Shown: positions 1 through 64,000 of the stretch, piece by piece
Numbering within the stretch: the stretch's first letter is position 1
Layout: each line of letters opens with the position of its first letter
From: Sideroxydans sp. CL21
Lineage (GTDB): Bacteria; Pseudomonadota; Gammaproteobacteria; Burkholderiales; Gallionellaceae
Length of the DNA stretch: 64,000 nt
Assembly (NCBI RefSeq): GCF_902459525.1
Contig: NZ_LR699166.1
Coordinates: 3,484,501-3,548,500, forward strand
Reading direction: 5' to 3'
Notes under the pieces: model-generated
Told to the model about the DNA's origin: nothing
The model's input: only the letters and a program-made list of their open reading frames with translations
Database searches by the model: none
Translations under genes and position numbers: made by a program

Positions 1-666
1 GTTGCTTAGCGTCACCTTGGCGGGAATTGCGCTGGGTAGGCCCGTTGTCGCTGCGGCTCTGGCTTTCAGGTATCCGAACAGGTCGGGCTCGATGTGCAGC
101 ATGACTTGTTCGTTGCCAATTGTCTGCAACAGGAAACGCCAATCGTCGAAATAGGTGGTCAAAAACGTCTGGTCGTTCAGCGCAGCCGTTTCTCCGGTGG
201 GAGATGGCCCTTCGCTCAGCCCGGAAGCGGGCAACACCATGTAATAGGTGAAATATGGAATTTGCGGACGAGACACGGAGTTCCAGGTGCGTGCCTTGGC
301 CGTGGCAATAAAGCGCGTCGCGAACAAACCGCGTTGCGGGACATTCTCCTGCCAGGCTCCCCACCAGGAGCATGATGACACGGGCACCGTGCCATTCAAG
401 CACCCTGCGTGGTCGTAGGTACTGAAGCTGCCTGAATTGAGATATTGGTACTGCATGTCGAAAGGTGCCGAGTCGCCAGAAGTGCTGCTCCCCGAGAAAC
501 CCACCATCACCTTGGTATGCCCCATGAAAGGCGTACTCAGCGTTGAGTTGGCTGGTGTTGTGCTCACACTGAAATCCATAACCGGACTGCTACTTACCGG
601 CGACCCAACGCTCCCTCCCCCGCAAGCGGACAAAATCAATCCCAACAGCAAGTAGCCAATACGCAT
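1..666 (-). CDS. Exported lipoprotein, 3' end beyond the window
   Basis: An open frame of 222 codons runs without a stop from an ATG at 666 to the first base of the window, so the C-terminus is missing. A GGGAG ribosome binding site lies 5 nt before this ATG; another ATG at 670 is in a different frame. The N-terminus is a lipoprotein signal: short basic start, leucine-rich core and lipobox LSAC with the lipidated Cys at residue 15, followed by glycines. The mature part has two Cys near residues 89 and 99 and, near residue 200, the motif IEPDLFGY, which resembles the acidic motif of some glycoside hydrolase barrels. That functional hint is an inference; the family is not recognised with certainty. 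Confidence 0.75.
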   Translation of the reverse strand, partial: MRIGYLLLGLILSACGGGSVGSPVSSSPVMDFSVSTTPANSTLSTPFMGHTKVMVGFSGSSTSGDSAPFDMQYQYLNSGSFSTYDHAGCLNGTVPVSSCSWWGAWQENVPQRGLFATRFIATAKARTWNSVSRPQIPYFTYYMVLPASGLSEGPSPTGETAALNDQTFLTTYFDDWRFLLQTIGNEQVMLHIEPDLFGYLKARAAATTGLPSAIPAKVTLSN

Positions 667-943
667 GCATTCTCCCGAACTCAATGAAGGGCACCCCTAA
701 TAATCCAAATTTTAGTTACGACATAACCTAAAGATTAGTCTTCACTGAAACTGCGTTTTGTCGCAATACTACGTTGCTCACAAAAAATTGCTCCTTACAT
801 ATAGCGCCATCGACACGTTACTGCAAAGCAGCCGTTTGCGGGAGATGACGCCAGCGGTCATTCCCGCACCAGACGGCTCCGCCGCACCGTGTCATGACCG
901 CATATGCCGCGTCGCAATTTTTTGCTCGCGCCTTGTCTTGCTT

Positions 944-997
944 ATAACCAGCCACTTGCCTGCTTGCTGGCTTAGTGGATTGGCTAGTAGTTCCATC
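944..997. repeat. 54-nt stem-loop element, copy 1
   Basis: Starts ATAACCAGCCACTTGCC and ends GGCTAGTAGTTCCATC, followed by AG. The basal stem pairs CCACT with AGTGG, and a GCC/GGC apical stem encloses the loop. Flanks and basal stem match the copies at 25892-25948 and 30183-30242, while the apical stem sequence differs between copies but stays paired. It may be a mobile DNA hairpin or a structured RNA; the family is not recognised. Confidence 0.7.
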
Positions 998-1245
998 AGA
1001 ACTTTGAATTATTAGAGGCGCCCTGAAAAAATCGACCGCCAACGTCGGCTGGTACACGAAGGATAGCAAAGCAAAGGAATATAGCCAAAGGAGTCGGGTT
1101 CGGATTGTTTTCAGGAACCTAATCCGTCGGGCTTTCTAGCACGCCCTCTGTTCACATTTGATCCGTACCGACAAATCAATAATCAAGGAGACTACATTGA
1201 TCTCCATCCATCGAGGCCGTCACCCATAAGCCTGCTTGATTGTCA

Positions 1246-1261
1246 GTAGCTTATAAGCTAC
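1246..1261. promoter_or_regulatory. Palindrome upstream of the toxin-antitoxin operon
   Basis: GTAGCTTATAAGCTAC is a perfect 16-bp palindrome ending 3 nt before the toxin start codon. Antitoxins of this class usually repress their own operon by binding such palindromes, so an operator role is inferred from position and symmetry. Confidence 0.5.
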
Positions 1262-1264
1262 ATT

Positions 1265-1534
1265 ATGCCCATGATCGAAGTCTTCCGATACCAGACTGAA
1301 GATGGCACAGAGCCAATAACCGCTTGGTTGCAGTCGCTACGAGACAAGCAAGCGCAGGCCAAGATTCGCGTCCGCCTCAAACGACTGGAGGCCGGCAATT
1401 TTGGAGACTGTGATCCGGTAGGTGATGGCGTGCTGGAATTGCGCGAGCACCTTGGTGCAGGGTATCGGGTGTACTTCGGTCGGCATGGCCAGACAGTCGT
1501 CATCTTACTGTGCGGTGGCACCAAGAAATCGTAA
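1265..1534 (+). CDS. RelE/HigB-like toxin, truncated by a premature stop
   Basis: An 89-residue protein of the phage Gp49-like/HigB (RelE/ParE superfamily) killer type, which cleaves translated mRNA. The N-terminal beta strand, the K/R-rich helix region (KIRVRLKRLEAGNFGD), the LREHLGAGYRVYF segment and the terminal VVILLCGGTKKS strand all fit the family. The TAA at 1532-1534 comes early: the same frame continues from 1535 with a typical family C-terminus (AKEYWQDWKRR) to a TGA at 1592-1594. That TGA overlaps the antitoxin ATG (1591) by 4 nt, the normal arrangement for such pairs. A single CAA-to-TAA change would explain this. The toxin therefore lacks its last helix and is probably weak or inactive. 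A later ATG at 1271 is also a possible start. Confidence 0.8.
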   Translation: MPMIEVFRYQTEDGTEPITAWLQSLRDKQAQAKIRVRLKRLEAGNFGDCDPVGDGVLELREHLGAGYRVYFGRHGQTVVILLCGGTKKS

Positions 1535-1590
1535 ACGGCAGATATCAAGACCGCCAAGGAATATTGGCAAGATTGGAAGCGGAGGCAAAC

Positions 1591-1923
1591 ATGAGCAAGA
1601 AAATTAAAGCTGCGGTATCACACCACGAACGCGAAGTAGCCGAGCTGCGCGCAGATCACAAACTGGCTGTCGAATATCTCAAAGCCGCCATGGAATCTCT
1701 CGATGATCCCGATGATCGCGCAGCCGGTCTACTTGCACTGCGCACCGTTGCCGAGGCATATGGCGGATTAGGTGCGGTTGCCGCAGAGGCCGGTATCAGT
1801 CGCGAATCGCTGTATCGCACTCTCTCGGCCAATGGTAACCCGACGCTAAAAACGCTGCTCGCCGTGCTGAAGGCGGTAGGCATGAAACTTTCGGTGGAGC
1901 CGGACCAACACGTAGCCGCGTAA
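1591..1923 (+). CDS. HigA/addiction-module antidote protein with HTH domain
   Basis: A 110-residue antitoxin expected to bind and neutralise the upstream RelE-like toxin and to repress the operon. The central and C-terminal part is a helix-turn-helix: RTVAEAYGGLGAVAAEAGIS, then RESLYRTLSANGNPTLKTLL, typical of the putative addiction module antidote family. The N-terminal third is a charged helix that would contact the toxin. The ATG at 1591 was chosen over a start at 1510 because GGAGGC lies just upstream and it overlaps the ancestral toxin stop by 4 nt. Confidence 0.85.
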   Translation: MSKKIKAAVSHHEREVAELRADHKLAVEYLKAAMESLDDPDDRAAGLLALRTVAEAYGGLGAVAAEAGISRESLYRTLSANGNPTLKTLLAVLKAVGMKLSVEPDQHVAA

Positions 1924-1947
1924 GTAATACGGCCGGGTAGGTTTGAA

Positions 1948-2349
1948 ATGAACGCACGAGCTAAAACAGCAATACAGCATTGGGGCTTCGTTGCACCGCT
2001 GTTGCAACCTGCGCGCAATGCAAAGGAGTATGCACTGTTGGTAGAGGCGCTGGACGCGGCGATCGATGCGGGCGGCGCGGATGAAAAGCATCCGCTCGCG
2101 CGTCTGGTTGAATACCTCGGCGATCTGGTTGCCGAATACGAGGCCAAAGACAAGGTGCCGGCCGCCGCAACCGGTGCGGATGCGCTACGTTACCTGATGC
2201 AGCGCGATGGTTTGCGTCAGGTCGATCTACCCGAACTGGGTAGCCAGGGTATGGTGTCCGAGTTGCTCTCTGGTCGGCGCGGGTTTAATGCTCGTCAGGT
2301 GAAAGCTTTGGCTGAGCGATTTGGTGTTTCGGCAGCTTTGTTTTTGTAA
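1948..2349 (+). CDS. HigA-type helix-turn-helix antitoxin without its own toxin
   Basis: A 133-residue protein similar to the HigA antitoxins that pair with HigB mRNA interferases of the YgjN type. The N-terminal half is acidic and helical (ALLVEALDAAIDAG, LVEYLGDLVAEYE). The C-terminal half is an XRE-like HTH (LRYLMQRDGLRQVDLPELG, SELLSGRRGFNARQVKALAERFGV). HigA normally follows a higB gene, but here the preceding gene is another antitoxin 24 nt away, so the locus has two antitoxins and one damaged toxin. Its cognate toxin has probably been lost, or it acts as a stand-alone regulator. Confidence 0.75.
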   Translation: MNARAKTAIQHWGFVAPLLQPARNAKEYALLVEALDAAIDAGGADEKHPLARLVEYLGDLVAEYEAKDKVPAAATGADALRYLMQRDGLRQVDLPELGSQGMVSELLSGRRGFNARQVKALAERFGVSAALFL

Positions 2350-2395
2350 TTCAGAACGATTGGGGCCAAAGGGGCAGCCCCCTTGTAATCGGCAA

Positions 2396-3052
2396 TTATG
2401 CGATGAGCGACTGCATGAATGACCTCTGCACATGCCTGAACTGAAAATGCAGATAGATCACTACGCTGAGTATCGCGGCAAAAAAACACCACACAGAAAA
2501 AAACGCGACGTAGTAGAACCAGAACGCCACCACAAACAGGACAAAAGCCAGCACACCAAAAAGAACGACGATACGCTGGCTGGAAAAGAGCGCGCTCACA
2601 CAGGTGGCAGCGATATACAAAGCCAGGACGGGCGGGATATGAAAATGCGGGAATACGTAAACGATATGTTCGCGGATCTCTGAGGTGATCGGATAGTGAA
2701 CGATGAAATAGAGTAGGTAGGCGGCGACCGCAACGCCTGTCAGTTGAAATCCCCGGATCACTTTTTTGCGCCACGGAACTGTTTCCATGTGTCCGATGGA
2801 GAACGGGACAAATACGGGCCACAGGACGTGCGAGAACAATACGAACGCATACGTCATGACAACGTTGAGGAACTTTCCTTCAAACTGAAATGACAACCAT
2901 AGCAGGCCCTCGATGAATTGCTGCAATCCGAACAAGAGCGGAATCATCGCAAAGAACAATTCCTCCCTGCGCTTTGTCAATCTCAGGGTAGCCACGCCGA
3001 TAAGGGACAGAACGGCTCCCGCTGTAAAACTTGCCGCAGCACAAAAACACAT
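2396..3052 (-). CDS. Seven-helix membrane protein of the DUF6629 family
   Basis: A 218-residue integral membrane protein. It starts with MCFCAAASFTAGAVLSLIGV, close to the MCFSA-type start characteristic of the DUF6629 group. About seven hydrophobic helices follow, with a conserved FGLQQFIEGLLW segment in the second helix and HVLWPVFVPFSI in the third. The function of this family is not established. It stands alone; the next gene on the same strand is a separate exported transglycosylase. Confidence 0.75.
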   Translation of the reverse strand: MCFCAAASFTAGAVLSLIGVATLRLTKRREELFFAMIPLLFGLQQFIEGLLWLSFQFEGKFLNVVMTYAFVLFSHVLWPVFVPFSIGHMETVPWRKKVIRGFQLTGVAVAAYLLYFIVHYPITSEIREHIVYVFPHFHIPPVLALYIAATCVSALFSSQRIVVLFGVLAFVLFVVAFWFYYVAFFSVWCFFAAILSVVIYLHFQFRHVQRSFMQSLIA

Positions 3053-3108
3053 TGAGGTCTTCCGTGGGAATAATTAAACGACAGGGTTAAAACGATACTC
3101 TTGGGTAC

Positions 3109-3741
3109 TCAGCCCTTTACCAGATACCTTCGATAATATTCCATCACTCGCGGCACATAGTCTGTTGTTTCCGGATAAGGCGGGATCTGGTTGCCATATT
3201 TCGCAACCGATGCCTCGCCAGCATTGTAAGCGGCGAGTGCCAGATTTCTGTCATTGTGGTACTTCTTCAGCAGGTAGCGCAGGTATCTTGCGCCACCGCG
3301 CACGTTTTGCATCGGGTCAAGCGGATCGACAACGCCATAACGCTTGGCGGTCTCCGGCATCAATTGCATCAGTCCTATTGCTCCAGCCCTGGAAATCGCC
3401 GCGGGCCGGTAGCGCGACTCAACCGAAATCACCGCATGCAGCAGCGCGCTCTCCACACCATAGATCCGAGCAATTCTGTTGACCATCCGTTCATAAATTA
3501 TTTTGTCCGCGATGCTGTATAGCGGTTTACCTGTGTATGCTTCGGGGACCACGACGATTTGGTTGGCCGCTTCCAGAATTACTACGGAGTGGTCACTGTC
3601 GATTTGAATATTGCGTAAATTGACTGCGCCTGCACCAGTGGTTGAAATCGATTCCTCTGCCCACACCGGTTGCATGCAAAGAACGCTTACCGCAATGAAG
3701 GTGACTGCCGACAATAGTGGTACGCGTTCCAATGCTTTCAT
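3109..3741 (-). CDS. Exported lytic murein transglycosylase (SLT domain)
   Basis: A 210-residue periplasmic enzyme that cleaves the MurNAc-GlcNAc bond of peptidoglycan to leave 1,6-anhydro ends. Residues 1 to about 28 form a signal peptide ending in VWAEE. The SLT domain spans roughly residues 85-205: the catalytic Glu lies in VISVESRYRP, followed by the family motifs GAIGLMQLMPETAKRYGV, NVRGGARYLRYLL and LALAAYNAGEASV. The C-terminal ETTDYVPRVMEYYRRY is also typical. It is a compact single-domain member without lectin or SPOR domains. A conserved upstream sequence (3914-3966), shared with the gene at 10192, may belong to its promoter region. Confidence 0.9.
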   Translation of the reverse strand: MKALERVPLLSAVTFIAVSVLCMQPVWAEESISTTGAGAVNLRNIQIDSDHSVVILEAANQIVVVPEAYTGKPLYSIADKIIYERMVNRIARIYGVESALLHAVISVESRYRPAAISRAGAIGLMQLMPETAKRYGVVDPLDPMQNVRGGARYLRYLLKKYHNDRNLALAAYNAGEASVAKYGNQIPPYPETTDYVPRVMEYYRRYLVKG

Positions 3742-3913
3742 GGCTGGCTCCTATGAATAAATGAACAAAGCAATACAGAGTCATGTAATAAAGGAGCAGG
3801 ATCGAGTTTTTTCAGCAACCAGATCCGTCAGTCTCTTTGTGCGCACGCCGGCATGATATTTTCAATTATGCAAACTGGCCTCTTGGTGATCGCGGCCCCG
3901 GTCATGCGTTTCA

Positions 3914-3966
3914 GAAAAGCTGTGCCGCGATTATGTGCTTGCAAGCCAAAGCTTCTGTGCTGCAGC
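3914..3966 (-). repeat. Two-copy conserved upstream element, copy 1
   Basis: On the minus strand this reads GTGCGCTGCAGCACAGAAGC, then TTTGG, a variable stretch and CATAATCGCGGC. The copy at 10734-10789 keeps the same order with a few substitutions. Both copies lie upstream of a minus-strand gene for an exported protein (3109-3741 and 10192-10656). CATAAT would serve as a -10 hexamer, so a shared promoter or operator is possible. Confidence 0.5.
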
Positions 3967-4040
3967 GCACATTGCCTTGCGAAATCCCGCTGTTGAGTTG
4001 AAAACCGTTTTGATTCAGCCCACCACCCCTCATCCCCAAC

Positions 4041-4064
4041 CCTTCTCCCGCCTGCGGGAGAAGG
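4041..4064. repeat. REP-like palindrome
   Basis: CCTTCTCCCGC and GCGGGAGAAGG form an 11-bp perfect stem around a 2-nt loop, preceded by the usual CCCTCATCCCCAAC lead. This is a common extragenic palindrome of proteobacterial genomes. Confidence 0.75.
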
Positions 4065-4246
4065 GAGTAAATTCAAGTAGCTGAATAGATTGACCATTGG
4101 CGGATATGGCCTGCTGCCAAAGCTGATATTTACAGGAGAGCCATAGTTGACAGCGTCAGTCGGCTATATGACAATGATTTCCCGATACGGCGCCCGCCGT
4201 CCCGTCCGACGACGGAATGCCCCTCGAGATTTAACGAGGAGTAATC

Positions 4247-4396
4247 ATGAAGAATCCCAATGTTCCCCAACCGTTTTCCAGTGAATCCGCCGCCGCCTGT
4301 TTTCGGGCTGCGAAGGCAATGGCATTTACGATGGCGTTGGCCGATCCCGAATTGATCGCCTGGAAAGATCGCGCCACTTCGCATGCCGCTGGATGA
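4247..4396 (+). CDS. Small hypothetical protein (49 aa) heading the DsrC-like operon
   Basis: A 49-residue protein starting MKNPNVPQPFSSESAAACFR, preceded by a strong GAGGAG ribosome binding site 5 nt before the ATG. The sequence is helical (AAKAMAFTMALADPELIAW), has one Cys, and shows no signal peptide or membrane segment. It lies 67 nt upstream of the DsrC-like gene on the same strand and is probably co-transcribed. The strong ribosome binding site and position support it as real. Function unknown. Confidence 0.6.
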   Translation: MKNPNVPQPFSSESAAACFRAAKAMAFTMALADPELIAWKDRATSHAAG

Positions 4397-4463
4397 ATGA
4401 ACCAGCAAACTCACCTGAGTTTCGATGGATCGTTTTCTGCAAGATCAATAGAAGGAGATCACC

Positions 4464-4832
4464 ATGCTCGATATCAATCACGCTCTTAATGAACAGGCGA
4501 ATGGCCGCTTTGATCCTGAAGGTCATATGTACGACCTTGAACATTGGTCTCCGCTCATCGCAAAACAACTGGCGCTTGACGAGGGGATCGGGGAGCTCAC
4601 CGAGGCGCATTGGCACGTAATCCATGCGCTGCGAAACCTGTATCGCGAGCAGGGACGTCCGAAAAATACGCGCATCGTAATGCAAATGCTGGCGCAGGAT
4701 TTTGCGGATGAAGGCGGGCGTCGCTATCTTTACGAGCTGTTCCCGAAAGGGCCCGTCAGCCAGGGGTCACGTTTGGCGGGCGTGCCCGTTCCTCCCAATG
4801 CGAGCGATCCCTCGTTCGGCTGGGCCGGCTGA
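4464..4832 (+). CDS. DsrC/TusE-like protein lacking both active cysteines
   Basis: A 122-residue member of the DsrC/TusE/DsvC fold family, which normally carries sulfur or a trisulfide on two C-terminal cysteines. The family features are visible: DPEGHMYDLEHWSPLIAKQL, the ELTEAHWHVIHALRNLYRE helix, and YLYELFPKGPVSQGSRLAGV, which aligns with the LFP-G-P---A-C-I-AG motif of DsrC. The first conserved Cys is replaced by Ser (QGSRLAG), and the extreme C-terminus (PPNASDPSFGWAG) has no equivalent of the penultimate Cys. The protein contains no cysteine at all, so it cannot do classical sulfur relay. Cysteine-less DsrC paralogues have been proposed to be regulatory. It lies in a small operon with unknown proteins on both sides. 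Confidence 0.85.
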   Translation: MLDINHALNEQANGRFDPEGHMYDLEHWSPLIAKQLALDEGIGELTEAHWHVIHALRNLYREQGRPKNTRIVMQMLAQDFADEGGRRYLYELFPKGPVSQGSRLAGVPVPPNASDPSFGWAG

Positions 4833-4890
4833 GGATGCCACGCAATTTTGTTTTGCTGTCGCAGCTTCTCATCAACGCAAGGAGAAAATC

Positions 4891-5121
4891 ATGAACACTG
4901 CAGATATGTTGATCTATGTACATCCCAAGCTGGATGCGCAAGACAGGATGGCCTTGGAAAGAATTGTGGAGGGGAGTCTAGGGGTCGATTGCGCGCAATT
5001 CGATTCTCATACGCATCACCATGCAATGATGGTCAAATATGATCCTGACGCAATCCAGGGCATGCAGATATTGAATATGGTACGCATTACCGATCCGGCG
5101 GCGGCGATAGTGGGGCTTTAG
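4891..5121 (+). CDS. Small hypothetical protein with a ferredoxin-like (HMA-type) pattern
   Basis: A 76-residue protein starting at the ATG after AAGGAG, 58 nt downstream of the DsrC-like gene. The pattern of strand (MLIYVHPKL), helix (DRMALERIVEGS), strand (DCAQFDSHTHHHAMMVKYDP) and helix (GMQILNMVRI) resembles heavy-metal-associated domains, but the CxxC motif is absent and a His cluster (HTHHH) is present. Metal binding is possible but not shown. It probably forms an operon with the two genes before it. Confidence 0.65.
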   Translation: MNTADMLIYVHPKLDAQDRMALERIVEGSLGVDCAQFDSHTHHHAMMVKYDPDAIQGMQILNMVRITDPAAAIVGL

Positions 5122-5185
5122 TTTCAGAAAAACATCGTTCGCCAATTGGACGCGCGAACTAGCTCCGGCTAAACCTCCTCAGGCT

Positions 5186-5926
5186 TCAACCTGATTGAGT
5201 TGCCCCGCAGCACTTCTTGTACTTTCTGCCGCTGCCGCAAGGGCAAGGTGTATTGCGGCTTATTTTTGGATTTTCATTTTCAGGGGTTTTGCCACTGGCG
5301 CTGTCTGCTGCACGACGTTGCGGTGCCCAGAATTTGTATATCCAGCCGACGCTCGCCGGGATCTGTTTTGAAAGCTCTTCGCGCTGAGCCGGTGTTTTTA
5401 CCAGTTCCTCTTCTGCCTCGGTGACTTCCGCTGCACCCAGCAGGTAGATTGGCCGCAATGCCACTGGGCCGTGACTGGATTCGAATAAGGCTTTCCAGCT
5501 GTCGCGCTGCATATCGATGCCGATCATGTAGCCGTGTGCCCACATTTCACCGTCCATGTATTCGTGCTCGTCGCCTTCATAGACTTGCATGTCGAACACG
5601 GGCTCGAAATGTTCCGGCTCCTGGTGCAGGCTCCAGCCGATTGCATTCAAGTGGCGCGTCATCAGGCCAGTGATTCTTTCTGCCTGCGCCCCGGAAGCAA
5701 ATGTCGGCGCATCTGCTGCTGTGGGGCCCCATACGCGCGGGATCCATTCGCCTGGCGTTGGCATTGCCGGGCCGGAAATGAGGGCAGTTAGAAATCCATC
5801 CAGGCAATCCAGCAGCATGACTTCATTTGTCGTGGCGTCGGACATCAGGAAGCTGTCGAGCTCGTCCATTTCTTTTTCGGAGAGCGCGAGCGTTACTTCA
5901 GTTTCGCTTGTTTCTTGTTTGGACAT
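5186..5926 (-). CDS. YecA/UPF0149 family protein with C-terminal SEC-C motif
   Basis: A 246-residue cytoplasmic protein. Residues about 10-190 form the UPF0149 (YecA/YgfB) helical domain, with the typical [20 protein letters not shown] and [16 protein letters not shown] segments. The last 25 residues are a SEC-C zinc motif ([17 protein letters not shown]), which binds one zinc and often contacts the ribosome or SecB/SecA partners. The substrate or partner of this family is not established. The gene stands alone. Confidence 0.85.
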
Positions 5927-5995
5927 AATTGTTATTACTTCCTTTTCTGAACGATTGTGGACGCGCTGATTTATTCAGCACTTCCCTTTACCAGG

Positions 5996-6871
5996 CTAGT
6001 CTCTATGCAGGAATGCTTCCAGTGCTGATGCGACCTGCTCGGGCTGGTCGTGCTGAACATTGTGGCCCGCATCGGTGATGGTGACAACCTGCACGTTTGT
6101 GAAACTTCCGATTCGGTCGCGATATTCATCCGGGTCGTTGCCCAGGCGATCGTACACATAGCCTTTATCTGCCACCAACATCAGAACGGGCGCCTCGATC
6201 TTGCGCCAGGTCGCCTTGGAATCCTCGATCCGGTAAGGGATCGGCGACGGGATCCTGTGCCAGGGATCGCAGGCCATCTCGACCTGGCCGTCAGGGCGCA
6301 TGCGGCTTACCACGTGGGACAGGAAGGTCGCTTTCTTGATATCCAGGCGGGGATTGGCCAGCATCAGGCGCCGTGCCAATGCTGCATGATCCGCGTAGAT
6401 CCGCGGTGTCGGCTGCTCCCGAATGGCGTTGATCCACTTTGCCATCGCGGCCGGTGCGTCGATATCCGCTTCCAGCTTCATGCCGATGAAATCGAGCATC
6501 GCGAGCTGTGCGACTCGCTCGGGGCGCACTCCCGCATACATGCTGGCGATGTTGGCACCCATGCTGTGGCCGACGATGCGCACCGGCTTGTCGCCCGAGT
6601 AGTGTTCCTGCAGGCAATCGAGGTCTGCATAGTAATCATGGAACCAGTAAGGTCTCGCCAGCCATTGCGATGCACCGTAGCCGCGCCAGTCCGGCGCGAT
6701 GATGTGCCACGATTGTTTGAGCGCATCCACGACAAACTGGAACGTGGGCGAAGAGTCCATCCAGCCGTGCAAAAAGAATACGGTCGGCGCGTCGGGCGAG
6801 CCCCAATGCCGGACGCAATAACTCAAGCCGCGCACGTTGATGGTTTCGGTTCTGGACTGGGTGTAGGGCAT
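5996..6871 (-). CDS. Alpha/beta hydrolase
   Basis: A 291-residue alpha/beta-hydrolase fold enzyme, probably an esterase or similar; the substrate is unknown. The oxyanion-hole motif FFLHGWMDSS, nucleophile elbow VGHSMGANIA (catalytic Ser), acid region after MLVADKG and catalytic His (DAGHNVQHD) are all in order. The frame is open further upstream to 7078, but homology-like sequence begins at the ATG at 6871 (MPYTQSRTETINVRGL), so that start was chosen. The extra upstream codons run through a hairpin repeat. No membrane segment or signal peptide is seen. Confidence 0.85.
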   Translation of the reverse strand: MPYTQSRTETINVRGLSYCVRHWGSPDAPTVFFLHGWMDSSPTFQFVVDALKQSWHIIAPDWRGYGASQWLARPYWFHDYYADLDCLQEHYSGDKPVRIVGHSMGANIASMYAGVRPERVAQLAMLDFIGMKLEADIDAPAAMAKWINAIREQPTPRIYADHAALARRLMLANPRLDIKKATFLSHVVSRMRPDGQVEMACDPWHRIPSPIPYRIEDSKATWRKIEAPVLMLVADKGYVYDRLGNDPDEYRDRIGSFTNVQVVTITDAGHNVQHDQPEQVASALEAFLHRD

Positions 6872-7179
6872 GATGGCTGGATGTGGATAAGCGACGTGGT
6901 GAGCTAAAGGAACATCGCTTACATTTTCGCATTGATAGATACCCAGTGCGAGTAATAAGGTGTGCCGAGCTTGCGCTCGGCTACCGTCCGGATGGCGCAA
7001 AAGCGTCGGGGACTTGCCCCCTCGAACAATGCTTGTGTTTCCTTGCAGGAAAACGGGGTCGATTTGATACCGCCGCATTCAACTCGGATGTTCTGCCTGA
7101 GTCCAAGGAAAACATTGACGTTGACCGGAGTACTGCGGTTACGGATACTCCGATTCATGAAATTAAATTCCCCTTCCTT
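6872..7179. other. Intergenic region between divergent genes, with hairpins
   Basis: Around 300 bases between the divergent hydrolase and membrane-protein genes. It contains a perfect 7-bp hairpin at 6964-6981 (GCCGAGC, loop TTGC, GCTCGGC) and another at 7037-7054, both REP-like. No additional gene is seen. Confidence 0.45.
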
Positions 7180-7626
7180 ATGACGAGCTTCTGGACATGG
7201 CTCTCCATCGTCGGGCTGTCGATGACCCCCAACCTGATACTGGGGCCATCGGCGGCGCTCGGCGTGGGCATCGCGGCGCACTGCAACCCGTGGATACTCC
7301 TGACGGTGGTTGCCGTGGCGGGTTACTTCGAAGGGCTTGTCGTCGCCTGGCTCGCCGGCGAGAGCACGCACATCGGTTTCATCGGCCGGTGGGTTGCGCG
7401 GATGCGCACGCCGAGGAGCACGGCGTTGGCCGACAGGTGGGGAGTCTGGGGCGGTCTCACTATAGGCTGCGCCGTGGTCGGTCAGGAGCCCATCCTGGTG
7501 GCGCTGCGCTGGCTGGGCGTCGACATGCGCAGGATATGGCTGCCGCTGGCGGTCAGCAACGCGGTCTTCGCGGTCATCTACTACGCAGTTATCTGGTTCG
7601 GCCTCGACCAGATGGCACACCTCTGA
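7180..7626 (+). CDS. Small multi-pass membrane protein
   Basis: A 148-residue hydrophobic protein with four to five membrane helices, including MTSFWTWLSIVGLSMTPNLI, NPWILLTVVAVAGYFEGLVV and WLPLAVSNAVFAVIYYAVIW. The frame is open upstream to 6883, but the upstream part is not hydrophobic and crosses repeats, so the ATG at 7180 is taken as the start even though its ribosome binding site is weak. The pattern of a glycine-rich re-entrant segment plus GQEPILVALRWLG resembles small multidrug-export or DedA/SNARE-associated membrane proteins, but assignment to a family is not secure. Confidence 0.6.
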   Translation: MTSFWTWLSIVGLSMTPNLILGPSAALGVGIAAHCNPWILLTVVAVAGYFEGLVVAWLAGESTHIGFIGRWVARMRTPRSTALADRWGVWGGLTIGCAVVGQEPILVALRWLGVDMRRIWLPLAVSNAVFAVIYYAVIWFGLDQMAHL

Positions 7627-7912
7627 CTCCGCCCTGCATGATCAATAGCACGGACCAGCATCAAATTATTTCCGGCAGCCGCCCCGTCAATTTTCAGGGT
7701 TCCGCTTCCGGATATTCGACTCCCTCGCAAGCCAAAAAGCACGGCCATCTTCGGGGGGTTTTCCTGCCGCGACAATCCGGTGCAGCCTATGAGGTTCAGC
7801 TTCGATCCCAACGGGAAATGCATGGAAGGGAACCTTGTGGACATTCCGGCATCAGAGTTCCGGCAAATTGCGCCATTAAGAAAATCAACCAGATCAAAAT
7901 GCAGGAACTAAT

Positions 7913-8677
7913 GTGGATATAACATTCGCCGGACTTGGACTTCACGTAATCATTGCCGCTTTTTTCGCCATACACGCCGTTCGCAACGGGCAACCGATCT
8001 ATTGGCTGCTCGTCTTGTTCCTGTTTCCGCTGATGGGAAGCGTGGTTTATTTCTTTGCGATTTTCTTGCCGGGCTTTCGTCTCGATCACCGGGCCAGGCG
8101 CGCCGTCACCGCGGCGGCGAAAGTACTCAATCCCCAGGGTGAAATGCGGGACGCCCAGGCCGCTTTTGAAGAGTTGCCGACGGCGCAAAACCAGATACGC
8201 CTGGCGGAGGCCCAGTTCGAATTGGGTTTGTATGAAGCGGCAGCAAAGAACTATGAAACCTGCCTTAAGGGACCATTTTCGACTTCACTGGAAATCAGAT
8301 TCGGCGCGGCCCGCGCCTTCGTGGAGTGCAGCCGCTTTGAAGAGGCGATCGTGCATCTTGAGGCAATTCAGGGTATCGATCAGGCATTCCGGCGTGAGGC
8401 CGTTTCGCTGCTGCTCGCCCGCTCTTATGCCGGAGTGGGGCGGACTACCGAGGCGCGTTCCAATTTCGAGTCGGCAGTGGATCGCCATGGAAGTTTTGAA
8501 GCTCGCGCCCAGTATGCCATTTGGGCCCTATCCATAGGTGACACCGCCACAGCAGCAAGGCTACAGGCCGAGATTGATCAGATTACGAAACGATGGAGTC
8601 CGCAAGCACGCGAATTCAATGCGACTACCCTGCGGCGATTAAGTCTGGCGCTTGGATCGTCTGGAAAACGCCCATAA
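7913..8677 (+). CDS. Membrane-anchored tetratricopeptide repeat protein
   Basis: A 254-residue protein. Residues 1-55 hold two hydrophobic helices, the second in a PIYWLLVLFLFPLMGSVVYF context that resembles the N-terminal PLD-nuclease-associated domain of cardiolipin synthases. From about residue 80 the protein is made of TPR-like helix pairs (NQIRLAEAQFELGLYEAAAK, FGAARAFVECSRFEEAIVHL, LLARSYAGVGRTTEARSNFE). TPRs are protein-interaction scaffolds, so this is probably a membrane-bound assembly or quality-control factor. It stands alone. Confidence 0.75.
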   Translation: MDITFAGLGLHVIIAAFFAIHAVRNGQPIYWLLVLFLFPLMGSVVYFFAIFLPGFRLDHRARRAVTAAAKVLNPQGEMRDAQAAFEELPTAQNQIRLAEAQFELGLYEAAAKNYETCLKGPFSTSLEIRFGAARAFVECSRFEEAIVHLEAIQGIDQAFRREAVSLLLARSYAGVGRTTEARSNFESAVDRHGSFEARAQYAIWALSIGDTATAARLQAEIDQITKRWSPQAREFNATTLRRLSLALGSSGKRP

Positions 8678-8791
8678 ATGAACCGTTGGGATAGCATCGA
8701 ATCATTCTCGGCAACATGCCCTTCCTTTTTCACAATAGCCAAAGGATCAGCTTCGCTTTTCATTGCAGTATGTAATCCATGCTGTGGATCT

Positions 8792-10093
8792 TTATTTGCC
8801 GCGCCGCCAGAAAAGTCCCATTAACGGTTTGACGCTGGTGCCGTGCAGAAGGATGGAGAGCGTGACGACGATCAGTGTCATTTGTATCAATTGCAGCGAC
8901 AGCGCTTCCGGCAAGCCGTTCTCTATCGCATACATCAGGTAGTAGAGGGAACCGATCCCGCGCACGCCGAACCAGCCCGTCATGCCGCGTATGCGCCAGC
9001 TCGTGTTCGTGCCCAGCAGGCCGACGATGACACTGACCGGACGTGCAATCACGAACAGGAACAGCGCCAACCACACCGCTTCCCAGGTCCACGAGTTCAG
9101 ATACAGCGATCCGCCGATCAATAGCACCAGCATCACTTCGGATAGTCTTTCCAGATGTTCTTTGAATACCAGAGATCCTTCGCTGACGGTTTCCGGCGGT
9201 TCCAGTTCGGCTTGCGCCTTTCCGGCAGCGCGTGCGGATTGCTGGGTTTTGCTGCTGTCAAAGGCTACCTGGGCTGTTTTGGCCAGTTTCAATTCGGTCT
9301 GGCGCAGTGCGACGGCGGCAAAGAATACCGCGAGGAATCCCCAGCCGTTAACCAGCGTCGTCAGCCCGTATACGACGCCGATCAGACCGAGGCCAAGGAA
9401 GTCGTCCATCAGTTCGTGTTTGTGCGGCTTGCTGCGCAGTTTCCAGCCCAGACGCGCGAGCGCCACACCCGCGACAACGCCGATGGCGATGCCCGACAGG
9501 GTAGCCCATAGCACATCCAGCAATAGCCAGTTGATTCCGTAATCGCCGATTTCATGCAAGCCCAGCATTCCCATCCCCAGCATCACAAACGGGAACGCGC
9601 TGCCGTCGTTCATGCCGGCCTCGCAGGTGATGGTGAAGCGCAATTGGTCATGGTCTCCGGGATGGCGGATCTGCACATCGGTTGCCAGCACCGGATCGGT
9701 CGGCGCGACGATCGCGCCCAGCAGTACGCCCGCTCCCAATGGCAGATTCAGCGCATAGTAGGCAAAAGCAGCGACCGCCGCGACCGTGATGGTCATGGAT
9801 ACCGTCGCCAGCATGATAGGCGCACGCCAGCGGGCAAAGGTGAACGGTACCGGCATTTTGACGCCGGCAGAAAACAGGGAGATCAATACCGCGACTTCGG
9901 TCAGCACTTCCAGCAGCGCCGATTCCTTGAGAGGGTTGAAATGAAACAGATTGAGCGCGGTCGGCCCGACCAGCACGCCCACTGCCAGGTAGATGATGGC
10001 GGAGGTAACCACCGAACGTTTCAGGATGGAAGCGGTGAGGCCCATGAACAGCAATAGTCCGCCTACGAACATGAACCATTGTGAGTCAGTCAT
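8792..10093 (-). CDS. CPA1-family sodium/proton antiporter
   Basis: A 433-residue polytopic membrane protein with about 12 helices of the cation:proton antiporter 1 family. The ion-binding signature is present: GAIVAPTDPVLATDV, with the Asp of the unwound helix, and EAGMNDGSAFPFV, the ND motif that distinguishes electroneutral CPA1 members. A charged loop around residues 270-310 is rich in Gln, Ala and Glu. Such antiporters exchange Na+ or K+ for protons and control internal pH and salt. It stands alone, 100 nt from the next gene. Confidence 0.88.
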   Translation of the reverse strand: MTDSQWFMFVGGLLLFMGLTASILKRSVVTSAIIYLAVGVLVGPTALNLFHFNPLKESALLEVLTEVAVLISLFSAGVKMPVPFTFARWRAPIMLATVSMTITVAAVAAFAYYALNLPLGAGVLLGAIVAPTDPVLATDVQIRHPGDHDQLRFTITCEAGMNDGSAFPFVMLGMGMLGLHEIGDYGINWLLLDVLWATLSGIAIGVVAGVALARLGWKLRSKPHKHELMDDFLGLGLIGVVYGLTTLVNGWGFLAVFFAAVALRQTELKLAKTAQVAFDSSKTQQSARAAGKAQAELEPPETVSEGSLVFKEHLERLSEVMLVLLIGGSLYLNSWTWEAVWLALFLFVIARPVSVIVGLLGTNTSWRIRGMTGWFGVRGIGSLYYLMYAIENGLPEALSLQLIQMTLIVVTLSILLHGTSVKPLMGLFWRRGK

Positions 10094-10191
10094 CAGTTCG
10101 TTCCGGATACATAAGTGACAGCATTGATTAAACGCAAATCGGCCAAGCCGCAGGTCGGCCTGGCCAGAGCCCGATTACCTACCGACCCCCT

Positions 10192-10656
10192 TTAGTGATC
10201 GCGGCCACGGCCTTCGTCATTGCCTCTTCCCCTGCCGCGTTGGTCGTTTCCCTGGTTGCCACGGCCTTCATCACGGCCATCATCTCGGCGTTCATTGCGG
10301 CCGCCGTCATGGCGATTGCCATGCCGTTCCTGGTAACGCGGAACGTATTCACGGTTGTACCAGTTGTCCTGTACAAAAAAGACGCGCTCGCCGCAGGCGT
10401 TGTATTCACCGCAGTGCCTGCTCCAATGTCTGGCATGGTTGGGAGGCACGTGCAGATAGATCGGCGGGCGCATCGGTCCCCGCTCGATGATCACCGGCTG
10501 GGCAAACATCACTTGTGGCTGAGGAAAGTCGCCGATGTCGATCCGGCCATAGAAGTTGGGCTGGCCAACGCTGACGGAAACGCCAACGTCGGCGGCGGCG
10601 ACCGGGATGTTGATGGTAAAAACGGCTATTGCCGCAGCAATCAGAATACGTTTCAC
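10192..10656 (-). CDS. Exported protein with Arg/Gly/Asp-rich tail
   Basis: A 154-residue protein with a signal peptide (MKRILIAAAIAVFTINIPVA, cleavage after AAA) and a good AAGGAG ribosome binding site. The mature N-terminal part has a conserved pattern seen in small periplasmic proteins (VSVSVGQPNFYGRIDIGDFP, RPPIYLHVPPNHARHWSRHC) and two Cys that could form a disulfide. The last 45 residues are a low-complexity tail of Arg, Gly, Asp, Asn and Glu. Function unknown. The upstream region carries the second copy of the shared motif (10734-10789). Confidence 0.7.
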   Translation of the reverse strand: MKRILIAAAIAVFTINIPVAAADVGVSVSVGQPNFYGRIDIGDFPQPQVMFAQPVIIERGPMRPPIYLHVPPNHARHWSRHCGEYNACGERVFFVQDNWYNREYVPRYQERHGNRHDGGRNERRDDGRDEGRGNQGNDQRGRGRGNDEGRGRDH

Positions 10657-10733
10657 GTTGAATCTCCTTAATGTGTTTCAGGAAAGTTAAACAGTGTGCC
10701 TGGAATTCCCCGCCTGCACGAGGTATTCAGCAT

Positions 10734-10789
10734 GGCTACGCCGCGATTATGCACCTGCGTCCCAAAGCTTCTGTGTTACAGCGCACGTT
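10734..10789 (-). repeat. Two-copy conserved upstream element, copy 2
   Basis: On the minus strand: GTGCGCTGTAACACAGAAGC, TTTGG, a short variable part, then GTGCATAATCGCGGC. It matches the copy at 3914-3966 and lies about 80 nt upstream of the exported-protein gene starting at 10656. The aldehyde dehydrogenase gene starts about 100 nt away on the other strand, so the element could also act there. Confidence 0.5.
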
Positions 10790-10888
10790 CAAGGTGAAAT
10801 GAGACTGCATTTACTGCGACCGCAAGCATTGCTGTCATGTCAGAATAGCATGGCTCATCCAGCTTCCGATTGCAGAAGAAAGATCGCC

Positions 10889-12328
10889 ATGACGCCACCC
10901 GTCTCCGCAACCGCATCGTCCCAAGCCGCTCTGGCGCGGATGGAATCCATCTTCGCGCAGCAAAAGGCGGCTTATGCCCGATCCCCGATGCCAACCCTGG
11001 ACGAACGCCGACGGCATCTTTCGACGCTCAAGAGCTTGCTGCTGGAACACCGGTACTCCATTGCCGAAGCGATCAGCGCCGATTTCACGTCGCATTCCGT
11101 CGATGAATCGCTGATCGCCGAGATCATGCCTGCCGTGCATCACATCGACTATTCGCTGAAGCACCTGCGCCGCTGGATGCAGCCGGGCAGCCGCAGCGTG
11201 GGCCTTCATTTCCTGCCCGCCGCCGCCCGCGTGTTCTACCAGCCGCTGGGCGTGGTCGGCATCATCTCGCCGTTCAACTATCCCGTAAATCTTTCCATGG
11301 TGCCGCTGGTGACTGCACTTGCGGCAGGCAACCGGGTGATGATCAAGATGTCGGAGCTAACGCCGAGGACTGCCGCGCTGATCGAAGAGATGCTGCGCAA
11401 GGGCTTTGCAGAAGACCACATTGCAGTGGTGACCGGCGAGGCGGATTTCGGTGCCGCGTTCGCGAAGCTTCCGTTCGACCATCTGCTGTTCACCGGCTCC
11501 ACACCGATCGGCAAGCTGGTGATGCGCGCGGCGGCGGAGAACCTGACCCCGGTCACGCTGGAACTGGGCGGCAAATCGCCGGCCATCATCGCCGACGACA
11601 TTCCGCTGGAAAACATCATGGACCGCCTGTGCTTCGCCAAATCGCTGAATGGCGGGCAGACCTGCGTGGCACCCGATTACGTGATGGTCCCGCGCGGCAA
11701 ACTCGAATCTTTCATCCGTCTTTACAAGGCCACGTTCAACAGGATGTACCCCACGATCAACGGCAATGCGGATTACACCAGCGTGGTGAATGCGCGCGCC
11801 CATGAGTTGCTGCAGCATTGGCTGAAGGACGCCGCAGCGAAGGGCGCGCGCATAGAAAAGGTGAGCGACGAGGCCGTCAACGACGGTACCTTCCGCATGC
11901 CCCTGCATCTGGTAACGCAGGTGACGGACGAGATGACGATCATGCAGAAGGAATTGTTCGGGCCGATATTGCCGGTCTTGCCCTATGACAGCATGCAAGA
12001 GGCGCTGGACTATGTGAACCGGCATCCGCGTCCGTTGGCACTGTATCTGTTCACGCATGACCGGGCGTTGCAGGACCATGTGACGACACACACCCATTCC
12101 GGCTCGATGTGCATCAATGAAGCGCTGATCCAGGTCGGCGTCGACGACCTGCCTTTCGGCGGCATCGGCCATTCCGGGATGGGCCAGTACCACGGCCATG
12201 AGGGCTTCCTGACTCTGTCAAAAGCGAAGGCAATCATGAGCAAGGGCCGACTAAACTCGATGAAGTTCATGTACCCGCCCTACGGCGGGATCATCCAGAG
12301 GTGGTTGCTAAAGTGGCTGCTGCGCTGA
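10889..12328 (+). CDS. Aldehyde dehydrogenase, coniferyl/fatty aldehyde type
   Basis: A 479-residue NAD(P)-dependent aldehyde dehydrogenase of the class 3/coniferyl aldehyde dehydrogenase group, oxidising aldehydes to acids. Visible features: ISPFNYPVNLSMVPLVTALA cofactor region, TGSTPIGKLVM (Rossmann glycines), TLELGGKSPAII with the general-base Glu, and NGGQTCVAPDYV with the catalytic Cys. The C-terminal YPPYGGIIQRWLLKWLLR could anchor it at the membrane, as in fatty aldehyde dehydrogenases. The frame is open upstream to 10694, but the first part lies in the repeat at 10734-10789; the ATG at 10889 with an AGAAAG ribosome binding site is preferred. Confidence 0.88.
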   Translation: MTPPVSATASSQAALARMESIFAQQKAAYARSPMPTLDERRRHLSTLKSLLLEHRYSIAEAISADFTSHSVDESLIAEIMPAVHHIDYSLKHLRRWMQPGSRSVGLHFLPAAARVFYQPLGVVGIISPFNYPVNLSMVPLVTALAAGNRVMIKMSELTPRTAALIEEMLRKGFAEDHIAVVTGEADFGAAFAKLPFDHLLFTGSTPIGKLVMRAAAENLTPVTLELGGKSPAIIADDIPLENIMDRLCFAKSLNGGQTCVAPDYVMVPRGKLESFIRLYKATFNRMYPTINGNADYTSVVNARAHELLQHWLKDAAAKGARIEKVSDEAVNDGTFRMPLHLVTQVTDEMTIMQKELFGPILPVLPYDSMQEALDYVNRHPRPLALYLFTHDRALQDHVTTHTHSGSMCINEALIQVGVDDLPFGGIGHSGMGQYHGHEGFLTLSKAKAIMSKGRLNSMKFMYPPYGGIIQRWLLKWLLR

Positions 12329-12379
12329 CTGGCAATAATTCAGCACCCAGGTTTTCGATTTCCTCTGCGTGCATCGACG

Positions 12380-12859
12380 TCAATGCGGCCGCTGGTAGAG
12401 GCCGACCAGTTCGGTGTGGCTGATGATGTGGCCCTGCATCGCAGCTTCCAGTGCGGCCTTGGTGGGCGACTTCAAATCCGGCAGCACGGTATCGAGCGCA
12501 AACAGTTTGTGGAAGTAGCGGTGATTCCCTATCGGTGGACACGGGCCACCGTAGCCGGTCTGCTGCCAGTCGTTCTTGCCCTGCAGGGTACCCGGCGGGA
12601 GCGCGGCGGCGGCGATGCCTTCGGGCAAGCCGTGCGTGTGCGTCGGAATGTTGTACAACACCCAGTGCACCCAGGTCCGCTTGGGCGCTTTGGGATCGGG
12701 CGCGTCCGGGTCGTCGACAATCAGAACCAGGCTCTTTGCGCTGGCCGGCACGCCACCCCAGATCAGCGGCGGTGAGATGTTGTCCCCGTCGCAGGTATGG
12801 CGCGCGGGAATCGCGCCGTTGTGCTGGAAAGATGTTGATGTGATGATGAATGGCATCAT
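12380..12859 (-). CDS. YbhB/YbcL (PEBP, Raf kinase inhibitor-like) protein
   Basis: A 159-residue phosphatidylethanolamine-binding-protein fold member. The family signatures are present: ARHTCDGDNISPPLIWGGVP, SLVLIVDDPDAPDP with the anion-binding Asp-Pro-Asp-Ala-Pro, WVHWVLYNIP, and GYGGPCPPIGNHRYFHKLFAL. No signal peptide, so cytoplasmic. The start is the first of two adjacent ATGs after AAGGAG. Bacterial members have no defined role. The isochorismatase gene upstream on the same strand is about 60 nt away. Confidence 0.88.
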   Translation of the reverse strand: MMPFIITSTSFQHNGAIPARHTCDGDNISPPLIWGGVPASAKSLVLIVDDPDAPDPKAPKRTWVHWVLYNIPTHTHGLPEGIAAAALPPGTLQGKNDWQQTGYGGPCPPIGNHRYFHKLFALDTVLPDLKSPTKAALEAAMQGHIISHTELVGLYQRPH

Positions 12860-12917
12860 GGTCTCCTTGTCTTTGAACAAACCGGCCTGCCCAATCTGGC
12901 GGATATCGCCGTCACCC

Positions 12918-13484
12918 TCATTTGACCAGTTTCGAGAGCTTCCTGAACGACTCGGTGCCGGCGATCTTCAACAACTGAAACACGACGGCCTCGGTGCAGG
13001 TGGGCACGGCCCCGGCCAGCATCATGGCTTCGATCGCGGTCTGCTTGTTGTCGCTGCTGCGGCTCATCACTGCATCCTTGACGAGATGGACTTTGAATCC
13101 GTCATCCAGCAGATTGATGACGGTCTGCAGTACGCACACATGTGTCTCCATGCCGGTGACAATGATCTGTGTCCTGCCGCTTTGTTTCAGTTGTTCGATG
13201 AACGCGCCGTTGCCGCAGCAACTGAAAGTCATCTTTTCATGACAGGACGCAGCAGGTGCTCTGCTCTTCAGTTCAGCCAATGTCGGCCCCAGCCCTTTGA
13301 CATACTGTTCGGTGAAGATCACCGGGACTGCCAGTTCGTTCGCGCTTTCCAGCAGGATGCCGGTGTTTTTGGCCAATTGCTGCAGCGCATTTTGATCCAT
13401 GGCTGCGCAGAGTTTTTCCTGCACATCGATAACGACCAGCACCGCCCTTGCGGGATCCAGCAGGAATTTGTTCTGGATAGACAT
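12918..13484 (-). CDS. Isochorismatase-family hydrolase
   Basis: A 188-residue cysteine hydrolase of the isochorismatase/nicotinamidase fold. The catalytic Asp (VLVVIDVQEKL), an expected Lys position and the nucleophile Cys (VTGMETHVCVLQT, with the usual cis-peptide before it) are visible. This subgroup (YcaC-like) has an undefined amide substrate. The frame is open upstream to 13625, but the ATG at 13484, preceded by GGAGAA, begins the conserved sequence. It is likely co-transcribed with the PEBP gene. Confidence 0.85.
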   Translation of the reverse strand: MSIQNKFLLDPARAVLVVIDVQEKLCAAMDQNALQQLAKNTGILLESANELAVPVIFTEQYVKGLGPTLAELKSRAPAASCHEKMTFSCCGNGAFIEQLKQSGRTQIIVTGMETHVCVLQTVINLLDDGFKVHLVKDAVMSRSSDNKQTAIEAMMLAGAVPTCTEAVVFQLLKIAGTESFRKLSKLVK

Positions 13485-13545
13485 GATTTCTCCATTCACT
13501 AACGAAGCCCCGGGGAAGTGTGACTGATCCCCGGCGTCTTTTGTA

Positions 13546-14121
13546 CTAGTTGTTCGGCGCGAACTGCATCGAACAGGACAGAACGCCCGCAACAAACAGA
13601 TTATTGTTTTGTCCCAAATAAGCACCGGGCGTCAGTTTGAAACACACCAGGGTCGCGATCACCCTGCGGACTTTTTCCTGAGTCATCAGTTCCCAGGCGG
13701 CGTCGAACTCATCCGGTTTGAAGACCAACTCAAGATCCAGGCTGCTCTGGTTTGGCAACTCGGTGACGTATACCCGACCAATTTCTCCGCTGTTGGTCCC
13801 TTTTTGAGCCGCGATATAACCTGCAGATCCGGAGGCAATATTGACCCTGGAAGTGTCGACCGCCATGTGCGTCTTCAGGTAGGCAAAGAGCTTGTCTTCG
13901 AATTCGCTGTCGGATACAGCCTGGGTATCGTGCTTGCTCGCGGTGGCCAGGAACTCAAAATCAGCACTCGGCTTGTTTTCGGTCAGCAGTCGTACTGAAG
14001 CGATCTTCTCGCACGAAAGTTTCAGTGCCCTGGCTGAATTCTGACTCGATGTATCCTCGGATTTTCCCATGCTGTTGACCAGGAAAGAATCGAGTTCGAG
14101 TTCAAGCGAGACTTCAATCAT
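13546..14121 (-). CDS. Hypothetical cytoplasmic protein (191 aa)
   Basis: A 191-residue soluble protein with no signal peptide or membrane segment. The sequence mixes amphipathic strands (MIEVSLELELDSFLVNSM, LSLDLELVFKPDEFD-like) and helices (DAAWELMTQEKVRRVIATLV). The regular codon use and its position between two minus-strand genes support a real gene. No family is recognised and no function is proposed. Confidence 0.55.
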   Translation of the reverse strand: MIEVSLELELDSFLVNSMGKSEDTSSQNSARALKLSCEKIASVRLLTENKPSADFEFLATASKHDTQAVSDSEFEDKLFAYLKTHMAVDTSRVNIASGSAGYIAAQKGTNSGEIGRVYVTELPNQSSLDLELVFKPDEFDAAWELMTQEKVRRVIATLVCFKLTPGAYLGQNNNLFVAGVLSCSMQFAPNN

Positions 14122-14209
14122 TTGGGCAGTAGCCGATTTTGATCGGCATTCTCAGTAAGGTCGAAGATGGGGCAGCGGAACTTCCATATGACGCAGCAGC
14201 CCGCCTGCG

Positions 14210-14932
14210 TTAATTATTGCACACGGAGGATGTACAGGGATCGGCTTCGTGTTGTTCATGGCAACCTTGTTTTGGGATGAGCCGGTATACCTTGTGCTCG
14301 GAACATCTTGCGATCCCCTCGCCGCGATCCGGGTCAGATTCTAAAATGCTTTCAACGTGAGCCAGCTCAATTTCGAAGGCTTCCGAATATAACGCAGTGA
14401 TCTCCGCGGATGCACCCAGTGTCACTTCCCGCGTCTCGCTTTCATCTGCATCCTCTACGGTTAACAGGAACACTTTGCAGGCTGCCGGAAGGATCAATTT
14501 GAGGTGGGCGACATAGAGCCTGCGTATGTCTTCCGGCAGTGCAGTGAGCGCTGCCCGATCATAGACGACATCGATACACCCCAGATCAGCCCGGCTTACC
14601 GAAAAGTAGTCGCCACAGAGGATGCTGATCCTGCCGGATTGCCACAGGGTGAATTGCCCGACTTTCCGCCTGTTCGGCTGCATGTGATTCTCGCGGAAGA
14701 ATGCGCGCACTGCGACAGGACTCAGCTCCAGGCCGATCACTTCATACCCCTGCTGCGCCAGCCAGATCATGTCCAGACTCTTGCCGCACAACGGAACGAA
14801 CACCCTGCTGCCTTGAGCAAGATCGAGGCCGCGCCAGAAGCGGGTGAGAAGCCGGTTGACTTCTTGCTGATGAAAGTCGGTTTTTTGGTCACGCCAGCAT
14901 TGCTGCCAGAGTGCGTTGTCGCGGCTGCTCAT
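14210..14932 (-). CDS. Thiopurine S-methyltransferase (TPMT) family
   Basis: A 240-residue SAM-dependent methyltransferase. It starts with MSSRDNALWQQCWRDQKTDF and carries the TPMT signatures: FWRGLDLAQGSRVFVPLCGK (SAM-binding Gly-Lys loop), MIWLAQQGYEVIGLELSPVAV and IDVVYDRAALTALPEDIR. Bacterial members methylate thiols, tellurite or selenite. The frame is open upstream to 15019, but the ATG at 14932 is the conventional family start. The C-terminus has an extra 25-residue tail with two Cys. Confidence 0.88.
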   Translation of the reverse strand: MSSRDNALWQQCWRDQKTDFHQQEVNRLLTRFWRGLDLAQGSRVFVPLCGKSLDMIWLAQQGYEVIGLELSPVAVRAFFRENHMQPNRRKVGQFTLWQSGRISILCGDYFSVSRADLGCIDVVYDRAALTALPEDIRRLYVAHLKLILPAACKVFLLTVEDADESETREVTLGASAEITALYSEAFEIELAHVESILESDPDRGEGIARCSEHKVYRLIPKQGCHEQHEADPCTSSVCNN

Positions 14933-15107
14933 GGTTGTGCACGTTTCGTTGAAGGCCGGGCAAGCCGGAAAGGCACTCGCGAGAGCCGCGCGGGGATGTT
15001 GCGGTAGCGCGGTTCTCAAAGAATAGCACGGTTGTTTCGGCGTTTTAGTGCGGGATAGGTTAAATGATACTCATTGCCCGCGTGATCTCACCCGAAACCC
15101 GGGGCAT

Positions 15108-15290
15108 CTAATGCGTCTTGTTTTTCATTGAATACAATTCACAGACCGATGAATTATGGCCGGGCATATCTTTCAAATGGGGAACGCATACAACGATACC
15201 ATGCCCGCCTTTTTTTCTGAACGTGTGGACACAATTGTCACAGGTTGGGTGGGCGGGCAGTCTGTTTTTGAAGTGCAATTTCTTGTTCAT
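15108..15290 (-). CDS. Small cysteine-containing protein behind a c-di-GMP riboswitch
   Basis: A 60-residue basic protein with four Cys: one CxxC pair (THPTCDNC-like), and single Cys in IVVCVPHL and SSVCELY. This suggests a metal site. The ATG at 15290 follows GGAAGAAG and is chosen; a GTG at 15392 in frame would add 34 residues with another CxxC but has no ribosome binding site. A class I c-di-GMP riboswitch ends about 115 nt upstream, so expression is probably c-di-GMP-dependent. No family is recognised. Confidence 0.6.
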   Translation of the reverse strand: MNKKLHFKNRLPAHPTCDNCVHTFRKKGGHGIVVCVPHLKDMPGHNSSVCELYSMKNKTH

Positions 15291-15406
15291 ATTGACTTCT
15301 TCCATCAACAACAGCGTAGGGCAACCAACGCACTTGAACTGGTGCTGGGAGGTCACTCGTTTGCTTCGGCTGTCAGAGGAAGAGAGAGGCACAGGAATGA
15401 ATACCC

Positions 15407-15491
15407 ATGCCGCAGTCCCGCTACCATAGTTTCCCTTAGGCCGGAGACTTTGCGCCCGTACTTTTCAGTACGTTTGCCAAGTACTGTGCAT
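15407..15491 (-). ncRNA. Class I c-di-GMP riboswitch (GEMM-I)
   Basis: On the minus strand the core matches the GEMM-I consensus: CACAGT..GGCAAAC, a GTACT/AGTAC hairpin capped by a GAAA tetraloop, GCGCAAAGTCTCCGGCCTAAG, then the second hairpin ending TATGGTAGCGGG. The pair CCTAAG and TATGG is the 11-nt receptor that docks the GAAA loop, as in the known structure. The outer P1 stem pairs ATGC-CAGT (15483-15491) with ACTG-GCAT (15407-15416). The aptamer precedes the 60-aa gene on the same strand. The sign of regulation cannot be read: no clear terminator is seen. Confidence 0.88.
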
Positions 15492-15634
15492 ATTACCCTG
15501 ATTCAGGCAGCGTGAAAAACTGCAACAGTTCACAAAAATCCGACGTCATTTTCCAAATCCAGTCAGCAGCACATGACAGTATGGAGGGCTGCCCTAACTT
15601 GCTTGACGCAAGTGCCGCCTTAAATCCTGCTTGC

Positions 15635-15802
15635 TTATCTATGATCTCCGCGGTCACCGCCCCGCTCACCGCCTCTGTCACCATCATGATCGCCTCCCCG
15701 ATCACCATCATGACGCCACCCTTCACCCGGAAAATAGCAACCGGATAGCAATGTAGTCAGTATGCAAAGAATGGCCACCGAAAACTTGAATTGCCTTTTC
15801 AT
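15635..15802 (-). CDS. Small lipoprotein (55 aa) with Asp/Gly/Arg/His tail
   Basis: A 55-residue frame too short for most gene callers. It starts MKRQFKFSVAILCILTTLLS, continues with lipobox LLSGC (Cys22), and has a mature part almost entirely of Asp, Gly, Arg and His. An AAAGGAAC ribosome binding site precedes the ATG. The tail composition echoes that of the exported protein at 10192-10656. Probably anchored in the outer or inner membrane; function unknown. It lies upstream of the riboswitch on the same strand. Confidence 0.6.
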   Translation of the reverse strand: MKRQFKFSVAILCILTTLLSGCYFPGEGWRHDGDRGGDHDGDRGGERGGDRGDHR

Positions 15803-15937
15803 AGCGAAGTTCCTTTCGGCTCAAATGGTCTACCGTTCCGATCACGGTTCAACGGCTGCAAGGTTATAAGTCCCGGAAATATTCCTCTGTACGGTACAAC
15901 ACCCTGCAGCTTCCTTTTTCAACGGGGCGGGACGCGC

Positions 15938-16471
15938 TTACTTGAACATTGCCGCGCCAACCTTGCAGACCACCTCGTCCTGCGAACCGGTTCCGCCCGA
16001 GCAGCCGATCGCTCCGATGAGCTTCCCGTCCTCGACCAGCGGAATACCGCCGCGCGAGCCGATGGCACCATCCAGCGTTGCAACGTAGGGCATGTTGTTC
16101 ACCTGGATCGCGTTCTCGAACACTTTCGTTTCGCGGCGAAAGGTCGCTGAGGCCCGTGCCTTGTGCTCAGAGATCTGGATCGATGCCAGCTGGGCTCCAT
16201 CCATGCGCTGAAAAGCCACCAGATTGGCTCCGGAGTCGACCACCGCGACATTCATTTTCCATCCGCGCTTTTTCGCTTCTGCAACGACTGCGGCAATGGC
16301 TGCTGTTGCGCGTTCCAGGGAAATGGGAGTGCCATACGGAATATCGAAATTCATTTTTTCGGGAACGTTATCGAGAGGATTTGCCGGTTTGGCATCCTCG
16401 GCGAAACTATCGACAGACACAAGCAATGCCGGGCAAAGAACAATGGCAGCCAAAATTGATTTCAACGTCAT
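15938..16471 (-). CDS. Exported GlcG/HbpS-type heme-binding-like protein
   Basis: A 177-residue protein with a signal peptide (cleavage after DSFA). The mature part is the GlcG/HbpS fold: ISLERATAAIAAVVAEAKKR, MNVAVVDSGANLVAFQRMDG, SEHKARASATFRRETKVFEN, then PLVEDGKLIGAIGCSGGTGSQDEVV. Members bind heme or cobalamin-like cofactors or act in glycolate gene clusters; no such cluster is near. Exported versions are common in proteobacteria. It has a good AGGAGA ribosome binding site. Confidence 0.85.
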   Translation of the reverse strand: MTLKSILAAIVLCPALLVSVDSFAEDAKPANPLDNVPEKMNFDIPYGTPISLERATAAIAAVVAEAKKRGWKMNVAVVDSGANLVAFQRMDGAQLASIQISEHKARASATFRRETKVFENAIQVNNMPYVATLDGAIGSRGGIPLVEDGKLIGAIGCSGGTGSQDEVVCKVGAAMFK

Positions 16472-17039
16472 GATGTCGCTCTCCTGTTAGAAATATCGAT
16501 GGTGAACTTGTTAGGAATGGTCCGGTTCTGCGTTTGGAAGTCTCGACTCGCACCCTTCCCGACCAAACGAAGATTCGACCGCGGAAAAACCAGCTGCATA
16601 CAGCAACCGTTTCTCATTCTGACAGAATGTGCAAAATTAAAAACACCATTTCAATCAGGGTGTTCCTGAATTTCCGATGCTCGCTCTTGATCATTCTGGG
16701 GAGAAAGAGATAGACGGAGATTTTTTGCCGGATAGGCATTGAGCGCGCTCTCCAATCAACTTTCCCTGACCCGGACTGCTCGCCGATGGTCCTTCGGAAA
16801 ATCTCGATCATCTGTTACCTATTGATGGGAAAGAATTGTTTTGGAAAGCACCGATTGAATCCGTAGCTCGTGGTGGCTGCCCGACAAGTTCAGCGAACAA
16901 ATTGGCGTCTCGCTTGTTACAAAGCTGAAGTTGTTATGGTACGAATTTAAGGCATAATCCGCGCGGCTCGAACAACATGTCATTTGAACTTGCACCATTG
17001 AGACGATTATCAGATCACTAGATCAAAAGTGACAGAACA
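16472..17039. other. Intergenic region containing the GGDEF-EAL gene promoter
   Basis: About 570 bases with no convincing gene (a 65-codon minus frame at 16614-16811 lacks a ribosome binding site). It carries a candidate sigma-70 promoter at 16931-16958. Confidence 0.5.
16931..16958 (+). promoter_or_regulatory. Candidate sigma-70 promoter for the GGDEF-EAL gene
   Basis: TTGTTA (16931-16936) and CATAAT (16953-16958) are separated by 16 nt, giving a leader of about 75 nt before the start at 17040. Assigned from hexamer match and spacing only. Confidence 0.4.
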
Positions 17040-19313
17040 TTGAACAATCAGACAGCAATACAATCTGCCCAGCTGCGACAGTTGCTTTCCGTCAGCAAGG
17101 TTTCGTTGATCGCCAGCATAACTCTCGCCGCGATCCTCGCTTATATGCAGCGATCGGTGATTTCTACCACTGCGCTGCTGGTCTGGTGTTCCCTCATGGT
17201 GGCGGCCTCGCTATTCCGGGCTGCCCTCGTTTATTTTCCCCAACCCTTCCGGCTCAATCGCGGCGTTGACCAGGTACGGCTGGAGAGGTTTCGCCTTGGG
17301 GTAATGGTGGCCGGGGCGATGTGGGGTTCATCCGGCTTTCTGCTCTTCCCTGCCGATAATCCGCAACATGTGATGTTCCTGATCTTCGTGCTGGCGGGGA
17401 TGACTGCCGGCGGTGTCATTTCTTTTTCAGCCGACCTGGTCAGTGCTGTTACATTTTCAGCCTTGCTCAGCCTGCCGATCGCAACCCGCCTGTTTGTTGC
17501 CGGAGACAGTTTATCCGTGACGATGGGTGTGGCCGTGATGCTGTATCTCGGCTTCATGATCATGAGCGTGCGGCGCATCAACCAGAATGTGAATGAAAAT
17601 ATTACCCTGCGCATCGAGGCTGCCGGGCGCGAGGAAAAGGTGCGGGAAAGCGAGGAACGCTATCGTTTGCTGCTGAGCCATTTGCCTGTCGGCATTTTCC
17701 ATTTCGACACCGACCTCGTTGTCACCTATTGCAACGATCGCTGTGCCGCCATGCTGCGCAACAACGTTGATTGCATCGTCGGGCTGGACATGAAGCTGAT
17801 CAGGGACCAGGCCGTCCTGCCCAGTTTGCGCAAGGCCATGCAAGGCGAAATGGGTTACTACGACGGTCATTACCATGCCACCTTCAGTGAAGCCGAAGGC
17901 TGGATATACATGACCTGCGCGCCCGTCCGGGACGGCAGCGGAAAGATTGTGGGCGGCATCTCTATCGTTCAGGACATCACCGAGCACAAGGTGGCTGAGG
18001 ACAGAATAAATAACCTGGCATTCTACGATCCCCTCACCGGCCTGCCCAACCGGCGGCTACTGCTGGACAGGTTGCAGCAGGCACTGGCTACCAGTGCGCG
18101 CAGCGGCAGGGAAGGTGCACTGCTGTTCATCGACCTGGACAATTTCAAGGCCCTGAATGACACACTGGGCCATGACATGGGAGACTTGCTGCTGCAACAG
18201 GTCGCCCAGCGCCTGACTTCCTGTGTGCGCGAGGGCGATTCCGTGGCGCGCCTGGGCGGCGACGAGTTCGTCGTGATGCTGGAAGATCTTGGACAACACG
18301 ATCTTGAAACGGCGGCGCAGACGGAAGCCGTAGGCGAGAAGATCATTGCTACGCTAGGCCAGCCCTACCAGTTGGTTGTCAGCGAATATCGCTGCACCCC
18401 CAGCATCGGTGTGACCTTGTTCAATGGCCATCGGTTGGCAAAAGAAGAATTGCTGAAACAGGCCGACATTGCCATGTATCAGGCCAAGAAAGCAGGCCGC
18501 AACACCGTGCGCTTCTTCGACCAGCAAATGCAGGATGCCGTCACGGCCCGCGTTGTGCTGGAAAGCGAACTGCGCAAAGCACTTGCGAAGCAACAATTCC
18601 TTTTGTATTACCAGATTCAGGTTGACAGATCGCACCGGCCATTGGGCGCAGAGGCATTGATCCGCTGGATGCATCCCGAGCGCGGTCTGGTGCCTCCCGA
18701 CGCATTCATCAGGGTGGCGGAAGAAACGGATATGATACTGCCCATCGGGCAATGGGTGATGGATACGGCCTGTGCACAGCTCAAGGCTTGGCAGCAGGAT
18801 GTCCTTACCCGTAACCTCACGCTTGCAGTGAACGTAAGTGCAAAGCAGTTTCACCAGGCTGATTTCGTCGCCCGGGTACAGGCTACCGTGGAACGCCACA
18901 CCATCGATCCGGTGCTGCTCAAACTGGAGCTCACCGAAAGCATTCTGCTGGAGAAGATCGAAGACACGATCAAGACCATGCACGCATTGAAAGAGATCGG
19001 GGTCCAGTTCTCGCTGGATGACTTCGGCACCGGATACTCATCCCTGCAATACCTCAAGCAATTGCCGCTCGACCAGATCAAGATAGACAGGTCATTCGTT
19101 CGAGATATTGTCTCCGACAGCAGTGACAGAGAAATCGTGGGCACCATCATTGCAATGGCGCAAAACCTCGATCTGGACGTCATTGCCGAAGGTGTGGAAA
19201 CAGAAGAACAACGGCAGTTCCTTTTGGGCAACGGCTGCCTTCACTTTCAGGGGTATCTGTTCGGCAAGCCGGTTCCGATCCGGGAATTTGATGCGATGCT
19301 GAAGCAGCAATAG
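17040..19313 (+). CDS. Membrane PAS-GGDEF-EAL c-di-GMP signalling protein
   Basis: A 757-residue protein with four modules. Residues 1-185 contain about six membrane helices of the MASE type. A PAS domain follows (about 200-320, ending in GISIVQDITEHK). The diguanylate cyclase domain (about 325-490) has an intact active site (RLGGDEFVVM) and metal Asp (LFIDLDNFKALND). The EAL domain (about 505-755) keeps EALIRW, KLELTESILL, DDFGTGYSSLQYLK and IAEGVET, so phosphodiesterase activity is likely. The start is TTG; no upstream ATG exists before the in-frame stop at 17019. It may make or break the c-di-GMP sensed by the riboswitch at 15407. Confidence 0.9.
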   Translation: MNNQTAIQSAQLRQLLSVSKVSLIASITLAAILAYMQRSVISTTALLVWCSLMVAASLFRAALVYFPQPFRLNRGVDQVRLERFRLGVMVAGAMWGSSGFLLFPADNPQHVMFLIFVLAGMTAGGVISFSADLVSAVTFSALLSLPIATRLFVAGDSLSVTMGVAVMLYLGFMIMSVRRINQNVNENITLRIEAAGREEKVRESEERYRLLLSHLPVGIFHFDTDLVVTYCNDRCAAMLRNNVDCIVGLDMKLIRDQAVLPSLRKAMQGEMGYYDGHYHATFSEAEGWIYMTCAPVRDGSGKIVGGISIVQDITEHKVAEDRINNLAFYDPLTGLPNRRLLLDRLQQALATSARSGREGALLFIDLDNFKALNDTLGHDMGDLLLQQVAQRLTSCVREGDSVARLGGDEFVVMLEDLGQHDLETAAQTEAVGEKIIATLGQPYQLVVSEYRCTPSIGVTLFNGHRLAKEELLKQADIAMYQAKKAGRNTVRFFDQQMQDAVTARVVLESELRKALAKQQFLLYYQIQVDRSHRPLGAEALIRWMHPERGLVPPDAFIRVAEETDMILPIGQWVMDTACAQLKAWQQDVLTRNLTLAVNVSAKQFHQADFVARVQATVERHTIDPVLLKLELTESILLEKIEDTIKTMHALKEIGVQFSLDDFGTGYSSLQYLKQLPLDQIKIDRSFVRDIVSDSSDREIVGTIIAMAQNLDLDVIAEGVETEEQRQFLLGNGCLHFQGYLFGKPVPIREFDAMLKQQ

Positions 19314-19354
19314 GAACCGCTTCAGATTCGTTTTCTCCTGCCTTCAGCAATCGA

Positions 19355-19879
19355 TCATCGGGACATTACGCTGATCGAGGCAAATTTCAGGTGGTGCATG
19401 AACTCGCGCAGTATCAAAAGCGTGGCGGCGAATGCCGGGTCGCCGGTAATGCCGACACTTGATGCAGGCCTGCCCAGCGAGTGGCTGGCAAGCAGCTCAA
19501 ATACTTGCTCCACGGCTTCGATCGGGAGCGGCAACGCTGATCCGGCGTGGCCGCCGGCAATTTGCGCAATTTCACGGATGGATACATCCGACGAAATCAG
19601 CATCGGGTAAGCTGCAACGATTTCGCGCGCGCGGGTGACCTCGTCCTCGACGCGCATGATGGCGTTTTCGATCTCTCCCGGCGTTGGCGGCGTATGAAAG
19701 AAGAACTCTGCCGACGTTCTGTGTGAGCCGATGTCGAGCAGCAATATTTTTTCGGGTTCGCTTCCCGTACCGGTGGCAACCGAGGTTTCCTGATCGCCGA
19801 TATGCAGCACGGTGATGGCGGTACCTTCCGGCACGATCCGTCTTATTTCCCGGTAGCGCTGGTGGTTCCCTGTTTGCAT
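19355..19879 (-). CDS. Conserved hypothetical protein (174 aa)
   Basis: A 174-residue soluble protein. The first half is beta-rich (AITVLHIGDQETSVATGTGS, EKILLLDIGSHRTSAEFFFH), followed by a helical part (TPGEIENAIMRVEDEVTRAR). The IGDQETSVATG and LLDIGSHRTSAEF segments resemble nucleotide- or phosphate-binding loops of the actin/exopolyphosphatase fold, but the similarity is weak. Its function is unknown. The next gene starts divergently about 110 nt away. Confidence 0.6.
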   Translation of the reverse strand: MQTGNHQRYREIRRIVPEGTAITVLHIGDQETSVATGTGSEPEKILLLDIGSHRTSAEFFFHTPPTPGEIENAIMRVEDEVTRAREIVAAYPMLISSDVSIREIAQIAGGHAGSALPLPIEAVEQVFELLASHSLGRPASSVGITGDPAFAATLLILREFMHHLKFASISVMSR

Positions 19880-19919
19880 ATCAATAATTGACTAGGTAGT
19901 TTCGCATATTGTTCCTGCT

Positions 19920-19941
19920 GATCAGGCGGAGTAGCCTGATC
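19920..19941. other. Perfect hairpin upstream of the Kelch lipoprotein gene
   Basis: GATCAGGC and GCCTGATC form an 8-bp perfect stem around GGAGTA, 50 nt before the lipoprotein start on one side and 40 nt from the divergent gene on the other. It could be an operator or a leader structure. Confidence 0.35.
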
Positions 19942-19990
19942 TCGTCGCCGCGAGGTTGTTTCACTTACTCTGTCCGCCGCGATAGAAGGC

Positions 19991-22174
19991 TTGTGCATCA
20001 TGAGGCTACCCATCGTACTACGACACACGACCCGATACAGTATCGGTCTGATTGCGTTTCTAGCCTTACTGTTCGCTGGATGTGGCGGAGGCGGTGGCGA
20101 GTCAGCACCGGTTAGCGACCCCAATCGCGTGGGCGCAGGCTGGATCACGATCACCGGCAGCAGTGCTGATTCCGGCAATTCAACAAGCTCAACCATCGTG
20201 AATCTAAGCGGTGATGCCTTTATCAGCCCGACTTGGTGGCATTGTTGCTCGGGATCAGGGAGTGACACGGGAGTAACCGTCTCCTGGGCAAATACAACTA
20301 CGGGAGTTTCAGGTGCCACCTTTCAGAGCGCTCAATATTGCTGGTTGTTTCAATACTTACTTTGCGGCCATAAATGGGAAGCTTCGATTGATCTCGTGCT
20401 GGGGAACAATGTCATCACGATCACGGCCACCGACCCGAGCGGAAATCTGGGACGCGTTACGACCACTGTGATCCGCACACCCGACGTCACCCCTCCCACC
20501 GTTCAGACGACAAGCCCTGCCAGCAGTGCCTATGCCGTTGGGACGAACAGCTCCTTTACCGTGACATTCAGTGAAGCGATGGATCCCCTCACCGTCTCTG
20601 CAGCCACGATCTTGCTCCGGGATAGTTCGAACAGCCCCGTAAGGGGCAGTGTGACTTATTTGAATCGGGTCGCCACGTTCACTCCTTCAAGCGGCTTGCT
20701 GCCATCCACCAACTACACCGCAACGGTCACTACAAATGTAAAAGACATCACCGGAAACTCACTGGCTTCAGCATATACCTGGAACTTTTCAACGGGTGCA
20801 GCACCCGATACCGTTCCCCCCGTTGTAAGCTCGACCTCACCCTCAAATGGCGCAACCTGCGTGCCGACCGAAACACAGCTTCTGGCGACATTCAGCAAGT
20901 CGGTACAGCCCCAGACCATGAGCATTGGTACATTTCTTCTTAAAGACAGCCTGAACGCTACGGTCGGCGGTACGGCTATGCTGGATTATCAGGGGCAGGC
21001 CAATTTCCTTCCAGACAGTACTCTTGCCAACTCCTCCAGCTACACGGGCACACTCACAACCGGGATCATGGACTTGGCCGGTAATCATCTGGCCTCCGAC
21101 TACACGTGGACATTCACGACGCAGGCTGCAGGAACCGGCACATGGAATGCCACCGCCATCGACAGCGCTCCCGTGCCAAGATCAAGACATACAGCTGTCT
21201 GGACTGGTACGGAGATGATTGTTTGGGGTGGGTTGTATGGCGCCACCGTTCTCGGCGATGGCGCACGCTACGATCCTTTGATCGACGGCTGGGTGCCTGT
21301 ATCAACTGTCGGTGCTCCATCCGGCCGGGCCGATCATGTCGCGGTATGGACAGGAAACAAGATGATCGTCTGGGGTGGCTGGCAACAGGGAGTCTACCTG
21401 GCTTCGGGTGGTATTTATGATCCAGCTACGGATTCATGGGCACCCATGTCGACAACCGGGGCGCCTTCAGCCCGTCAGTCCGCGACTGCGGTATGGACAG
21501 GAACGGAAATGATCGTCTGGGGTGGGTACGGTAGCGCAAATTATTCAGTCCTGGGGGATGGAGCGCGCTACAACCCGACTACCGACTCGTGGTCACCGAT
21601 TTCTCCCACTGGCGCACCTACCGCCCGATCCGAGCATACGGCCACCTGGACGGGTTCTGCGATGCTCGTGTGGGGAGGACAGAACGGTCCGGCGTTATCA
21701 ACGGGAGGAATCTATACGCCATCTACTGACAGCTGGTCTGCCATCCCGGACACTGGCGCACCGGCTGCCCGGCAATACCATTCTTCAATCTGGACCGGCA
21801 GCGAGATGATTATATGGGGAGGTTGGAATGGTTTGACCGCTCTCAATAGCGGAGCGCGGTACAACCCATCCGCGAATTCGTGGCAAGCCGTTTCCGCCGC
21901 GTGCGCCCCGATGGCCCGTTACGGACACACCGGTATCTGGAACGGGACTGAAATGATTTTGTGGGGAGGAGCTAGTGGCGGAAACGGTTATTACTACGGT
22001 GCCGGAGGACGCTACAATCCGGCTACCGATACTTGGCAAACCACGCCCGTAGTTGGCATGCCAATTCCCAGATGGCAACACTCGGGGTTGTGGACCGGAT
22101 CCGACTTGATCGTGTGGGGCGGAATTGATAGTTCCTCCGCAAATGCCAACAGCGGCGGCAGATACCGGCCATAG
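19991..22174 (+). CDS. Large lipoprotein with Ig-like domains and a seven-bladed Kelch propeller
   Basis: A 727-residue surface or periplasmic protein. A lipoprotein signal ends in LLFAGC followed by five Gly. Residues about 45-165 are a Cys-containing beta domain. Two Big_5-type Ig-like domains follow (about 165-274 and 274-381), each ending in YTW-F-T. The remaining half is seven Kelch repeats, each with a variant of VWTGTEMIVWGG and ARYNP-TDSW, giving a closed seven-bladed propeller. Such proteins usually mediate adhesion or carbohydrate binding. Start is the first ATG; a second one lies 9 nt later. Confidence 0.85.
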   Translation: MCIMRLPIVLRHTTRYSIGLIAFLALLFAGCGGGGGESAPVSDPNRVGAGWITITGSSADSGNSTSSTIVNLSGDAFISPTWWHCCSGSGSDTGVTVSWANTTTGVSGATFQSAQYCWLFQYLLCGHKWEASIDLVLGNNVITITATDPSGNLGRVTTTVIRTPDVTPPTVQTTSPASSAYAVGTNSSFTVTFSEAMDPLTVSAATILLRDSSNSPVRGSVTYLNRVATFTPSSGLLPSTNYTATVTTNVKDITGNSLASAYTWNFSTGAAPDTVPPVVSSTSPSNGATCVPTETQLLATFSKSVQPQTMSIGTFLLKDSLNATVGGTAMLDYQGQANFLPDSTLANSSSYTGTLTTGIMDLAGNHLASDYTWTFTTQAAGTGTWNATAIDSAPVPRSRHTAVWTGTEMIVWGGLYGATVLGDGARYDPLIDGWVPVSTVGAPSGRADHVAVWTGNKMIVWGGWQQGVYLASGGIYDPATDSWAPMSTTGAPSARQSATAVWTGTEMIVWGGYGSANYSVLGDGARYNPTTDSWSPISPTGAPTARSEHTATWTGSAMLVWGGQNGPALSTGGIYTPSTDSWSAIPDTGAPAARQYHSSIWTGSEMIIWGGWNGLTALNSGARYNPSANSWQAVSAACAPMARYGHTGIWNGTEMILWGGASGGNGYYYGAGGRYNPATDTWQTTPVVGMPIPRWQHSGLWTGSDLIVWGGIDSSSANANSGGRYRP

Positions 22175-22519
22175 CCGCGCGAATCGACTAGTCCATCGCG
22201 GGGAAAAATCGCGATGCAAACCGATCCGGTTGATGGTGCAATCGTCCCGTGCGGATAACTTCTGGCGGGCACTCTGAGTCCAATTGCAACGAACAGAAAA
22301 CAATGAGGATGACACGCGTCTGCCGGATGCTCAGCCGGACATCCCCTTTCTGCGCATTTTGTTGCTACTGCGAAAAAACGTGGACTACCTGTATCCTTAA
22401 CGGACCGGGCAAATCAATGGTATTGACGCGACAACCGCTCCGATTTAGGCTTCGTCCGGGATGAGGTTCGCGCAAGCGATATCCTGCAAATGGCAAGCAT
22501 GATGATAAAGGAGAATATT
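22175..22519. other. Intergenic region without recognised features
   Basis: About 345 bases. No gene, repeat or RNA motif was recognised, apart from a strong AAAGGAG site for the next gene. Confidence 0.45.
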
Positions 22520-22777
22520 ATGATCAGCAGAGAAACCGTTATGCAAACCCTGAAGTGCAGCCCGTACGAGTACCCGAGAATGCTTGATGAGAGGTTTCCC
22601 CATGTTCTGGAAAATATTCTCAAGCTCTGGGATTCACCCGATGCAGAACCCTATTTTGCCGACTTGTTGCAGCCCAATGGCCGTGGCGGCGGCAGGATGG
22701 ATCGCGATGGTTTTCCGGAACAAGCCTGGGAAGAAATACTGCAACTGAAGCAGCTCTACGATAAACCCCGCCACTGA
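22520..22777 (+). CDS. Conserved hypothetical protein (85 aa)
   Basis: An 85-residue soluble protein starting at the ATG after AAAGGAG. The sequence is helical with a conserved-looking core (MLDERFPHVLENILKLWDSP, EPYFADLLQPNGRGGGRMDR, GFPEQAWEEILQLKQLYD). Upstream in-frame ATGs at 22490-22502 lack a ribosome binding site. Function unknown; no neighbours on the same strand. Confidence 0.65.
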   Translation: MISRETVMQTLKCSPYEYPRMLDERFPHVLENILKLWDSPDAEPYFADLLQPNGRGGGRMDRDGFPEQAWEEILQLKQLYDKPRH

Positions 22778-22898
22778 CTGCCAGACGGCCGACTTGGGTT
22801 TAGGTTTGTTCGCCCTGTTCGGCAGGGCAGGAAGATTGCCCCTGTTTAAAACACAACTTCCTCTCCGAACCCGACATCTAATCCGCTCGCTCCATCCA

Positions 22899-24044
22899 TC
22901 ATTTCGGCCGGTTGCTCCCCGCCACAATCTTGTATTCGAACAAACGGCATTCGATGGCACCGTTGTAAAGCGGGGTACGTTTGGACGGTGTGAGCCGCAT
23001 CATTTTGGCGATGCGCAGGTCGGCGGTGAACAGGTAGGCATTCCAGCCGCCGAACCGCTGTTTCAGCACATCGCCCAGTTTCGGATACAACTCTGCCAGT
23101 TCGTCTTCATCGCCCATGCGCTCGCCGTAGGGCAGGTTCGCAACGAGGATGCCCTCTTTCTCCGGCGGAGATGATTCCAGCACGTTGCACTGTTTCAGAT
23201 CTACGGTTTCGCGGATGCCCGCCTCTTCCAGATTCTGGTGCGCGGCCTTGAGCGCGTCGCCGTACAGGTCGCTGCCGTAGATGGGCAGTTCACTGACCGG
23301 CAGTTGCGCGGCGATGGCGGCCTCGCGCAGCTCATTCCATTTTGAGCTTTCGAAATACTTGAATTTCTGAAAAGCGAAATCGCGCGCGATGCCGGGCTGG
23401 ATATTAAGCGACATCTGCGCAGCTTCGATCAGGAAAGTGCCGCTCCCGCACATCGGGTCTAGCAGCGGGATGCCCGGCTTCCAGCCCGCCATCATGAGAA
23501 TTCCCGCGGCCAGGTTCTCGCGCAGCGGCGCGATATTGGTGTGGATGCGCACGCCGCGTTTGTACAGCGCGTCCCCGGAGGTATCCAGATACAGGGTGAA
23601 TTTCTCGCCCTCGAAGAAGGCGTGGATGCGCATGTCAGGATCGAGTTTGGCAACGCTGGGGCGCGCATCCTTCTCGGCGCGGAATTTGTCGCACACCGCA
23701 TCCTTGATCTTGAGCGTGATGAACTCCAGGCTCTTGAGCGGACATTTGATGGCGGTGACCTTGACCAGGATGGTGTCGTTCACGTCGAACCAGCGCGTCC
23801 AGGGCAGATCGTAAACGGTCTTGTAGACATCCTGTTCGTTGCGGAACGGCGTGGCATCTTTTACGCGCCACAGAATGCGCGATGCAAGACGGCTCTGCAG
23901 ATTGGCGCGATAGCACAGCGGCCAATCGCCCGAGAAGGCGACGCCGCCATCGGTGGTGCGCACATCGGCGGCGCCGAATGAATCCAGTTCACCGGCCAGA
24001 AGTTTTTCCAGTCCGCGCGGACAGGGGGCGAAGAAATCAGGCAT
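22899..24044 (-). CDS. rlmL: RlmL-like 23S rRNA guanine-N2 methyltransferase
   Basis: A 381-residue SAM-dependent RNA methyltransferase. Residues 1-60 plus the following segment form a THUMP-containing N-terminal part (FFAPCPRGLEKLLAGELDSF). The catalytic domain shows DPMCGSGTFLIEAA (SAM binding) and NLPYGERMG (a variant of the NPPY motif). This matches the RlmL half of the E. coli RlmKL fusion, which makes m2G2445 of 23S rRNA; the RlmK half is absent, as is usual outside gamma-proteobacteria. The downstream-strand neighbour, hemJ, is 2 nt away. Confidence 0.88.
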   Translation of the reverse strand: MPDFFAPCPRGLEKLLAGELDSFGAADVRTTDGGVAFSGDWPLCYRANLQSRLASRILWRVKDATPFRNEQDVYKTVYDLPWTRWFDVNDTILVKVTAIKCPLKSLEFITLKIKDAVCDKFRAEKDARPSVAKLDPDMRIHAFFEGEKFTLYLDTSGDALYKRGVRIHTNIAPLRENLAAGILMMAGWKPGIPLLDPMCGSGTFLIEAAQMSLNIQPGIARDFAFQKFKYFESSKWNELREAAIAAQLPVSELPIYGSDLYGDALKAAHQNLEEAGIRETVDLKQCNVLESSPPEKEGILVANLPYGERMGDEDELAELYPKLGDVLKQRFGGWNAYLFTADLRIAKMMRLTPSKRTPLYNGAIECRLFEYKIVAGSNRPK

Positions 24045-24045
24045 A

Positions 24046-24456
24046 TCAGAAGGGCTTCACAACAACAAGAATGACGACTGCAAGCAGAATGAGCACCGGC
24101 ACTTCATTGAAGAAACGGAACCAGACATGGCTTTTGGTGTTGCGATCTGCGGCAAACACCTTGACCAGATGACCGCAATACAGATGGTAGGCGACAAGTA
24201 CCGCCACCAGCGTGGTCTTGGCATGCAGCCAGCCGCCGCTGAAACCGAAACCGAACCACATCCACAATCCGGTAATCACGGCGAGCGCGCCGATGGGCGT
24301 CACGAAGCGGTAGAGTTTTCGTTCCATCAGTTTCAAACGCTCGCGCACTGCCTGTTCTTCCGCCATCGCATGATTGACGAAGATGCGCGGCAGATAGAAC
24401 AGTCCGGCGAACCAGCTGACCACGAAGAAGATATGAAAAGCTTTTAACCACAACAT
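24046..24456 (-). CDS. hemJ: HemJ-type protoporphyrinogen IX oxidase
   Basis: A 136-residue inner-membrane protein with four helices. The family signatures are present: LWLKAFHIFFVVSWFAGLFY with the conserved His, LPRIFVNHA, and WLHAKTTLVAVLVAYHLY, where the conserved Lys lies. HemJ oxidises protoporphyrinogen to protoporphyrin in heme synthesis in bacteria lacking HemG/HemY. It is likely co-transcribed with the downstream methyltransferase gene (1-nt gap between stop and next start region). Confidence 0.85.
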   Translation of the reverse strand: MLWLKAFHIFFVVSWFAGLFYLPRIFVNHAMAEEQAVRERLKLMERKLYRFVTPIGALAVITGLWMWFGFGFSGGWLHAKTTLVAVLVAYHLYCGHLVKVFAADRNTKSHVWFRFFNEVPVLILLAVVILVVVKPF

Positions 24457-24481
24457 AACAATTCCTCAACACTTGAAAAGT

Positions 24482-24573
24482 CCGTTCGTCCTGAGCTTGT
24501 CGAAGGAACGAACGGCGCTCGAAACAAGCTTGGCGAAGAGTCGTTCATGGTTCGACAGGCTCACCACGAACGG
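24482..24573. repeat. Pair of inverted REP-like repeats
   Basis: Two units face each other: 24482-24515 (CCGTTCGTCCTGAGCTTGTC onward) and 24541-24573 (ending GGCTCACCACGAACGG). These are the common proteobacterial extragenic repeats often misread as short proteins. A third single copy lies at 29961-29990. The pair sits between hemJ and the ABC permease gene and could form a terminator-like structure. Confidence 0.75.
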
Positions 24574-24588
24574 CCTTCAACGCCGGTG

Positions 24589-25374
24589 TTAGCGCGACAA
24601 TCTGCGCCGGAACAATACCAGCGATACATAAAAAGCGATCAGCGTATATGCCAGCAACACGCCAATATGCAGCAACGCCTGCGGCGGAATCGTGCCGCCC
24701 ATCAATGGCCGCGCCAGGTCTATCGCGTGCGTCAGCGGCAGGACGCCCGCGATCACCTGCATGCTTTCCGGCAACTGGGTGACCGGAAAAAACACTCCGC
24801 ATAGTAGCATCATCGGTGTTATGACCAGCGTGAAGTAGTACATGAAGAAGTCATAGGCAGGCGCCAGCGCAGTCATGATCAGACCGAGGGAAGCGAAGGC
24901 AAGACCAATCAGCAAAGCCAGCGGAATCATCCACAGCGACATGAGCGAATGCGACAGGCCGAGCACCCAGATCACGGCCAGTACAGCCGCGCCGGACATC
25001 AGGCTCTTCGTGGCGGCCCACAGGATCTCGGACAGCACCACGTCATCCAGCGAGACCGGGGTATTGAGGATAGCCTCCCAGGTGCGCTGTTCATGCATGC
25101 GGGCAAACCCGGAATACAGTGCCTCGAAGCTGGCGCTGTTCATGGTGCTGTAGCACACGGTACCGGCGGCGAGGAACGCCATGTACGACATGCCGCCCAT
25201 CGTCGGCAGCAAACTGCCCAGACCGTAACCCAGACCCAGCATGTAGATCACCGGATCGGCCAGATGGCCGAGGATGGAAGGCGCCGCGATCTTTTTCCAC
25301 ACCAGCCAGTGCCGTTGCCAGATGGGAAAGAAACGCAGGCTCAATTTCGGTAAAGCAAAATCGCGGTTGTTCAT
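24589..25374 (-). CDS. ABC-2 type transporter permease (NodJ-like)
   Basis: A 261-residue integral membrane permease with six helices, of the ABC-2/NodJ family, which exports drugs, polysaccharides or lipids. Typical segments: FLAAGTVCYSTMNSASFEAL, EAILNTPVSLDDVVLSEILW, and LVITPMMLLCGVFFPVTQLP. It is the last gene of the VanZ-ferredoxin-hydrolase-ATPase-thioesterase-permease operon; its start overlaps the thioesterase stop by 4 nt. The ATPase partner is the gene at 26020-26934. Confidence 0.88.
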   Translation of the reverse strand: MNNRDFALPKLSLRFFPIWQRHWLVWKKIAAPSILGHLADPVIYMLGLGYGLGSLLPTMGGMSYMAFLAAGTVCYSTMNSASFEALYSGFARMHEQRTWEAILNTPVSLDDVVLSEILWAATKSLMSGAAVLAVIWVLGLSHSLMSLWMIPLALLIGLAFASLGLIMTALAPAYDFFMYYFTLVITPMMLLCGVFFPVTQLPESMQVIAGVLPLTHAIDLARPLMGGTIPPQALLHIGVLLAYTLIAFYVSLVLFRRRLSR

Positions 25375-25838
25375 TTCGTCCTGTCCTGTTCCACTGCCGC
25401 GAACGCGCGGTCCGGCGACACCACCCCGACACCGCGCTCATACACGCAGCCTTTGGATGTGCCTTCCGCGGCGACACGATCCCGGTGAATGAAGGTGTGA
25501 GTCATGTAAAAGTATTTCTCGTCCCAACGCAACACTTCCAGTTTCACTTCGTAACGCTGGAAGATGTTCAGGGGCTTCTTGTAGGTCATGGTGTGCTCGG
25601 CGATGACCGGTATCCAGCCGCGTTTGAACATCGCTTTCAGCAGACCGCTGCGTGCAAACACATCCACCCGGTTGAGATCGCAAATAGTCAGGTAGCGGCC
25701 ATTGTTCATGTGAAAGTTGATGTCGATGTCGTTGGGTAACACGTGCAGCGTGAGCGAGCTCGTATAGTTCCCGTTGTCCAGCCGCTTCATGAAGAAGGAA
25801 CGGATGATGACCCACAGCATGCGGAAGATCAGGTTCAT
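25371..25838 (-). CDS. Hotdog-fold acyl-CoA thioesterase family protein
   Basis: A 155-residue protein with a hotdog thioesterase fold: LPNDIDINFHMNNGRYLTIC holds the catalytic Asp-type motif, followed by MTYKKPLNIFQRYEVKLEVL and MTHTFIHRD. The ATG at 25838 lies at the edge of the inserted MITE, and no ribosome binding site remains. Removing the MITE would put this ATG in a 4-nt ATGA overlap with the stop of the ABC ATPase gene. Substrate not known; the operon suggests lipid-related transport. Confidence 0.8.
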   Translation of the reverse strand: MNLIFRMLWVIIRSFFMKRLDNGNYTSSLTLHVLPNDIDINFHMNNGRYLTICDLNRVDVFARSGLLKAMFKRGWIPVIAEHTMTYKKPLNIFQRYEVKLEVLRWDEKYFYMTHTFIHRDRVAAEGTSKGCVYERGVGVVSPDRAFAAVEQDRTK

Positions 25839-26023
25839 TTCAAGTCACAGTCGAAGCAAGGCCAAGGCGGCAAGGTTGAGGCGACGAAGACATAACCAGC
25901 CACTTGCCGCGTATTTTGCGGCTTAGTGGATTGGCTAGTAGTTCCATCAGTACAGACAGTACGGCAAGGAGCCGAAGACCGCAGCCAACGCGGGGATCGC
26001 GATGAATGTGACTTGAAATTCAT
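25834..26023. mobile_element. 180-bp MITE-like insertion between two operon genes
   Basis: The element (25839-26018) has inverted ends TTCAAGTCACA and TGTGACTTGAA and is flanked by a 5-bp target duplication (TTCAT at 25834-25838 and 26019-26023). It contains no gene. It sits exactly between the stop of the ABC ATPase gene and the start of the thioesterase gene. Removing the element and one target copy restores GAATGAACC, in which the ATPase TGA overlaps the thioesterase ATG. It carries copy 2 of the small stem-loop element inside it. Confidence 0.8.
25892..25948. repeat. 57-nt stem-loop element, copy 2 (inside the MITE)
   Basis: Starts ATAACCAGCCACTTGCCGCG and ends GGCTAGTAGTTCCATC, followed by AG. 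The basal stem CCACT/AGTGG and apical stem GCCGC/GCGGC pair perfectly. The outer parts are identical to copy 1, while the apical stem has changed on both sides. Confidence 0.75.
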
Positions 26024-26934
26024 TCGCGCATCTCCCTGCCGGTCAGTTTCAGGAACACGTCTTCCAGATTCGCCGGCCGGTGAAGATAGCGCAACGCGCT
26101 TTGACCCTGCAGATGGGCAACCAGGGGCTGCGCATCTTTCACGTAGCAGAATACCGACTCGCCGCTGACTTCGAAGCGTTGCGAATATCTGGCGGCGTGT
26201 TCGCCCGCCCACAGGCCCGAAGTCTCGCCGAACACTTCCACCACTTGCGGCTCGATGTTTTGCTCGATCAATTCGCGCGGTGATCCCTGGCTGATCAGTT
26301 TTCCGTTGTCCAACACCGCAAGGCGATGGCACAGGCGTTCAGCTTCATCCATGAAGTGTGTCGTGAGCAACAAGGTCTTGCCCTGCTGCGTGAGTTCGCG
26401 CAGCCGCTGCCAGATCAGGTGGCGCGCCTGCGGGTCGAGGCCGGTGGTCGGTTCGTCGAGGAAGATGACATCGGGGTCGTTGACCAGTGCACGCGCCAGC
26501 GTCAGGCGCCGTTTCATGCCGCCGGACAGCGTGGGCACTTTCGCATCGCGCTTGTGGGTGAGGCTCGCGAATTCCAGCAGAGACGGGATGCGCGCCTCGA
26601 TCTCGCTGTCCTGCATCCCGAAGTAACGGCCGTAGACCAGCAGGTTTTCCGCCACGGTGAAATCGGGGTCGAGGTTGTCCATCTGCGGCACCACGCCAAC
26701 GCGTATACGCGCCTCGCGCGCGGCCTGCGGCACGGGCAGGTCGAGCAGCATCGCCGTGCCCGCATCCGGCGTGATCAGCCCAAGCAGCATGCGCAAGGTC
26801 GTGGTCTTGCCCGCACCGTTGGGGCCGAGCAGGCCGAAGCATTCGCCTTTGTGGATAGACAGGTCTAGCCCGTCCACCACGCGCTGTCCGCCATAGGATT
26901 TTTGCAGGCCGCTCGCACGAATAACGACGTTCAT
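26020..26934 (-). CDS. ABC transporter ATP-binding protein (NodI-like)
   Basis: A 304-residue ATPase subunit. The Walker A ([16 protein letters not shown]), Q-loop region, signature motif ([14 protein letters not shown]), Walker B ([14 protein letters not shown]) and H-loop ([10 protein letters not shown]) are all intact. The C-terminal 80 residues are a DUF4162-like regulatory extension. It pairs with the permease at 24589-25374. Its start overlaps the hydrolase stop by 4 nt; its end now abuts the MITE. Confidence 0.92.
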
Positions 26935-27551
26935 ATCTCAAATCCGGTGAAATGTTGCCTGACGATATCGCGCAATTGTGTCAGTCGTCCGTGAAAGAAA
27001 TGCCCGGCCTGCGGCAGTACGACGATGGGTAAATGCTGCGGGCGCGCCCAATCAAGTGCATCTGCCAGCGGCACCACGTCATCATGCTCGCCGTGTATGA
27101 CCAGTGTATCCGGCGCAACGGCCGGCATGGCAAAACGCCCGACAGCGGGCGCGGCCAAGATGAGATGCTGCGGGTGCACCAGCAATGCAGTGCGCGCGGC
27201 GACATAGCCGCCGAAAGAGAATCCGGAGAGGATCAGGGGCAGTTCTTCGCCGAACTGTTCCTGCGCAAAGCGCACGATGGCGAGCATGTCCTGTTCTTCG
27301 CCGTCGCCGCCCGTGAATTCGCCCTCGCTTGCGCCCACGCCGCGAAAATTGAAACGCAGCGTGACGCAGCCGAGTTCGGCGAAAGTCTTGGCCAGCATCA
27401 CCGCCACCTTGTTCTCCATGGTGCCGCCCATGGTTGGCAAGGGATGTGCCACCACGGCGATGCCGCAGGCTATTTCATCGGGCGTGTGCACGACACCCTC
27501 GATCAACCCCGCCGGACCGGCGGTCGAAAATTTTTCCAGTACGGTCGCCAT
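26931..27551 (-). CDS. Alpha/beta hydrolase of the KANL3/Tex30-like type
   Basis: A 206-residue small alpha/beta hydrolase. Motifs: [17 protein letters not shown] (oxyanion region), [15 protein letters not shown], nucleophile elbow [12 protein letters not shown] (Ser), acid [11 protein letters not shown] and base AGHFFHGR (His). The start ATG at 27551 overlaps the stop of the ferredoxin gene by 1 nt, so the upstream open frame to 27695 is not used. Substrate unknown. Confidence 0.88.
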
Positions 27552-27862
27552 CAGATCTTCAGTCTCTCCACCACGCGCCCGTTTTTGAGGTGTTCCTCGA
27601 TGATCTCGTCCAGGTCGCTCTGGTCGACATAGGTGTACCAGACCGCCTCGGGATAGACCACCAGCACCGGGCCCAATTCGCAACGGCCCAGACAACCAGC
27701 CGAGTTGATGCGCATCGTTCTTTCGTCGGTGGAAAGTCCAAGCTGCTTGACCTTGTCTTTGACATAATCACGCGCTGCCTGCGCCTGGTGGTTGTTGCAG
27801 CAGTCTTCACCCGCCGGGCGCTGGTTCACGCAAAAGAACACGTGCTTGTCGTAATGACTCAT
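27551..27862 (-). CDS. Thioredoxin-like [2Fe-2S] ferredoxin
   Basis: A 103-residue thioredoxin-fold ferredoxin. The cluster ligands are visible: Cys in VFFCVNQ, the CC pair in AGEDCCNN, and the pair in INSAGCLGRCELGP. It resembles the stand-alone ferredoxin domains related to NuoE. The gene overlaps the VanZ gene by 4 nt upstream and the hydrolase by 1 nt downstream, so it belongs to the operon. It probably transfers electrons, but no partner is evident. Confidence 0.88.
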   Translation of the reverse strand: MSHYDKHVFFCVNQRPAGEDCCNNHQAQAARDYVKDKVKQLGLSTDERTMRINSAGCLGRCELGPVLVVYPEAVWYTYVDQSDLDEIIEEHLKNGRVVERLKI

Positions 27863-28950
27863 TTCTTTCCTTCTTCAAGATGGCGAGCAGACCGCACCCG
27901 CCAGAGATATCCGCCCAGCAGCAGCGGAAAAACAAGCGAAACGTTATGCGACAACCCATTGTAGTTGCGCAGGTGTCCGAAACGCCATTGATATAAGCGC
28001 ATCGCGGCTGAGGGCGTGCCGCTGTCCAGCACCCAATTTGCCAGCACCACGTAGCTCAGCGCCCCCAGCGCGGTCGCCCAGATGAGCCGCGATCGTGACA
28101 GCCACGAGATGCCGGTGATCAGAATCACACCGATCACGATGCCCAATATCGCTTCGCTGTTCAGCCACAGCAGCAGCGCCCAGGATTTGAGCAGCAGCGC
28201 AGCAGCGATGAATTTTGTGAGGGCAACCACGCCAAGCATGAGCGCCAGCCCGACAACCACATGCCGGCGTACCCGCAACAGTGTCAACAGCAGCGCCCCC
28301 ACCATCAGCAGATTCAATGCAACCGCCACGCTTTCCCATATGCTGAACGGCGCTTCCGGGATCGCGACGAACATCCGGTAAGCCGGCTCGGTGATGAACA
28401 CATTGCCCAGCATGGGCAAGGAAGGATTGATCTGCGCAAACATCCACAACATCACCAGCGCCAACCCGAAATCCACGCCGGTCCCCTGCCTGAACAGGCC
28501 GATGCGCCATTTCGTCACGCGCATGAACCAGGCACGGTTCGCGACGGATACCGCCAGCAATGCGCCCGCAAAAGCGCCGATGCCATTGGCCAGGATGTCC
28601 GCATTGGAACTGGTACGCATGGGCAAATACATCTGCAGATATTCCATCGTGACGGAAAGTCCGATCGCCAGCAGGGTTGCCCACAACACGCTGCGCACGT
28701 TGCCGAAACAAGTGAGCAAATTGAGTGCGAGCAAAAGACCAAAAGGAAGATAGGCCAGCAAATTGCTCAGCGCGTCGAAACCCGAGTAGGTCAGCATCAG
28801 GGGCGAAGTGAGGACTGCCCAGAACTCCAGCCCCTGCTCCTGCCAGCCCAGGAATGGCGACAGACTGGCATACACAATGAACGCGGCATACCCCGCCGCC
28901 AGATAGCGACGCAACAGACTGCGCGATTTAGCAGGTAATGAAGTGCTCAT
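27859..28950 (-). CDS. VanZ-family membrane protein
   Basis: A 363-residue polytopic membrane protein with about ten helices. The VanZ-like part is the first 150 residues: YSGFDALSNLLAYLPFGLLL, LSVTMEYLQMYLPMRTSSNA and DILANGIGAFAGAL carry the conserved Asn, Glu and Asp pattern. The rest is an additional hydrophobic region. First gene of the overlapping operon. Function of VanZ proteins outside teicoplanin resistance is unclear. Confidence 0.85.
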   Translation of the reverse strand: MSTSLPAKSRSLLRRYLAAGYAAFIVYASLSPFLGWQEQGLEFWAVLTSPLMLTYSGFDALSNLLAYLPFGLLLALNLLTCFGNVRSVLWATLLAIGLSVTMEYLQMYLPMRTSSNADILANGIGAFAGALLAVSVANRAWFMRVTKWRIGLFRQGTGVDFGLALVMLWMFAQINPSLPMLGNVFITEPAYRMFVAIPEAPFSIWESVAVALNLLMVGALLLTLLRVRRHVVVGLALMLGVVALTKFIAAALLLKSWALLLWLNSEAILGIVIGVILITGISWLSRSRLIWATALGALSYVVLANWVLDSGTPSAAMRLYQWRFGHLRNYNGLSHNVSLVFPLLLGGYLWRVRSARHLEEGKK

Positions 28951-29075
28951 ACGCAGAGCCGGAGGAAATCGCTCAAACTTTTAATGATTGACTCGGGAGT
29001 AAGGGTAAGAAACAATGCCCCGCTTTCGAAATTAGACCAATACAAATTGGCTTTTACTAGTACTTAGGAGGAATT

Positions 29076-29540
29076 ATGGCATACCTGCATTGGTCCAGTG
29101 ACCTGAATACCGGCATAGAGGTCATCGACAACCAGCATAAACGCATTGTGGATTACCTGAACGAACTAAACGATGCGAACGACAGGGCCGACAGGCAAGC
29201 AACGAATCACGTGCTGAACGAGCTGGTTGATTACACGCTCACTCATTTTGCATTCGAGGAAGAGTTGCAGGAAAGGGCTAACTATCCTTTCGTCAGGGCA
29301 CACAAGCGCGTACACGATATTTTCACCAAGCGCGTGGCTGAATTCCAGAAACGCGCGGCGGCCGGGGAAAATGTTGCGCCGGAGCTGCTTTCCATGCTGA
29401 AGATATGGCTGGTCAACCACATCAAGGGTGACGACGCGGACTATGCGGATAGCGTCAAGAAGATGTTGGGAGTCGAAGGCACAGAAAGCAGAGTAGCCGG
29501 AGGTTGGCTGGGCGTGGCGTTGAAGAAATTTTTCGGCTGA
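29076..29540 (+). CDS. Bacteriohemerythrin
   Basis: A 154-residue diiron oxygen-binding protein. All seven metal ligands are in place: His21, His57, Glu61, His76, His80, His115 and Asp120. Members store or sense oxygen, useful in microaerobic iron- or sulfur-oxidising lifestyles. After the fold a 25-residue tail (RVAGGWLGVALKKFF) could be amphipathic. The ribosome binding site AGGAGG, 4-5 nt before the ATG, is very strong. Confidence 0.93.
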   Translation: MAYLHWSSDLNTGIEVIDNQHKRIVDYLNELNDANDRADRQATNHVLNELVDYTLTHFAFEEELQERANYPFVRAHKRVHDIFTKRVAEFQKRAAAGENVAPELLSMLKIWLVNHIKGDDADYADSVKKMLGVEGTESRVAGGWLGVALKKFFG

Positions 29541-29581
29541 TGCCCGGTTCCATTCGCTCCTTCCCGCAACCTCGACGGAAT

Positions 29582-29908
29582 TCAAATCTTCTTGCTCACA
29601 CCTGGTAAAGCAGCAGCTTTCTGCTGCTTCGCGATCGCTGCAGGAAGCCGCTTCGGTGCAGCGATGCGCAACTGCTTGTTGACGTTGTATACCCCGAACA
29701 CCACCGTGATCGCGCTCTCGGGTACTTGAAATTCGTCGGCAAGGAATGTCACCAGATGCGCCGTCGCCTTTCCGCGCACCGGATTCTCGGCGACGTGGAT
29801 CTCCAGTTGTTTGCCGATGACTTTGCCTATCTTGGTTTTTTTGGCGCGGGGGCGGCCGAGGATGTTGAGGACGAGGGTGTCGTTTTCCCACCAGCAGAAC
29901 GGTTCCAT
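29582..29908 (-). CDS. DUF167/YggU family protein
   Basis: A 108-residue member of UPF0235 (YggU-like). The family pattern is visible: LVLNILGRPRAKKTKIGKVI, LEIHVAENPVRGKATAHLVT, FLADEFQVPESAITVVFG. The C-terminus is extended by about 20 residues. Function of the family is unknown. It precedes the left arm of the DUF3800 repeat structure. Confidence 0.8.
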   Translation of the reverse strand: MEPFCWWENDTLVLNILGRPRAKKTKIGKVIGKQLEIHVAENPVRGKATAHLVTFLADEFQVPESAITVVFGVYNVNKQLRIAAPKRLPAAIAKQQKAAALPGVSKKI

Positions 29909-29923
29909 CTACTCTCCAAATTT

Positions 29924-30300
29924 AAAACCAAAACCGTCGGGGGTAGCCAGACAGCTAAAGCCGTTCGTGGTGAGCTTGTCGAACCATGAATGGCTGGGCG
30001 CATAGTTTGCCGGGGGTTGCCCGGCGGCAAGTCACTTTTCTCGTCTTGCCGAGAAAAGTAACCAAAAGAGGGCGACCCCGGTTTGCCGCCCTTCGGGTTC
30101 CCTCGATATTTCGCCAACAAGCGGGGCTGCGCAACTCGCCCTGGCGGGGCACAAACCCCGTGCCCCACTGCGGAGCTCGGACATAACCAGCGACTTGGCT
30201 GAAGTCTTTTTTCAGCCTAGTCGAATGGCTAGTTGTTTCATCAGTGCTCGCCTGAACCTCCGCTTGTTGGCGAAATATCGAGGCGGCGCACAGGGGGAAA
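29924..30300. repeat. Left arm of a long inverted repeat around the DUF3800 gene
   Basis: The sequence matches the reverse complement of about 31430-31665: starting AAAACCAAAACCGTCGGGGG, then from 30030 through the module bounded by a perfect 24-bp inverted repeat (30101-30124 and 30260-30283). Compared with the right arm it has two insertions: a REP unit plus spacer at about 29961-30029 and the 60-nt stem-loop at 30183-30242. The rest, to the DUF3800 stop at 30461, has a hairpin (GGGCTGCC, 30438-30457) and no gene. Confidence 0.8.
30183..30242. repeat. 60-nt stem-loop element, copy 3
   Basis: Starts ATAACCAGCGACTTGGCTGA and ends GGCTAGTTGTTTCATC, followed by AG. The basal stem is CGACT/AGTCG, where copies 1 and 2 have CCACT/AGTGG: both sides changed together. 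The apical stem GGCTGAA/TTCAGCC is also different but paired. The matching place in the right arm (near 31485) lacks these 60 bases precisely. Confidence 0.8.
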
Positions 30301-30460
30301 GCAAAACCTAAAACCACCGCGTGAGCACTTCGTGCCCACGCCAACATGCCTGCAGGCACATTGACTTAGGTGTCATTCTCCGTCAAGATACAACCGTTCG
30401 GTCGGCCTGCCTTTAGCGGTAGCCCCCGACCGTGCTTGGGCTGCCTTAGGGCAGCCCTTC

Positions 30461-31297
30461 TTATTTTCTTACTATGCCAAGTTGATCCTTAGGCGAAGCC
30501 TTGCGATAACACACCCCAGACAGGCGGTGCTCAAACATCTTATGTATTCCATACTTCTTAATATTTTGTGTTGCAGCAACCTCCCGCTTTAGTAGTGCAA
30601 AAGCTACACAATCGGCAAGTTGAAGAAAAAATGATTGGTGTGATTTCTTGAAAATTGGGTCTTCAATCACTCGTTCAATAGGAATGTTCTGAGTGGTCTT
30701 TCCGGCTTTCCATTCTCCGAATTGCGACGGGATTGGATTAAACACACTCATTTTCCGCATCACTTTTGTAATTTCTGACTCTCGACCCTCATCTGCAAAT
30801 ATAACTGCTCTTGGCCGATAACTATTTAACCGCAACTCTAATATATGCCGCTCTGCATAAGCTGTCGGCAACTTGGCCACAAGATCTCTACGAAGAGGAA
30901 TTTCCCTTTTCTCGAACTCCAGCATTGTTCGCTCAATTCTATTGGTAAGTCGATCCCACGCATCGAGCTGCGGATCACTTCGCCCCTTCACATCTAAGCA
31001 AACATTAATCAACATCGCATTTGGTAGCTGCGCCACCGAAGATAACAATTGATCGAAAATTCTTGATCTCTGATATTTTCCAATTAACTGCTCAGAAACT
31101 CTTCCTCTACCACTAACAAATTCATGGGCGTGAATTTCTTTTCTGAGAAAAATTCCAAAATCCTGTTTAAGTAAAGCACGGTGTTGACGAAGCCGACTAA
31201 AGCATTCATGCCAATCACCATGGCGAATACCAATGGCTGACAAACAAAATTTGTTGTCATCATATGATTCATCAACATAAAAAAGTCGAACCGTCAT
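30461..31297 (-). CDS. DUF3800 domain protein
   Basis: A 278-residue protein starting MTVRLFYVDESYDDNKF, where YVDES is the hallmark of DUF3800, a family with an RNase H-like fold. Later acidic motifs (RAVIFADEGRESEI, and SFFLQLADCVAF near residue 225) would complete the metal site. DUF3800 genes are common in accessory islands and near mobile or defence genes; nuclease activity is inferred from fold only. The gene is visibly richer in A+T than its surroundings and lies between long inverted repeats, so it was probably acquired. Confidence 0.85.
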   Translation of the reverse strand: MTVRLFYVDESYDDNKFCLSAIGIRHGDWHECFSRLRQHRALLKQDFGIFLRKEIHAHEFVSGRGRVSEQLIGKYQRSRIFDQLLSSVAQLPNAMLINVCLDVKGRSDPQLDAWDRLTNRIERTMLEFEKREIPLRRDLVAKLPTAYAERHILELRLNSYRPRAVIFADEGRESEITKVMRKMSVFNPIPSQFGEWKAGKTTQNIPIERVIEDPIFKKSHQSFFLQLADCVAFALLKREVAATQNIKKYGIHKMFEHRLSGVCYRKASPKDQLGIVRK

Positions 31298-31429
31298 AGC
31301 CCCCTCACACAGTTAATTGTTGCATCTCTGGCAATTTTCAAAATGAGCCACAATGTACCGGAGTCGAATTGTTTTGACTATGGTGGGCAACTAGTTGCCC
31401 ACCATTTGGTTTTGATCTTCGCTTTTTCT

Positions 31430-31712
31430 TCCCCTGTGCGCCGCCTCGATATTTCGCCAGCAAGCGGAGGTTTAGGCGAGCACTGTCTGAGCTCCGCAGT
31501 GGGGCACGTTTTGTGTGCCCGCCAGGGCGAGTTGCGCAGCCCCGCTTGTTGGCGAAATATCGAGGGAACCCGAAGGGCGGCAAACTGGGGGCGCCCTCTT
31601 TTGGTTACTTTTCTCGGCAAGACGAGAAAAGTGACTAGCTGTCGGGCTACCCCCGACGGTTTTGGTTTTGATGTTGGGTTACGCGATGAAACCGCTAACC
31701 CAACCTACGCTA
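31430..31712. repeat. Right arm of the inverted repeat, with REP-like end
   Basis: Reverse complement of the left arm. Its inner module (31444-31565) is bounded by the same 24-bp inverted repeat, with one mismatch on one side, and is 61 nt shorter than the left module. The outer part ends GGCTACCCCCGACGG followed by TTTTGGTTTTGATG. Next to it, 31673-31711 holds the common GTTGGGTTACGC...GCTAACCCAACC palindrome. No gene is present up to 31776. Confidence 0.75.
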
Positions 31713-31776
31713 CTGCGTGCGGCACTCAGGACGAACGGTCCTCTATGTAGCGCGTGGCGCGAACAACCTCAAATTC

Positions 31777-32136
31777 TCAATAGGACGGCACAAACCCCAA
31801 CAACACCAATCCCACCACCGCTGGCGCCGCCTGTATCCACAATATCCTGGCATTCGCCGTCATCGCCCCATACACCCCCGCCGTCGCCACGCACCCGAGA
31901 AAGAACCTCTGCACATGGATGTCCCCAGTAAACAATCCCCAGAACAACCCCGCTGCCAGAAACCCGTTATACAGCCCCTGGTTCGCCGCGAGTATCCGGG
32001 TTGCGGCAGCGAAGTTTTCGTCCATGTCGAAAGTCTTCAGGCCGGTTGGTCTTTCCCACAGGAACATCTCAAGTACAAGGATGTACACGTGGATGAGGGC
32101 GACGATGCCGACAACGATGTTGGCGGCGGCATGCAT
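31777..32136 (-). CDS. DUF1304 family membrane protein
   Basis: A 119-residue protein with four membrane helices. Family features: HVYILVLEMFLWERPTGLKT and ANQGLYNGFLAAGLFWGLF, plus AGVYGAMTANARILWIQAAP. DUF1304 proteins have no known function. It overlaps the stop of rlpA by 1 nt and is probably the last gene of the cell-shape operon. Confidence 0.85.
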   Translation of the reverse strand: MHAAANIVVGIVALIHVYILVLEMFLWERPTGLKTFDMDENFAAATRILAANQGLYNGFLAAGLFWGLFTGDIHVQRFFLGCVATAGVYGAMTANARILWIQAAPAVVGLVLLGFVPSY

Positions 32137-33095
32137 CAGTGCAGGCTCACGAAGGGTTTGAAGCCCAGTTTCGAAGCAAGCTTGCTTGCGGCATCGCGTG
32201 CTTCGCTCTCGTTCGCATAGGGGCCGAGGTGCACGCGGGTCAGTCCATTCTTTTCATACAGCTTCAGTTCCTTGCCGTTATCGCCCAGTTCTGCATTCAT
32301 TTTGGCAAGGAAACTTTCCGCACCCTGCGCCGATTTGAATGCGCCGAGTTGCAGGAAAATTTTTCCTTTCGAACTGCCTACCGTATCGACGGGAATGGCG
32401 GTTGCAACGGGTGCGATGGGTGCAACCGTGATCGGTTCTATATTCACTGCAGCCGTTTCGACCGGGTTTGTGACGGGAGCGTTGGCACCGGTGGCGATAC
32501 TCTCGACTTCGACTTCCGCGCTGCCTGTGTTGACGAAGCCCAGTTTGTAGGCGGCGGCATAGGAAAGATCCATGATGCGCTCGTGCAGGAACGGGCCGCG
32601 ATCATTGATGCGCACGATGACAGACTTGCCGTTTGCTACATTGGTGACGCGTGCATAGCTGGGGATGGGCAGCGTGGGATGGGCGGCAGTCATGCCGTAC
32701 ATGTCATATGTCTCGCCGATGGAGGTGCGCTGTCCGTTGAATTTCTTGCCGTACCAGGAAGCGATGCCTCGTTCCTTGTAGTTGCCGGTAGTTTGCAACG
32801 GTGTGTAGGTTTTGCCCAGCGCGGTGTAGGGACGGTTGGCGTAGCGATGCAGGGGCTCGGCCTTGGGTACCGCATCGGGGATGTTGTCGAGGTTCGGCGC
32901 ATCGGTGCCCGGACCGTCGCCGGGCAGGTATCCGCCGCCCGTTGCCGGGGGGGCGCTTGCCGATTTGCCGCTGGGGCCGGCGATCGCATCCACGATCGGT
33001 GCCGCACTTTGCTCCTTCTCTCCCGGTTTCGTGGTGGAACAGGCGGTCATTGCAAGCGCAGCCAGCAAAATCAACAGCAATTTTATTTGCATCAT
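32136..33095 (-). CDS. rlpA: RlpA, septal-ring lytic transglycosylase-like lipoprotein
   Basis: A 319-residue lipoprotein. The signal ends in ALAMTACS (lipobox). A double-psi beta-barrel domain follows at about residues 115-205 (GIASWYGKKFNGQRTSIGET, VIVRINDRGPFLHERIMDLS), with the catalytic acidic residues of RlpA. The C-terminal 70 residues are a SPOR domain that binds denuded glycan at the septum. The two adjacent ATGs follow GAGGGGA; the first is used. Last but one gene of the mre/mrd operon, 8 nt after rodA. Confidence 0.9.
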   Translation of the reverse strand: MMQIKLLLILLAALAMTACSTTKPGEKEQSAAPIVDAIAGPSGKSASAPPATGGGYLPGDGPGTDAPNLDNIPDAVPKAEPLHRYANRPYTALGKTYTPLQTTGNYKERGIASWYGKKFNGQRTSIGETYDMYGMTAAHPTLPIPSYARVTNVANGKSVIVRINDRGPFLHERIMDLSYAAAYKLGFVNTGSAEVEVESIATGANAPVTNPVETAAVNIEPITVAPIAPVATAIPVDTVGSSKGKIFLQLGAFKSAQGAESFLAKMNAELGDNGKELKLYEKNGLTRVHLGPYANESEARDAASKLASKLGFKPFVSLH

Positions 33096-33103
33096 CGTTC
33101 CCC

Positions 33104-34204
33104 TCAAGATTTAACGAGTTTTTTGTTTGTCTGGATGCCCATCAGGATACCAAAACCCAGCATCAGCGTAAGCATGGATGTGCCGCCGTAACTGATGAGC
33201 GGCAACGGCACGCCCACCACCGGCAGGATACCGCTCACCATGCCCATGTTGACGAAGGCATAGGTAAAGAAGGTGAGCGTGATGCTGCCCGCCATCAGGC
33301 GCGTGAAATAGGTGGAGGCGTTGGCGGTGATGATGAAGCCACGCCCGATGACGAAAACGTATAGTGACAGCAACAGCAGATTGCCAACCAGCCCGAATTC
33401 TTCCGACCAGACGGCGAAGATGAAGTCGGTAGTGCGTTCGGGCAGGAAGTCCAGGTGCGTCTGCGTACCGTTCAGGTATCCCTTGCCGAGGATGCCGCCG
33501 GACCCCACCGCGATCATGCCCTGAATGGTGTGATAGCCCTTGCCCAATGCGTCTTGCGAAGGATCGAACAGCATCATGATGCGATGGCGCTGGTAGTCGT
33601 GCAGCGCCGACCACAGAAACGGCGCGCTGGCCGCCGCCGCCAATGCGGAACCGATCATGATGCGCCAGGACAAGCCTGCGAGGAACAGTACATAAAATCC
33701 GCTCGCCCCGATCAGGATGGCAGTACCCAGGTCGGGCTGTTTCGCAATGAGCGCCACGGGCAACAGCAGCAGGATGGCCGCGACAAAATAATTCCTGAGC
33801 TTCAGGGTCGCTTCGTTCTTTTCGAAGTACCAGGCCATCATCAGCGGCACGGCGAGCTTCATCAATTCGGAAGGCTGGATCGTTGCCACGCCGATGTTGA
33901 GCCAGCGCGTGGCGCCGTGGCTGTTCACGCCGAGCGGTGTCATCACGAGCAACAGCAGGATCATGCCCAGCAGGTATATCGGAAAGGCTGCGCGCATCAG
34001 GTAGTGCAGAGGCATGTTGGCGACGACCCACATCGCGACGAAAGCCACCGCGATGTTGCCTAGCTGGGCCAGCACGCGCATCAGGTTGCCGTCGCTGGCG
34101 CTGTACAGCAGCACCAGGCTGACCAATGCGAATCCCCCGAGCGCGGCCAGCAGCACGGGGTCAAGATTCATCATCAATCGTTGCTTGAGTTGTCTCGCGT
34201 TCAT
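33104..34204 (-). CDS. rodA: RodA, SEDS peptidoglycan glycosyltransferase
   Basis: A 366-residue SEDS-family protein with ten membrane helices that polymerises lipid II during elongation. Typical segments: LMMAWYFEKNEATLKLRNYF, KQPDLGTAILIGASGFYVLF with the catalytic Asp-loop region, GYLNGTQTHLDFLPERTTDF, and GVPLPLISYGGTSMLTLMLG. It lies 2 nt downstream of mrdA, its transpeptidase partner. Confidence 0.95.
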   Translation of the reverse strand: MNARQLKQRLMMNLDPVLLAALGGFALVSLVLLYSASDGNLMRVLAQLGNIAVAFVAMWVVANMPLHYLMRAAFPIYLLGMILLLLVMTPLGVNSHGATRWLNIGVATIQPSELMKLAVPLMMAWYFEKNEATLKLRNYFVAAILLLLPVALIAKQPDLGTAILIGASGFYVLFLAGLSWRIMIGSALAAAASAPFLWSALHDYQRHRIMMLFDPSQDALGKGYHTIQGMIAVGSGGILGKGYLNGTQTHLDFLPERTTDFIFAVWSEEFGLVGNLLLLSLYVFVIGRGFIITANASTYFTRLMAGSITLTFFTYAFVNMGMVSGILPVVGVPLPLISYGGTSMLTLMLGFGILMGIQTNKKLVKS

Positions 34205-34206
34205 GC

Positions 34207-36099
34207 TCAGTCGCTCTGATCCCCGGTTTTATCCGTCGGCAACGGCTGGGGTATTTTGCCGAGCAGGTAATAATCCATCACTTTGCGCGCGATCGGGGCC
34301 GCGGTTGTGCCGCCGTGACCGCCGTTCTCTACCAACACTGCCATTGCAATGCGCGGCTTGTCGGCCGGCGCAAAAGCGATGAACCAGGCATGGTCGCGAT
34401 TGTATTCCGAGACTTTTTTCGCGTCGTATTTTTCACCCTGCTTGATGGCGATGACCTGTGCTGTACCGGTCTTGCCCGCAATCCGGTAGGTTGCGCCATA
34501 ACTCGCTACTGCTGCCGTGCCGCCGGGTTTGGTGACGGCTTCCATTGCGCTTTTCACCAGTTTGAGATTTTCCGGATCGATTTTGAGGTCGAACATCTGT
34601 TTGGGTTCGGTCATCACTGCGCCCCCGCTCGCAGGCCGCATTTCTCTGACCAGGTGCGGCTGGAAGGCCACACCGTCGTTGGCCAATATGGCCGTGGCAT
34701 AGGCCAGTTGCAGCGGAGTCACCAGATTGTAGCCTTGGCCGATCCCCGCCGAGACCGTGTCTCCCGGATACCATATCTGCTGGTAGCGCTTGGATTTCCA
34801 TTCGGGAGAAGGCAACAGTCCGGATACTTCTCCTTCCATGTCCAGTCCGGTCTTCTGACCGAAACCGAAACGCGACAGGTAGCTGTGCATATTGTCTATG
34901 CCCAGTTCGGTGGCAAGCCCGTAGTAATAGGTGTCGCAGGAAATGACGATGGATTTGAACATGTCGACCGCGCCATGCCCGCCAACCTTCCAGTCGCGGT
35001 ACTGGTGCCGACTGCCGGGCAGCATGTAATAGCCGGGGTCGTTGATGGCATGGGTGGGAGAACGTGTGCCGTAGAAAAGTCCCGCCAACGCCATGAAGGG
35101 TTTGATGGTGGAGCCTGGCGGATATTGTCCGCGCAAGGCGCGGTTGTTGAGCGGTGTATCGGGCGAATTATTCAACGCGTCCCAGGTCTCCGTGTCGATA
35201 CCGTCGATGAACAGACCGGGGTCATAGCCGGGCTTGCTGATGAAAGCCAGCACTTCGCCGTTGGTGGGATCGATTGCGACCAAGGCACCGCGGTATTCGC
35301 CGAATGCCTTCTCCGCCACCTCCTGCAGTTTCGCATCCAGCGTCAGCATCAGGTTGCTGCCGGACTGCGGTGCTGTGCGCGACAGCACGCGCACTGCGCG
35401 CCCGCCGGCATCCACTTCGACTTGCTCAAACCCGGTCTTGCCGTGCAGGTCTTTTTCGTAACTTTGTTCGATGCCGGTCTTGCCGATGTAGTCGGAACCG
35501 AGATAATTGGAAGCGACATCGTCTTCGTCCAGCTGGTCGATATCATTCTGGTTGATGCGACCGACATAGCCGATGAGGTGCGAGGTCATATCGATAAAGG
35601 GATATTCGCGGAACAATCGCGCCTTGACCTCCACGCCGGGAAAGCGGAATTGCTGAGCGGAAACACGCGCCACTTCTTCGTCGCTCAGGTGGCTGCGTAT
35701 CGGCATGGTCTCCAGCGTCTGCCGCTCGGTCAGCAGTTTCTGGAAGCGCTTGATGTCTTTGGGCGTGATCTCGACCAGCTTGGACAATTCGGCGATCAGC
35801 GCATCCATGTCGGCAACTTTATTCGGTGCGATCTCCAGCGTGTAACCGGAATAGTTCTGCGCCATCACCACGCCGTTGCGATCCAGGATCAGCCCGCGGT
35901 TGGGCACGATGGGCACAACGTAAATGCGGTTGCTGTCCGCCAGGGTGTGGAAGTAATCATGGCGGATCACTTGCAGAAAGAAGAAACGCAGCAGCAGGAT
36001 GAGCAGCATCACCACCACGAAGCCCAGACTCAACACCAGTCGCAGACGGAAATAATAGATTTCGCGCTGATGGTTCTTCAGCTCGACGTAACGATTCAT
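34207..36099 (-). CDS. mrdA: MrdA, penicillin-binding protein 2
   Basis: A 630-residue class B transpeptidase that crosslinks elongating peptidoglycan. One N-terminal membrane helix (about residues 18-42) is followed by the dimerisation domain and the transpeptidase domain. The active-site motifs are present: YPPGSTIKPFMAL (SxxK, catalytic Ser), SCDTYYYGLA (SxD/N motif) and KTGTAQV (KTG). The start overlaps the mreD stop by 4 nt. Confidence 0.95.
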   Translation of the reverse strand: MNRYVELKNHQREIYYFRLRLVLSLGFVVVMLLILLLRFFFLQVIRHDYFHTLADSNRIYVVPIVPNRGLILDRNGVVMAQNYSGYTLEIAPNKVADMDALIAELSKLVEITPKDIKRFQKLLTERQTLETMPIRSHLSDEEVARVSAQQFRFPGVEVKARLFREYPFIDMTSHLIGYVGRINQNDIDQLDEDDVASNYLGSDYIGKTGIEQSYEKDLHGKTGFEQVEVDAGGRAVRVLSRTAPQSGSNLMLTLDAKLQEVAEKAFGEYRGALVAIDPTNGEVLAFISKPGYDPGLFIDGIDTETWDALNNSPDTPLNNRALRGQYPPGSTIKPFMALAGLFYGTRSPTHAINDPGYYMLPGSRHQYRDWKVGGHGAVDMFKSIVISCDTYYYGLATELGIDNMHSYLSRFGFGQKTGLDMEGEVSGLLPSPEWKSKRYQQIWYPGDTVSAGIGQGYNLVTPLQLAYATAILANDGVAFQPHLVREMRPASGGAVMTEPKQMFDLKIDPENLKLVKSAMEAVTKPGGTAAVASYGATYRIAGKTGTAQVIAIKQGEKYDAKKVSEYNRDHAWFIAFAPADKPRIAMAVLVENGGHGGTTAAPIARKVMDYYLLGKIPQPLPTDKTGDQSD

Positions 36100-36614
36100 A
36101 GTTCGTTAGGGTCGTGACGCGGGCGGCGCAAGGCTTGCAACAACATGGTCATCGGCATCCACAACAGCGCCGATATCGGGCTGCCCAGAAAATATTCCCA
36201 CGCCACATAACCGCGCACCTGCCAATGCACGGCAGCATAGGTTGCGTAACTCAGCAACAGCAACGGAAACACGTGCAGGGATTGCTGGCGCAGGTCGAAC
36301 ATCTGTACGCGGCGATGCAGCACGATGCCGCCGAAAGCCAGCACCGTGTACGCCAGCGCATGCTGGCCAAACAGGCTCGCATCCGCGACATCGGCGAAAA
36401 TCCCGACCAGCCAGGCGATGCCGATGCCAATGCGATGCGGCTTGTGCGTGCACCAGTACAGCAATACCAGGGCCACGAAGTCGGGACGCAACGCCAGTGC
36501 CCAGCCGTACCAGGGCAACCAGTTGAGCATCACCGCCACGAACAGGCTGAATACGATGAAACTCGTACTCGCGGGCAGCAGGAATTCCTGGTCTTTGGGG
36601 AGGTTGGATATCAC
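36096..36614 (-). CDS. mreD: MreD, rod-shape membrane protein
   Basis: A 172-residue inner-membrane protein with five to six helices. Segments such as LNWLPWYGWALALRPDFVAL, GIGIAWLVGIFADVADASLF and GQHALAYTVLAFGGIVLHRR match MreD. It links MreC/MreB to the PBP2-RodA synthase. It overlaps mreC upstream and mrdA downstream by 4 nt each. Confidence 0.92.
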   Translation of the reverse strand: MISNLPKDQEFLLPASTSFIVFSLFVAVMLNWLPWYGWALALRPDFVALVLLYWCTHKPHRIGIGIAWLVGIFADVADASLFGQHALAYTVLAFGGIVLHRRVQMFDLRQQSLHVFPLLLLSYATYAAVHWQVRGYVAWEYFLGSPISALLWMPMTMLLQALRRPRHDPNEL

Positions 36615-37528
36615 TGCTTCCTCCGCTTGAGTCGCTTGTTCAGGCGATCAGACTCGGCACTCGTTTCCGATGTGGCCGGATGTTCCGGCAATTTCGGCAG
36701 GCCGGAAACGATGAGCAAAGCGCGATGCCGATCAACTCCGGCCAACGGTGCACAGATGATGCGCGCGAACGGGTAGGCCGGATCCCGCTCGATCTTGAGC
36801 ACTTTCGCCACCGGCAAATTGGGCGGGTAGGTGCCGTCGATGCCGGAAGTCACCAGTACGTCGCCCTCCACGACATCCGAACTGACCGGCATGTAGCGCA
36901 GCGACATTTCGCTGATATCGCCCGATCCGAATATCACCGCGCGCAATCCGTTGCGCAATATTTGTATGGGCACTGCGTGATCCTTGTCGGTGACCAGCGT
37001 GACTTCGGAGAGCCAGGGGTAAACGCGGGTCACCTGGCCCACCACTCCCATGTCGTCCATTACCACCTGCCCGGGCAATACATTGGCCTGCGACCCTTTA
37101 TCCACAAACAGTTTGCGCTTGAAAATGTCGCGCTCGACGTAGGCGATTTCCGCCATCTGCATCGGATAGTCGACCCGCTGTTTGAGTTCCAGCAAGTTGC
37201 GCAACTGGGTATCTTCGGCCCGGATCGCATTCAGCTGCGCCAGCTGTGCCGCATCCGCATCGTGCTGCTGGCGCAGTTTCGCGTTCTCCGTCTGCAGTTG
37301 ATTTTGCATCTCGAAATAAACGGCAATCTGCCCCATGGCCTCGCCGGGCAGTGCGGTCAGGCGCTGAAACGGATAGATCACGACAGCAAGGACCTTGCGG
37401 GCGGATTCCAGATACTGGTAACGGGCATCTACAAATAGCAGCAACAGCGAGAGCAGGCAAAAAAAGACAAGGCGAGCGGCCGGGCTGGGGCCGCGATTAA
37501 AGAACCGTAGGGTGCGAGTGTCGTCCAA
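36611..37528 (-). CDS. mreC: MreC, rod-shape-determining protein
   Basis: A 305-residue bitopic membrane protein. A membrane helix (RLVFFCLLSLLLLFVDARYQ) is followed by a coiled coil (about residues 70-110) and the beta-rich periplasmic domain (VERDIFKRKLFVDKGSQANV, VMDDMGVVGQVTRVYPWLSE). The C-terminal tail is basic and cytosolic-like in composition. MreC binds and activates PBP2. Separated from mreB by 15 nt. Confidence 0.94.
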   Translation of the reverse strand: MDDTRTLRFFNRGPSPAARLVFFCLLSLLLLFVDARYQYLESARKVLAVVIYPFQRLTALPGEAMGQIAVYFEMQNQLQTENAKLRQQHDADAAQLAQLNAIRAEDTQLRNLLELKQRVDYPMQMAEIAYVERDIFKRKLFVDKGSQANVLPGQVVMDDMGVVGQVTRVYPWLSEVTLVTDKDHAVPIQILRNGLRAVIFGSGDISEMSLRYMPVSSDVVEGDVLVTSGIDGTYPPNLPVAKVLKIERDPAYPFARIICAPLAGVDRHRALLIVSGLPKLPEHPATSETSAESDRLNKRLKRRKQ

Positions 37529-37543
37529 GTTACTGCCGTACGA

Positions 37544-38684
<1,141 letters not shown>

Positions 38685-38972
38685 ATGTCCCTAAGTTTAG
38701 CCGATGTCGAAAAAGTCGCCCGCCTTGCCCGGCTGGCGATGACCGACCCAGAACTCCAAGCCGCCCGGGATCAACTGAATAACATCTTCGGCCTGATTGC
38801 CGAAATGCAGGCAGTCGATACCTCGGGCATAGAACCCATGTCCCACGCCCAGGACTTGGCGCAACGCCTGCGCGACGACAAAGTCACCGAAGCCAATCAG
38901 CGCGAGGCTTTTCAAGCCATTGCCCCACAGGTGGAAAACGGCCTGTACCTGGTTCCGCAGGTCATCGAGTAA
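38685..38972 (+). CDS. gatC: GatC, Asp/Glu-tRNA amidotransferase subunit C
   Basis: A 95-residue subunit that stabilises GatA-GatB. Signatures: [40 protein letters not shown], and [20 protein letters not shown]. The complex amidates Glu-tRNA(Gln) and Asp-tRNA(Asn). It starts the gatC-gatA-DUF3050-gatB operon, 6 nt before gatA. Confidence 0.95.
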
Positions 38973-38978
38973 ACCGCC

Positions 38979-40430
38979 ATGATCAATTCCAGCCTCACAC
39001 AACTGGGCGCGGCCCTGCGCGCCAAAAAGATCTCCAGCGTCGAGCTGACCCAAAGCTACCTCGATCGTATCGCCAAAATGAATCCGGAACTCAACGCCTA
39101 CATCACGCTGAATCCGGAAATTTCGCTGGCCCAGGCGCGTGCAGCCGATGCCCGTCTCGCTGCCGGCAAGGCCGATCCGCTGACCGGTATCCCTGTTGCA
39201 CAGAAGGATATCTTCTGCGCCAAGGGCTGGTTGACCACCTGCGGCTCGAAGATGCTGCACAACTTCGTTTCACCCTACGATGCGCATGTCATTGCGCAAT
39301 TCAACAACGCCGGAGCGGTGAACCTCGGCAAGACCAACATGGACGAGTTCGCCATGGGCTCATCGAACGAAACTTCGCATTACGGTACTGTAAAAAACCC
39401 GTGGGACATGTCGCGCGTGCCCGGCGGCTCCTCGGGCGGGACGGCAGCCGCGGTAGCTGCACGTTTGTGTGCGGCAGCGACCGGCACCGACACCGGGGGC
39501 TCCATCCGCCAGCCGGCTGCGCTATGCGGCATTTCCGGCTTGAAGCCCACTTACGGCGTGGTGTCGCGCTACGGCATGATCGCCTTTGCCTCCAGCCTCG
39601 ATCAGGCCGGTCCTATGGGGCGCAGCGCGGAAGACCTCGCGCTTTTGCTCAACACCATGGCCGGATTCGACGAACGTGACTCCACTTCGCTGCAACGCGA
39701 AAAGGAAGACTACGCCCGCGACTTGAACAAGCCGTTGAACGGCCTGCGCATCGGGCTGCCGAAGGAGTTCTTCGCGGAAGGCCTGAGCGACGACGTGGCA
39801 AAGGCCGTCGAAGCCGCCATCGCCGAATACAGGAAACTGGGCGCGGTCATCGTCGATATCAGCCTGCCAAATACCAGACTTTCCATCCCGGTGTATTACG
39901 TGCTGGCTCCGGCCGAGGCGTCGAGCAACCTGTCGCGCTTCGACGGCGTGCGCTACGGCTACCGTGCACCGGAATACGGCGACCTCGGCGACATGTACGA
40001 GAAGAGCCGTGCACAGGGCTTCGGAGCAGAAGTGAAGCGTCGCATCATGATCGGCACCTACGTACTGAGCCACGGCTATTACGACGCCTATTACCTGCAA
40101 GCCCAGAAGATTCGCCGCCTGATCGCGCAGGACTTCACCGATGCCTACAAGCAGTGCGACGTGATCATGGGGCCGACCTCGCCCTCCACCGCATTCAAGC
40201 TGGGCGAGAAGGGCGACGATCCGGTGCAGATGTATTTGTCCGACATCTACACCATCGCCGTGAACCTGGCCGGGCTGCCCGGCATGTCCATTCCCTGCGG
40301 TTTTGGCGCGAACGACATGCCGGTGGGCCTGCAGATCATCGGCAACTATTTCGACGAAGCGCGCATGCTGAACGTGGCACACCAGTATCAACTGGCGACC
40401 GACTGGCACGGCCGCGCGCCGCAACTTTGA
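38979..40430 (+). CDS. gatA: GatA, glutamine amidase subunit of the tRNA amidotransferase
   Basis: A 483-residue amidase-signature enzyme that releases ammonia from glutamine. The Ser-cisSer-Lys triad is visible: [13 protein letters not shown] (Lys), [14 protein letters not shown] (cis-Ser) and [16 protein letters not shown] (nucleophile Ser). Length and start fit the family. Confidence 0.97.
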
Positions 40431-40438
40431 GGCAATTC

Positions 40439-41239
40439 ATGAAAATCACGAGATTCACCGGTGTGCCCGCACTCAAGAGACAGCTCGACCGCCATCCCGT
40501 CTACGGCGCGGTGCGCAACATCGACGATCTGCGCCGCTTCATGGAACACCATGTCTATTCGGTATGGGATTTCATGTCGCTGCTCAAATACCTGCAACGC
40601 GACTTGGCGCCGGCCACCATGCCGTGGATACCGACCGGCGATGCCACTGTCACCTCGGTACAGCGCTTCATCAACGAGATCGTGCTCGGCGAAGAGACCG
40701 ACGACGGCTTGCCGGATGCGAAGGGAAACCCGACTTTCATCAGCCATTTTGACCTGTACATCGGCGCGATGGAAGAAGTGGGTGCTGACACTGCCCCGGT
40801 GAAAGCCTTCATCAGGTCGGTGCAGAGGAACGGCATCGAGAAGGCGCTGAAGATCGCAAAGATTCCCGAACCGTCGCGCCGGTTCATGCAGACGACGTTC
40901 GGTTTCATTGGCAGCGGCAAGACACATATCGTGGCTGCGGCGTTCGCGCTCGGCCGCGAACAGGTGATCCCCGGCATGTTCCGCGCCTTGCTGGCCGACA
41001 TGAACATCGGCAAGAGAAAGGCGCCCCTGTTCCATTACTACCTCGAGCGCCACATCCACCTCGACGACGAGCTCCACGGTCCGCTGTCGCTCAAATTGCT
41101 GGGACATCTGTGCAGCGGCAGCGATACGAAATTGCGCGCTGCATCGAAGGCGGGCCGTGAAGCCATCGAAGCGCGTATCGCGCTGTGGGACGGCGTGCGC
41201 GCCGCTCTGCCCTCCTCCTCGAAAATACGGAGCAAATAA
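40439..41239 (+). CDS. DUF3050 protein, heme-oxygenase-like fold
   Basis: A 266-residue soluble protein. The N-terminal [20 protein letters not shown] is characteristic of DUF3050. Further His/Glu/Asp motifs ([32 protein letters not shown]) are spaced as in heme-oxygenase-like diiron enzymes, so a metal-dependent oxidase is possible but unproven. The ATG at 40439 is 8 nt after gatA; the stop TAA overlaps the gatB ATG by 1 nt (TAATG), so translation of gatB is probably coupled to it. Confidence 0.8.
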
Positions 41240-42732
41240 TGCAGTGGGAAATCGTCATCGGACTGGAAGTACATACCCAGCTCTCCACCAACACCAAGAT
41301 ATTCTCCGGTGCTTCGACCGCATTTGGCGCCGAACCCAACACGCAAGCCGATGCGGTGAGCATCGCGCTGCCCGGTGTATTGCCGGTGCTGAACAAGGGC
41401 GCAGTCGAGCGGGCGATCAAGTTCGGCCTGGCCACCGGCGCGCGCATCGCTCAACGCTCGGTGTTCGCACGCAAGAATTATTTCTACCCCGACCTGCCCA
41501 AGGGCTACCAGATCAGCCAGTTCGATCTGCCGGTAGTCGGACAAGGCGCATTGACCATTCAGGTCGAACCTCTATCCGGTAACGCAAAACCCTATGAAAA
41601 AACGGTGCGCATCACCCGCGCCCACCTGGAAGAAGATGCTGGCAAATCGGTACACGGCAATTCGCAAGGCGTAACAGGTATCGACCTGAACCGCGCCGGC
41701 ACCCCGCTGCTGGAAATCGTGTCCGAACCGGACATGTGCTCCGCCGCCGAAGCGGTCGCCTACGCCAAAGCACTGCATACGCTGGTACGGTGGATCGGCA
41801 TCTGCGACGGCAATATGCAGGAGGGTTCGTTCCGCTGCGACGTGAACGTGTCGGTGCGCCGCCCCGGCGAACCGCTGGGCACACGCCGCGAGATCAAGAA
41901 CCTGAACTCGTTCAAGTTCATGCAGCAGGCCATCGACTATGAAGTGCAGTGGCAGATCGACACCATCGAGAACGGCGGCAAGATCCACCAAGCCACCATC
42001 CTGTTCAACCCGGATACAGGCGAGACCCGTGCAATGCGCAGCAAGGAAGATGCACACGATTATCGCTATTTCCCCGATCCCGACCTGTTGCCGCTGGAAA
42101 TATCAACCGAATGGATTGAGCAAGTGCGTGGCACCTTGCCGGAGTTGCCGCAGGCCAAGCAGGCTCGCTATGTGAGCGAACTCGGTCTGTCGGCTTATGA
42201 CGCCAGCATCCTCACCGCGTCGCGTGAGATAGCCGACTACTTCGAGGCGGCACTGAGCGTCAGCCCAGCACAGGCCAAGTTGCTCGCAAATTGGATTCAG
42301 GGCGAGATTTCCGCGCGGCTCAACCGCGAGGATAAGAACATCGCCGACGCACCGATTGCGCCTATGCAATTAGCCGTTTTGATTGGCCGAATCGTCGATG
42401 GAACGATTTCAAATAGCGCCGCCAAACAGATATTCGATCACCTCTGGACACCCAAGGATGCTGAGCTAGTCATAGGTGATTCGCTTGAAGATGTAACCAA
42501 AGGGATCAATACACTCATCGAGACCAAGGGGCTCAAGCAGGTATCCGACAGCGGCGCAATCGAAGCGCTGGTGGACGAGATCATTGCAGCCAATGCGGAC
42601 AAGGTCGCGGAATACCGCAGCGGCAAAGACAAACTGTTCGGTTTCTTCGTCGGCCTCGCCATGAAGGCAAGCAAGGGTAAAGCCAATCCCGCCCAGCTGA
42701 ACGACATCCTGAAAAAGAAACTGGCGGGCTAA
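41239..42732 (+). CDS. gatB: GatB, Asp/Glu-tRNA amidotransferase subunit B
   Basis: A 497-residue subunit that phosphorylates and amidates the mischarged tRNA. It starts [20 protein letters not shown], carries the kinase-like cradle ([38 protein letters not shown]) and ends with the YqeY-like tail domain ([20 protein letters not shown]). Translation start overlaps the DUF3050 stop. Confidence 0.96.
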
Positions 42733-42752
42733 GCGCCCGCCAGTTTTTCATT
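42721..42752 (+). terminator. Intrinsic terminator of the gat operon
   Basis: CTGGCGGGC and GCCCGCCAG form a 9-bp perfect stem around TAAGC, followed by TTTTT. The gatB stop codon lies in the loop. Confidence 0.85.
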
Positions 42753-42843
42753 ACTCCATAAACGACCCGTCACATCAGCAAAAGATCATCTATAACTCTT
42801 TCATGCCGACTCCATGTTTTTCCTGGAGCCGGACACGAATGGT

Positions 42844-43482
42844 TTATTTCAACTTCGACCAGACTCGTTTCTTGACGAAATAGAGCAAGGTCGTCAGTAC
42901 AACCAGGTACACCATTACATAATATCCAAGGCGAATCCGCTCATCTGCATGAGGATCGGATGCCCATGACAAAAAGGATACGATGTCATGTGCTGTGTCT
43001 TGTATTTTTGCCTGCTGATCCTGCGGTGCGGTACTGACCCCGAGAATATCCGGCATCTTGGTGGGAGGATAATAGTGGTTCCCGGTCACACCGTCGGGGC
43101 CAACGTAATAGCCCAACAGATAGGAGTACACATAGCTAGCTCCACCTTCTCTTGCTTTGGCCATCAAACTCAGATCCGGCGGGGCTATGCCGAAAGCCTG
43201 GGCAGCATCGGCCGCAGGCATCTGGGATAACAAGGCAGAAGACATGGGTTGATCACCGCGCCAGGCATCCACCTTTTTCGCATCGATTCCCGCGACAACC
43301 AAGTCTCTATAAGTAATGTACTTCAGGCTGTGGCAGGAATGGCAGTTAGTCATTAAAGCATCCACTCCGCGCTCCAGCGTCTGCACATCGTGACTGACTT
43401 TAACTGTTTTCAGTTCCACTTCCGAAGCCAGCGCCGACGTAGCGATAAGGCATGAAGCCAAAATTGTCATGAGCTTTTTCAC
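42844..43482 (-). CDS. petC: Cytochrome c1 of the bc1 complex
   Basis: A 212-residue c-type cytochrome, somewhat shorter than usual. A signal peptide (to about residue 19) is followed by the heme site CHSCH and the axial Met region (PPTKMPDILG); a C-terminal helix anchors it. It accepts electrons from the Rieske protein in the periplasm. Its start overlaps the petB stop by 4 nt. Confidence 0.93.
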   Translation of the reverse strand: MKKLMTILASCLIATSALASEVELKTVKVSHDVQTLERGVDALMTNCHSCHSLKYITYRDLVVAGIDAKKVDAWRGDQPMSSALLSQMPAADAAQAFGIAPPDLSLMAKAREGGASYVYSYLLGYYVGPDGVTGNHYYPPTKMPDILGVSTAPQDQQAKIQDTAHDIVSFLSWASDPHADERIRLGYYVMVYLVVLTTLLYFVKKRVWSKLK

Positions 43483-44717
43483 AGCTTTCCTCCTTTTTTA
43501 CTTATCTCATGTTTTTCGCTCTCAATAAGGGCCATCACCTCCGGGGATAGACCACGCTTGATCAGCCAGCGTTCTTCTACTTTGGACAAGAACGGGACGA
43601 GAAGGAAAGAACCAAAATAGCATAGTGTTGCAATTTGGCCGATCAGGATCGATTGATTTGTTGGCGGATAGTAACCAACGAATCCCAACACCAGCATGTC
43701 CGCAATGAACAGGTAGAACTGCACCTTGTATATTGGACGATTCCTCGCACCACCGGGTATGCGCGAGCGGTCCAGATAGGGCATGAAGGCAAATATGATC
43801 ACCGACAGGCCCATTGCGACTACACCGCCTACCATATTCGGCACCGAGCGCAATATCGCGTAGAACGGCAGGAAATACCATTCCGGAACGATGTGGTTCG
43901 GGGTCATCATGGGGTTTGCAGGAATGTTATTGGCGGGTTCGATCAAACTGTCGGGGATGAAGAACACAAACACGCTATACAACATCAGGAACAGGCCCAG
44001 CCCATACAGATCCTTGATCGTGAAGTAAGGATGGAACGGGATGTTGTCATGGTCGGCCAGATCGATACCGCTCGGGTTGCTGCTCTTTACCGTGTGCAAT
44101 GCCACCAGATGCACTATTACCGCCCCGATGATGATGAACGGGAACAGATAGTGCAACGAGAAAAAGCGCGACAGTGTGGCGTCACCTACGGTGAAATCGC
44201 CTCGCAGCCAGATGACAACCTGATCACCGAAAAATGGCGTTGCCCGGAACAGGTTGGTGATGACCGTCGCACCCCAGAATGACATTTGACCCCAAGGCAG
44301 CAGATAGCCCATGAAGGCGGTTGCCATCAGCAACAGCAACAGTCCTTGTCCAGTCCACCACAGCAGTTCGCGCGGTGCACGATAGGAACCGTAATACAGC
44401 GTACGTGCCATATGAACGAAGATCACAAAGAAGAACGCAGACGCGCCCATTGCATGCATATAACGCAACAACCAGCCGTAATTCACATCACGCATGATGT
44501 GCTGGATGGAATCGAACGAAAGAGAAACATCCGCCTTGTAATGCATCGCCAGGAATATTCCGGTTACAACCTGCAGTACCAGTACAAATCCGGCGAGGAA
44601 GCCGAAGTTCCACCAGTAACTGAGATTGCGCGGAGTGGGATAACCTGTCAGGTCATGTTCGATAAAGCTGGTGAGCGGGAAGCGCTGGTCTATCCAATTG
44701 ATAACTTTTGTTTTCAT
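43479..44717 (-). CDS. petB: Cytochrome b of the bc1 complex
   Basis: A 412-residue polytopic protein with eight helices. The paired heme-ligating His residues lie in LRYMHAMGASAFFFVIFVHM and FSLHYLFPFIIIGAVIVHLV; the Qo-site PEW motif is NHIVPEWYFLPFYA. It oxidises quinol and reduces quinone across the membrane. 12 nt after petA. Confidence 0.95.
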   Translation of the reverse strand: MKTKVINWIDQRFPLTSFIEHDLTGYPTPRNLSYWWNFGFLAGFVLVLQVVTGIFLAMHYKADVSLSFDSIQHIMRDVNYGWLLRYMHAMGASAFFFVIFVHMARTLYYGSYRAPRELLWWTGQGLLLLLMATAFMGYLLPWGQMSFWGATVITNLFRATPFFGDQVVIWLRGDFTVGDATLSRFFSLHYLFPFIIIGAVIVHLVALHTVKSSNPSGIDLADHDNIPFHPYFTIKDLYGLGLFLMLYSVFVFFIPDSLIEPANNIPANPMMTPNHIVPEWYFLPFYAILRSVPNMVGGVVAMGLSVIIFAFMPYLDRSRIPGGARNRPIYKVQFYLFIADMLVLGFVGYYPPTNQSILIGQIATLCYFGSFLLVPFLSKVEERWLIKRGLSPEVMALIESEKHEISKKGGKL

Positions 44718-44729
44718 GGGGTGGCCTCC

Positions 44730-45248
44730 TTAAGCAACTTTGCCGATAACGATCTTGTTTTCCGACACAAAGTGATATGGCGGAACTTCAAGGTTTTTCG
44801 GTGCCGGACCGCGCGTTACGCGGCCACTATCGTCATATTGGCTACCGTGGCAGTGACATGTCCAACCCGGCCCTTCCTTGTTCGGCACGCATCCCATATG
44901 GGTACAAACTCCAACAACGACCAGCCATTCTGGATTCTTTACACGCTGGCTATCCGGTTCCGGGTCAAATCCCCCATTACTGGCTTGAGCCTCTTTGATC
45001 TCGTCCGGGGTACGGCGCAGTATAAATACCGGCTTGCCCTGCCAGGCAACCGTGCGCAGGCCGCCCGGCGGAATGCCGGTCAGGTCGACCTCGGTCTCGG
45101 CTTTTGCCAGCACATCGGAACTTGGGTTCATGCTTGCCACGAAGGGTACGCAGGTTGCCGCCACGCCTGCACCGCCAACTACGGAAGTCAACTTGACCAG
45201 AAAATCCCGGCGGTCACTGTTGCTTAAAGCCTCATTCTCCATCTTCAC
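44730..45248 (-). CDS. petA: Rieske iron-sulfur protein of the bc1 complex
   Basis: A 172-residue subunit. A Tat-type signal/anchor ([20 protein letters not shown]) precedes the soluble domain with both cluster motifs, CTHMGC and CHCHGS. AAGGAG lies before the start. First gene of the petABC operon. Confidence 0.95.
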
Positions 45249-45418
45249 GCTCCTTGATATTGTTGCAGTTTGTCAAAATCTCGTGAATTCTACGCGCGCA
45301 TCTTGTTACTTGCAATTAACAAAACACGGGTTAAGCCTGTCTAGAAGGGTTATGCAGCAGCACGAAAGAAGTAATCCGCAAGCATCACGGCATAGCTTGC
45401 TGGTGTTACCAAAAGAGG

Positions 45419-46249
45419 CTATTGATTGCCTCGTGATTTATGTGGTGCTTTGCTGAATACCGGATCGTAGATCCAGTTAGGCAATCTTTTCAGCAGCCAG
45501 CCTGTCAATCCCATCTGCCAGGGTACAACGGCGAAAGATGCACCCCGCTCGATGACACGCGCCATGCGGCGGGCGGCTTCATCGGCTTCCAGGATGAACG
45601 GCATGGGGTAAGTATTGATGTCGGTCATTGGTGTCTTGATATAACCCGGGCAGATCGTCACGACTTTTACGCCGCTACCGTACAGTTCGACGCGCAGACT
45701 TTCAAGGTAAGAAATCGCCGCTGCTTTGGATGCCGAGTAAGCGCCTGCACCGGGCAGGCCGCGAAAGCCTGCAACGCTGGCAATACCGACCAATGTGCCT
45801 TGCTTTGCCTCGCGCATTGCGGCATGAAAAGGCTGGAACGTCTTTACCATACCCAACACGTTTATATCCATAATGTTCTGGAACACCTCTTCGTCCTCGG
45901 CATATTCGGTGAGTGTGCCCCTGCTCACTCCCGCATTGGCGATAACAATGTCAGGGACGCCAACGCGCGACATGAAATCGGTTGCCGCCGCCAGAATGGC
46001 AGGCGCGTCACGCACATCCAGCGTGTAGCAATACGCTTTGCCGGGAAACTCTGTAGCGAGGTTTTGCAGGAGATCGCCGCGACGGGCGAAAGCGGCGACG
46101 GTTGCGCCGCGTTCAAGATAATGGTGCGCCAAAGCCAAGCCGATGCCGCTCGACGCGCCTGAGATAACCAGGGATTTTGGATTGGGGATCTGGGATTTGG
46201 CCAAATCAGCAATTCCACTTCCCTTCCGCCCCAAAATCCCGGCCCCCAA
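45419..46249 (-). CDS. Short-chain dehydrogenase with an altered N-terminus
   Basis: A 276-codon frame for an SDR oxidoreductase: cofactor motif VISGASSGIGLALAHHY, NAG motif IVIANAGVSRG, active site Ser (GIASVAGF) and YSASKAAA (Tyr, Lys). No ATG exists before the Rossmann fold. The first 26 codons are a GGGATTTGGG-like low-complexity stretch linking to dsbA, and only TTG starts (46249 or nearer) are available. The start may have been disrupted by repeat growth, or translation begins at a TTG such as the one before GCCAAATC. Confidence 0.75.
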   Translation of the reverse strand: MGAGILGRKGSGIADLAKSQIPNPKSLVISGASSGIGLALAHHYLERGATVAAFARRGDLLQNLATEFPGKAYCYTLDVRDAPAILAAATDFMSRVGVPDIVIANAGVSRGTLTEYAEDEEVFQNIMDINVLGMVKTFQPFHAAMREAKQGTLVGIASVAGFRGLPGAGAYSASKAAAISYLESLRVELYGSGVKVVTICPGYIKTPMTDINTYPMPFILEADEAARRMARVIERGASFAVVPWQMGLTGWLLKRLPNWIYDPVFSKAPHKSRGNQ

Positions 46250-46263
46250 TTCCCAGATCCTGA

Positions 46264-46887
46264 TCAGTGTTTGCTGCGTTCCTTGCGTGCCAGCGCAATT
46301 ACCTCATCCAACACGCGGATGGTTTCTCCCGGTTGCAGTCCGGTGATGATGTATTTGCCATCCACCGCGATGGATGGCGTACCGCGAATTCCGTAGCTCT
46401 GCACCAGCTGGTTGCTGCGCGCAATCTTGCTGGATACCGCAAAGGAATTGTAGTCCGCATCAAATTTGCTGCGATCCACACCGCGCTTCGCCACAAACTC
46501 GGAAATACGGGCCTCATCGCTCAGATCAATATTCTGTACGTTCCACGCTTCAAACAGGGCATTGTGCAATTGCTGGCTTTGTCCCATTGCATCCAGGGCG
46601 TAGTAAGTGTGCGCCATCGGCTCCCAGCTTTCATTGAAAATGACCGGTACATATTCCAATTTAACATCCTTGGGCATCTTCTTTTCCCACGCGCTGAGAT
46701 ACGGATGCAGGTGATAGCAATGGGGACAGCCGTAGAAGAAAAACTCGAGCACCTCGATTTTCTTGCCGCTGCTGGTCGGCATCGGCGAATTCATGACCGT
46801 GTAATCCTTGCCGGCCACGATTTCGGCCTGCGCATAAGTCGCGCACAACAATGCCAACACTACAAACACCTGCTTGAAGAATCTCAT
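46264..46887 (-). CDS. dsbA: DsbA-like periplasmic thiol:disulfide interchange protein
   Basis: A 207-residue exported thioredoxin-fold protein. A signal peptide ends in YAQA; the active site CPHC lies in FFFYGCPHCYHLHPYL, and the cis-Pro loop is RGTPSIAVDGKY. It introduces disulfides into exported proteins. The ATG at 46887 with GGAGACGAG upstream is chosen. It follows the SPOR gene by about 30 nt and is likely co-transcribed with argS and the SPOR gene. Confidence 0.93.
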   Translation of the reverse strand: MRFFKQVFVVLALLCATYAQAEIVAGKDYTVMNSPMPTSSGKKIEVLEFFFYGCPHCYHLHPYLSAWEKKMPKDVKLEYVPVIFNESWEPMAHTYYALDAMGQSQQLHNALFEAWNVQNIDLSDEARISEFVAKRGVDRSKFDADYNSFAVSSKIARSNQLVQSYGIRGTPSIAVDGKYIITGLQPGETIRVLDEVIALARKERSKH

Positions 46888-46918
46888 GCTCGTCTCCTTG
46901 TTGAATCGATACGCCCGT

Positions 46919-47512
46919 TCACTGGGCATGTAGTTGGGTGGCGATAATGCCGTCTTGCTTCAATGCTGCGATGGCTTTGCCCGCTTCGCTATTGTTATAC
47001 GGGCCGAGGCGTACACGGTGCCATTCACCTTTATCCGGTATGGCGACGGTCTGAACGGTCGCCTCGAAGCCTGAGAACGCCAACTTGGCTTTTAGTTTCT
47101 CTGCATCCCCAACGTTCTGGAACGATCCGGCCTGCACGTAATACATCTCTTTCGATGCCGCTGCAGACGGAGCAGGCTGCACTTTGGCAACCGCGGGTTC
47201 TTTCGGCGTAACGGTCTTCGGATTGGTTTGATGCGCTGCAGCATCCGGTTTGTCGGTCAGCACTTTGTAGAATTCGAAATGCTGTTTGGCTTCGCCTACG
47301 CCCGAAGCCGCCACCGGTGCTGAAACTGCCGCGACAACGGGAGGGATGACTGAAACCGGCGCCACTTGCGGGGCAGGTTTCGCTTGATCCTTGTTGGTGA
47401 AGGCATTCGGCTTCTTTTGCAGGACATACCACGCAACTCCCCCGGCTGCGGCAATGCCGAGCACCATGCCAATGAAGACGCCCGCAACAACCTTGCCTTT
47501 ACCTCCGCTCAT
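46919..47512 (-). CDS. SPOR-domain membrane protein
   Basis: A 197-residue bitopic protein: one membrane helix (VVAGVFIGMVLGIAAAGGVA), a Pro/Ala-rich periplasmic linker (residues 35-115), and a C-terminal SPOR domain (MYYVQAGSFQNVGDAEKLKA onward) that binds denuded septal glycan. FtsN-like organisation without the essential FtsN peptide recognised. It follows argS by about 20 nt, a common gene order. Confidence 0.9.
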   Translation of the reverse strand: MSGGKGKVVAGVFIGMVLGIAAAGGVAWYVLQKKPNAFTNKDQAKPAPQVAPVSVIPPVVAAVSAPVAASGVGEAKQHFEFYKVLTDKPDAAAHQTNPKTVTPKEPAVAKVQPAPSAAASKEMYYVQAGSFQNVGDAEKLKAKLAFSGFEATVQTVAIPDKGEWHRVRLGPYNNSEAGKAIAALKQDGIIATQLHAQ

Positions 47513-47531
47513 GTTTTTTCCTTATGTCTTG

Positions 47532-49208
47532 TTACATCTTCTCGGGTGCAGAGACACCCAGCAATGCCAATCCGTTCTTGATCACCTGCGCAACGGCGGC
47601 GATCAATGCCAGGCGCGCCAGCTTTAGCTTTTCATCCTCGACCAGAAAGCGCGAGGCATTATAGTAGCTGTGAAAATCGGCTGCCAATTCTTTCAAATAG
47701 AAAGCAACCAGATGCGGCGCAAGGTCTTCGGCTGCTGTCTCGATCACCTGCGGGTAGTCGATCAGTCGCTGCAGCAATTGCGTTTCGTATTCGCTGTCCA
47801 GCACACCGACATCCGCATGCAGCAAGGCTGCGCGTTCACCGGCCCATTGCGCCAACACCGTGCTGATGCGGGCGTGGGCATACTGTATGTAATACACCGG
47901 ATTGTCGTTGCTCTGCGACTTCGCCAGATCGATATCGAACACCAGCTGCGAATCGGGATGGCGCGCGGCAAGAAAATAGCGCGTCGCATCGCAGCCGACT
48001 TCGTCGATCAGGTCGCGCAATGTCACATAGCTGCCCGCGCGCTTCGATATCTTCACTTCTTCGCCGTTCTTCAGCACCGTCACCATCTGGTGCAGCACGT
48101 AGTCCGGCCAGCCTTTTGGAATGCCTGCATCCAGCGCCTGCAAACCGGCGCGAACACGGGTGATGGTGGAGTGGTGATCGGAGCCCTGTTCGTTGATGAC
48201 ACGCTCGAAGCCACGGCGCCATTTGTCCAGATGATAAGCAACGTCAGGCACGAAGTAAGTGTAGCCGCCGTCACTCTTGCGCATCACACGGTCCTTGTCG
48301 TCGCCGAAATCGGTGGTCCGCAACCACAGCGCATCGTCCTGCTCGTAGGTATGGCCGCTCGCGATGAGCCGGCTCACCGTTTCCTCCACCTTGCCGTCGG
48401 TATACAGCGCGGACTCCAGCGAGAACACGTCGAATTCCACCTCGAAGGCGCGCAGATCCAGGTCCTGTTCGCGACGCAGATAGGCCACGGCAAAATGGCG
48501 GATGGCTTCGGCGTCGTTTGCATCGCCTTTGCCGGTGATGTGCTGGTCGTCCGCCTCGATCGTTTCTTTTGCCATGTAGCTGCGCGCCACATCGGCGATG
48601 TAATCGCCGCGATAGCCCGATTCAGGCCAGGACGGATCGTCCGGCGTGATGCCCTTGCAGCGCAACTGTACCGACAATCTCAGATTGTCGATCTGCGCCC
48701 CGGCATCGTTATAATAAAATTCGCGCGTCACGTTCCAGCCTGCCGCGTGCAGCACATTGCACAGGCAATCGCCCACTGCCGCACCGCGCCCGTGGCCAAC
48801 ATGGAGAGGACCGGTCGGATTGGCCGAGACGAATTCCACCCCCACCTTGCGCCCCCCGCCAACATGCACATGCCCGTAGCCTGCACCTGCCAGCAAGACG
48901 CCGTGCACCACATCCTGCTTCGCCGCGGTGGTGATGAATACATTGATGAATCCCGCACCGGCGATCTCCACCTTTTCGATGACATCGGATTTCGGCAATG
49001 CCGCGATCAACGCATTTGCGATGTCGCGCGGCGATTTGCGCAGCGGCTTTGCGAGCTGCATCGCGAGGTTGCAGGCGTAATCGCCGTGGGCAACCTGCTT
49101 GGGGCGTTCGATGAGGACGATCGCGCTGCTTTGGTCGGGAGCGACCTCGCGCAAGGCCTGCGCAAACAATTCGGACAAATGGGATTTAAAATTCAGGACG
49201 ACGGACAT
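47532..49208 (-). CDS. argS: Arginyl-tRNA synthetase
   Basis: A 558-residue class I aminoacyl-tRNA synthetase. The HIGH-type motif is [12 protein letters not shown]; the KMSKS position is [12 protein letters not shown]. The N-terminal Add1 domain (first 100 residues) and C-terminal anticodon-binding DALR domain ([20 protein letters not shown]) are present. Start and length are standard. Confidence 0.96.
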
Positions 49209-49472
49209 GAAGCAGCACCATTAAACGTGAATTCGCGTAGCGATCGTTGCTCCCTCTCCCATCCGGAGGAAGGTTCGGGTAGGAAAAACGGGCACAGCGA
49301 ATGTTATTTTCAGGGATGGCACAACACCATGCCCGTTAAAGAGGCGCGGATTATAACACTCGACCGGCATCGGTTTGATAGTGCAAACCCGGTGAGGTGC
49401 TGACAACATTTCCCGGTTCGCGGTATAGAATGCGCGTCTGTTTTTCTTGATGCCCGAGTAAAGGATAAGATT

Positions 49473-50039
49473 ATGTCAGAAGGATTTCATGTTCACGGTG
49501 CCCACGATCATGCAGTGGAACACGGCGCCCATAGTGGCGACAAGCTGGGCGGGCAAGTCGCGATTTTCACCGCGATCCTGGCCTCGGTAGGCGCGATCGT
49601 CAGCTATCAGGGTGGCGATACGCAAAATCAGGCCATGTTGTACAAGAACGAGGCCGTGCTGAAAAAAACCCAGGCTTCCGATCAATGGAGTTTTTACCAG
49701 GCCAAGAGCAACAAGGGGCATTTGATGGAACTCGCTTCCGACATGGCGCCGAAGAGCAAGCACGATTACTACAAGGCCCAGATCGAGAAATACGAAAACG
49801 ACAAAAAGGAGATCAAGGCCAAAGCCGAGGCTCTGGAAGCCGAATCGGAAAAGGCCAACGAGGAAAGCGAACACGCGATGCATCCCCACCATAAACTGGC
49901 GCAATCCATGACCCTGATACAGATCGCCATCTCTCTGGCGTCCATCACGGTATTGACGCGCAAGAAATGGCTGTTCGCAGTAGCGGGTGTGTCTGCCGCC
50001 GGTGGCCTGATCATGTGGGGATTGGCCCTGGCCGCTTAA
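49473..50039 (+). CDS. DUF4337 membrane protein
   Basis: A 188-residue protein. N-terminal membrane helix (VAIFTAILASVGAIVSYQGG), long charged coiled coil (residues 55-130, KAQIEKYENDKKEIKAKAEA region), and two C-terminal helices. DUF4337 function is unknown. Ribosome binding site AAGGAT; the PAP2 gene follows after 12 nt on the same strand. Confidence 0.85.
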   Translation: MSEGFHVHGAHDHAVEHGAHSGDKLGGQVAIFTAILASVGAIVSYQGGDTQNQAMLYKNEAVLKKTQASDQWSFYQAKSNKGHLMELASDMAPKSKHDYYKAQIEKYENDKKEIKAKAEALEAESEKANEESEHAMHPHHKLAQSMTLIQIAISLASITVLTRKKWLFAVAGVSAAGGLIMWGLALAA

Positions 50040-50051
50040 GCAGGGACTGCC

Positions 50052-50672
50052 ATGAAAGAAATCTTCTACGATTGGGGTGGCGCCAACGTCTGGCTGTTTC
50101 ACGTCATCAATGACATCAGGTTTGCATGGTTGGATCAGGTCATGCTGCTTGGCACCACGCTGGGCGATCACAACCTTTTTATACCCTACCTTGGTCTGCT
50201 GACGATCTTCGCGCTGGTCGTTGTAAACAGGGCGGATCAGGATCTACAGCATTACCGCCTGCAAGTGACACTCTGGACATCGGTGATTGCCGTGTTCAGC
50301 ATCGCTTACTTGCTGGACGGTTTGCTGCTGGGATTCCTGAAACCCCTGCTCGACTTTCCGCGCCCGCCGCTGGCACTTCCGCAAGGCACTGTGAATATTA
50401 TCGGCACACCGGAATATCACCACAGCCTTCCCAGCGGGCATTCTTCGTTTGCAATGCTGGTTGTTGCCAGCCTGTGGCCGGTGCTGAACCGCAAGTGGCG
50501 CGTGGCAGGCGTGACCTATGTGTTGTGGGTTGGAATTTCCAGAAGCAGCCTCGGCGCGCACTTCCCGGCAGATGTATTGGCGGGATTCCTGTCCAGTCTG
50601 GCGGTGGTGTTGCTGGTTTATATGGCCGTCCAAAAGCTGATGCGCGTTGTCGAAGGCCGTCTTGGCGCGTGA
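50052..50672 (+). CDS. PAP2-family membrane phosphatase
   Basis: A 206-residue polytopic lipid phosphatase. The three catalytic motifs are present: LKPLLDFPRPP, LPSGHSSF and SRSSLGAHFPADV (with the nucleophile His). Members dephosphorylate undecaprenyl pyrophosphate or phosphatidate. Co-transcribed with the DUF4337 gene. A degraded partial copy of its 3' half lies at 51944-52080. Confidence 0.9.
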   Translation: MKEIFYDWGGANVWLFHVINDIRFAWLDQVMLLGTTLGDHNLFIPYLGLLTIFALVVVNRADQDLQHYRLQVTLWTSVIAVFSIAYLLDGLLLGFLKPLLDFPRPPLALPQGTVNIIGTPEYHHSLPSGHSSFAMLVVASLWPVLNRKWRVAGVTYVLWVGISRSSLGAHFPADVLAGFLSSLAVVLLVYMAVQKLMRVVEGRLGA

Positions 50673-50771
50673 AATTGATGCTCGCCTTTAACCCGGACAT
50701 GCAGCCCTCCCGACAGAAAACGGTCTAACTGTTGTTACTACTGCCTGCCCACCGAACAACAAAGTTTAGAC

Positions 50772-50829
50772 CCCGAAAGAAACGGAATACTTTTCCTGCT
50801 TCGAAATTGGCATTCCGGAATCTTTCGGG
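50772..50829. terminator. Long inverted repeat after the MipA-like gene
   Basis: CCCGAAAGA..CGGAAT (50772-50788) pairs with ATTCCG..TCTTTCGGG (50812-50829) around a 23-nt loop. It lies between two converging genes and could be a bidirectional terminator, though it lacks a clear T-run. Confidence 0.45.
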
Positions 50830-50861
50830 CCCTGTACTTGAACCGGGCCGAAGCCATTAAC

Positions 50862-51665
50862 TCAGAACCGGTACCCGGAACTAACAACTGCAAGCCCATT
50901 GGTTTTGCGTGCAGTCAACGGACTGTCCGCGGCCCCACCGCTCAAGGATATCACCCCCACTTCAAGGGTGCCGACCCAATGCTGGCTGAAAGCATGCCGC
51001 CAGATCGATCCCACCGAGCTGCCGGCAACACCCGCTCCTGGTGTGTAAACTGCATTTCCGCTGGTGGATGATTGCGATGCAGTGACTCCAAAAAAGGTTT
51101 GCATCTGCGCCTGGTTTGCGTAATCAATGCCCGCATACAACTGGACGAGATCGGTTTTTGTAGAAACCGCGTCGAACATACCTACTAACTGCCCTTCGGC
51201 ACCGTCCCGGTTGCCCAACTCTCGTTGCAGCAATACGTACGCATGGTACGGACCGTTGTCATAGTTGGCGAACAGATTGGCCTGAGCGCGCGGCGTCACA
51301 TCACCCATGCCGGTCAGCCGATTATGCGTGTCGGCATTACCGGCGCTTTCCAGCCTTGACCGGCCCGCACCGAGACTTGCTGCAACTGAAAACGACCCAT
51401 AATTCGGGCTGCGATACCCAATGCCACTGGCGCCCACAAAGGCTCCGTTGCCAAAATTTGCCTCGACATAAGGACTTGCCACTAGTGACAATTTTTGTGC
51501 GCCGAAATAGCCAGGAACCACGCCCACAATGCCTCCAATTTCCGCTTCTTGTGGAGCATTGGCTGGCCGCAGACTTGCACTGGGTGAAGACAATAGGTCA
51601 CTTTCAGCTGCACTTGCAGCAACGTAGGCGAGCGAGAAAAAAATAATCAGCATTTGACGTTTCAT
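50862..51665 (-). CDS. MipA/OmpV family outer membrane protein
   Basis: A 267-residue beta-barrel protein. The signal peptide ends in ASAAE; then amphipathic strands such as GGIVGVVPGYFGAQKLSLVA, FGNGAFVGASGIGYRSPNYG and the final VVSSGYRF with terminal Phe, which marks outer membrane barrels. AAAGGA precedes the ATG at 51665; the open frame continues upstream without a better start. Members scaffold murein hydrolases or bind small molecules. Confidence 0.8.
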   Translation of the reverse strand: MKRQMLIIFFSLAYVAASAAESDLLSSPSASLRPANAPQEAEIGGIVGVVPGYFGAQKLSLVASPYVEANFGNGAFVGASGIGYRSPNYGSFSVAASLGAGRSRLESAGNADTHNRLTGMGDVTPRAQANLFANYDNGPYHAYVLLQRELGNRDGAEGQLVGMFDAVSTKTDLVQLYAGIDYANQAQMQTFFGVTASQSSTSGNAVYTPGAGVAGSSVGSIWRHAFSQHWVGTLEVGVISLSGGAADSPLTARKTNGLAVVSSGYRF

Positions 51666-52129
51666 AACCATCCTTTTGATTAGTAATGTGAGGTTTGCAG
51701 ATTGCCCGACCAGACTTTTGCGAAACTTTAAGATCATGCCAGCGGAGCAGCAATGTCGGGCTGCACTTGTTGGGTCTTATTAAACCGGCAAAATATCCAA
51801 TTTCAAAAACTTAAAATTTTGCTTACACATTTGATGCGCGGCGATACTAACTTTCTGACTGATCTGTGAACAGCAAAACGAATGCATAGACCGGTATATA
51901 GACCGGTATAGGCCGTTGAGATTGTTGACTGAGATTAATGGCCTGTGCTGAGCCGTAAGCGGCGCGTGGCGGGCATGATCTTTTACTATTGGTCGGAATT
52001 TCCAGAAGCTGCCACGGTGCGTATTTCCAAGCGGAAACATTGGCGGAGCTCCTGCCAGCAGGGTGGTGGCTTATACCTTGACGCCTTGTTGGCCTCTGCT
52101 CACCCCACCAACCGCTGGTCAGCTAATTG
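51666..52129. other. Intergenic region with a decayed gene fragment
   Basis: About 460 bases. The first part is A+T-rich leader of the MipA-like gene with a direct repeat of ATAGACCGGTAT; the second half contains the PAP2 remnant. No intact gene is seen. Confidence 0.5.
51944..52080 (+). pseudogene. Remnant of a PAP2-family gene
   Basis: The sequence aligns base for base with 50475-50625 of the intact PAP2 gene: GCGCGTGGCGGGCATGA matches GCGCGTGGCAGGCGTGA, TCGGAATTTCCAGAAGC matches TTGGAATTTCCAGAAGC, and both continue through the cysteine-free C-terminal helix. Frame shifts and substitutions destroy the SRSSLGAHFPADV motif. It is a partial duplication, or the end of a lost paralogue. Confidence 0.65.
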
Positions 52130-52639
52130 CTATTTGGGGGTTTTTGGTGAATTGAGCGGCGATGACTTCTCACTCTTGTTACCGGATATGGGATGCACAG
52201 GTGGAATGACCGCAGCAAGCAGTTGCAATCGTCCGGTGATAATTCCGCGCAGGGTGATCATTTCGTTAGCGACTTCCTGCAGTTTTGTTGCCGGCCCCTG
52301 CACCAGAATGACTTCCATCAACTGATCCTCAGTCAAGTGCACGTGCAGCGAGCTGATCACTTCATTGATATGTTTGAATTGCAAATCGGCCAGCTTCTTC
52401 TGCAAGTCACGCGTCAATCTGTCATAAAGCAGCGTGATCGTGCCAACCATCACCTCGTTGCCCAGTGTGCGTTTATGCTCGCTGAGCTGGTAATTCACCA
52501 TCTCGCCTATCGCCTGCGAACGGCTTTCGTATCCACGGCTCTCCACCATGCGGTCGAGCTCGATCAGCAACGGCGGCGGCAACGAGATACTGACGCGGCT
52601 TACCAATGTGGAATTTTTCTTCTCGCTGCTGACTTTCAT
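52130..52639 (-). CDS. NikR-like ribbon-helix-helix regulator lacking two nickel ligands
   Basis: A 169-residue homologue of NikR. The first 60 residues form a ribbon-helix-helix DNA-binding domain (SRVSISLPPPLLIELDRMVE, GYESRSQAIGEMVNYQL). The C-terminal ACT-like domain keeps SSLHVHLTEDQ, so two His of the nickel square plane remain. By alignment with E. coli NikR, Cys95 is Leu and His76 is Phe. The C-terminus has a 25-residue extra tail. It probably senses something other than nickel in the canonical way. It closes the nitrogen cluster, 10 nt after the glutamine synthetase-like gene. Confidence 0.85.
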   Translation of the reverse strand: MKVSSEKKNSTLVSRVSISLPPPLLIELDRMVESRGYESRSQAIGEMVNYQLSEHKRTLGNEVMVGTITLLYDRLTRDLQKKLADLQFKHINEVISSLHVHLTEDQLMEVILVQGPATKLQEVANEMITLRGIITGRLQLLAAVIPPVHPISGNKSEKSSPLNSPKTPK

Positions 52640-52649
52640 CGTACTTCTT

Positions 52650-54014
52650 TCAGAACATATAACTGTAACGTTCGATTTCCCACTTACTCACGGTGAGATG
52701 ATACGTTTCCCACTCTTCCGTTTTGTAGTGTATGAATTCGTCCTTCAATTCTTTGCCCAGCGCATGCTCGACCAGCGGATCCGCTGCAAACGCAGCCACC
52801 GCCTCTTGTAGTGTCTGCGGCAGGAAATCAATGCCGCGTTTGGTGCGTTCGGTTTCCGAAATTCCATACAGATTATCTTCGTTTGGATTGCCGGGGTCGA
52901 GTCCCTCGCGTATCCCTTCCAGTCCTGCGGCAAGTGCTAACGCCGCGGCCAGATAGGGGTTGACGGCACCGTCGGCGTTACGCGATTCGCAGCGCCCGCC
53001 GCCGGCCGGTACCCGTACCGAGTTGGTGCGGTTGTTGGAGCCGTAAGAATTGAATACCGGGGCCCAGCTGAAGTAGCTCATCTTGCCCTGCCTTACCAGT
53101 CTCTTGTAGCTATTGACGGTCGGGGCAAATGTCGCGCACAACGCGGGACCGTGCTTGAGGATGCCGGCGATGAACTGGTAGCCGAGCTTGGTCAATCCGA
53201 TGCCGCGCGGGTCGTCCTTGGGGTCGCAGGCAAACAGATTTTTTCCTGTATTGATGTCATACAGTGACATGTTGAAGTGCGCACCAGTGCCGGTCTTGTC
53301 GGCAAAGGGCTTGGGCATCATGGTGGCGAGCAGACCTTCCTCCTTGGCATAGTGCTTGGCCATGTAGCGGAAGAAGGTGAGACGGTCACACATGGTCAGC
53401 GCATCACTGTAATTGAAATCGAATTCGAACTGGCTATTGCCATCCTCGTGATCGAGCGAATAGAGATCCCAACCGAGGCCGTTGATGGCGCTGGCCATCT
53501 TGTCCAGCCAGCCGAAATTGTCCATGAAGCCGCGCACGTCGTAACAAGGTTTGGTCAGCTTGTCGTCTGGATTGGGCACAACCAGCTGGCCATCTGCCTC
53601 CTGTTTCAGCAGGTAGATTTCACACTCGATACCGAGATTGAAGCCAAACCCCATTTCTGCCGCCGTTGCCAGTACATTCTTGAGCGCCACCCGGGTATTG
53701 AGCGGATAAGGCTTTCCCTGAAAGCCGTTGTCGGCAGGCATCCAGGCAACTTTGGGCTCCCACGGCAATTGGATGATATGGTCGAGATCCGGGATGGAAT
53801 TCAATTCATCATCGCTCGGTGCCTGGCCCAGGCCGTCCAACGCATAACCGGTATAGCGCTCTGAGCCAGCGGCCATCTGCGGCAAATGGTCAATGGGCAC
53901 GACCTTGGCCTTGGGAATACCGTGGATATCGACATACGCACCGATGCAATATTTCACACCCTTGTTCTTCAGGTCTTCCTGAATTTTGCTGATTTCCGCT
54001 AAAGATTTCGTCAT
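52650..54014 (-). CDS. glnT: Type III glutamine synthetase-like ligase (GlnT/GmaS type)
   Basis: A 454-residue glutamine synthetase superfamily enzyme. It begins with [20 protein letters not shown], then [20 protein letters not shown]; metal and substrate motifs follow: [29 protein letters not shown] and [20 protein letters not shown]. The length and sequence match the GlnT class, which also includes gamma-glutamylmethylamide synthetase. It could thus join glutamate to ammonia or to an amine from the pathway. No adenylylation Tyr loop is evident. The ATG at 54014 is preceded by AAAGGAATG. Confidence 0.9.
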
Positions 54015-54040
54015 ACCATTCCTTTCAAAAAAATCGGTTA

Positions 54041-54811
54041 TTAGCCGTGCACACGACTGAAATACGAATGTGCAAGGGGAGGTTCTTCGTGCATGCCTTG
54101 CATGATCAACTGGCTCAAGTCTTCCACCATCCAGGAAAACCACGTTGCGCCTTTGTCGGCATTGGCAATGCTGGGCTTTCCGGTGACACCGTTGAGGCTT
54201 GTGCGGTTCACCGGGTGGGAGAACACCAGTCCGGCAGTACGGTCAGGGTCATCCGCGATCCCGAGTTTGTCGTTGCGCACCATCTCAGGCGCTTTCGCCA
54301 GCATCAGCGAAGTTTCTGCGTCGTTCGCATGCCAGTCATCACCATCTGCATGATGAAATTCGCGCACGCGCGGACTGAGCGTGCCGGAATTGAACACGCA
54401 CACCATCATGTCATCGTGTTCGCCGCGCAGCATTTCCAGCGCGCAGCGCAGAGGCGCGGCATTGGTGACATGGGTATTGACGATAAACAGGCGACGCACT
54501 CCGCTGTGGTAGGACCAGTCACCGATTTCCTTGATCAAGTTGATCAGCGTGATCGGTGACACGGCGATTGTGCCCGGCCAGCGCCGACTGTGTCCCACCG
54601 AACAACCGTAAGGCATGGTGGGCAGCATCGGCACTTTCACTTTTCTTGCCACTGCCCGACACAGAATATCGGCCAGGATGTAATCCATGCCGCATCCGAG
54701 ATGCGGCCCGTGTTGCTCGGTCGCGCCGACCGGCAGGATGGCACTGTTGTTCGAGATTCCGAGCGCGGAAGGGAGCTCGTCCCAGGTGGCATGTGACCAT
54801 TGCATTGTCAT
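54041..54811 (-). CDS. Creatininase-family amidohydrolase
   Basis: A 256-residue cytoplasmic metal hydrolase. The metal ligands are in [15 protein letters not shown] (Glu, His, Asp), [11 protein letters not shown] and HANDAETS. The family includes creatininase, MftE and formamide hydrolases acting on cyclic or simple amides. The ATG at 54811, after GGAG, is 2 nt past the ABC ATPase stop. The gene order suggests hydrolysis of the imported compound. Confidence 0.88.
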
Positions 54812-54813
54812 GA

Positions 54814-55725
54814 TCACTCCACGTTGTCTGCAACGTTGACGAAACGGATCATCTGCGGTTTTACCTCTGCATCCGGATCCGGCTCCGCTTCCTGCGGATG
54901 AATGAGGGCTTCCAGGCGCGCCTTGGTGGCCAGGAATTCCGGGCCGGCAAACTGCTCGCCACTTCGCGGGCGTGGCACCGGGACTTCGATCAACTCCTGC
55001 ACTTCACCCGGATGCGCTTTCAATACCAGAATGCGATCCGCCAGGAATATGGCCTCATCCAGGTCGTGCGTGATGAACAGCACAGTGATGTCGATGTTGC
55101 GCCAGATTTCCAGCAGATGCGTTTGCATCTTGACGCGGGATTGCGCATCCAGTGCGCCGAACGGCTCATCCATCAGCAGAATGCGCGGCTGGTTTACCAG
55201 CGCACGGGCGATCGCCACTCGCTGCTTCATGCCGCCGGATAATTCGTGTGGGAACGCGTTGGCGAACTTCTCAAGCCCGATCAACTCCAGCCAAAGTTCC
55301 GCCTCGCGACCGGCATCGTCTGTACTGACGTTGTTCACTTCCAGACCGAACATGACGTTCTTTTTTACGGTCAGCCAGGGGAACAATGTGTAGCCCTGAA
55401 ATACCATGCCACGGTCCCGGCCCGGTCCGGTCACCGGCTTGCCATCCAGCAGCACCTCGCCTGAGGTGTGGGATTCCAGACCCGCCAGAATGCGGATCAG
55501 GGTCGATTTGCCGCAGCCGGATGGCCCAATTACGCAGACGAATTCGCGACGATGGGTCTTGAAGTTGACATCCTTTAGCGCCGTGACATTGCCCTTGGTC
55601 GTCTTGTAGTCCTTGCCCAGATGTTTTACTTCGAGGATGACCTCGCGCGACTTCAGACGATCAAACCGGCTCCGGACTGCTTCGGACTGTTCAAGGTAGC
55701 TCGGCAAATGGCTGGTAGTGTTCAT
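54814..55725 (-). CDS. NitT/TauT-type ABC transporter ATP-binding protein
   Basis: A 303-residue ATPase of the nitrate/taurine/sulfonate importer class. Motifs: [16 protein letters not shown] (Walker A), [14 protein letters not shown] (signature), [14 protein letters not shown] (Walker B) and [12 protein letters not shown] 50-residue C-terminal extension follows the core. It pairs with the permease 2 nt upstream. Confidence 0.93.
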
Positions 55726-55727
55726 GT

Positions 55728-56693
55728 TTACTCCTTGTTGGCCGAAAGGTTCCAGCGGAACAATTTCTTGCCCAGAACGGCCAGCAGCAAATCGCCGCCG
55801 AGACCGAGCAAGCCGATCATGAAGATGGCTGCGTAGACGTTGTCAAAATGCTGGTAGCGCGCTTGCTGGGTGATGAACCAGGTAATGCCCGACGAGGTAC
55901 CGATCAGCTCGGCCACGATCAGATAGGTCCACGCCCAGCCGAGCAAAATGCGCTGATCACGGTAGATGTCCGGCAACACTCCGGGCAGTATCACGCGAAA
56001 CAGGAGCTTGATGCGGCCGGTGCCGAGCGTCATCGCCGCTTCGATCAGTGCGTAGTCCAGCTTGCGCGTGGTATTGGCGATGATCAGGATCTGTTGAAAC
56101 AGTGTGCCGATCACGATAATGGCAATTTTTGGCCCGTCGTAAATACCGAGGATCGCCACGGCCAGCGCACCGAATGCCGGTGCAGGCAGATAGCGGAAAA
56201 ATTCCACAAATGGCTCATTCAGCCTTGAAACAGCGCTATAGGTACCGCAAAGGATCCCCAGAGGAACACCAATCACCGAGGAGATCACGAAACCCCAAAA
56301 AATAATCTGAATGCTGTGCCAAAGGCTCTCGTGCAACCACTGTCCGTCGCGCTGTTCCGGCGCTGTGGTGAATCCGGTATAGAACGCTTTTGCAACTTCA
56401 TGCGGCGCAGGAAGATAGATGGGATTGGCGGGCTGACCCTGGGGCGCGATCTTGCCCGTGGATTGCATATTGGAAAGCTCGTCCCTGAACGTCGCTTTGT
56501 CGACCAGCATGCCCACCTGAAAATAATCCACATCGCCCGGGTTGCTGATCAACACCTTCGGATGCCAGATAAAGGGCAAATAGCTGACCATGCACCATAT
56601 CAGCAGAGGAAGCAGGAACGAAGCAACGCCCAGTATCGTTTTCTTGTTCTGCGACAGTTCTCGCCGCACCGCAAACCAGGAGCTGGTATTCAT
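55728..56693 (-). CDS. NitT/TauT-type ABC transporter permease
   Basis: A 321-residue inner-membrane permease. After the first helix ([20 protein letters not shown]) there is a large periplasmic insert of about 90 residues (to [14 protein letters not shown]), then five helices with the EAA loop ([20 protein letters not shown]). The insert is longer than in TauC or SsuC. The ATG at 56693 is used; the frame extends upstream without a better start. Confidence 0.92.
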
Positions 56694-56824
56694 ACTCGTT
56701 TCCTTGCCCTTATTCCTAATATCTTCAATGCTAGAAATTTCAATTGTCCTGCCAAAGTCCCGCGATCCTCTGCGGGACACTTGGTGTTTTCTTTTCAGAC
56801 TGCTATCGAGCCCGATATTTCCAA

Positions 56825-57637
56825 TCAGAAGCTATACCTCAATCCGGCTGCAAACGTGTTGTTGCCCAGGTATCTGCCCTTGGTATCCGTGTAGAAAGTC
56901 TTGTTGGCATTGGTGGTGATGAGCGCAGCAGTTGCACTTAAGCCATTGCCAAAATCCTTGGCCAAGGTCAACGACATGTCGGTATAGTTGCCCAGGTTTC
57001 CGGTCTGGTTCGGGATGAACTGATGTCCGATATGGGGCGTGAGCGTGAAGCCGTGAGTCATATCTACAGCCGCACTGAGGTCAAAATACTGACTTCCGGA
57101 GCTGTTCAGGTTACCCAGGAAATTGCCGACACTGCGGTTGTATTTCAGTGTGTATATTTCGTAAGTAAGATCACCGTACATTTCAACTGTGCTGGCGTTC
57201 CCAAATGTGCCGGCAGGATAGAAACCCGCCACGCCGGAATTGTTACCCGGATACTGGTATGTGATCACACCCACGTCGTACGAAAAATTGGTATCGGTAA
57301 TTTGCGCCCGATACCCGCCATACAGGTCGAGCTCGTAACTTCCTTTTGTGGCGCCATTGAACTCCTTTACCCATTTCACATTGGAAGCGGCGGTGCCCAG
57401 GTAAACGCCACTCTTGGTGGTCAAGTCGATTCCGCCCTGAAGGGCCGGATCGCCCGAAGTCTGGGCAATACCGCGCACACGGTAGTCGGAGAGCACCCCC
57501 ACGTTGTAGGCCAGGCTGTAATCGGGAACAGGCGCTTCTTCTGCATGAGCGGCCAGAGAAAAGCCGAGCGCCACGGCAGGCAACACCACTTTGGAAAGCG
57601 AATGTTGAAATGTGTTCTTCAAAAGGTTGGGGTTCAT
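56825..57637 (-). CDS. TorF-family putative porin
   Basis: A 270-residue outer membrane barrel of the proteobacterial TorF (TIGR02001-like) family. A signal peptide (AALGFSLAAHAEE-type cleavage) is followed by VGVLSDYRVRGIAQTSGDPA, typical for the family, and the chain ends in GLRYSF. It lies between the binding protein and permease genes and probably lets the substrate through the outer membrane. Confidence 0.9.
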   Translation of the reverse strand: MNPNLLKNTFQHSLSKVVLPAVALGFSLAAHAEEAPVPDYSLAYNVGVLSDYRVRGIAQTSGDPALQGGIDLTTKSGVYLGTAASNVKWVKEFNGATKGSYELDLYGGYRAQITDTNFSYDVGVITYQYPGNNSGVAGFYPAGTFGNASTVEMYGDLTYEIYTLKYNRSVGNFLGNLNSSGSQYFDLSAAVDMTHGFTLTPHIGHQFIPNQTGNLGNYTDMSLTLAKDFGNGLSATAALITTNANKTFYTDTKGRYLGNNTFAAGLRYSF

Positions 57638-57685
57638 GAAAGTTTCCTTTTTTTGCAGGTTAAAAGTAGGGGTTCTAAATTATGC

Positions 57686-58684
57686 TCAGTTTGCATTCGT
57701 GAAAGACGGATCGATGTAGCTGGGCACGTTCTGACTCAAGCCGTACGCCTTGTTGTACCAATTGAAGGTATTCGCAATTTCGGTAGAACCATAAATGGAT
57801 CGATAGCCTTCAGCCTTGACATATACCTTCTTGCCCTCTTCAAGCGTCAGCAGCTTTGTGCCTTTAAGAAGAGGCAGGTACTCCGCCGGGCTCACGCCGG
57901 AACGGGCCGCCATGATCTTGACCGCATCTGCCTGAGTCTCGGGATTTTCAATGTAGGCGACTACCTTGTTCCACATCTTGACCACTTTTTGCCAGTCATC
58001 GCGACGATCCTTGACGCTCGCTGGATTAACCGCCAATACGTCATAGATCAAGCCCGGTTCGTCGGCGGAGGTATAGATCGCCTTGGCGCCCGGAACCGCT
58101 TTTCTGGCTTGGCCTGCGATGGGCTCCCAGGCTCCGATGGCAGAGATATCGTTGGATGCGAGCATTTGTGGCATTTCGTTGGTTTTGGCACCGACGATTT
58201 CGATATCATCTGCCTTCATGCCGGCTTTCTTCATGCCATTGCGCAACAACAGATGCTCAACCAAACCCACTTCCACAGACACCTTCTTGCCCTTCAGGTC
58301 GGTCAGTGTCTTGATGCCCGGTTTGGCAATGATCATATCGTTTCCGTTGGAATAGTCGGTTATCAGAATCATCTTGCTTCTGCCGCCACCGGCGCCCGTA
58401 ACGAGCGCGTCGCCATTGGTCATGAAGACCCCATCAATCTTGCCAGCCGCGAACGCGTCCATTGATGCAGAGTAATCGAACCATTGGAACTTCACGTCAA
58501 CACCGGCATCCTTGAACCAACCCTTGTCAATCGCCACCTGCCAAGCCACCCAGCCAGGCCAGTCGCTGTAACCTATCGTCAAGGGTTGGGCCGCATTTGC
58601 AGAAATGGAACAAAAGGCCGCCATGGTAACCAGCGCACCTGCCATCCAACGCTTCATTGCCTTACCGAATCTATTTACATTCAT
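57686..58684 (-). CDS. NitT/TauT-type ABC transporter substrate-binding protein
   Basis: A 332-residue periplasmic binding protein. The signal peptide ends in ISANA. Mature features: LTIGYSDWPGWVAWQVAIDK, FQWFDYSASMDAFAAGKIDG, and GKKVSVEVGLVEHLLLRNGM, typical of the taurine/nitrate/urea-cluster group. The ATG at 58684 follows GGAGA by 5 nt; the sigma-54 transcript start lies near 58737, which excludes the earlier ATG. Confidence 0.93.
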   Translation of the reverse strand: MNVNRFGKAMKRWMAGALVTMAAFCSISANAAQPLTIGYSDWPGWVAWQVAIDKGWFKDAGVDVKFQWFDYSASMDAFAAGKIDGVFMTNGDALVTGAGGGRSKMILITDYSNGNDMIIAKPGIKTLTDLKGKKVSVEVGLVEHLLLRNGMKKAGMKADDIEIVGAKTNEMPQMLASNDISAIGAWEPIAGQARKAVPGAKAIYTSADEPGLIYDVLAVNPASVKDRRDDWQKVVKMWNKVVAYIENPETQADAVKIMAARSGVSPAEYLPLLKGTKLLTLEEGKKVYVKAEGYRSIYGSTEIANTFNWYNKAYGLSQNVPSYIDPSFTNAN

Positions 58685-58747
58685 TGTCGTCTCCGATTTG
58701 TCTATGGTATTACTGGATTGAATATTCGTAATATTCATTAATCATTC

Positions 58748-58763
58748 AGCAATAACGATGCCA
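58748..58763 (-). promoter_or_regulatory. Sigma-54 promoter for the ABC transporter operon
   Basis: The minus strand reads TGGCATCGTTATTGCT, matching the sigma-54 consensus with GG and GC exactly 10 nt apart. Transcription would begin near 58737 and give a 5' leader of about 53 nt before the binding-protein start. The promoter implies control by nitrogen status through an NtrC-type activator. Confidence 0.75.
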
Positions 58764-58849
58764 GACTACAAATTTTTCAGTTTGCCGTTGTTTTTATTGA
58801 GATTAGATTGTTTTCACTGATTGAATGCTGCGCTAAAACACAGGCGACT

Positions 58850-58889
58850 CGCACCAACATTGAACGCAACACGCACCAAAAGTAGTGCA
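58850..58889 (-). promoter_or_regulatory. Two NtrC-like activator sites
   Basis: On the plus strand, CGCACCAACATTGAACGCA (58850-58868) and CGCACCAAAAGTAGTGCA (58872-58889) are imperfect dyads resembling the NtrC site TGCACCAACATGGTGCA. They sit 100-140 nt upstream of the sigma-54 promoter, the usual position for such an activator. Match to each half-site is partial. Confidence 0.55.
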
Positions 58890-59012
58890 CCCGGGTTTGC
58901 TTTGCCTGAAAGAAAAATCACTCAAAATTTCAGGGACAATTTTCCGGAACGCTGGGACAGAGTTAGTCATTCGACAAACGTTGTGTTGATGATGTGAATG
59001 GTGTGATCAGGA

Positions 59013-59903
59013 TCAAATATGCGCAGCAGCCTCTGATCGAGCTTCGATTATTGCTGCCGTCAGAATAAGGAACCCGCCTGTGATTTCCTGCATGGACAAT
59101 TGCTCTCCCCCGATCAACACTGCGGAAAATACGCCGACAACCAGTTCCGCCAGCAACAAGATCGCCGCCTTGCCCGCATCAAGGCGCGCCACACCGTAGA
59201 AAGTCGCCAGCGTGCCGGGCAATACCCAGAACAAACCGAGTGCGGACAGTATTCCCAGCTGCATGACATCGAGCGTCTGCATGGGCTTGGCTTCCCGGCA
59301 CATGAAGCCGAACGAAATGAGGGCACATCCTGCGTTGATCGCCACTGCCCGCACCGTGTCCGGCAAGCCGTGACCAACCCGGATAGCCACATTGTTGAAG
59401 GCGAAAGCCAGTCCGGAAGAGAGCGCAAGCATATCTATCGCAGACAGCGGCGTCGAAAATATCTCGGGGCCGCCCAAGGTCGCGGCCAGTCCTGCCAGTG
59501 CAAGTCCCAGCGCAATGAGTCGCAACCGTGTGAACGCTTCGCCCAGGAATATCCTTGCCGCAAGGATCGTCCACACAGGTGCCAGGTAAAACAGCAACAT
59601 GACGCGGACCACGCTTCCCGCAGCGAGAGAGGTGACCAATGCCGCGGTGGCCCAGCCGCCCAGTGCGGCTATAAGCAGGATCAGCCGTATCTGTCCGCGC
59701 AATTGCGCCAAATTATTCCAAACGAAGGGCAACAGCAGCAGCACCGACAAGCCAAACGCATATACCTGCACAATGCCGCCCTGGATGCCGAACATGGAGA
59801 GCGATTTGAGCGGCCACCAGAACAGCCCCCAGAACACCGAGCCCGCAAGCAGTGCCGAGACGGCCTTCTGCCGCGGTTGAAAGGTGAGTCCGAACATGGT
59901 CAC
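59013..59903 (-). CDS. EamA-family (DMT) transporter
   Basis: A 296-residue protein with ten helices in two EamA repeats (helix 1 region SALLAGSVFWGLFWWPLKSL, and the second repeat beginning near ALSSGLAFAFNNVAIRVG). DMT members export or import metabolites. Overlaps the epimerase-like gene by 4 nt. It ends 110 nt before the NtrC-like sites. Confidence 0.88.
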   Translation of the reverse strand: MTMFGLTFQPRQKAVSALLAGSVFWGLFWWPLKSLSMFGIQGGIVQVYAFGLSVLLLLPFVWNNLAQLRGQIRLILLIAALGGWATAALVTSLAAGSVVRVMLLFYLAPVWTILAARIFLGEAFTRLRLIALGLALAGLAATLGGPEIFSTPLSAIDMLALSSGLAFAFNNVAIRVGHGLPDTVRAVAINAGCALISFGFMCREAKPMQTLDVMQLGILSALGLFWVLPGTLATFYGVARLDAGKAAILLLAELVVGVFSAVLIGGEQLSMQEITGGFLILTAAIIEARSEAAAHI

Positions 59904-60769
59904 TTCACACTGCTGTCAGTCGAATGGCCGTTGCTGCACCAATTCTCAAAATGCTCGAGTTCGGTTCTTCCCATCCACGCATTGATCTCCCACAAATCGG
60001 CAACCGGCAGCTGCGTGAATGGCATGGTATGCAAATAGCCGTCCGGGCCGAACTCAGGGGTCATCGTTGTGAGGGAATTTCCGTTGTCGCGCTGTGCCGA
60101 CCAGATCGCTTCCCAATAGCGCTGATGCGATGCCAGCGCACCCGCATATTCCGGCGAGGCCGGATGGGGTACTTGCGGTCCCTGGTCATAACCGACGCGG
60201 GCATGAATGTGACGGGCATGCCGCGCAACTTCCTTGACCGCATCCCAGTCGTGATCCAGTTGCCGCTCCATCACCACTACCCAGTGGCTGAAGTCGCAAG
60301 TGAGTTGCAATTCCGGCAGGCGCTGCAAGATATCGATCGTGGTCCAGGGGTTATACAATGAGCGACTGCGGTGCGTCTCAAAGCTGCATTCGATGTTCAT
60401 TCTCGCAGCGACTTCTTGCACTTCGCCGAAGAAGCGCACACTTTGTTCCAACTGCCATGCATCGCAACCGCCGATAACGGTCACCCATTGAGGTTCAAGC
60501 GAGCGTCCGAGTTGAAGCTGGCGCTCGACATCGGCGATATGTTCTTCCACTGTCGCCTGGCGTCGGGGCACATAACCGCCTGCCGTCACGATCTCCTGAA
60601 TGTAGCGCAAGCCCCACGTCTGCAATATGGACTGCAATTCATCGCGACGTGTCTGCGGCATATCCGCATTTCCTTCCAGGCCGACAAAACCCGCATCAAC
60701 GGCCTGATAGGCAGCCTTGTTCAGCGAGCCGCCATGCCCCCATAGCGTTTTGAACAATTGCAGTTCCAT
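59900..60769 (-). CDS. TIM-barrel sugar-phosphate isomerase/epimerase-like protein
   Basis: A 289-residue AP-endonuclease-2/xylose isomerase-like TIM barrel. Metal ligands are suggested by ECSFETHRSRS (Glu), LTCDFSHWV (Asp/His), HIHARVGYDQG (His) and MTPEFGPDGY (Glu). Found here between allophanate hydrolase and a transporter, so it probably acts on a nitrogen compound rather than a sugar. The ATG at 60769 is used, 5 nt after the allophanate hydrolase stop. Confidence 0.85.
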   Translation of the reverse strand: MELQLFKTLWGHGGSLNKAAYQAVDAGFVGLEGNADMPQTRRDELQSILQTWGLRYIQEIVTAGGYVPRRQATVEEHIADVERQLQLGRSLEPQWVTVIGGCDAWQLEQSVRFFGEVQEVAARMNIECSFETHRSRSLYNPWTTIDILQRLPELQLTCDFSHWVVVMERQLDHDWDAVKEVARHARHIHARVGYDQGPQVPHPASPEYAGALASHQRYWEAIWSAQRDNGNSLTTMTPEFGPDGYLHTMPFTQLPVADLWEINAWMGRTELEHFENWCSNGHSTDSSVK

Positions 60770-60774
60770 GGAAA

Positions 60775-62544
60775 TCAGCTCAACTGCCGCAGATAGGCTC
60801 GCCATCCGCCAAAGCGGGAAATATCGGCCGCATCCTTTGCGGCATACTGCTCGCAGACAAAACCCTGAACCTGTTCGCCGCTTGCCAGTGTGATGGTGCC
60901 GATACCGAGCGGCGCGGGTATGCCAGCCACGAATGAACCGAATTCGCGCGCGGGCATTTCCCATACTTCCACTTCAATGGCACCGCCTGCCTCACCATTC
61001 TCCACGCGCACCATACCCGGACGATACGGTGGGCCTCCGGGCAATGCATACAGCTTGTAATCGGCCGAACTGCTGGTGCATGTCACCAGGTGCGCGCCTC
61101 GACTTGTGAGCTGGTGATTAAGCGGGAGTCCCTCGAGGTGTGCGCCACAAACTGCGACGCGGATTCTTCCGGTCAGCAATTTTTCTTTTTCTGCGGGTAA
61201 ATCGTTCGCGTCATGGAACAACCGATCGGCCAGATGCAGCAATGGAATGTCCTGATGTGCAGGTGCTGCCAGCGTGATGCCGAATGGCAGGCCGTTGTCC
61301 TGAAAGCCTGCCGGAACTGCTACCGCAGCATAATCCAGCAGGTTCATGAAGTTGGTGTAATAGCCGAGGTTCGCATTCAGGCGTATCGGGTCGGCCTGCA
61401 TCTCGTCTATGCGATAGATGGTTCCGGCGGTCGGCGTGACCAGACAATCGATCCTGTTCCAGACCGATGCGGTTTCCTTGCGCAACGCTTCCAGCTGGTA
61501 CATGCCGCTGAACGCATCGGCCGCGGAGAATTTCTTTGCACCGGCGATGATCTCGCGCACCACCGGATTGACGTGTTCCGCATTTGCATCGAAGAATTCG
61601 CGGATCGCGACATAGCGTTCCGCTACCCATGGCCCTTCGTACAGCAGGCGTGCCGCATTCAGGAACGGGGCGAAATCGACTTCGACCGCTGTACCGCCGA
61701 TGGCACGCAACGCATCGCAACTGCGCTGGAACAAAGTGGCAGCCTGCTGATTGCCAAAGAACTGCAATTGCTCGGCGCGCGGCACACCGAAACGGAAAGT
61801 TTCGGCGCGTCCGAAATCAAAACCGTGCGGCAGCATCGGACGCGAGTAGGCGTCCTGCTCGTCGTACCCGGCTGCCACAGACAACACACTGCCGGCATCA
61901 GCCGTGTTGAGCGCAAAGATGGAAACGCAATCCAGCGAACGACAGGCAGGTACCACGCCGCAGGTGGATAACCAGCCTCTCGTCGCTTTTACGCCGACCA
62001 AATTGTTGAACGCGGCGGGTACGCGACCCGAACCGGCAGTGTCGGTACCCAGACTGAAGCTGGCCAGCCCCAGCGCAACGGCTACTGCCGAACCCGAGCT
62101 GGAACCGCCGGAAATATAGTCCGCGTCATACGCGTTGCGGCATGCGCCGTGCGGCGAACGTGTACCGTTCAGCCCGGTAGCGAATTGATCCAGGTTGGTT
62201 TTTCCGACGGGGATCGCACCCGCTTCGATCAGGCGTTGCACCACCGTCGCATGACGTTGCGGCTGATAGGCAAATTCAGGACAGCCTGCCGTAGTCGGCG
62301 CACCCGCCAGATCGATGTTGTCCTTGATGGCGAACGGAATGCCGTACAAAGGCAGCGTAACAGGATCCTTGTTTTGCAGGGCCGACACGTAGTCACTGAT
62401 TTCCGCCAACGACAAGCGGTGGATCCAGACGTGGTGCGGGTCGTCGCCGATGCGCGCCAGAATATCCTGCATGACGGCCAGCGGATGCAGCTCGCCTGCA
62501 AGATAGCGTTTACGGAGTGCATTTATGCTCAGATCGTTTTTCAT
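60775..62544 (-). CDS. atzF: Allophanate hydrolase
   Basis: A 589-residue amidase-signature enzyme converting allophanate to two CO2 and two NH3. Catalytic Lys (GIPFAIKDNIDLAG), cis-Ser (SGGSSSGSAVAVAL) and nucleophile Ser (GTDTAGSGRVPAA) are present, and the C-terminal domain (residues about 450-589, ending WRAYLRQLS) is complete. The ATG at 62544 after GAGGGA is preferred to the one at 62559, which overlaps the urea carboxylase end. Confidence 0.92.
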   Translation of the reverse strand: MKNDLSINALRKRYLAGELHPLAVMQDILARIGDDPHHVWIHRLSLAEISDYVSALQNKDPVTLPLYGIPFAIKDNIDLAGAPTTAGCPEFAYQPQRHATVVQRLIEAGAIPVGKTNLDQFATGLNGTRSPHGACRNAYDADYISGGSSSGSAVAVALGLASFSLGTDTAGSGRVPAAFNNLVGVKATRGWLSTCGVVPACRSLDCVSIFALNTADAGSVLSVAAGYDEQDAYSRPMLPHGFDFGRAETFRFGVPRAEQLQFFGNQQAATLFQRSCDALRAIGGTAVEVDFAPFLNAARLLYEGPWVAERYVAIREFFDANAEHVNPVVREIIAGAKKFSAADAFSGMYQLEALRKETASVWNRIDCLVTPTAGTIYRIDEMQADPIRLNANLGYYTNFMNLLDYAAVAVPAGFQDNGLPFGITLAAPAHQDIPLLHLADRLFHDANDLPAEKEKLLTGRIRVAVCGAHLEGLPLNHQLTSRGAHLVTCTSSSADYKLYALPGGPPYRPGMVRVENGEAGGAIEVEVWEMPAREFGSFVAGIPAPLGIGTITLASGEQVQGFVCEQYAAKDAADISRFGGWRAYLRQLS

Positions 62545-62551
62545 CGTTCCC

Positions 62552-64000
62552 TCACTCATCGCTGTGGATTACCAGCAGGTCTTGCCCGGCGGAGACTTGT
62601 CCGCCCGCACGGCAATTCAATTGAAGGATCTCGCCGTCACAGGGAGCGAGCACCGCGATCTCCATCTTCATCGACTCGATGACCACCAGCGTATCGCCCG
62701 CCCTGACCTTGCTGCCAACCTCGACAGACATGGCCCACACGTTGCCCGCGACATGGGCTGTCACGGCACGGCTACCCGGCGGCAGGTCAAGTTCACTGTC
62801 CGTTCCGGCATCTGCCACCGTGCTGTCCGTGGCGTACTCCGCCTGACCGTTGGCTTTCCACATCTCGCGCTCTGTGGCGAACGCGGCACGCTGCGTGTTG
62901 CGGAATGCACTGATCTCCCTGTCGTTGGTATGCAGGTACTGGTTGTATTCCTTCAGACTGAAGGTGGTCTCCTCGGTTTTGAGCTGGAAACGTCCGGCCA
63001 CGAAGTCCTCGCGCATCTTGAGCAACTCCTGCTCCGACACCGGATAAAAGCGAATCTGGTCGAAGAAGCGCAGCAACCATGGTTTTCCTTGCTCGAAGTC
63101 AGCCGTCTGTTTGTAACGGTTCCACATCTGAACGGTGCGTCCGACAAACTGGTAACCGCCGGGACCTTCCATGCCGTAGACACACATATAGGCACCGCCG
63201 ATGCCGACAGCGTTCTCCGGAGTCCAGGTACGTGCAGGGTTATATTTGGTCGTGACCAGGCGGTGCCGCGGATCGAGCGGCGTGGCCACCGGCGCACCAA
63301 GATAGACATCCCCAAGACCCAGCACCAGATAGCTCGCGTCGAACACGATACGTTTTACCTGTTCGATGTCGGCAATGCCGTTGATGCGGCGGATGAACTC
63401 GATGTTGCTCGGACACCAGGGCGCATCCTTGCGTACCGACTGCATATATTTCTCGATCGCCAGTTTTGTCGAAGGGTCGTCCCACGACAACGGAAGATGC
63501 ACGATGCGTGTTGGCACCTCCATGTCTGAAATGGGTGGCAGCTGCTTCTCTGCTTTGATGAGTTTCTTTACCAATTCGCCGCGCGACATCACGCGACTGT
63601 CGAAATGGATCTGCAACGAGCGGATACCGGGAGTCAGATCGAGGACGCCTTGCAGCTTTCCCTCGCTCATCGCCTGCTGCACCCATTGCATCAGCGCGTG
63701 TACCCGGAATCGCAGATTGATATCGAGCACCAGCGGCCCATACTCGATGAGCAGGTTGCGGTCGCCGGACTGGCGATAAACCACCTGTACCTGCTCACCC
63801 TTGGCCGGAATACTGTGAATGACGGGGCTGCCCATCTTTTTGGCGGCTGGAAACTCGCGTGGCGCCCTCGGCAAGCTCAGCCCTGCGATGGTCTCGTCTT
63901 GCAGCTGTTCGAGGTGATTCGCCTGCTCCAGGGTCATCCAGCGGAAGCGCACCGTATCCCCCGGCCGCAGTTGACCCATCTTCCATAGTTCGCCATGGAC
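62552..64000 (-). CDS. uca: Urea carboxylase, C-terminal part (gene continues beyond the window)
   Basis: A 483-codon frame open to the right edge, so only the 3' third is seen. It contains the end of the KipA-like domain, the KipI-like domain (about VVYRQSGDRNLLIEYGPLVL to YLVLGLGDVYLGAPV), and the biotinyl domain with VIESMKMEIAV (biotin on Lys). The biotin carboxylase domain lies outside. The enzyme carboxylates urea (or, in related forms, guanidine) to allophanate for the next enzyme. Confidence 0.92.
   Translation of the reverse strand, partial: VHGELWKMGQLRPGDTVRFRWMTLEQANHLEQLQDETIAGLSLPRAPREFPAAKKMGSPVIHSIPAKGEQVQVVYRQSGDRNLLIEYGPLVLDINLRFRVHALMQWVQQAMSEGKLQGVLDLTPGIRSLQIHFDSRVMSRGELVKKLIKAEKQLPPISDMEVPTRIVHLPLSWDDPSTKLAIEKYMQSVRKDAPWCPSNIEFIRRINGIADIEQVKRIVFDASYLVLGLGDVYLGAPVATPLDPRHRLVTTKYNPARTWTPENAVGIGGAYMCVYGMEGPGGYQFVGRTVQMWNRYKQTADFEQGKPWLLRFFDQIRFYPVSEQELLKMREDFVAGRFQLKTEETTFSLKEYNQYLHTNDREISAFRNTQRAAFATEREMWKANGQAEYATDSTVADAGTDSELDLPPGSRAVTAHVAGNVWAMSVEVGSKVRAGDTLVVIESMKMEIAVLAPCDGEILQLNCRAGGQVSAGQDLLVIHSDE

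Follow-up and report, generated by a model that had tools for sequence, protein, structure and literature searches.

A dispersed, REP-like mobile hairpin with a conserved 3' tail in Sideroxydans and its relatives

Hairpin elements derived from IS200/IS605 insertion sequences cause no target duplication, have a short conserved flank on one side and carry a subterminal hairpin. Integron attC sites are folded single-strand sites with unpaired bases and contain the core boxes RYYYAAC/GTTRRRY. To our knowledge, movement of REP-like palindromes in cells has still not been demonstrated. Most REPs split into GTAG and CGTC types, the latter having no dedicated transposase, and some REPs sit inside palindromes, according to the sections of PMC3733652 used here. 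The RAYT enzyme TnpAREP cuts single-stranded REP DNA at CT, or in one system also at CA; the choice of CT by the AG of the guide tetranucleotide has experimental support in that system, and attempts to change the cut site failed in two other systems (PMC8266576, in the sections used here).

We analysed a stretch of 64,000 nucleotides from Sideroxydans sp. CL21 (the window), in which an earlier note had reported three copies of a stem-loop element. All three are present at the positions given there (Table 1), and a scan of the window with a covariance model yielded these copies and one further, weak match (14.2 bits); within the family to which they belong the hairpin is 54-62 nt long. At the 3' end copies 1 and 2 have TTCCATC, and copy 3 has TTTCATC. 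A search for repeats of at least 40 nt returned none of the three, presumably because the length of the apical stem varies. Folded as single-stranded DNA on the written strand, copies 2 and 3 are far better than shuffled sequences (z -3.9 and -5.8, respectively) and copy 1 is not (z -0.8, 40 of 200 shuffles folding equally well). No match to copy 3 was found in plasmid or phage collections. The flanks of copy 1 are similar to those of copies at two other loci, L003 and L032.

Table 1. Copies of the element, their parts and the empty site in the window
Feature	Position	Strand	Description	Evidence
Copy 1	944..997	+	54 nt, short apical stem	Covariance model, 71.2 bits
Copy 1, stem part	944..988		ATAACC..GGCTAGT	
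Copy 1, tail	989..997		AGTTCCATC, then AG	
Copy 2	25892..25948	+	57 nt, intergenic	Covariance model, 67.0 bits; empty orthologous site in G029
Copy 3	30183..30242	+	60 nt, long apical stem	Covariance model, 84.0 bits
Copy 3, stem part	30183..30233			
Copy 3, tail	30234..30242		Then AG	
Empty site	31484..31485	.	Point matching copy 3 in the second inverted-repeat arm	Sequence comparison

Each unit consists of an imperfect stem-loop part, mostly 45-51 nt long, and a conserved 3' tail, GGCTAGTNGTTNNATC, of 9 nt or, less often, 10 nt. On the written strand it reads ATAACCA G CNACT T, apical stem-loop, T AGTNG A(A/T) TGGCTAGT NGTTNNATC, i.e. the helices comprise CCA/TGG, the five pairs CNACT/AGTNG and, beyond a T-T mismatch, an apical stem that is variable. 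The outer helix continues to the pairs 2-49, 3-48 and 4-47; in other families 2-49 is mainly T-A or C-G, and 3-48 and 4-47 are mainly A-T or G-C, and in the long form of the Gallionella type 4-47 has A opposite C in 121 of 122 distinct rows. The compensatory changes that the earlier note had described for the basal and the apical stem are real in alignments of the copies. In an alignment of 103 distinct rows 95.0% of the cells pair, 12 of 13 pairs are changed on both sides and two-sided cells number 127 vs. 30.5 in shuffles, control structures slid by 1-3 columns being paired to 35.1% at most; this alignment was fitted to the model and hence leans towards the structure, and the unfitted first alignment of 22 copies gives a smaller excess, i.e. 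17 vs. 4.6 cells and 4 vs. 2.3 pairs. Thus, the stem is maintained through compensatory change, and the pairing is under selection, as had been proposed. In the tail the sequence itself is conserved as the stem varies, even in relatives with quite different stems.

Mismatches in the long form lean towards G.T on the written strand, with 78 G.T vs. 24 A.C cells in 137 distinct rows (pairs 4-47 and 22-28 left out) and, when changes are inferred on a rough tree, 63 vs. 22 of them; in a control with columns of the long form re-paired at random the cells number 170 G.T vs. 117 A.C. The short form (30 rows) has 7 G.T vs. 8 A.C cells and 6 vs. 8 changes. The lean of the long form is mild and does not settle which strand acts. 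Copies show no replication-strand bias, the leading/lagging counts being 20/19, 9/15 and 3/8. A structured RNA, which the earlier note had offered as an alternative to a mobile hairpin, finds no counterpart in Rfam 15, where the window has no family match at the gathering score and copy 3 matches, at E <= 5, two microRNA models only, both far below the cut-off; the mild G.T lean leaves room for an RNA or a strand-specific role.

The three copies in the window are members of an element family dispersed in genomes of iron-oxidising bacteria and their relatives, and other bacterial families of the same order harbour diverged forms. In the Sideroxydans sp. CL21 genome (3.77 Mb, one contig) 22 sites match a strict pattern vs. 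0 for a reversed-pattern control, and the covariance model, built from these 22 copies including the three of the window, finds 39 copies at E <= 0.001 and 42 matches at E <= 10 in the same genome. Copies occur in both orientations. The element is present in all 34 searched genomes of the genus and in all three from the rest of the family, with 1 to 70 copies each. A first search in the rest of the order gave a match, and a weak one, in one of 24 genomes, and in an even sample of the order 11 of 150 genomes match at E <= 1e-8, seven of which lie outside the family. The matches outside the family include relatives with other stem sequences (ATAAGCAG..GCTTAG, GCAGCCAG..GGCTGG, GCAAGCAG..GCTTGG) and a tail that is much alike (TAGTTYCATC), usually with AG next to it. 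Among the matches listed, named records confirmed by the model come mostly from Gallionella, Sideroxydans and other Gallionellaceae or from Nitrosomonadales MAGs. Pattern matches listed outside the relatives of Gallionella comprise 57 loci, one of which is real (L163, 70.9 bits) and three of which score 18-20.5 bits. The pattern listing includes chance matches in unrelated taxa, and L163 belongs to a gammaproteobacterial MAG that is possibly misbinned.

At the loci compared the unit is either there in full or missing exactly, and it is mobile. This part of the earlier note's interpretation is borne out by two empty sites, one orthologous and one paralogous, by the uniformity of the insertion rule and by the nesting of copies in one another. 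Copy 3 is indeed precisely missing from the other arm of the inverted repeat, which, when reversed, reads GAGCTCAGAC^AGTGCTCGCC (the caret marks the junction) vs. GAGCTCGGAC^element^AGTGCTCGCC at copy 3. A comparison with relatives revealed the corresponding state for copy 2, as the locus in genome G029 reads GACGAAGAC^AGTACAG and lacks exactly the 57-nt element; around this site G029 and the window share 493 bases on the left at 97% identity and 553 bases on the right at 94%, and there is neither a target duplication nor a loss of bases. Genome G019 also has GAAGACAGTACA at this position and then diverges through another insert. Hence two exact empty sites are available, neither with a duplication. 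In a single pair of empty and filled sites exact loss is indistinguishable from gain; gain is favoured because many contexts obey one rule.

At seven loci (L055, L070, L099, L210, L317, L321 and L322) a copy is nested in another copy at GGCT^AGT, and in six of them the inner copy is of a sister type (ATAACC(A/G)ATGACTT..). In the nested product the 48-nt stems stand in a row and the 12-nt tails are stacked behind them, e.g. AGTCGTTTCACC AGTAGTCCCATC AGGAGTTTCATC at L099, an order that tandem duplication would not produce. Further copies are nested at other AG or AA points in L123, L134 and L210. Nested arrays record the order of insertion. Some single hairpins (L050, L123 and L059) have additional 12-nt tails next to them, which were first taken for scars of stem excision; slippage loss of one stem from a nested array would account for them, and the idea was dropped.

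The insertion rule was derived from 195 pattern matches with flanks, 188 of which were well parsed, the seven dropped being three chance matches and four misparsed ones. Directly 3' of the element these 188 copies have AG (167), AA (18), GG (2) or TG (1), i.e. AG or AA in 185, and at one fixed position in 172; for 13 of the 188 a 10-nt tail was chosen where AG or AA stood one base later, a choice that favours the rule. AG makes up 6% of the dinucleotides in the flanks. Counted by distinct contexts, AG or AA follows in 72 of 75, and the 5' flank shows no conservation. As the element lies 5' of AG or AA, it lies 3' of CT or TT on the opposite strand. An IS110-type core was set aside, CT being found on one side only. 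Many sites are located in or beside palindromic repeats, such as CCGGCGN^AGGCCGG, CTTCGAC^AGGCTCAG, GCGGG^AGAGGG and GCCGG^AATGACG, and a non-palindromic repeat, CCAC^AGAG, is likewise a target. In 70 distinct contexts, 17 of the 195 rows being left out (chance matches, nested copies or copies without AG or AA next to them), 30-nt target windows fold better than nearby AG/AA sites (-3.7 vs. -2.3 kcal/mol, p 1.2e-5). Both junction bases are unpaired in 60% of the targets vs. 65% of the control sites for 30-nt windows and in 46% vs. 56% for 40-nt windows, i.e. not more often than in controls, and thus insertion into hairpin loops is no general rule.

Compared with the GTAG REPs moved by RAYT/TnpAREP, as described in the sections of PMC8266576 and PMC3733652 used here, the element is likewise a short imperfect hairpin without a gene of its own that occurs in many dispersed copies, has a CT-type junction (167 AG and 18 AA of 188 on the written strand), can be found within palindromes, as some REPs are, and resides in genomes that often contain RAYTs. 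It differs by its sharply defined ends with a conserved 3' tail and by its direct self-nesting. Inspected by eye, neither strand has GTAG directly 5' of the hairpin; on the strand with CT in the 5' flank the hairpin is preceded by CTAG, which is within the extended stem, or CNAC, and on the written strand it is followed by GTNG. Nor was a RAYT gene flanked by the element, as in a REPtron, found among 52 Y1/RAYT loci, about 45 of them distinct. The element is REP-like but lacks two defining features of REPs, the GTAG tag and the flanked RAYT. CGTC REPs, in the sections of PMC3733652 used here, are also dispersed short palindromes with no known dedicated transposase, whereas our element has no CGTC end, its ends being ATAACC.. 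and ..ATC; palindromes that we assign to the CGTC type by inference (CGTCATTCCGGCGNAGGCCGG) are among its insertion targets. With IS200/IS605-derived hairpins it shares the lack of a target duplication, the short conserved flank on one side and the subterminal hairpin, and it differs in having one hairpin instead of two ends, a 2-nt instead of a 4-5-nt target and no parent insertion sequence that we could find. Like attC it may be viewed as a folded single-strand site with unpaired bases; its conserved ends show, by eye, no RYYYAAC/GTTRRRY boxes, and it nests at GGCT^AGT. In contrast to a MITE mobilised by a DDE transposase it leaves no target-site duplication, as seen at the two exact empty sites. 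The earlier statement that the element fits no attC, group II intron, hammerhead or REP pattern is right where REPs tagged with GTAG or CGTC are concerned; the element is REP-like all the same. We found no earlier description in the openly licensed literature on palindromes of Gallionella/Sideroxydans or on REPIN/RAYT systems, nor the element among the REPs in the sections of PMC3733652 used here. The question of REP-like movement becomes testable with this family, whose ends are sharp, whose target rule is simple and which offers empty sites at orthologous loci as well as nested arrays. A test of whether hairpins are moved in trans by RAYTs, or by another enzyme, would find in it both a direct substrate and a genomic read-out.

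A Y1 HUH transposase would leave just such traces, namely a hairpin with a two-base flank, exact ends and no duplication, and the anatomy of the element thus points to single-strand chemistry. In our best explanation, whose chances we put at about even, the element is a small non-autonomous hairpin, REP-like in size and shape, that is mobilised in trans, RAYT-type enzymes being the most likely agents. A single-strand (HUH, Y1) transposase would cut after CT at one end and at the foot of the stem at the other, and the excised hairpin would then be joined behind another CT, in DNA that is single-stranded or forms a cruciform. We favour RAYTs (TnpAREP), acting in trans, for this role because they cut at CT, because all seven family genomes with at least 29 copies have a RAYT match and because copy number tracks RAYT presence. 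A G.T wobble with the guide AG would fit the use of TT as the second choice. The single-strand transposase suggested in the earlier note is plausible and favoured as the mover, but no gene linked to the element was found in the loci screened, and there is no replication-strand bias.

Among 37 genomes of the family, copy numbers range from 4 to 70 in the 14 that have a RAYT match and from 1 to 27 in the other 23 (p 2.7e-5, not corrected for phylogeny), where the 14 include G034, a weak match with 25% identity that was counted as negative in the size-corrected test. Genome size by itself is correlated with copy number (rho 0.66), and once it is taken into account the partial rank correlation of RAYT presence and copy number is 0.66 in 22 genomes that are at least 90% complete, likewise uncorrected for phylogeny. 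Eight further element-bearing genomes were considered, of which G149, G097, G163, G156 and G122 (31% identity) have a RAYT match and G154, G103 and G080, with 1-2 copies each, have none. Sideroxydans sp. CL21 itself encodes one intact RAYT at genome positions 2129415-2129969 (NF047646, 194.9 bits) that has its own GTAG hairpins, as do the RAYTs inspected in general. The 52 loci screened (30 Y1 loci from the search of 12 genomes, two loci in Sideroxydans sp. CL21 and 20 RAYT loci, i.e. part of the RAYT places found, with flanks up to about 1.5 kb) contain no credible element, the best score being 14.4 bits at one locus. Y1_Tnp from Pfam was searched in 12 and later in 37 genomes; it missed the RAYT of G036, which was recovered only with a protein query, so that an absence judged by Pfam alone carries little weight.

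An enzyme distinct from RAYTs, either an as yet unrecognised strand-specific recombinase or another HUH enzyme, might also move this precise hairpin by reading hairpin plus tail and joining them 5' of AG, a possibility that we regard as real if rather doubtful. It would account for the lack of a RAYT match in genomes that have 10-25 copies, i.e. G028 (complete, 25 copies), which has two other Y1 matches, G025 (12 copies), and G004 (complete, 12 copies) and G015 (10 copies), both of which also lack a Y1_Tnp match; a RAYT match is equally absent from G035 (7 copies) and G029 (27 copies; 64% complete). The lack of a GTAG guide and the conservation of the tail while the stem changes point in the same direction. 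So does the lean of long-form mismatches towards G.T on the written strand, a lean that folding of the other strand would not favour and that counts against RAYTs. At 101 loci the ORFs of 100 aa or more that lie no farther than 1.5 kb from an element were clustered, and by eye the 40 largest clusters showed no recurring transposase. Against such an enzyme stand the copy number, which tracks RAYT presence after size correction, and CT cutting as a known property of RAYTs, and the genomes without a match may have lost the enzyme once the family had spread. More boldly, we tentatively speculate that the family is a separate class of mobile hairpins across an order. An as yet unrecognised enzyme would then read, on one strand, the hairpin shape together with the fixed 3' tail and would insert the element 5' of AG, and copies would accumulate inside each other as arrays of stems with stacked tails.

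Spread via RNA, i.e. a transcript of the written strand being copied into DNA with a target ..CT-3'OH priming on the AG at the RNA 3' end, would account for the conserved 3' flank next to a variable 5' flank and for the G.T lean of the long form on the written strand, and would explain AA as a wobble alternative. We consider it unlikely, as both ends are exact at the empty site and as the 200 3' ends found in 1.5 Mb of loci, for the most part loci chosen for complete copies, include a single clear case of 5' shortening (L381), which a later deletion may have caused.

A cis-acting RNA or protein-binding site, e.g. a terminator or stability element, without mobility of its own would explain the selected pairing but is contradicted as a full account by the occurrence in both orientations, the insertion inside other repeats and the exact presence/absence, which makes it most improbable in this role, a cis-acting secondary function being possible. 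Equally little credence is due to passive spread, in which the hairpin would be an old inherited part of larger repeats and move only with them. In G163 and G122 the element does lie within larger repeats, of about 190 and 310 nt, that are common to several copies, and the flanks of copy 1, L003 and L032 are similar; yet the 75 distinct host contexts under one rule, the exact empty sites and the self-nesting require independent insertions, and for copies of the Gallionella type the empty sites contradict it. The element appears to have spread in G163 and G122 also inside these larger repeats, and some of the copies there have probably moved along with their host repeat.

Judging the absence of a RAYT, the REP-associated tyrosine transposase favoured as mover of the element, by Pfam is unreliable in these genomes, since the Y1_Tnp search of genome G036 missed the RAYT at C84:1075-1569 that a protein query finds. 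In several of the fetched loci L171-L190, genes for Y1 transposases about 240-307 aa long have short repeated tags, e.g. GGGGTCAGGTCTTGCC and GGGGACAGACCACGG, on their flanks, an arrangement like that of the TIR-flanked class in PMC3733652.

A hairpin related to the element, TTAACCA..GGCTATGCAAAGC, has another tail and is partly located within the same nested arrays, i.e. copies inserted in other copies. Moreover, the repeat TAGGTTCGGCAC..GTGCCGGATCA appears to be an insertion within a copy of the element.

Copy 3 of the element is found only in the left arm of the inverted repeats that enclose a DUF3800 gene and whose 138-nt arms are 96% complementary. Gene and repeats may constitute a separate mobile or repeat-bounded module.

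Features in the window, the fetched loci (L) and genome G036
Feature	Location	Strand	Remarks
RAYT	G036:C84:1075-1569		protein query, 48% identity
Related hairpin	L099 5109-5163		
Related hairpin	L122 563-625		
Related hairpin	L123 11-65		
Related hairpin	L318; L382; L384		
Repeat TAGGTTCGGCAC..GTGCCGGATCA	L075 3075-3259		
Inverted repeats	window 29916-31677		138-nt arms plus 55- and 42-nt arm pairs
DUF3800 gene	window 30461-31297	minus	between inverted repeats
c-di-GMP-I riboswitch	window 15408-15488	minus	67.9 bits
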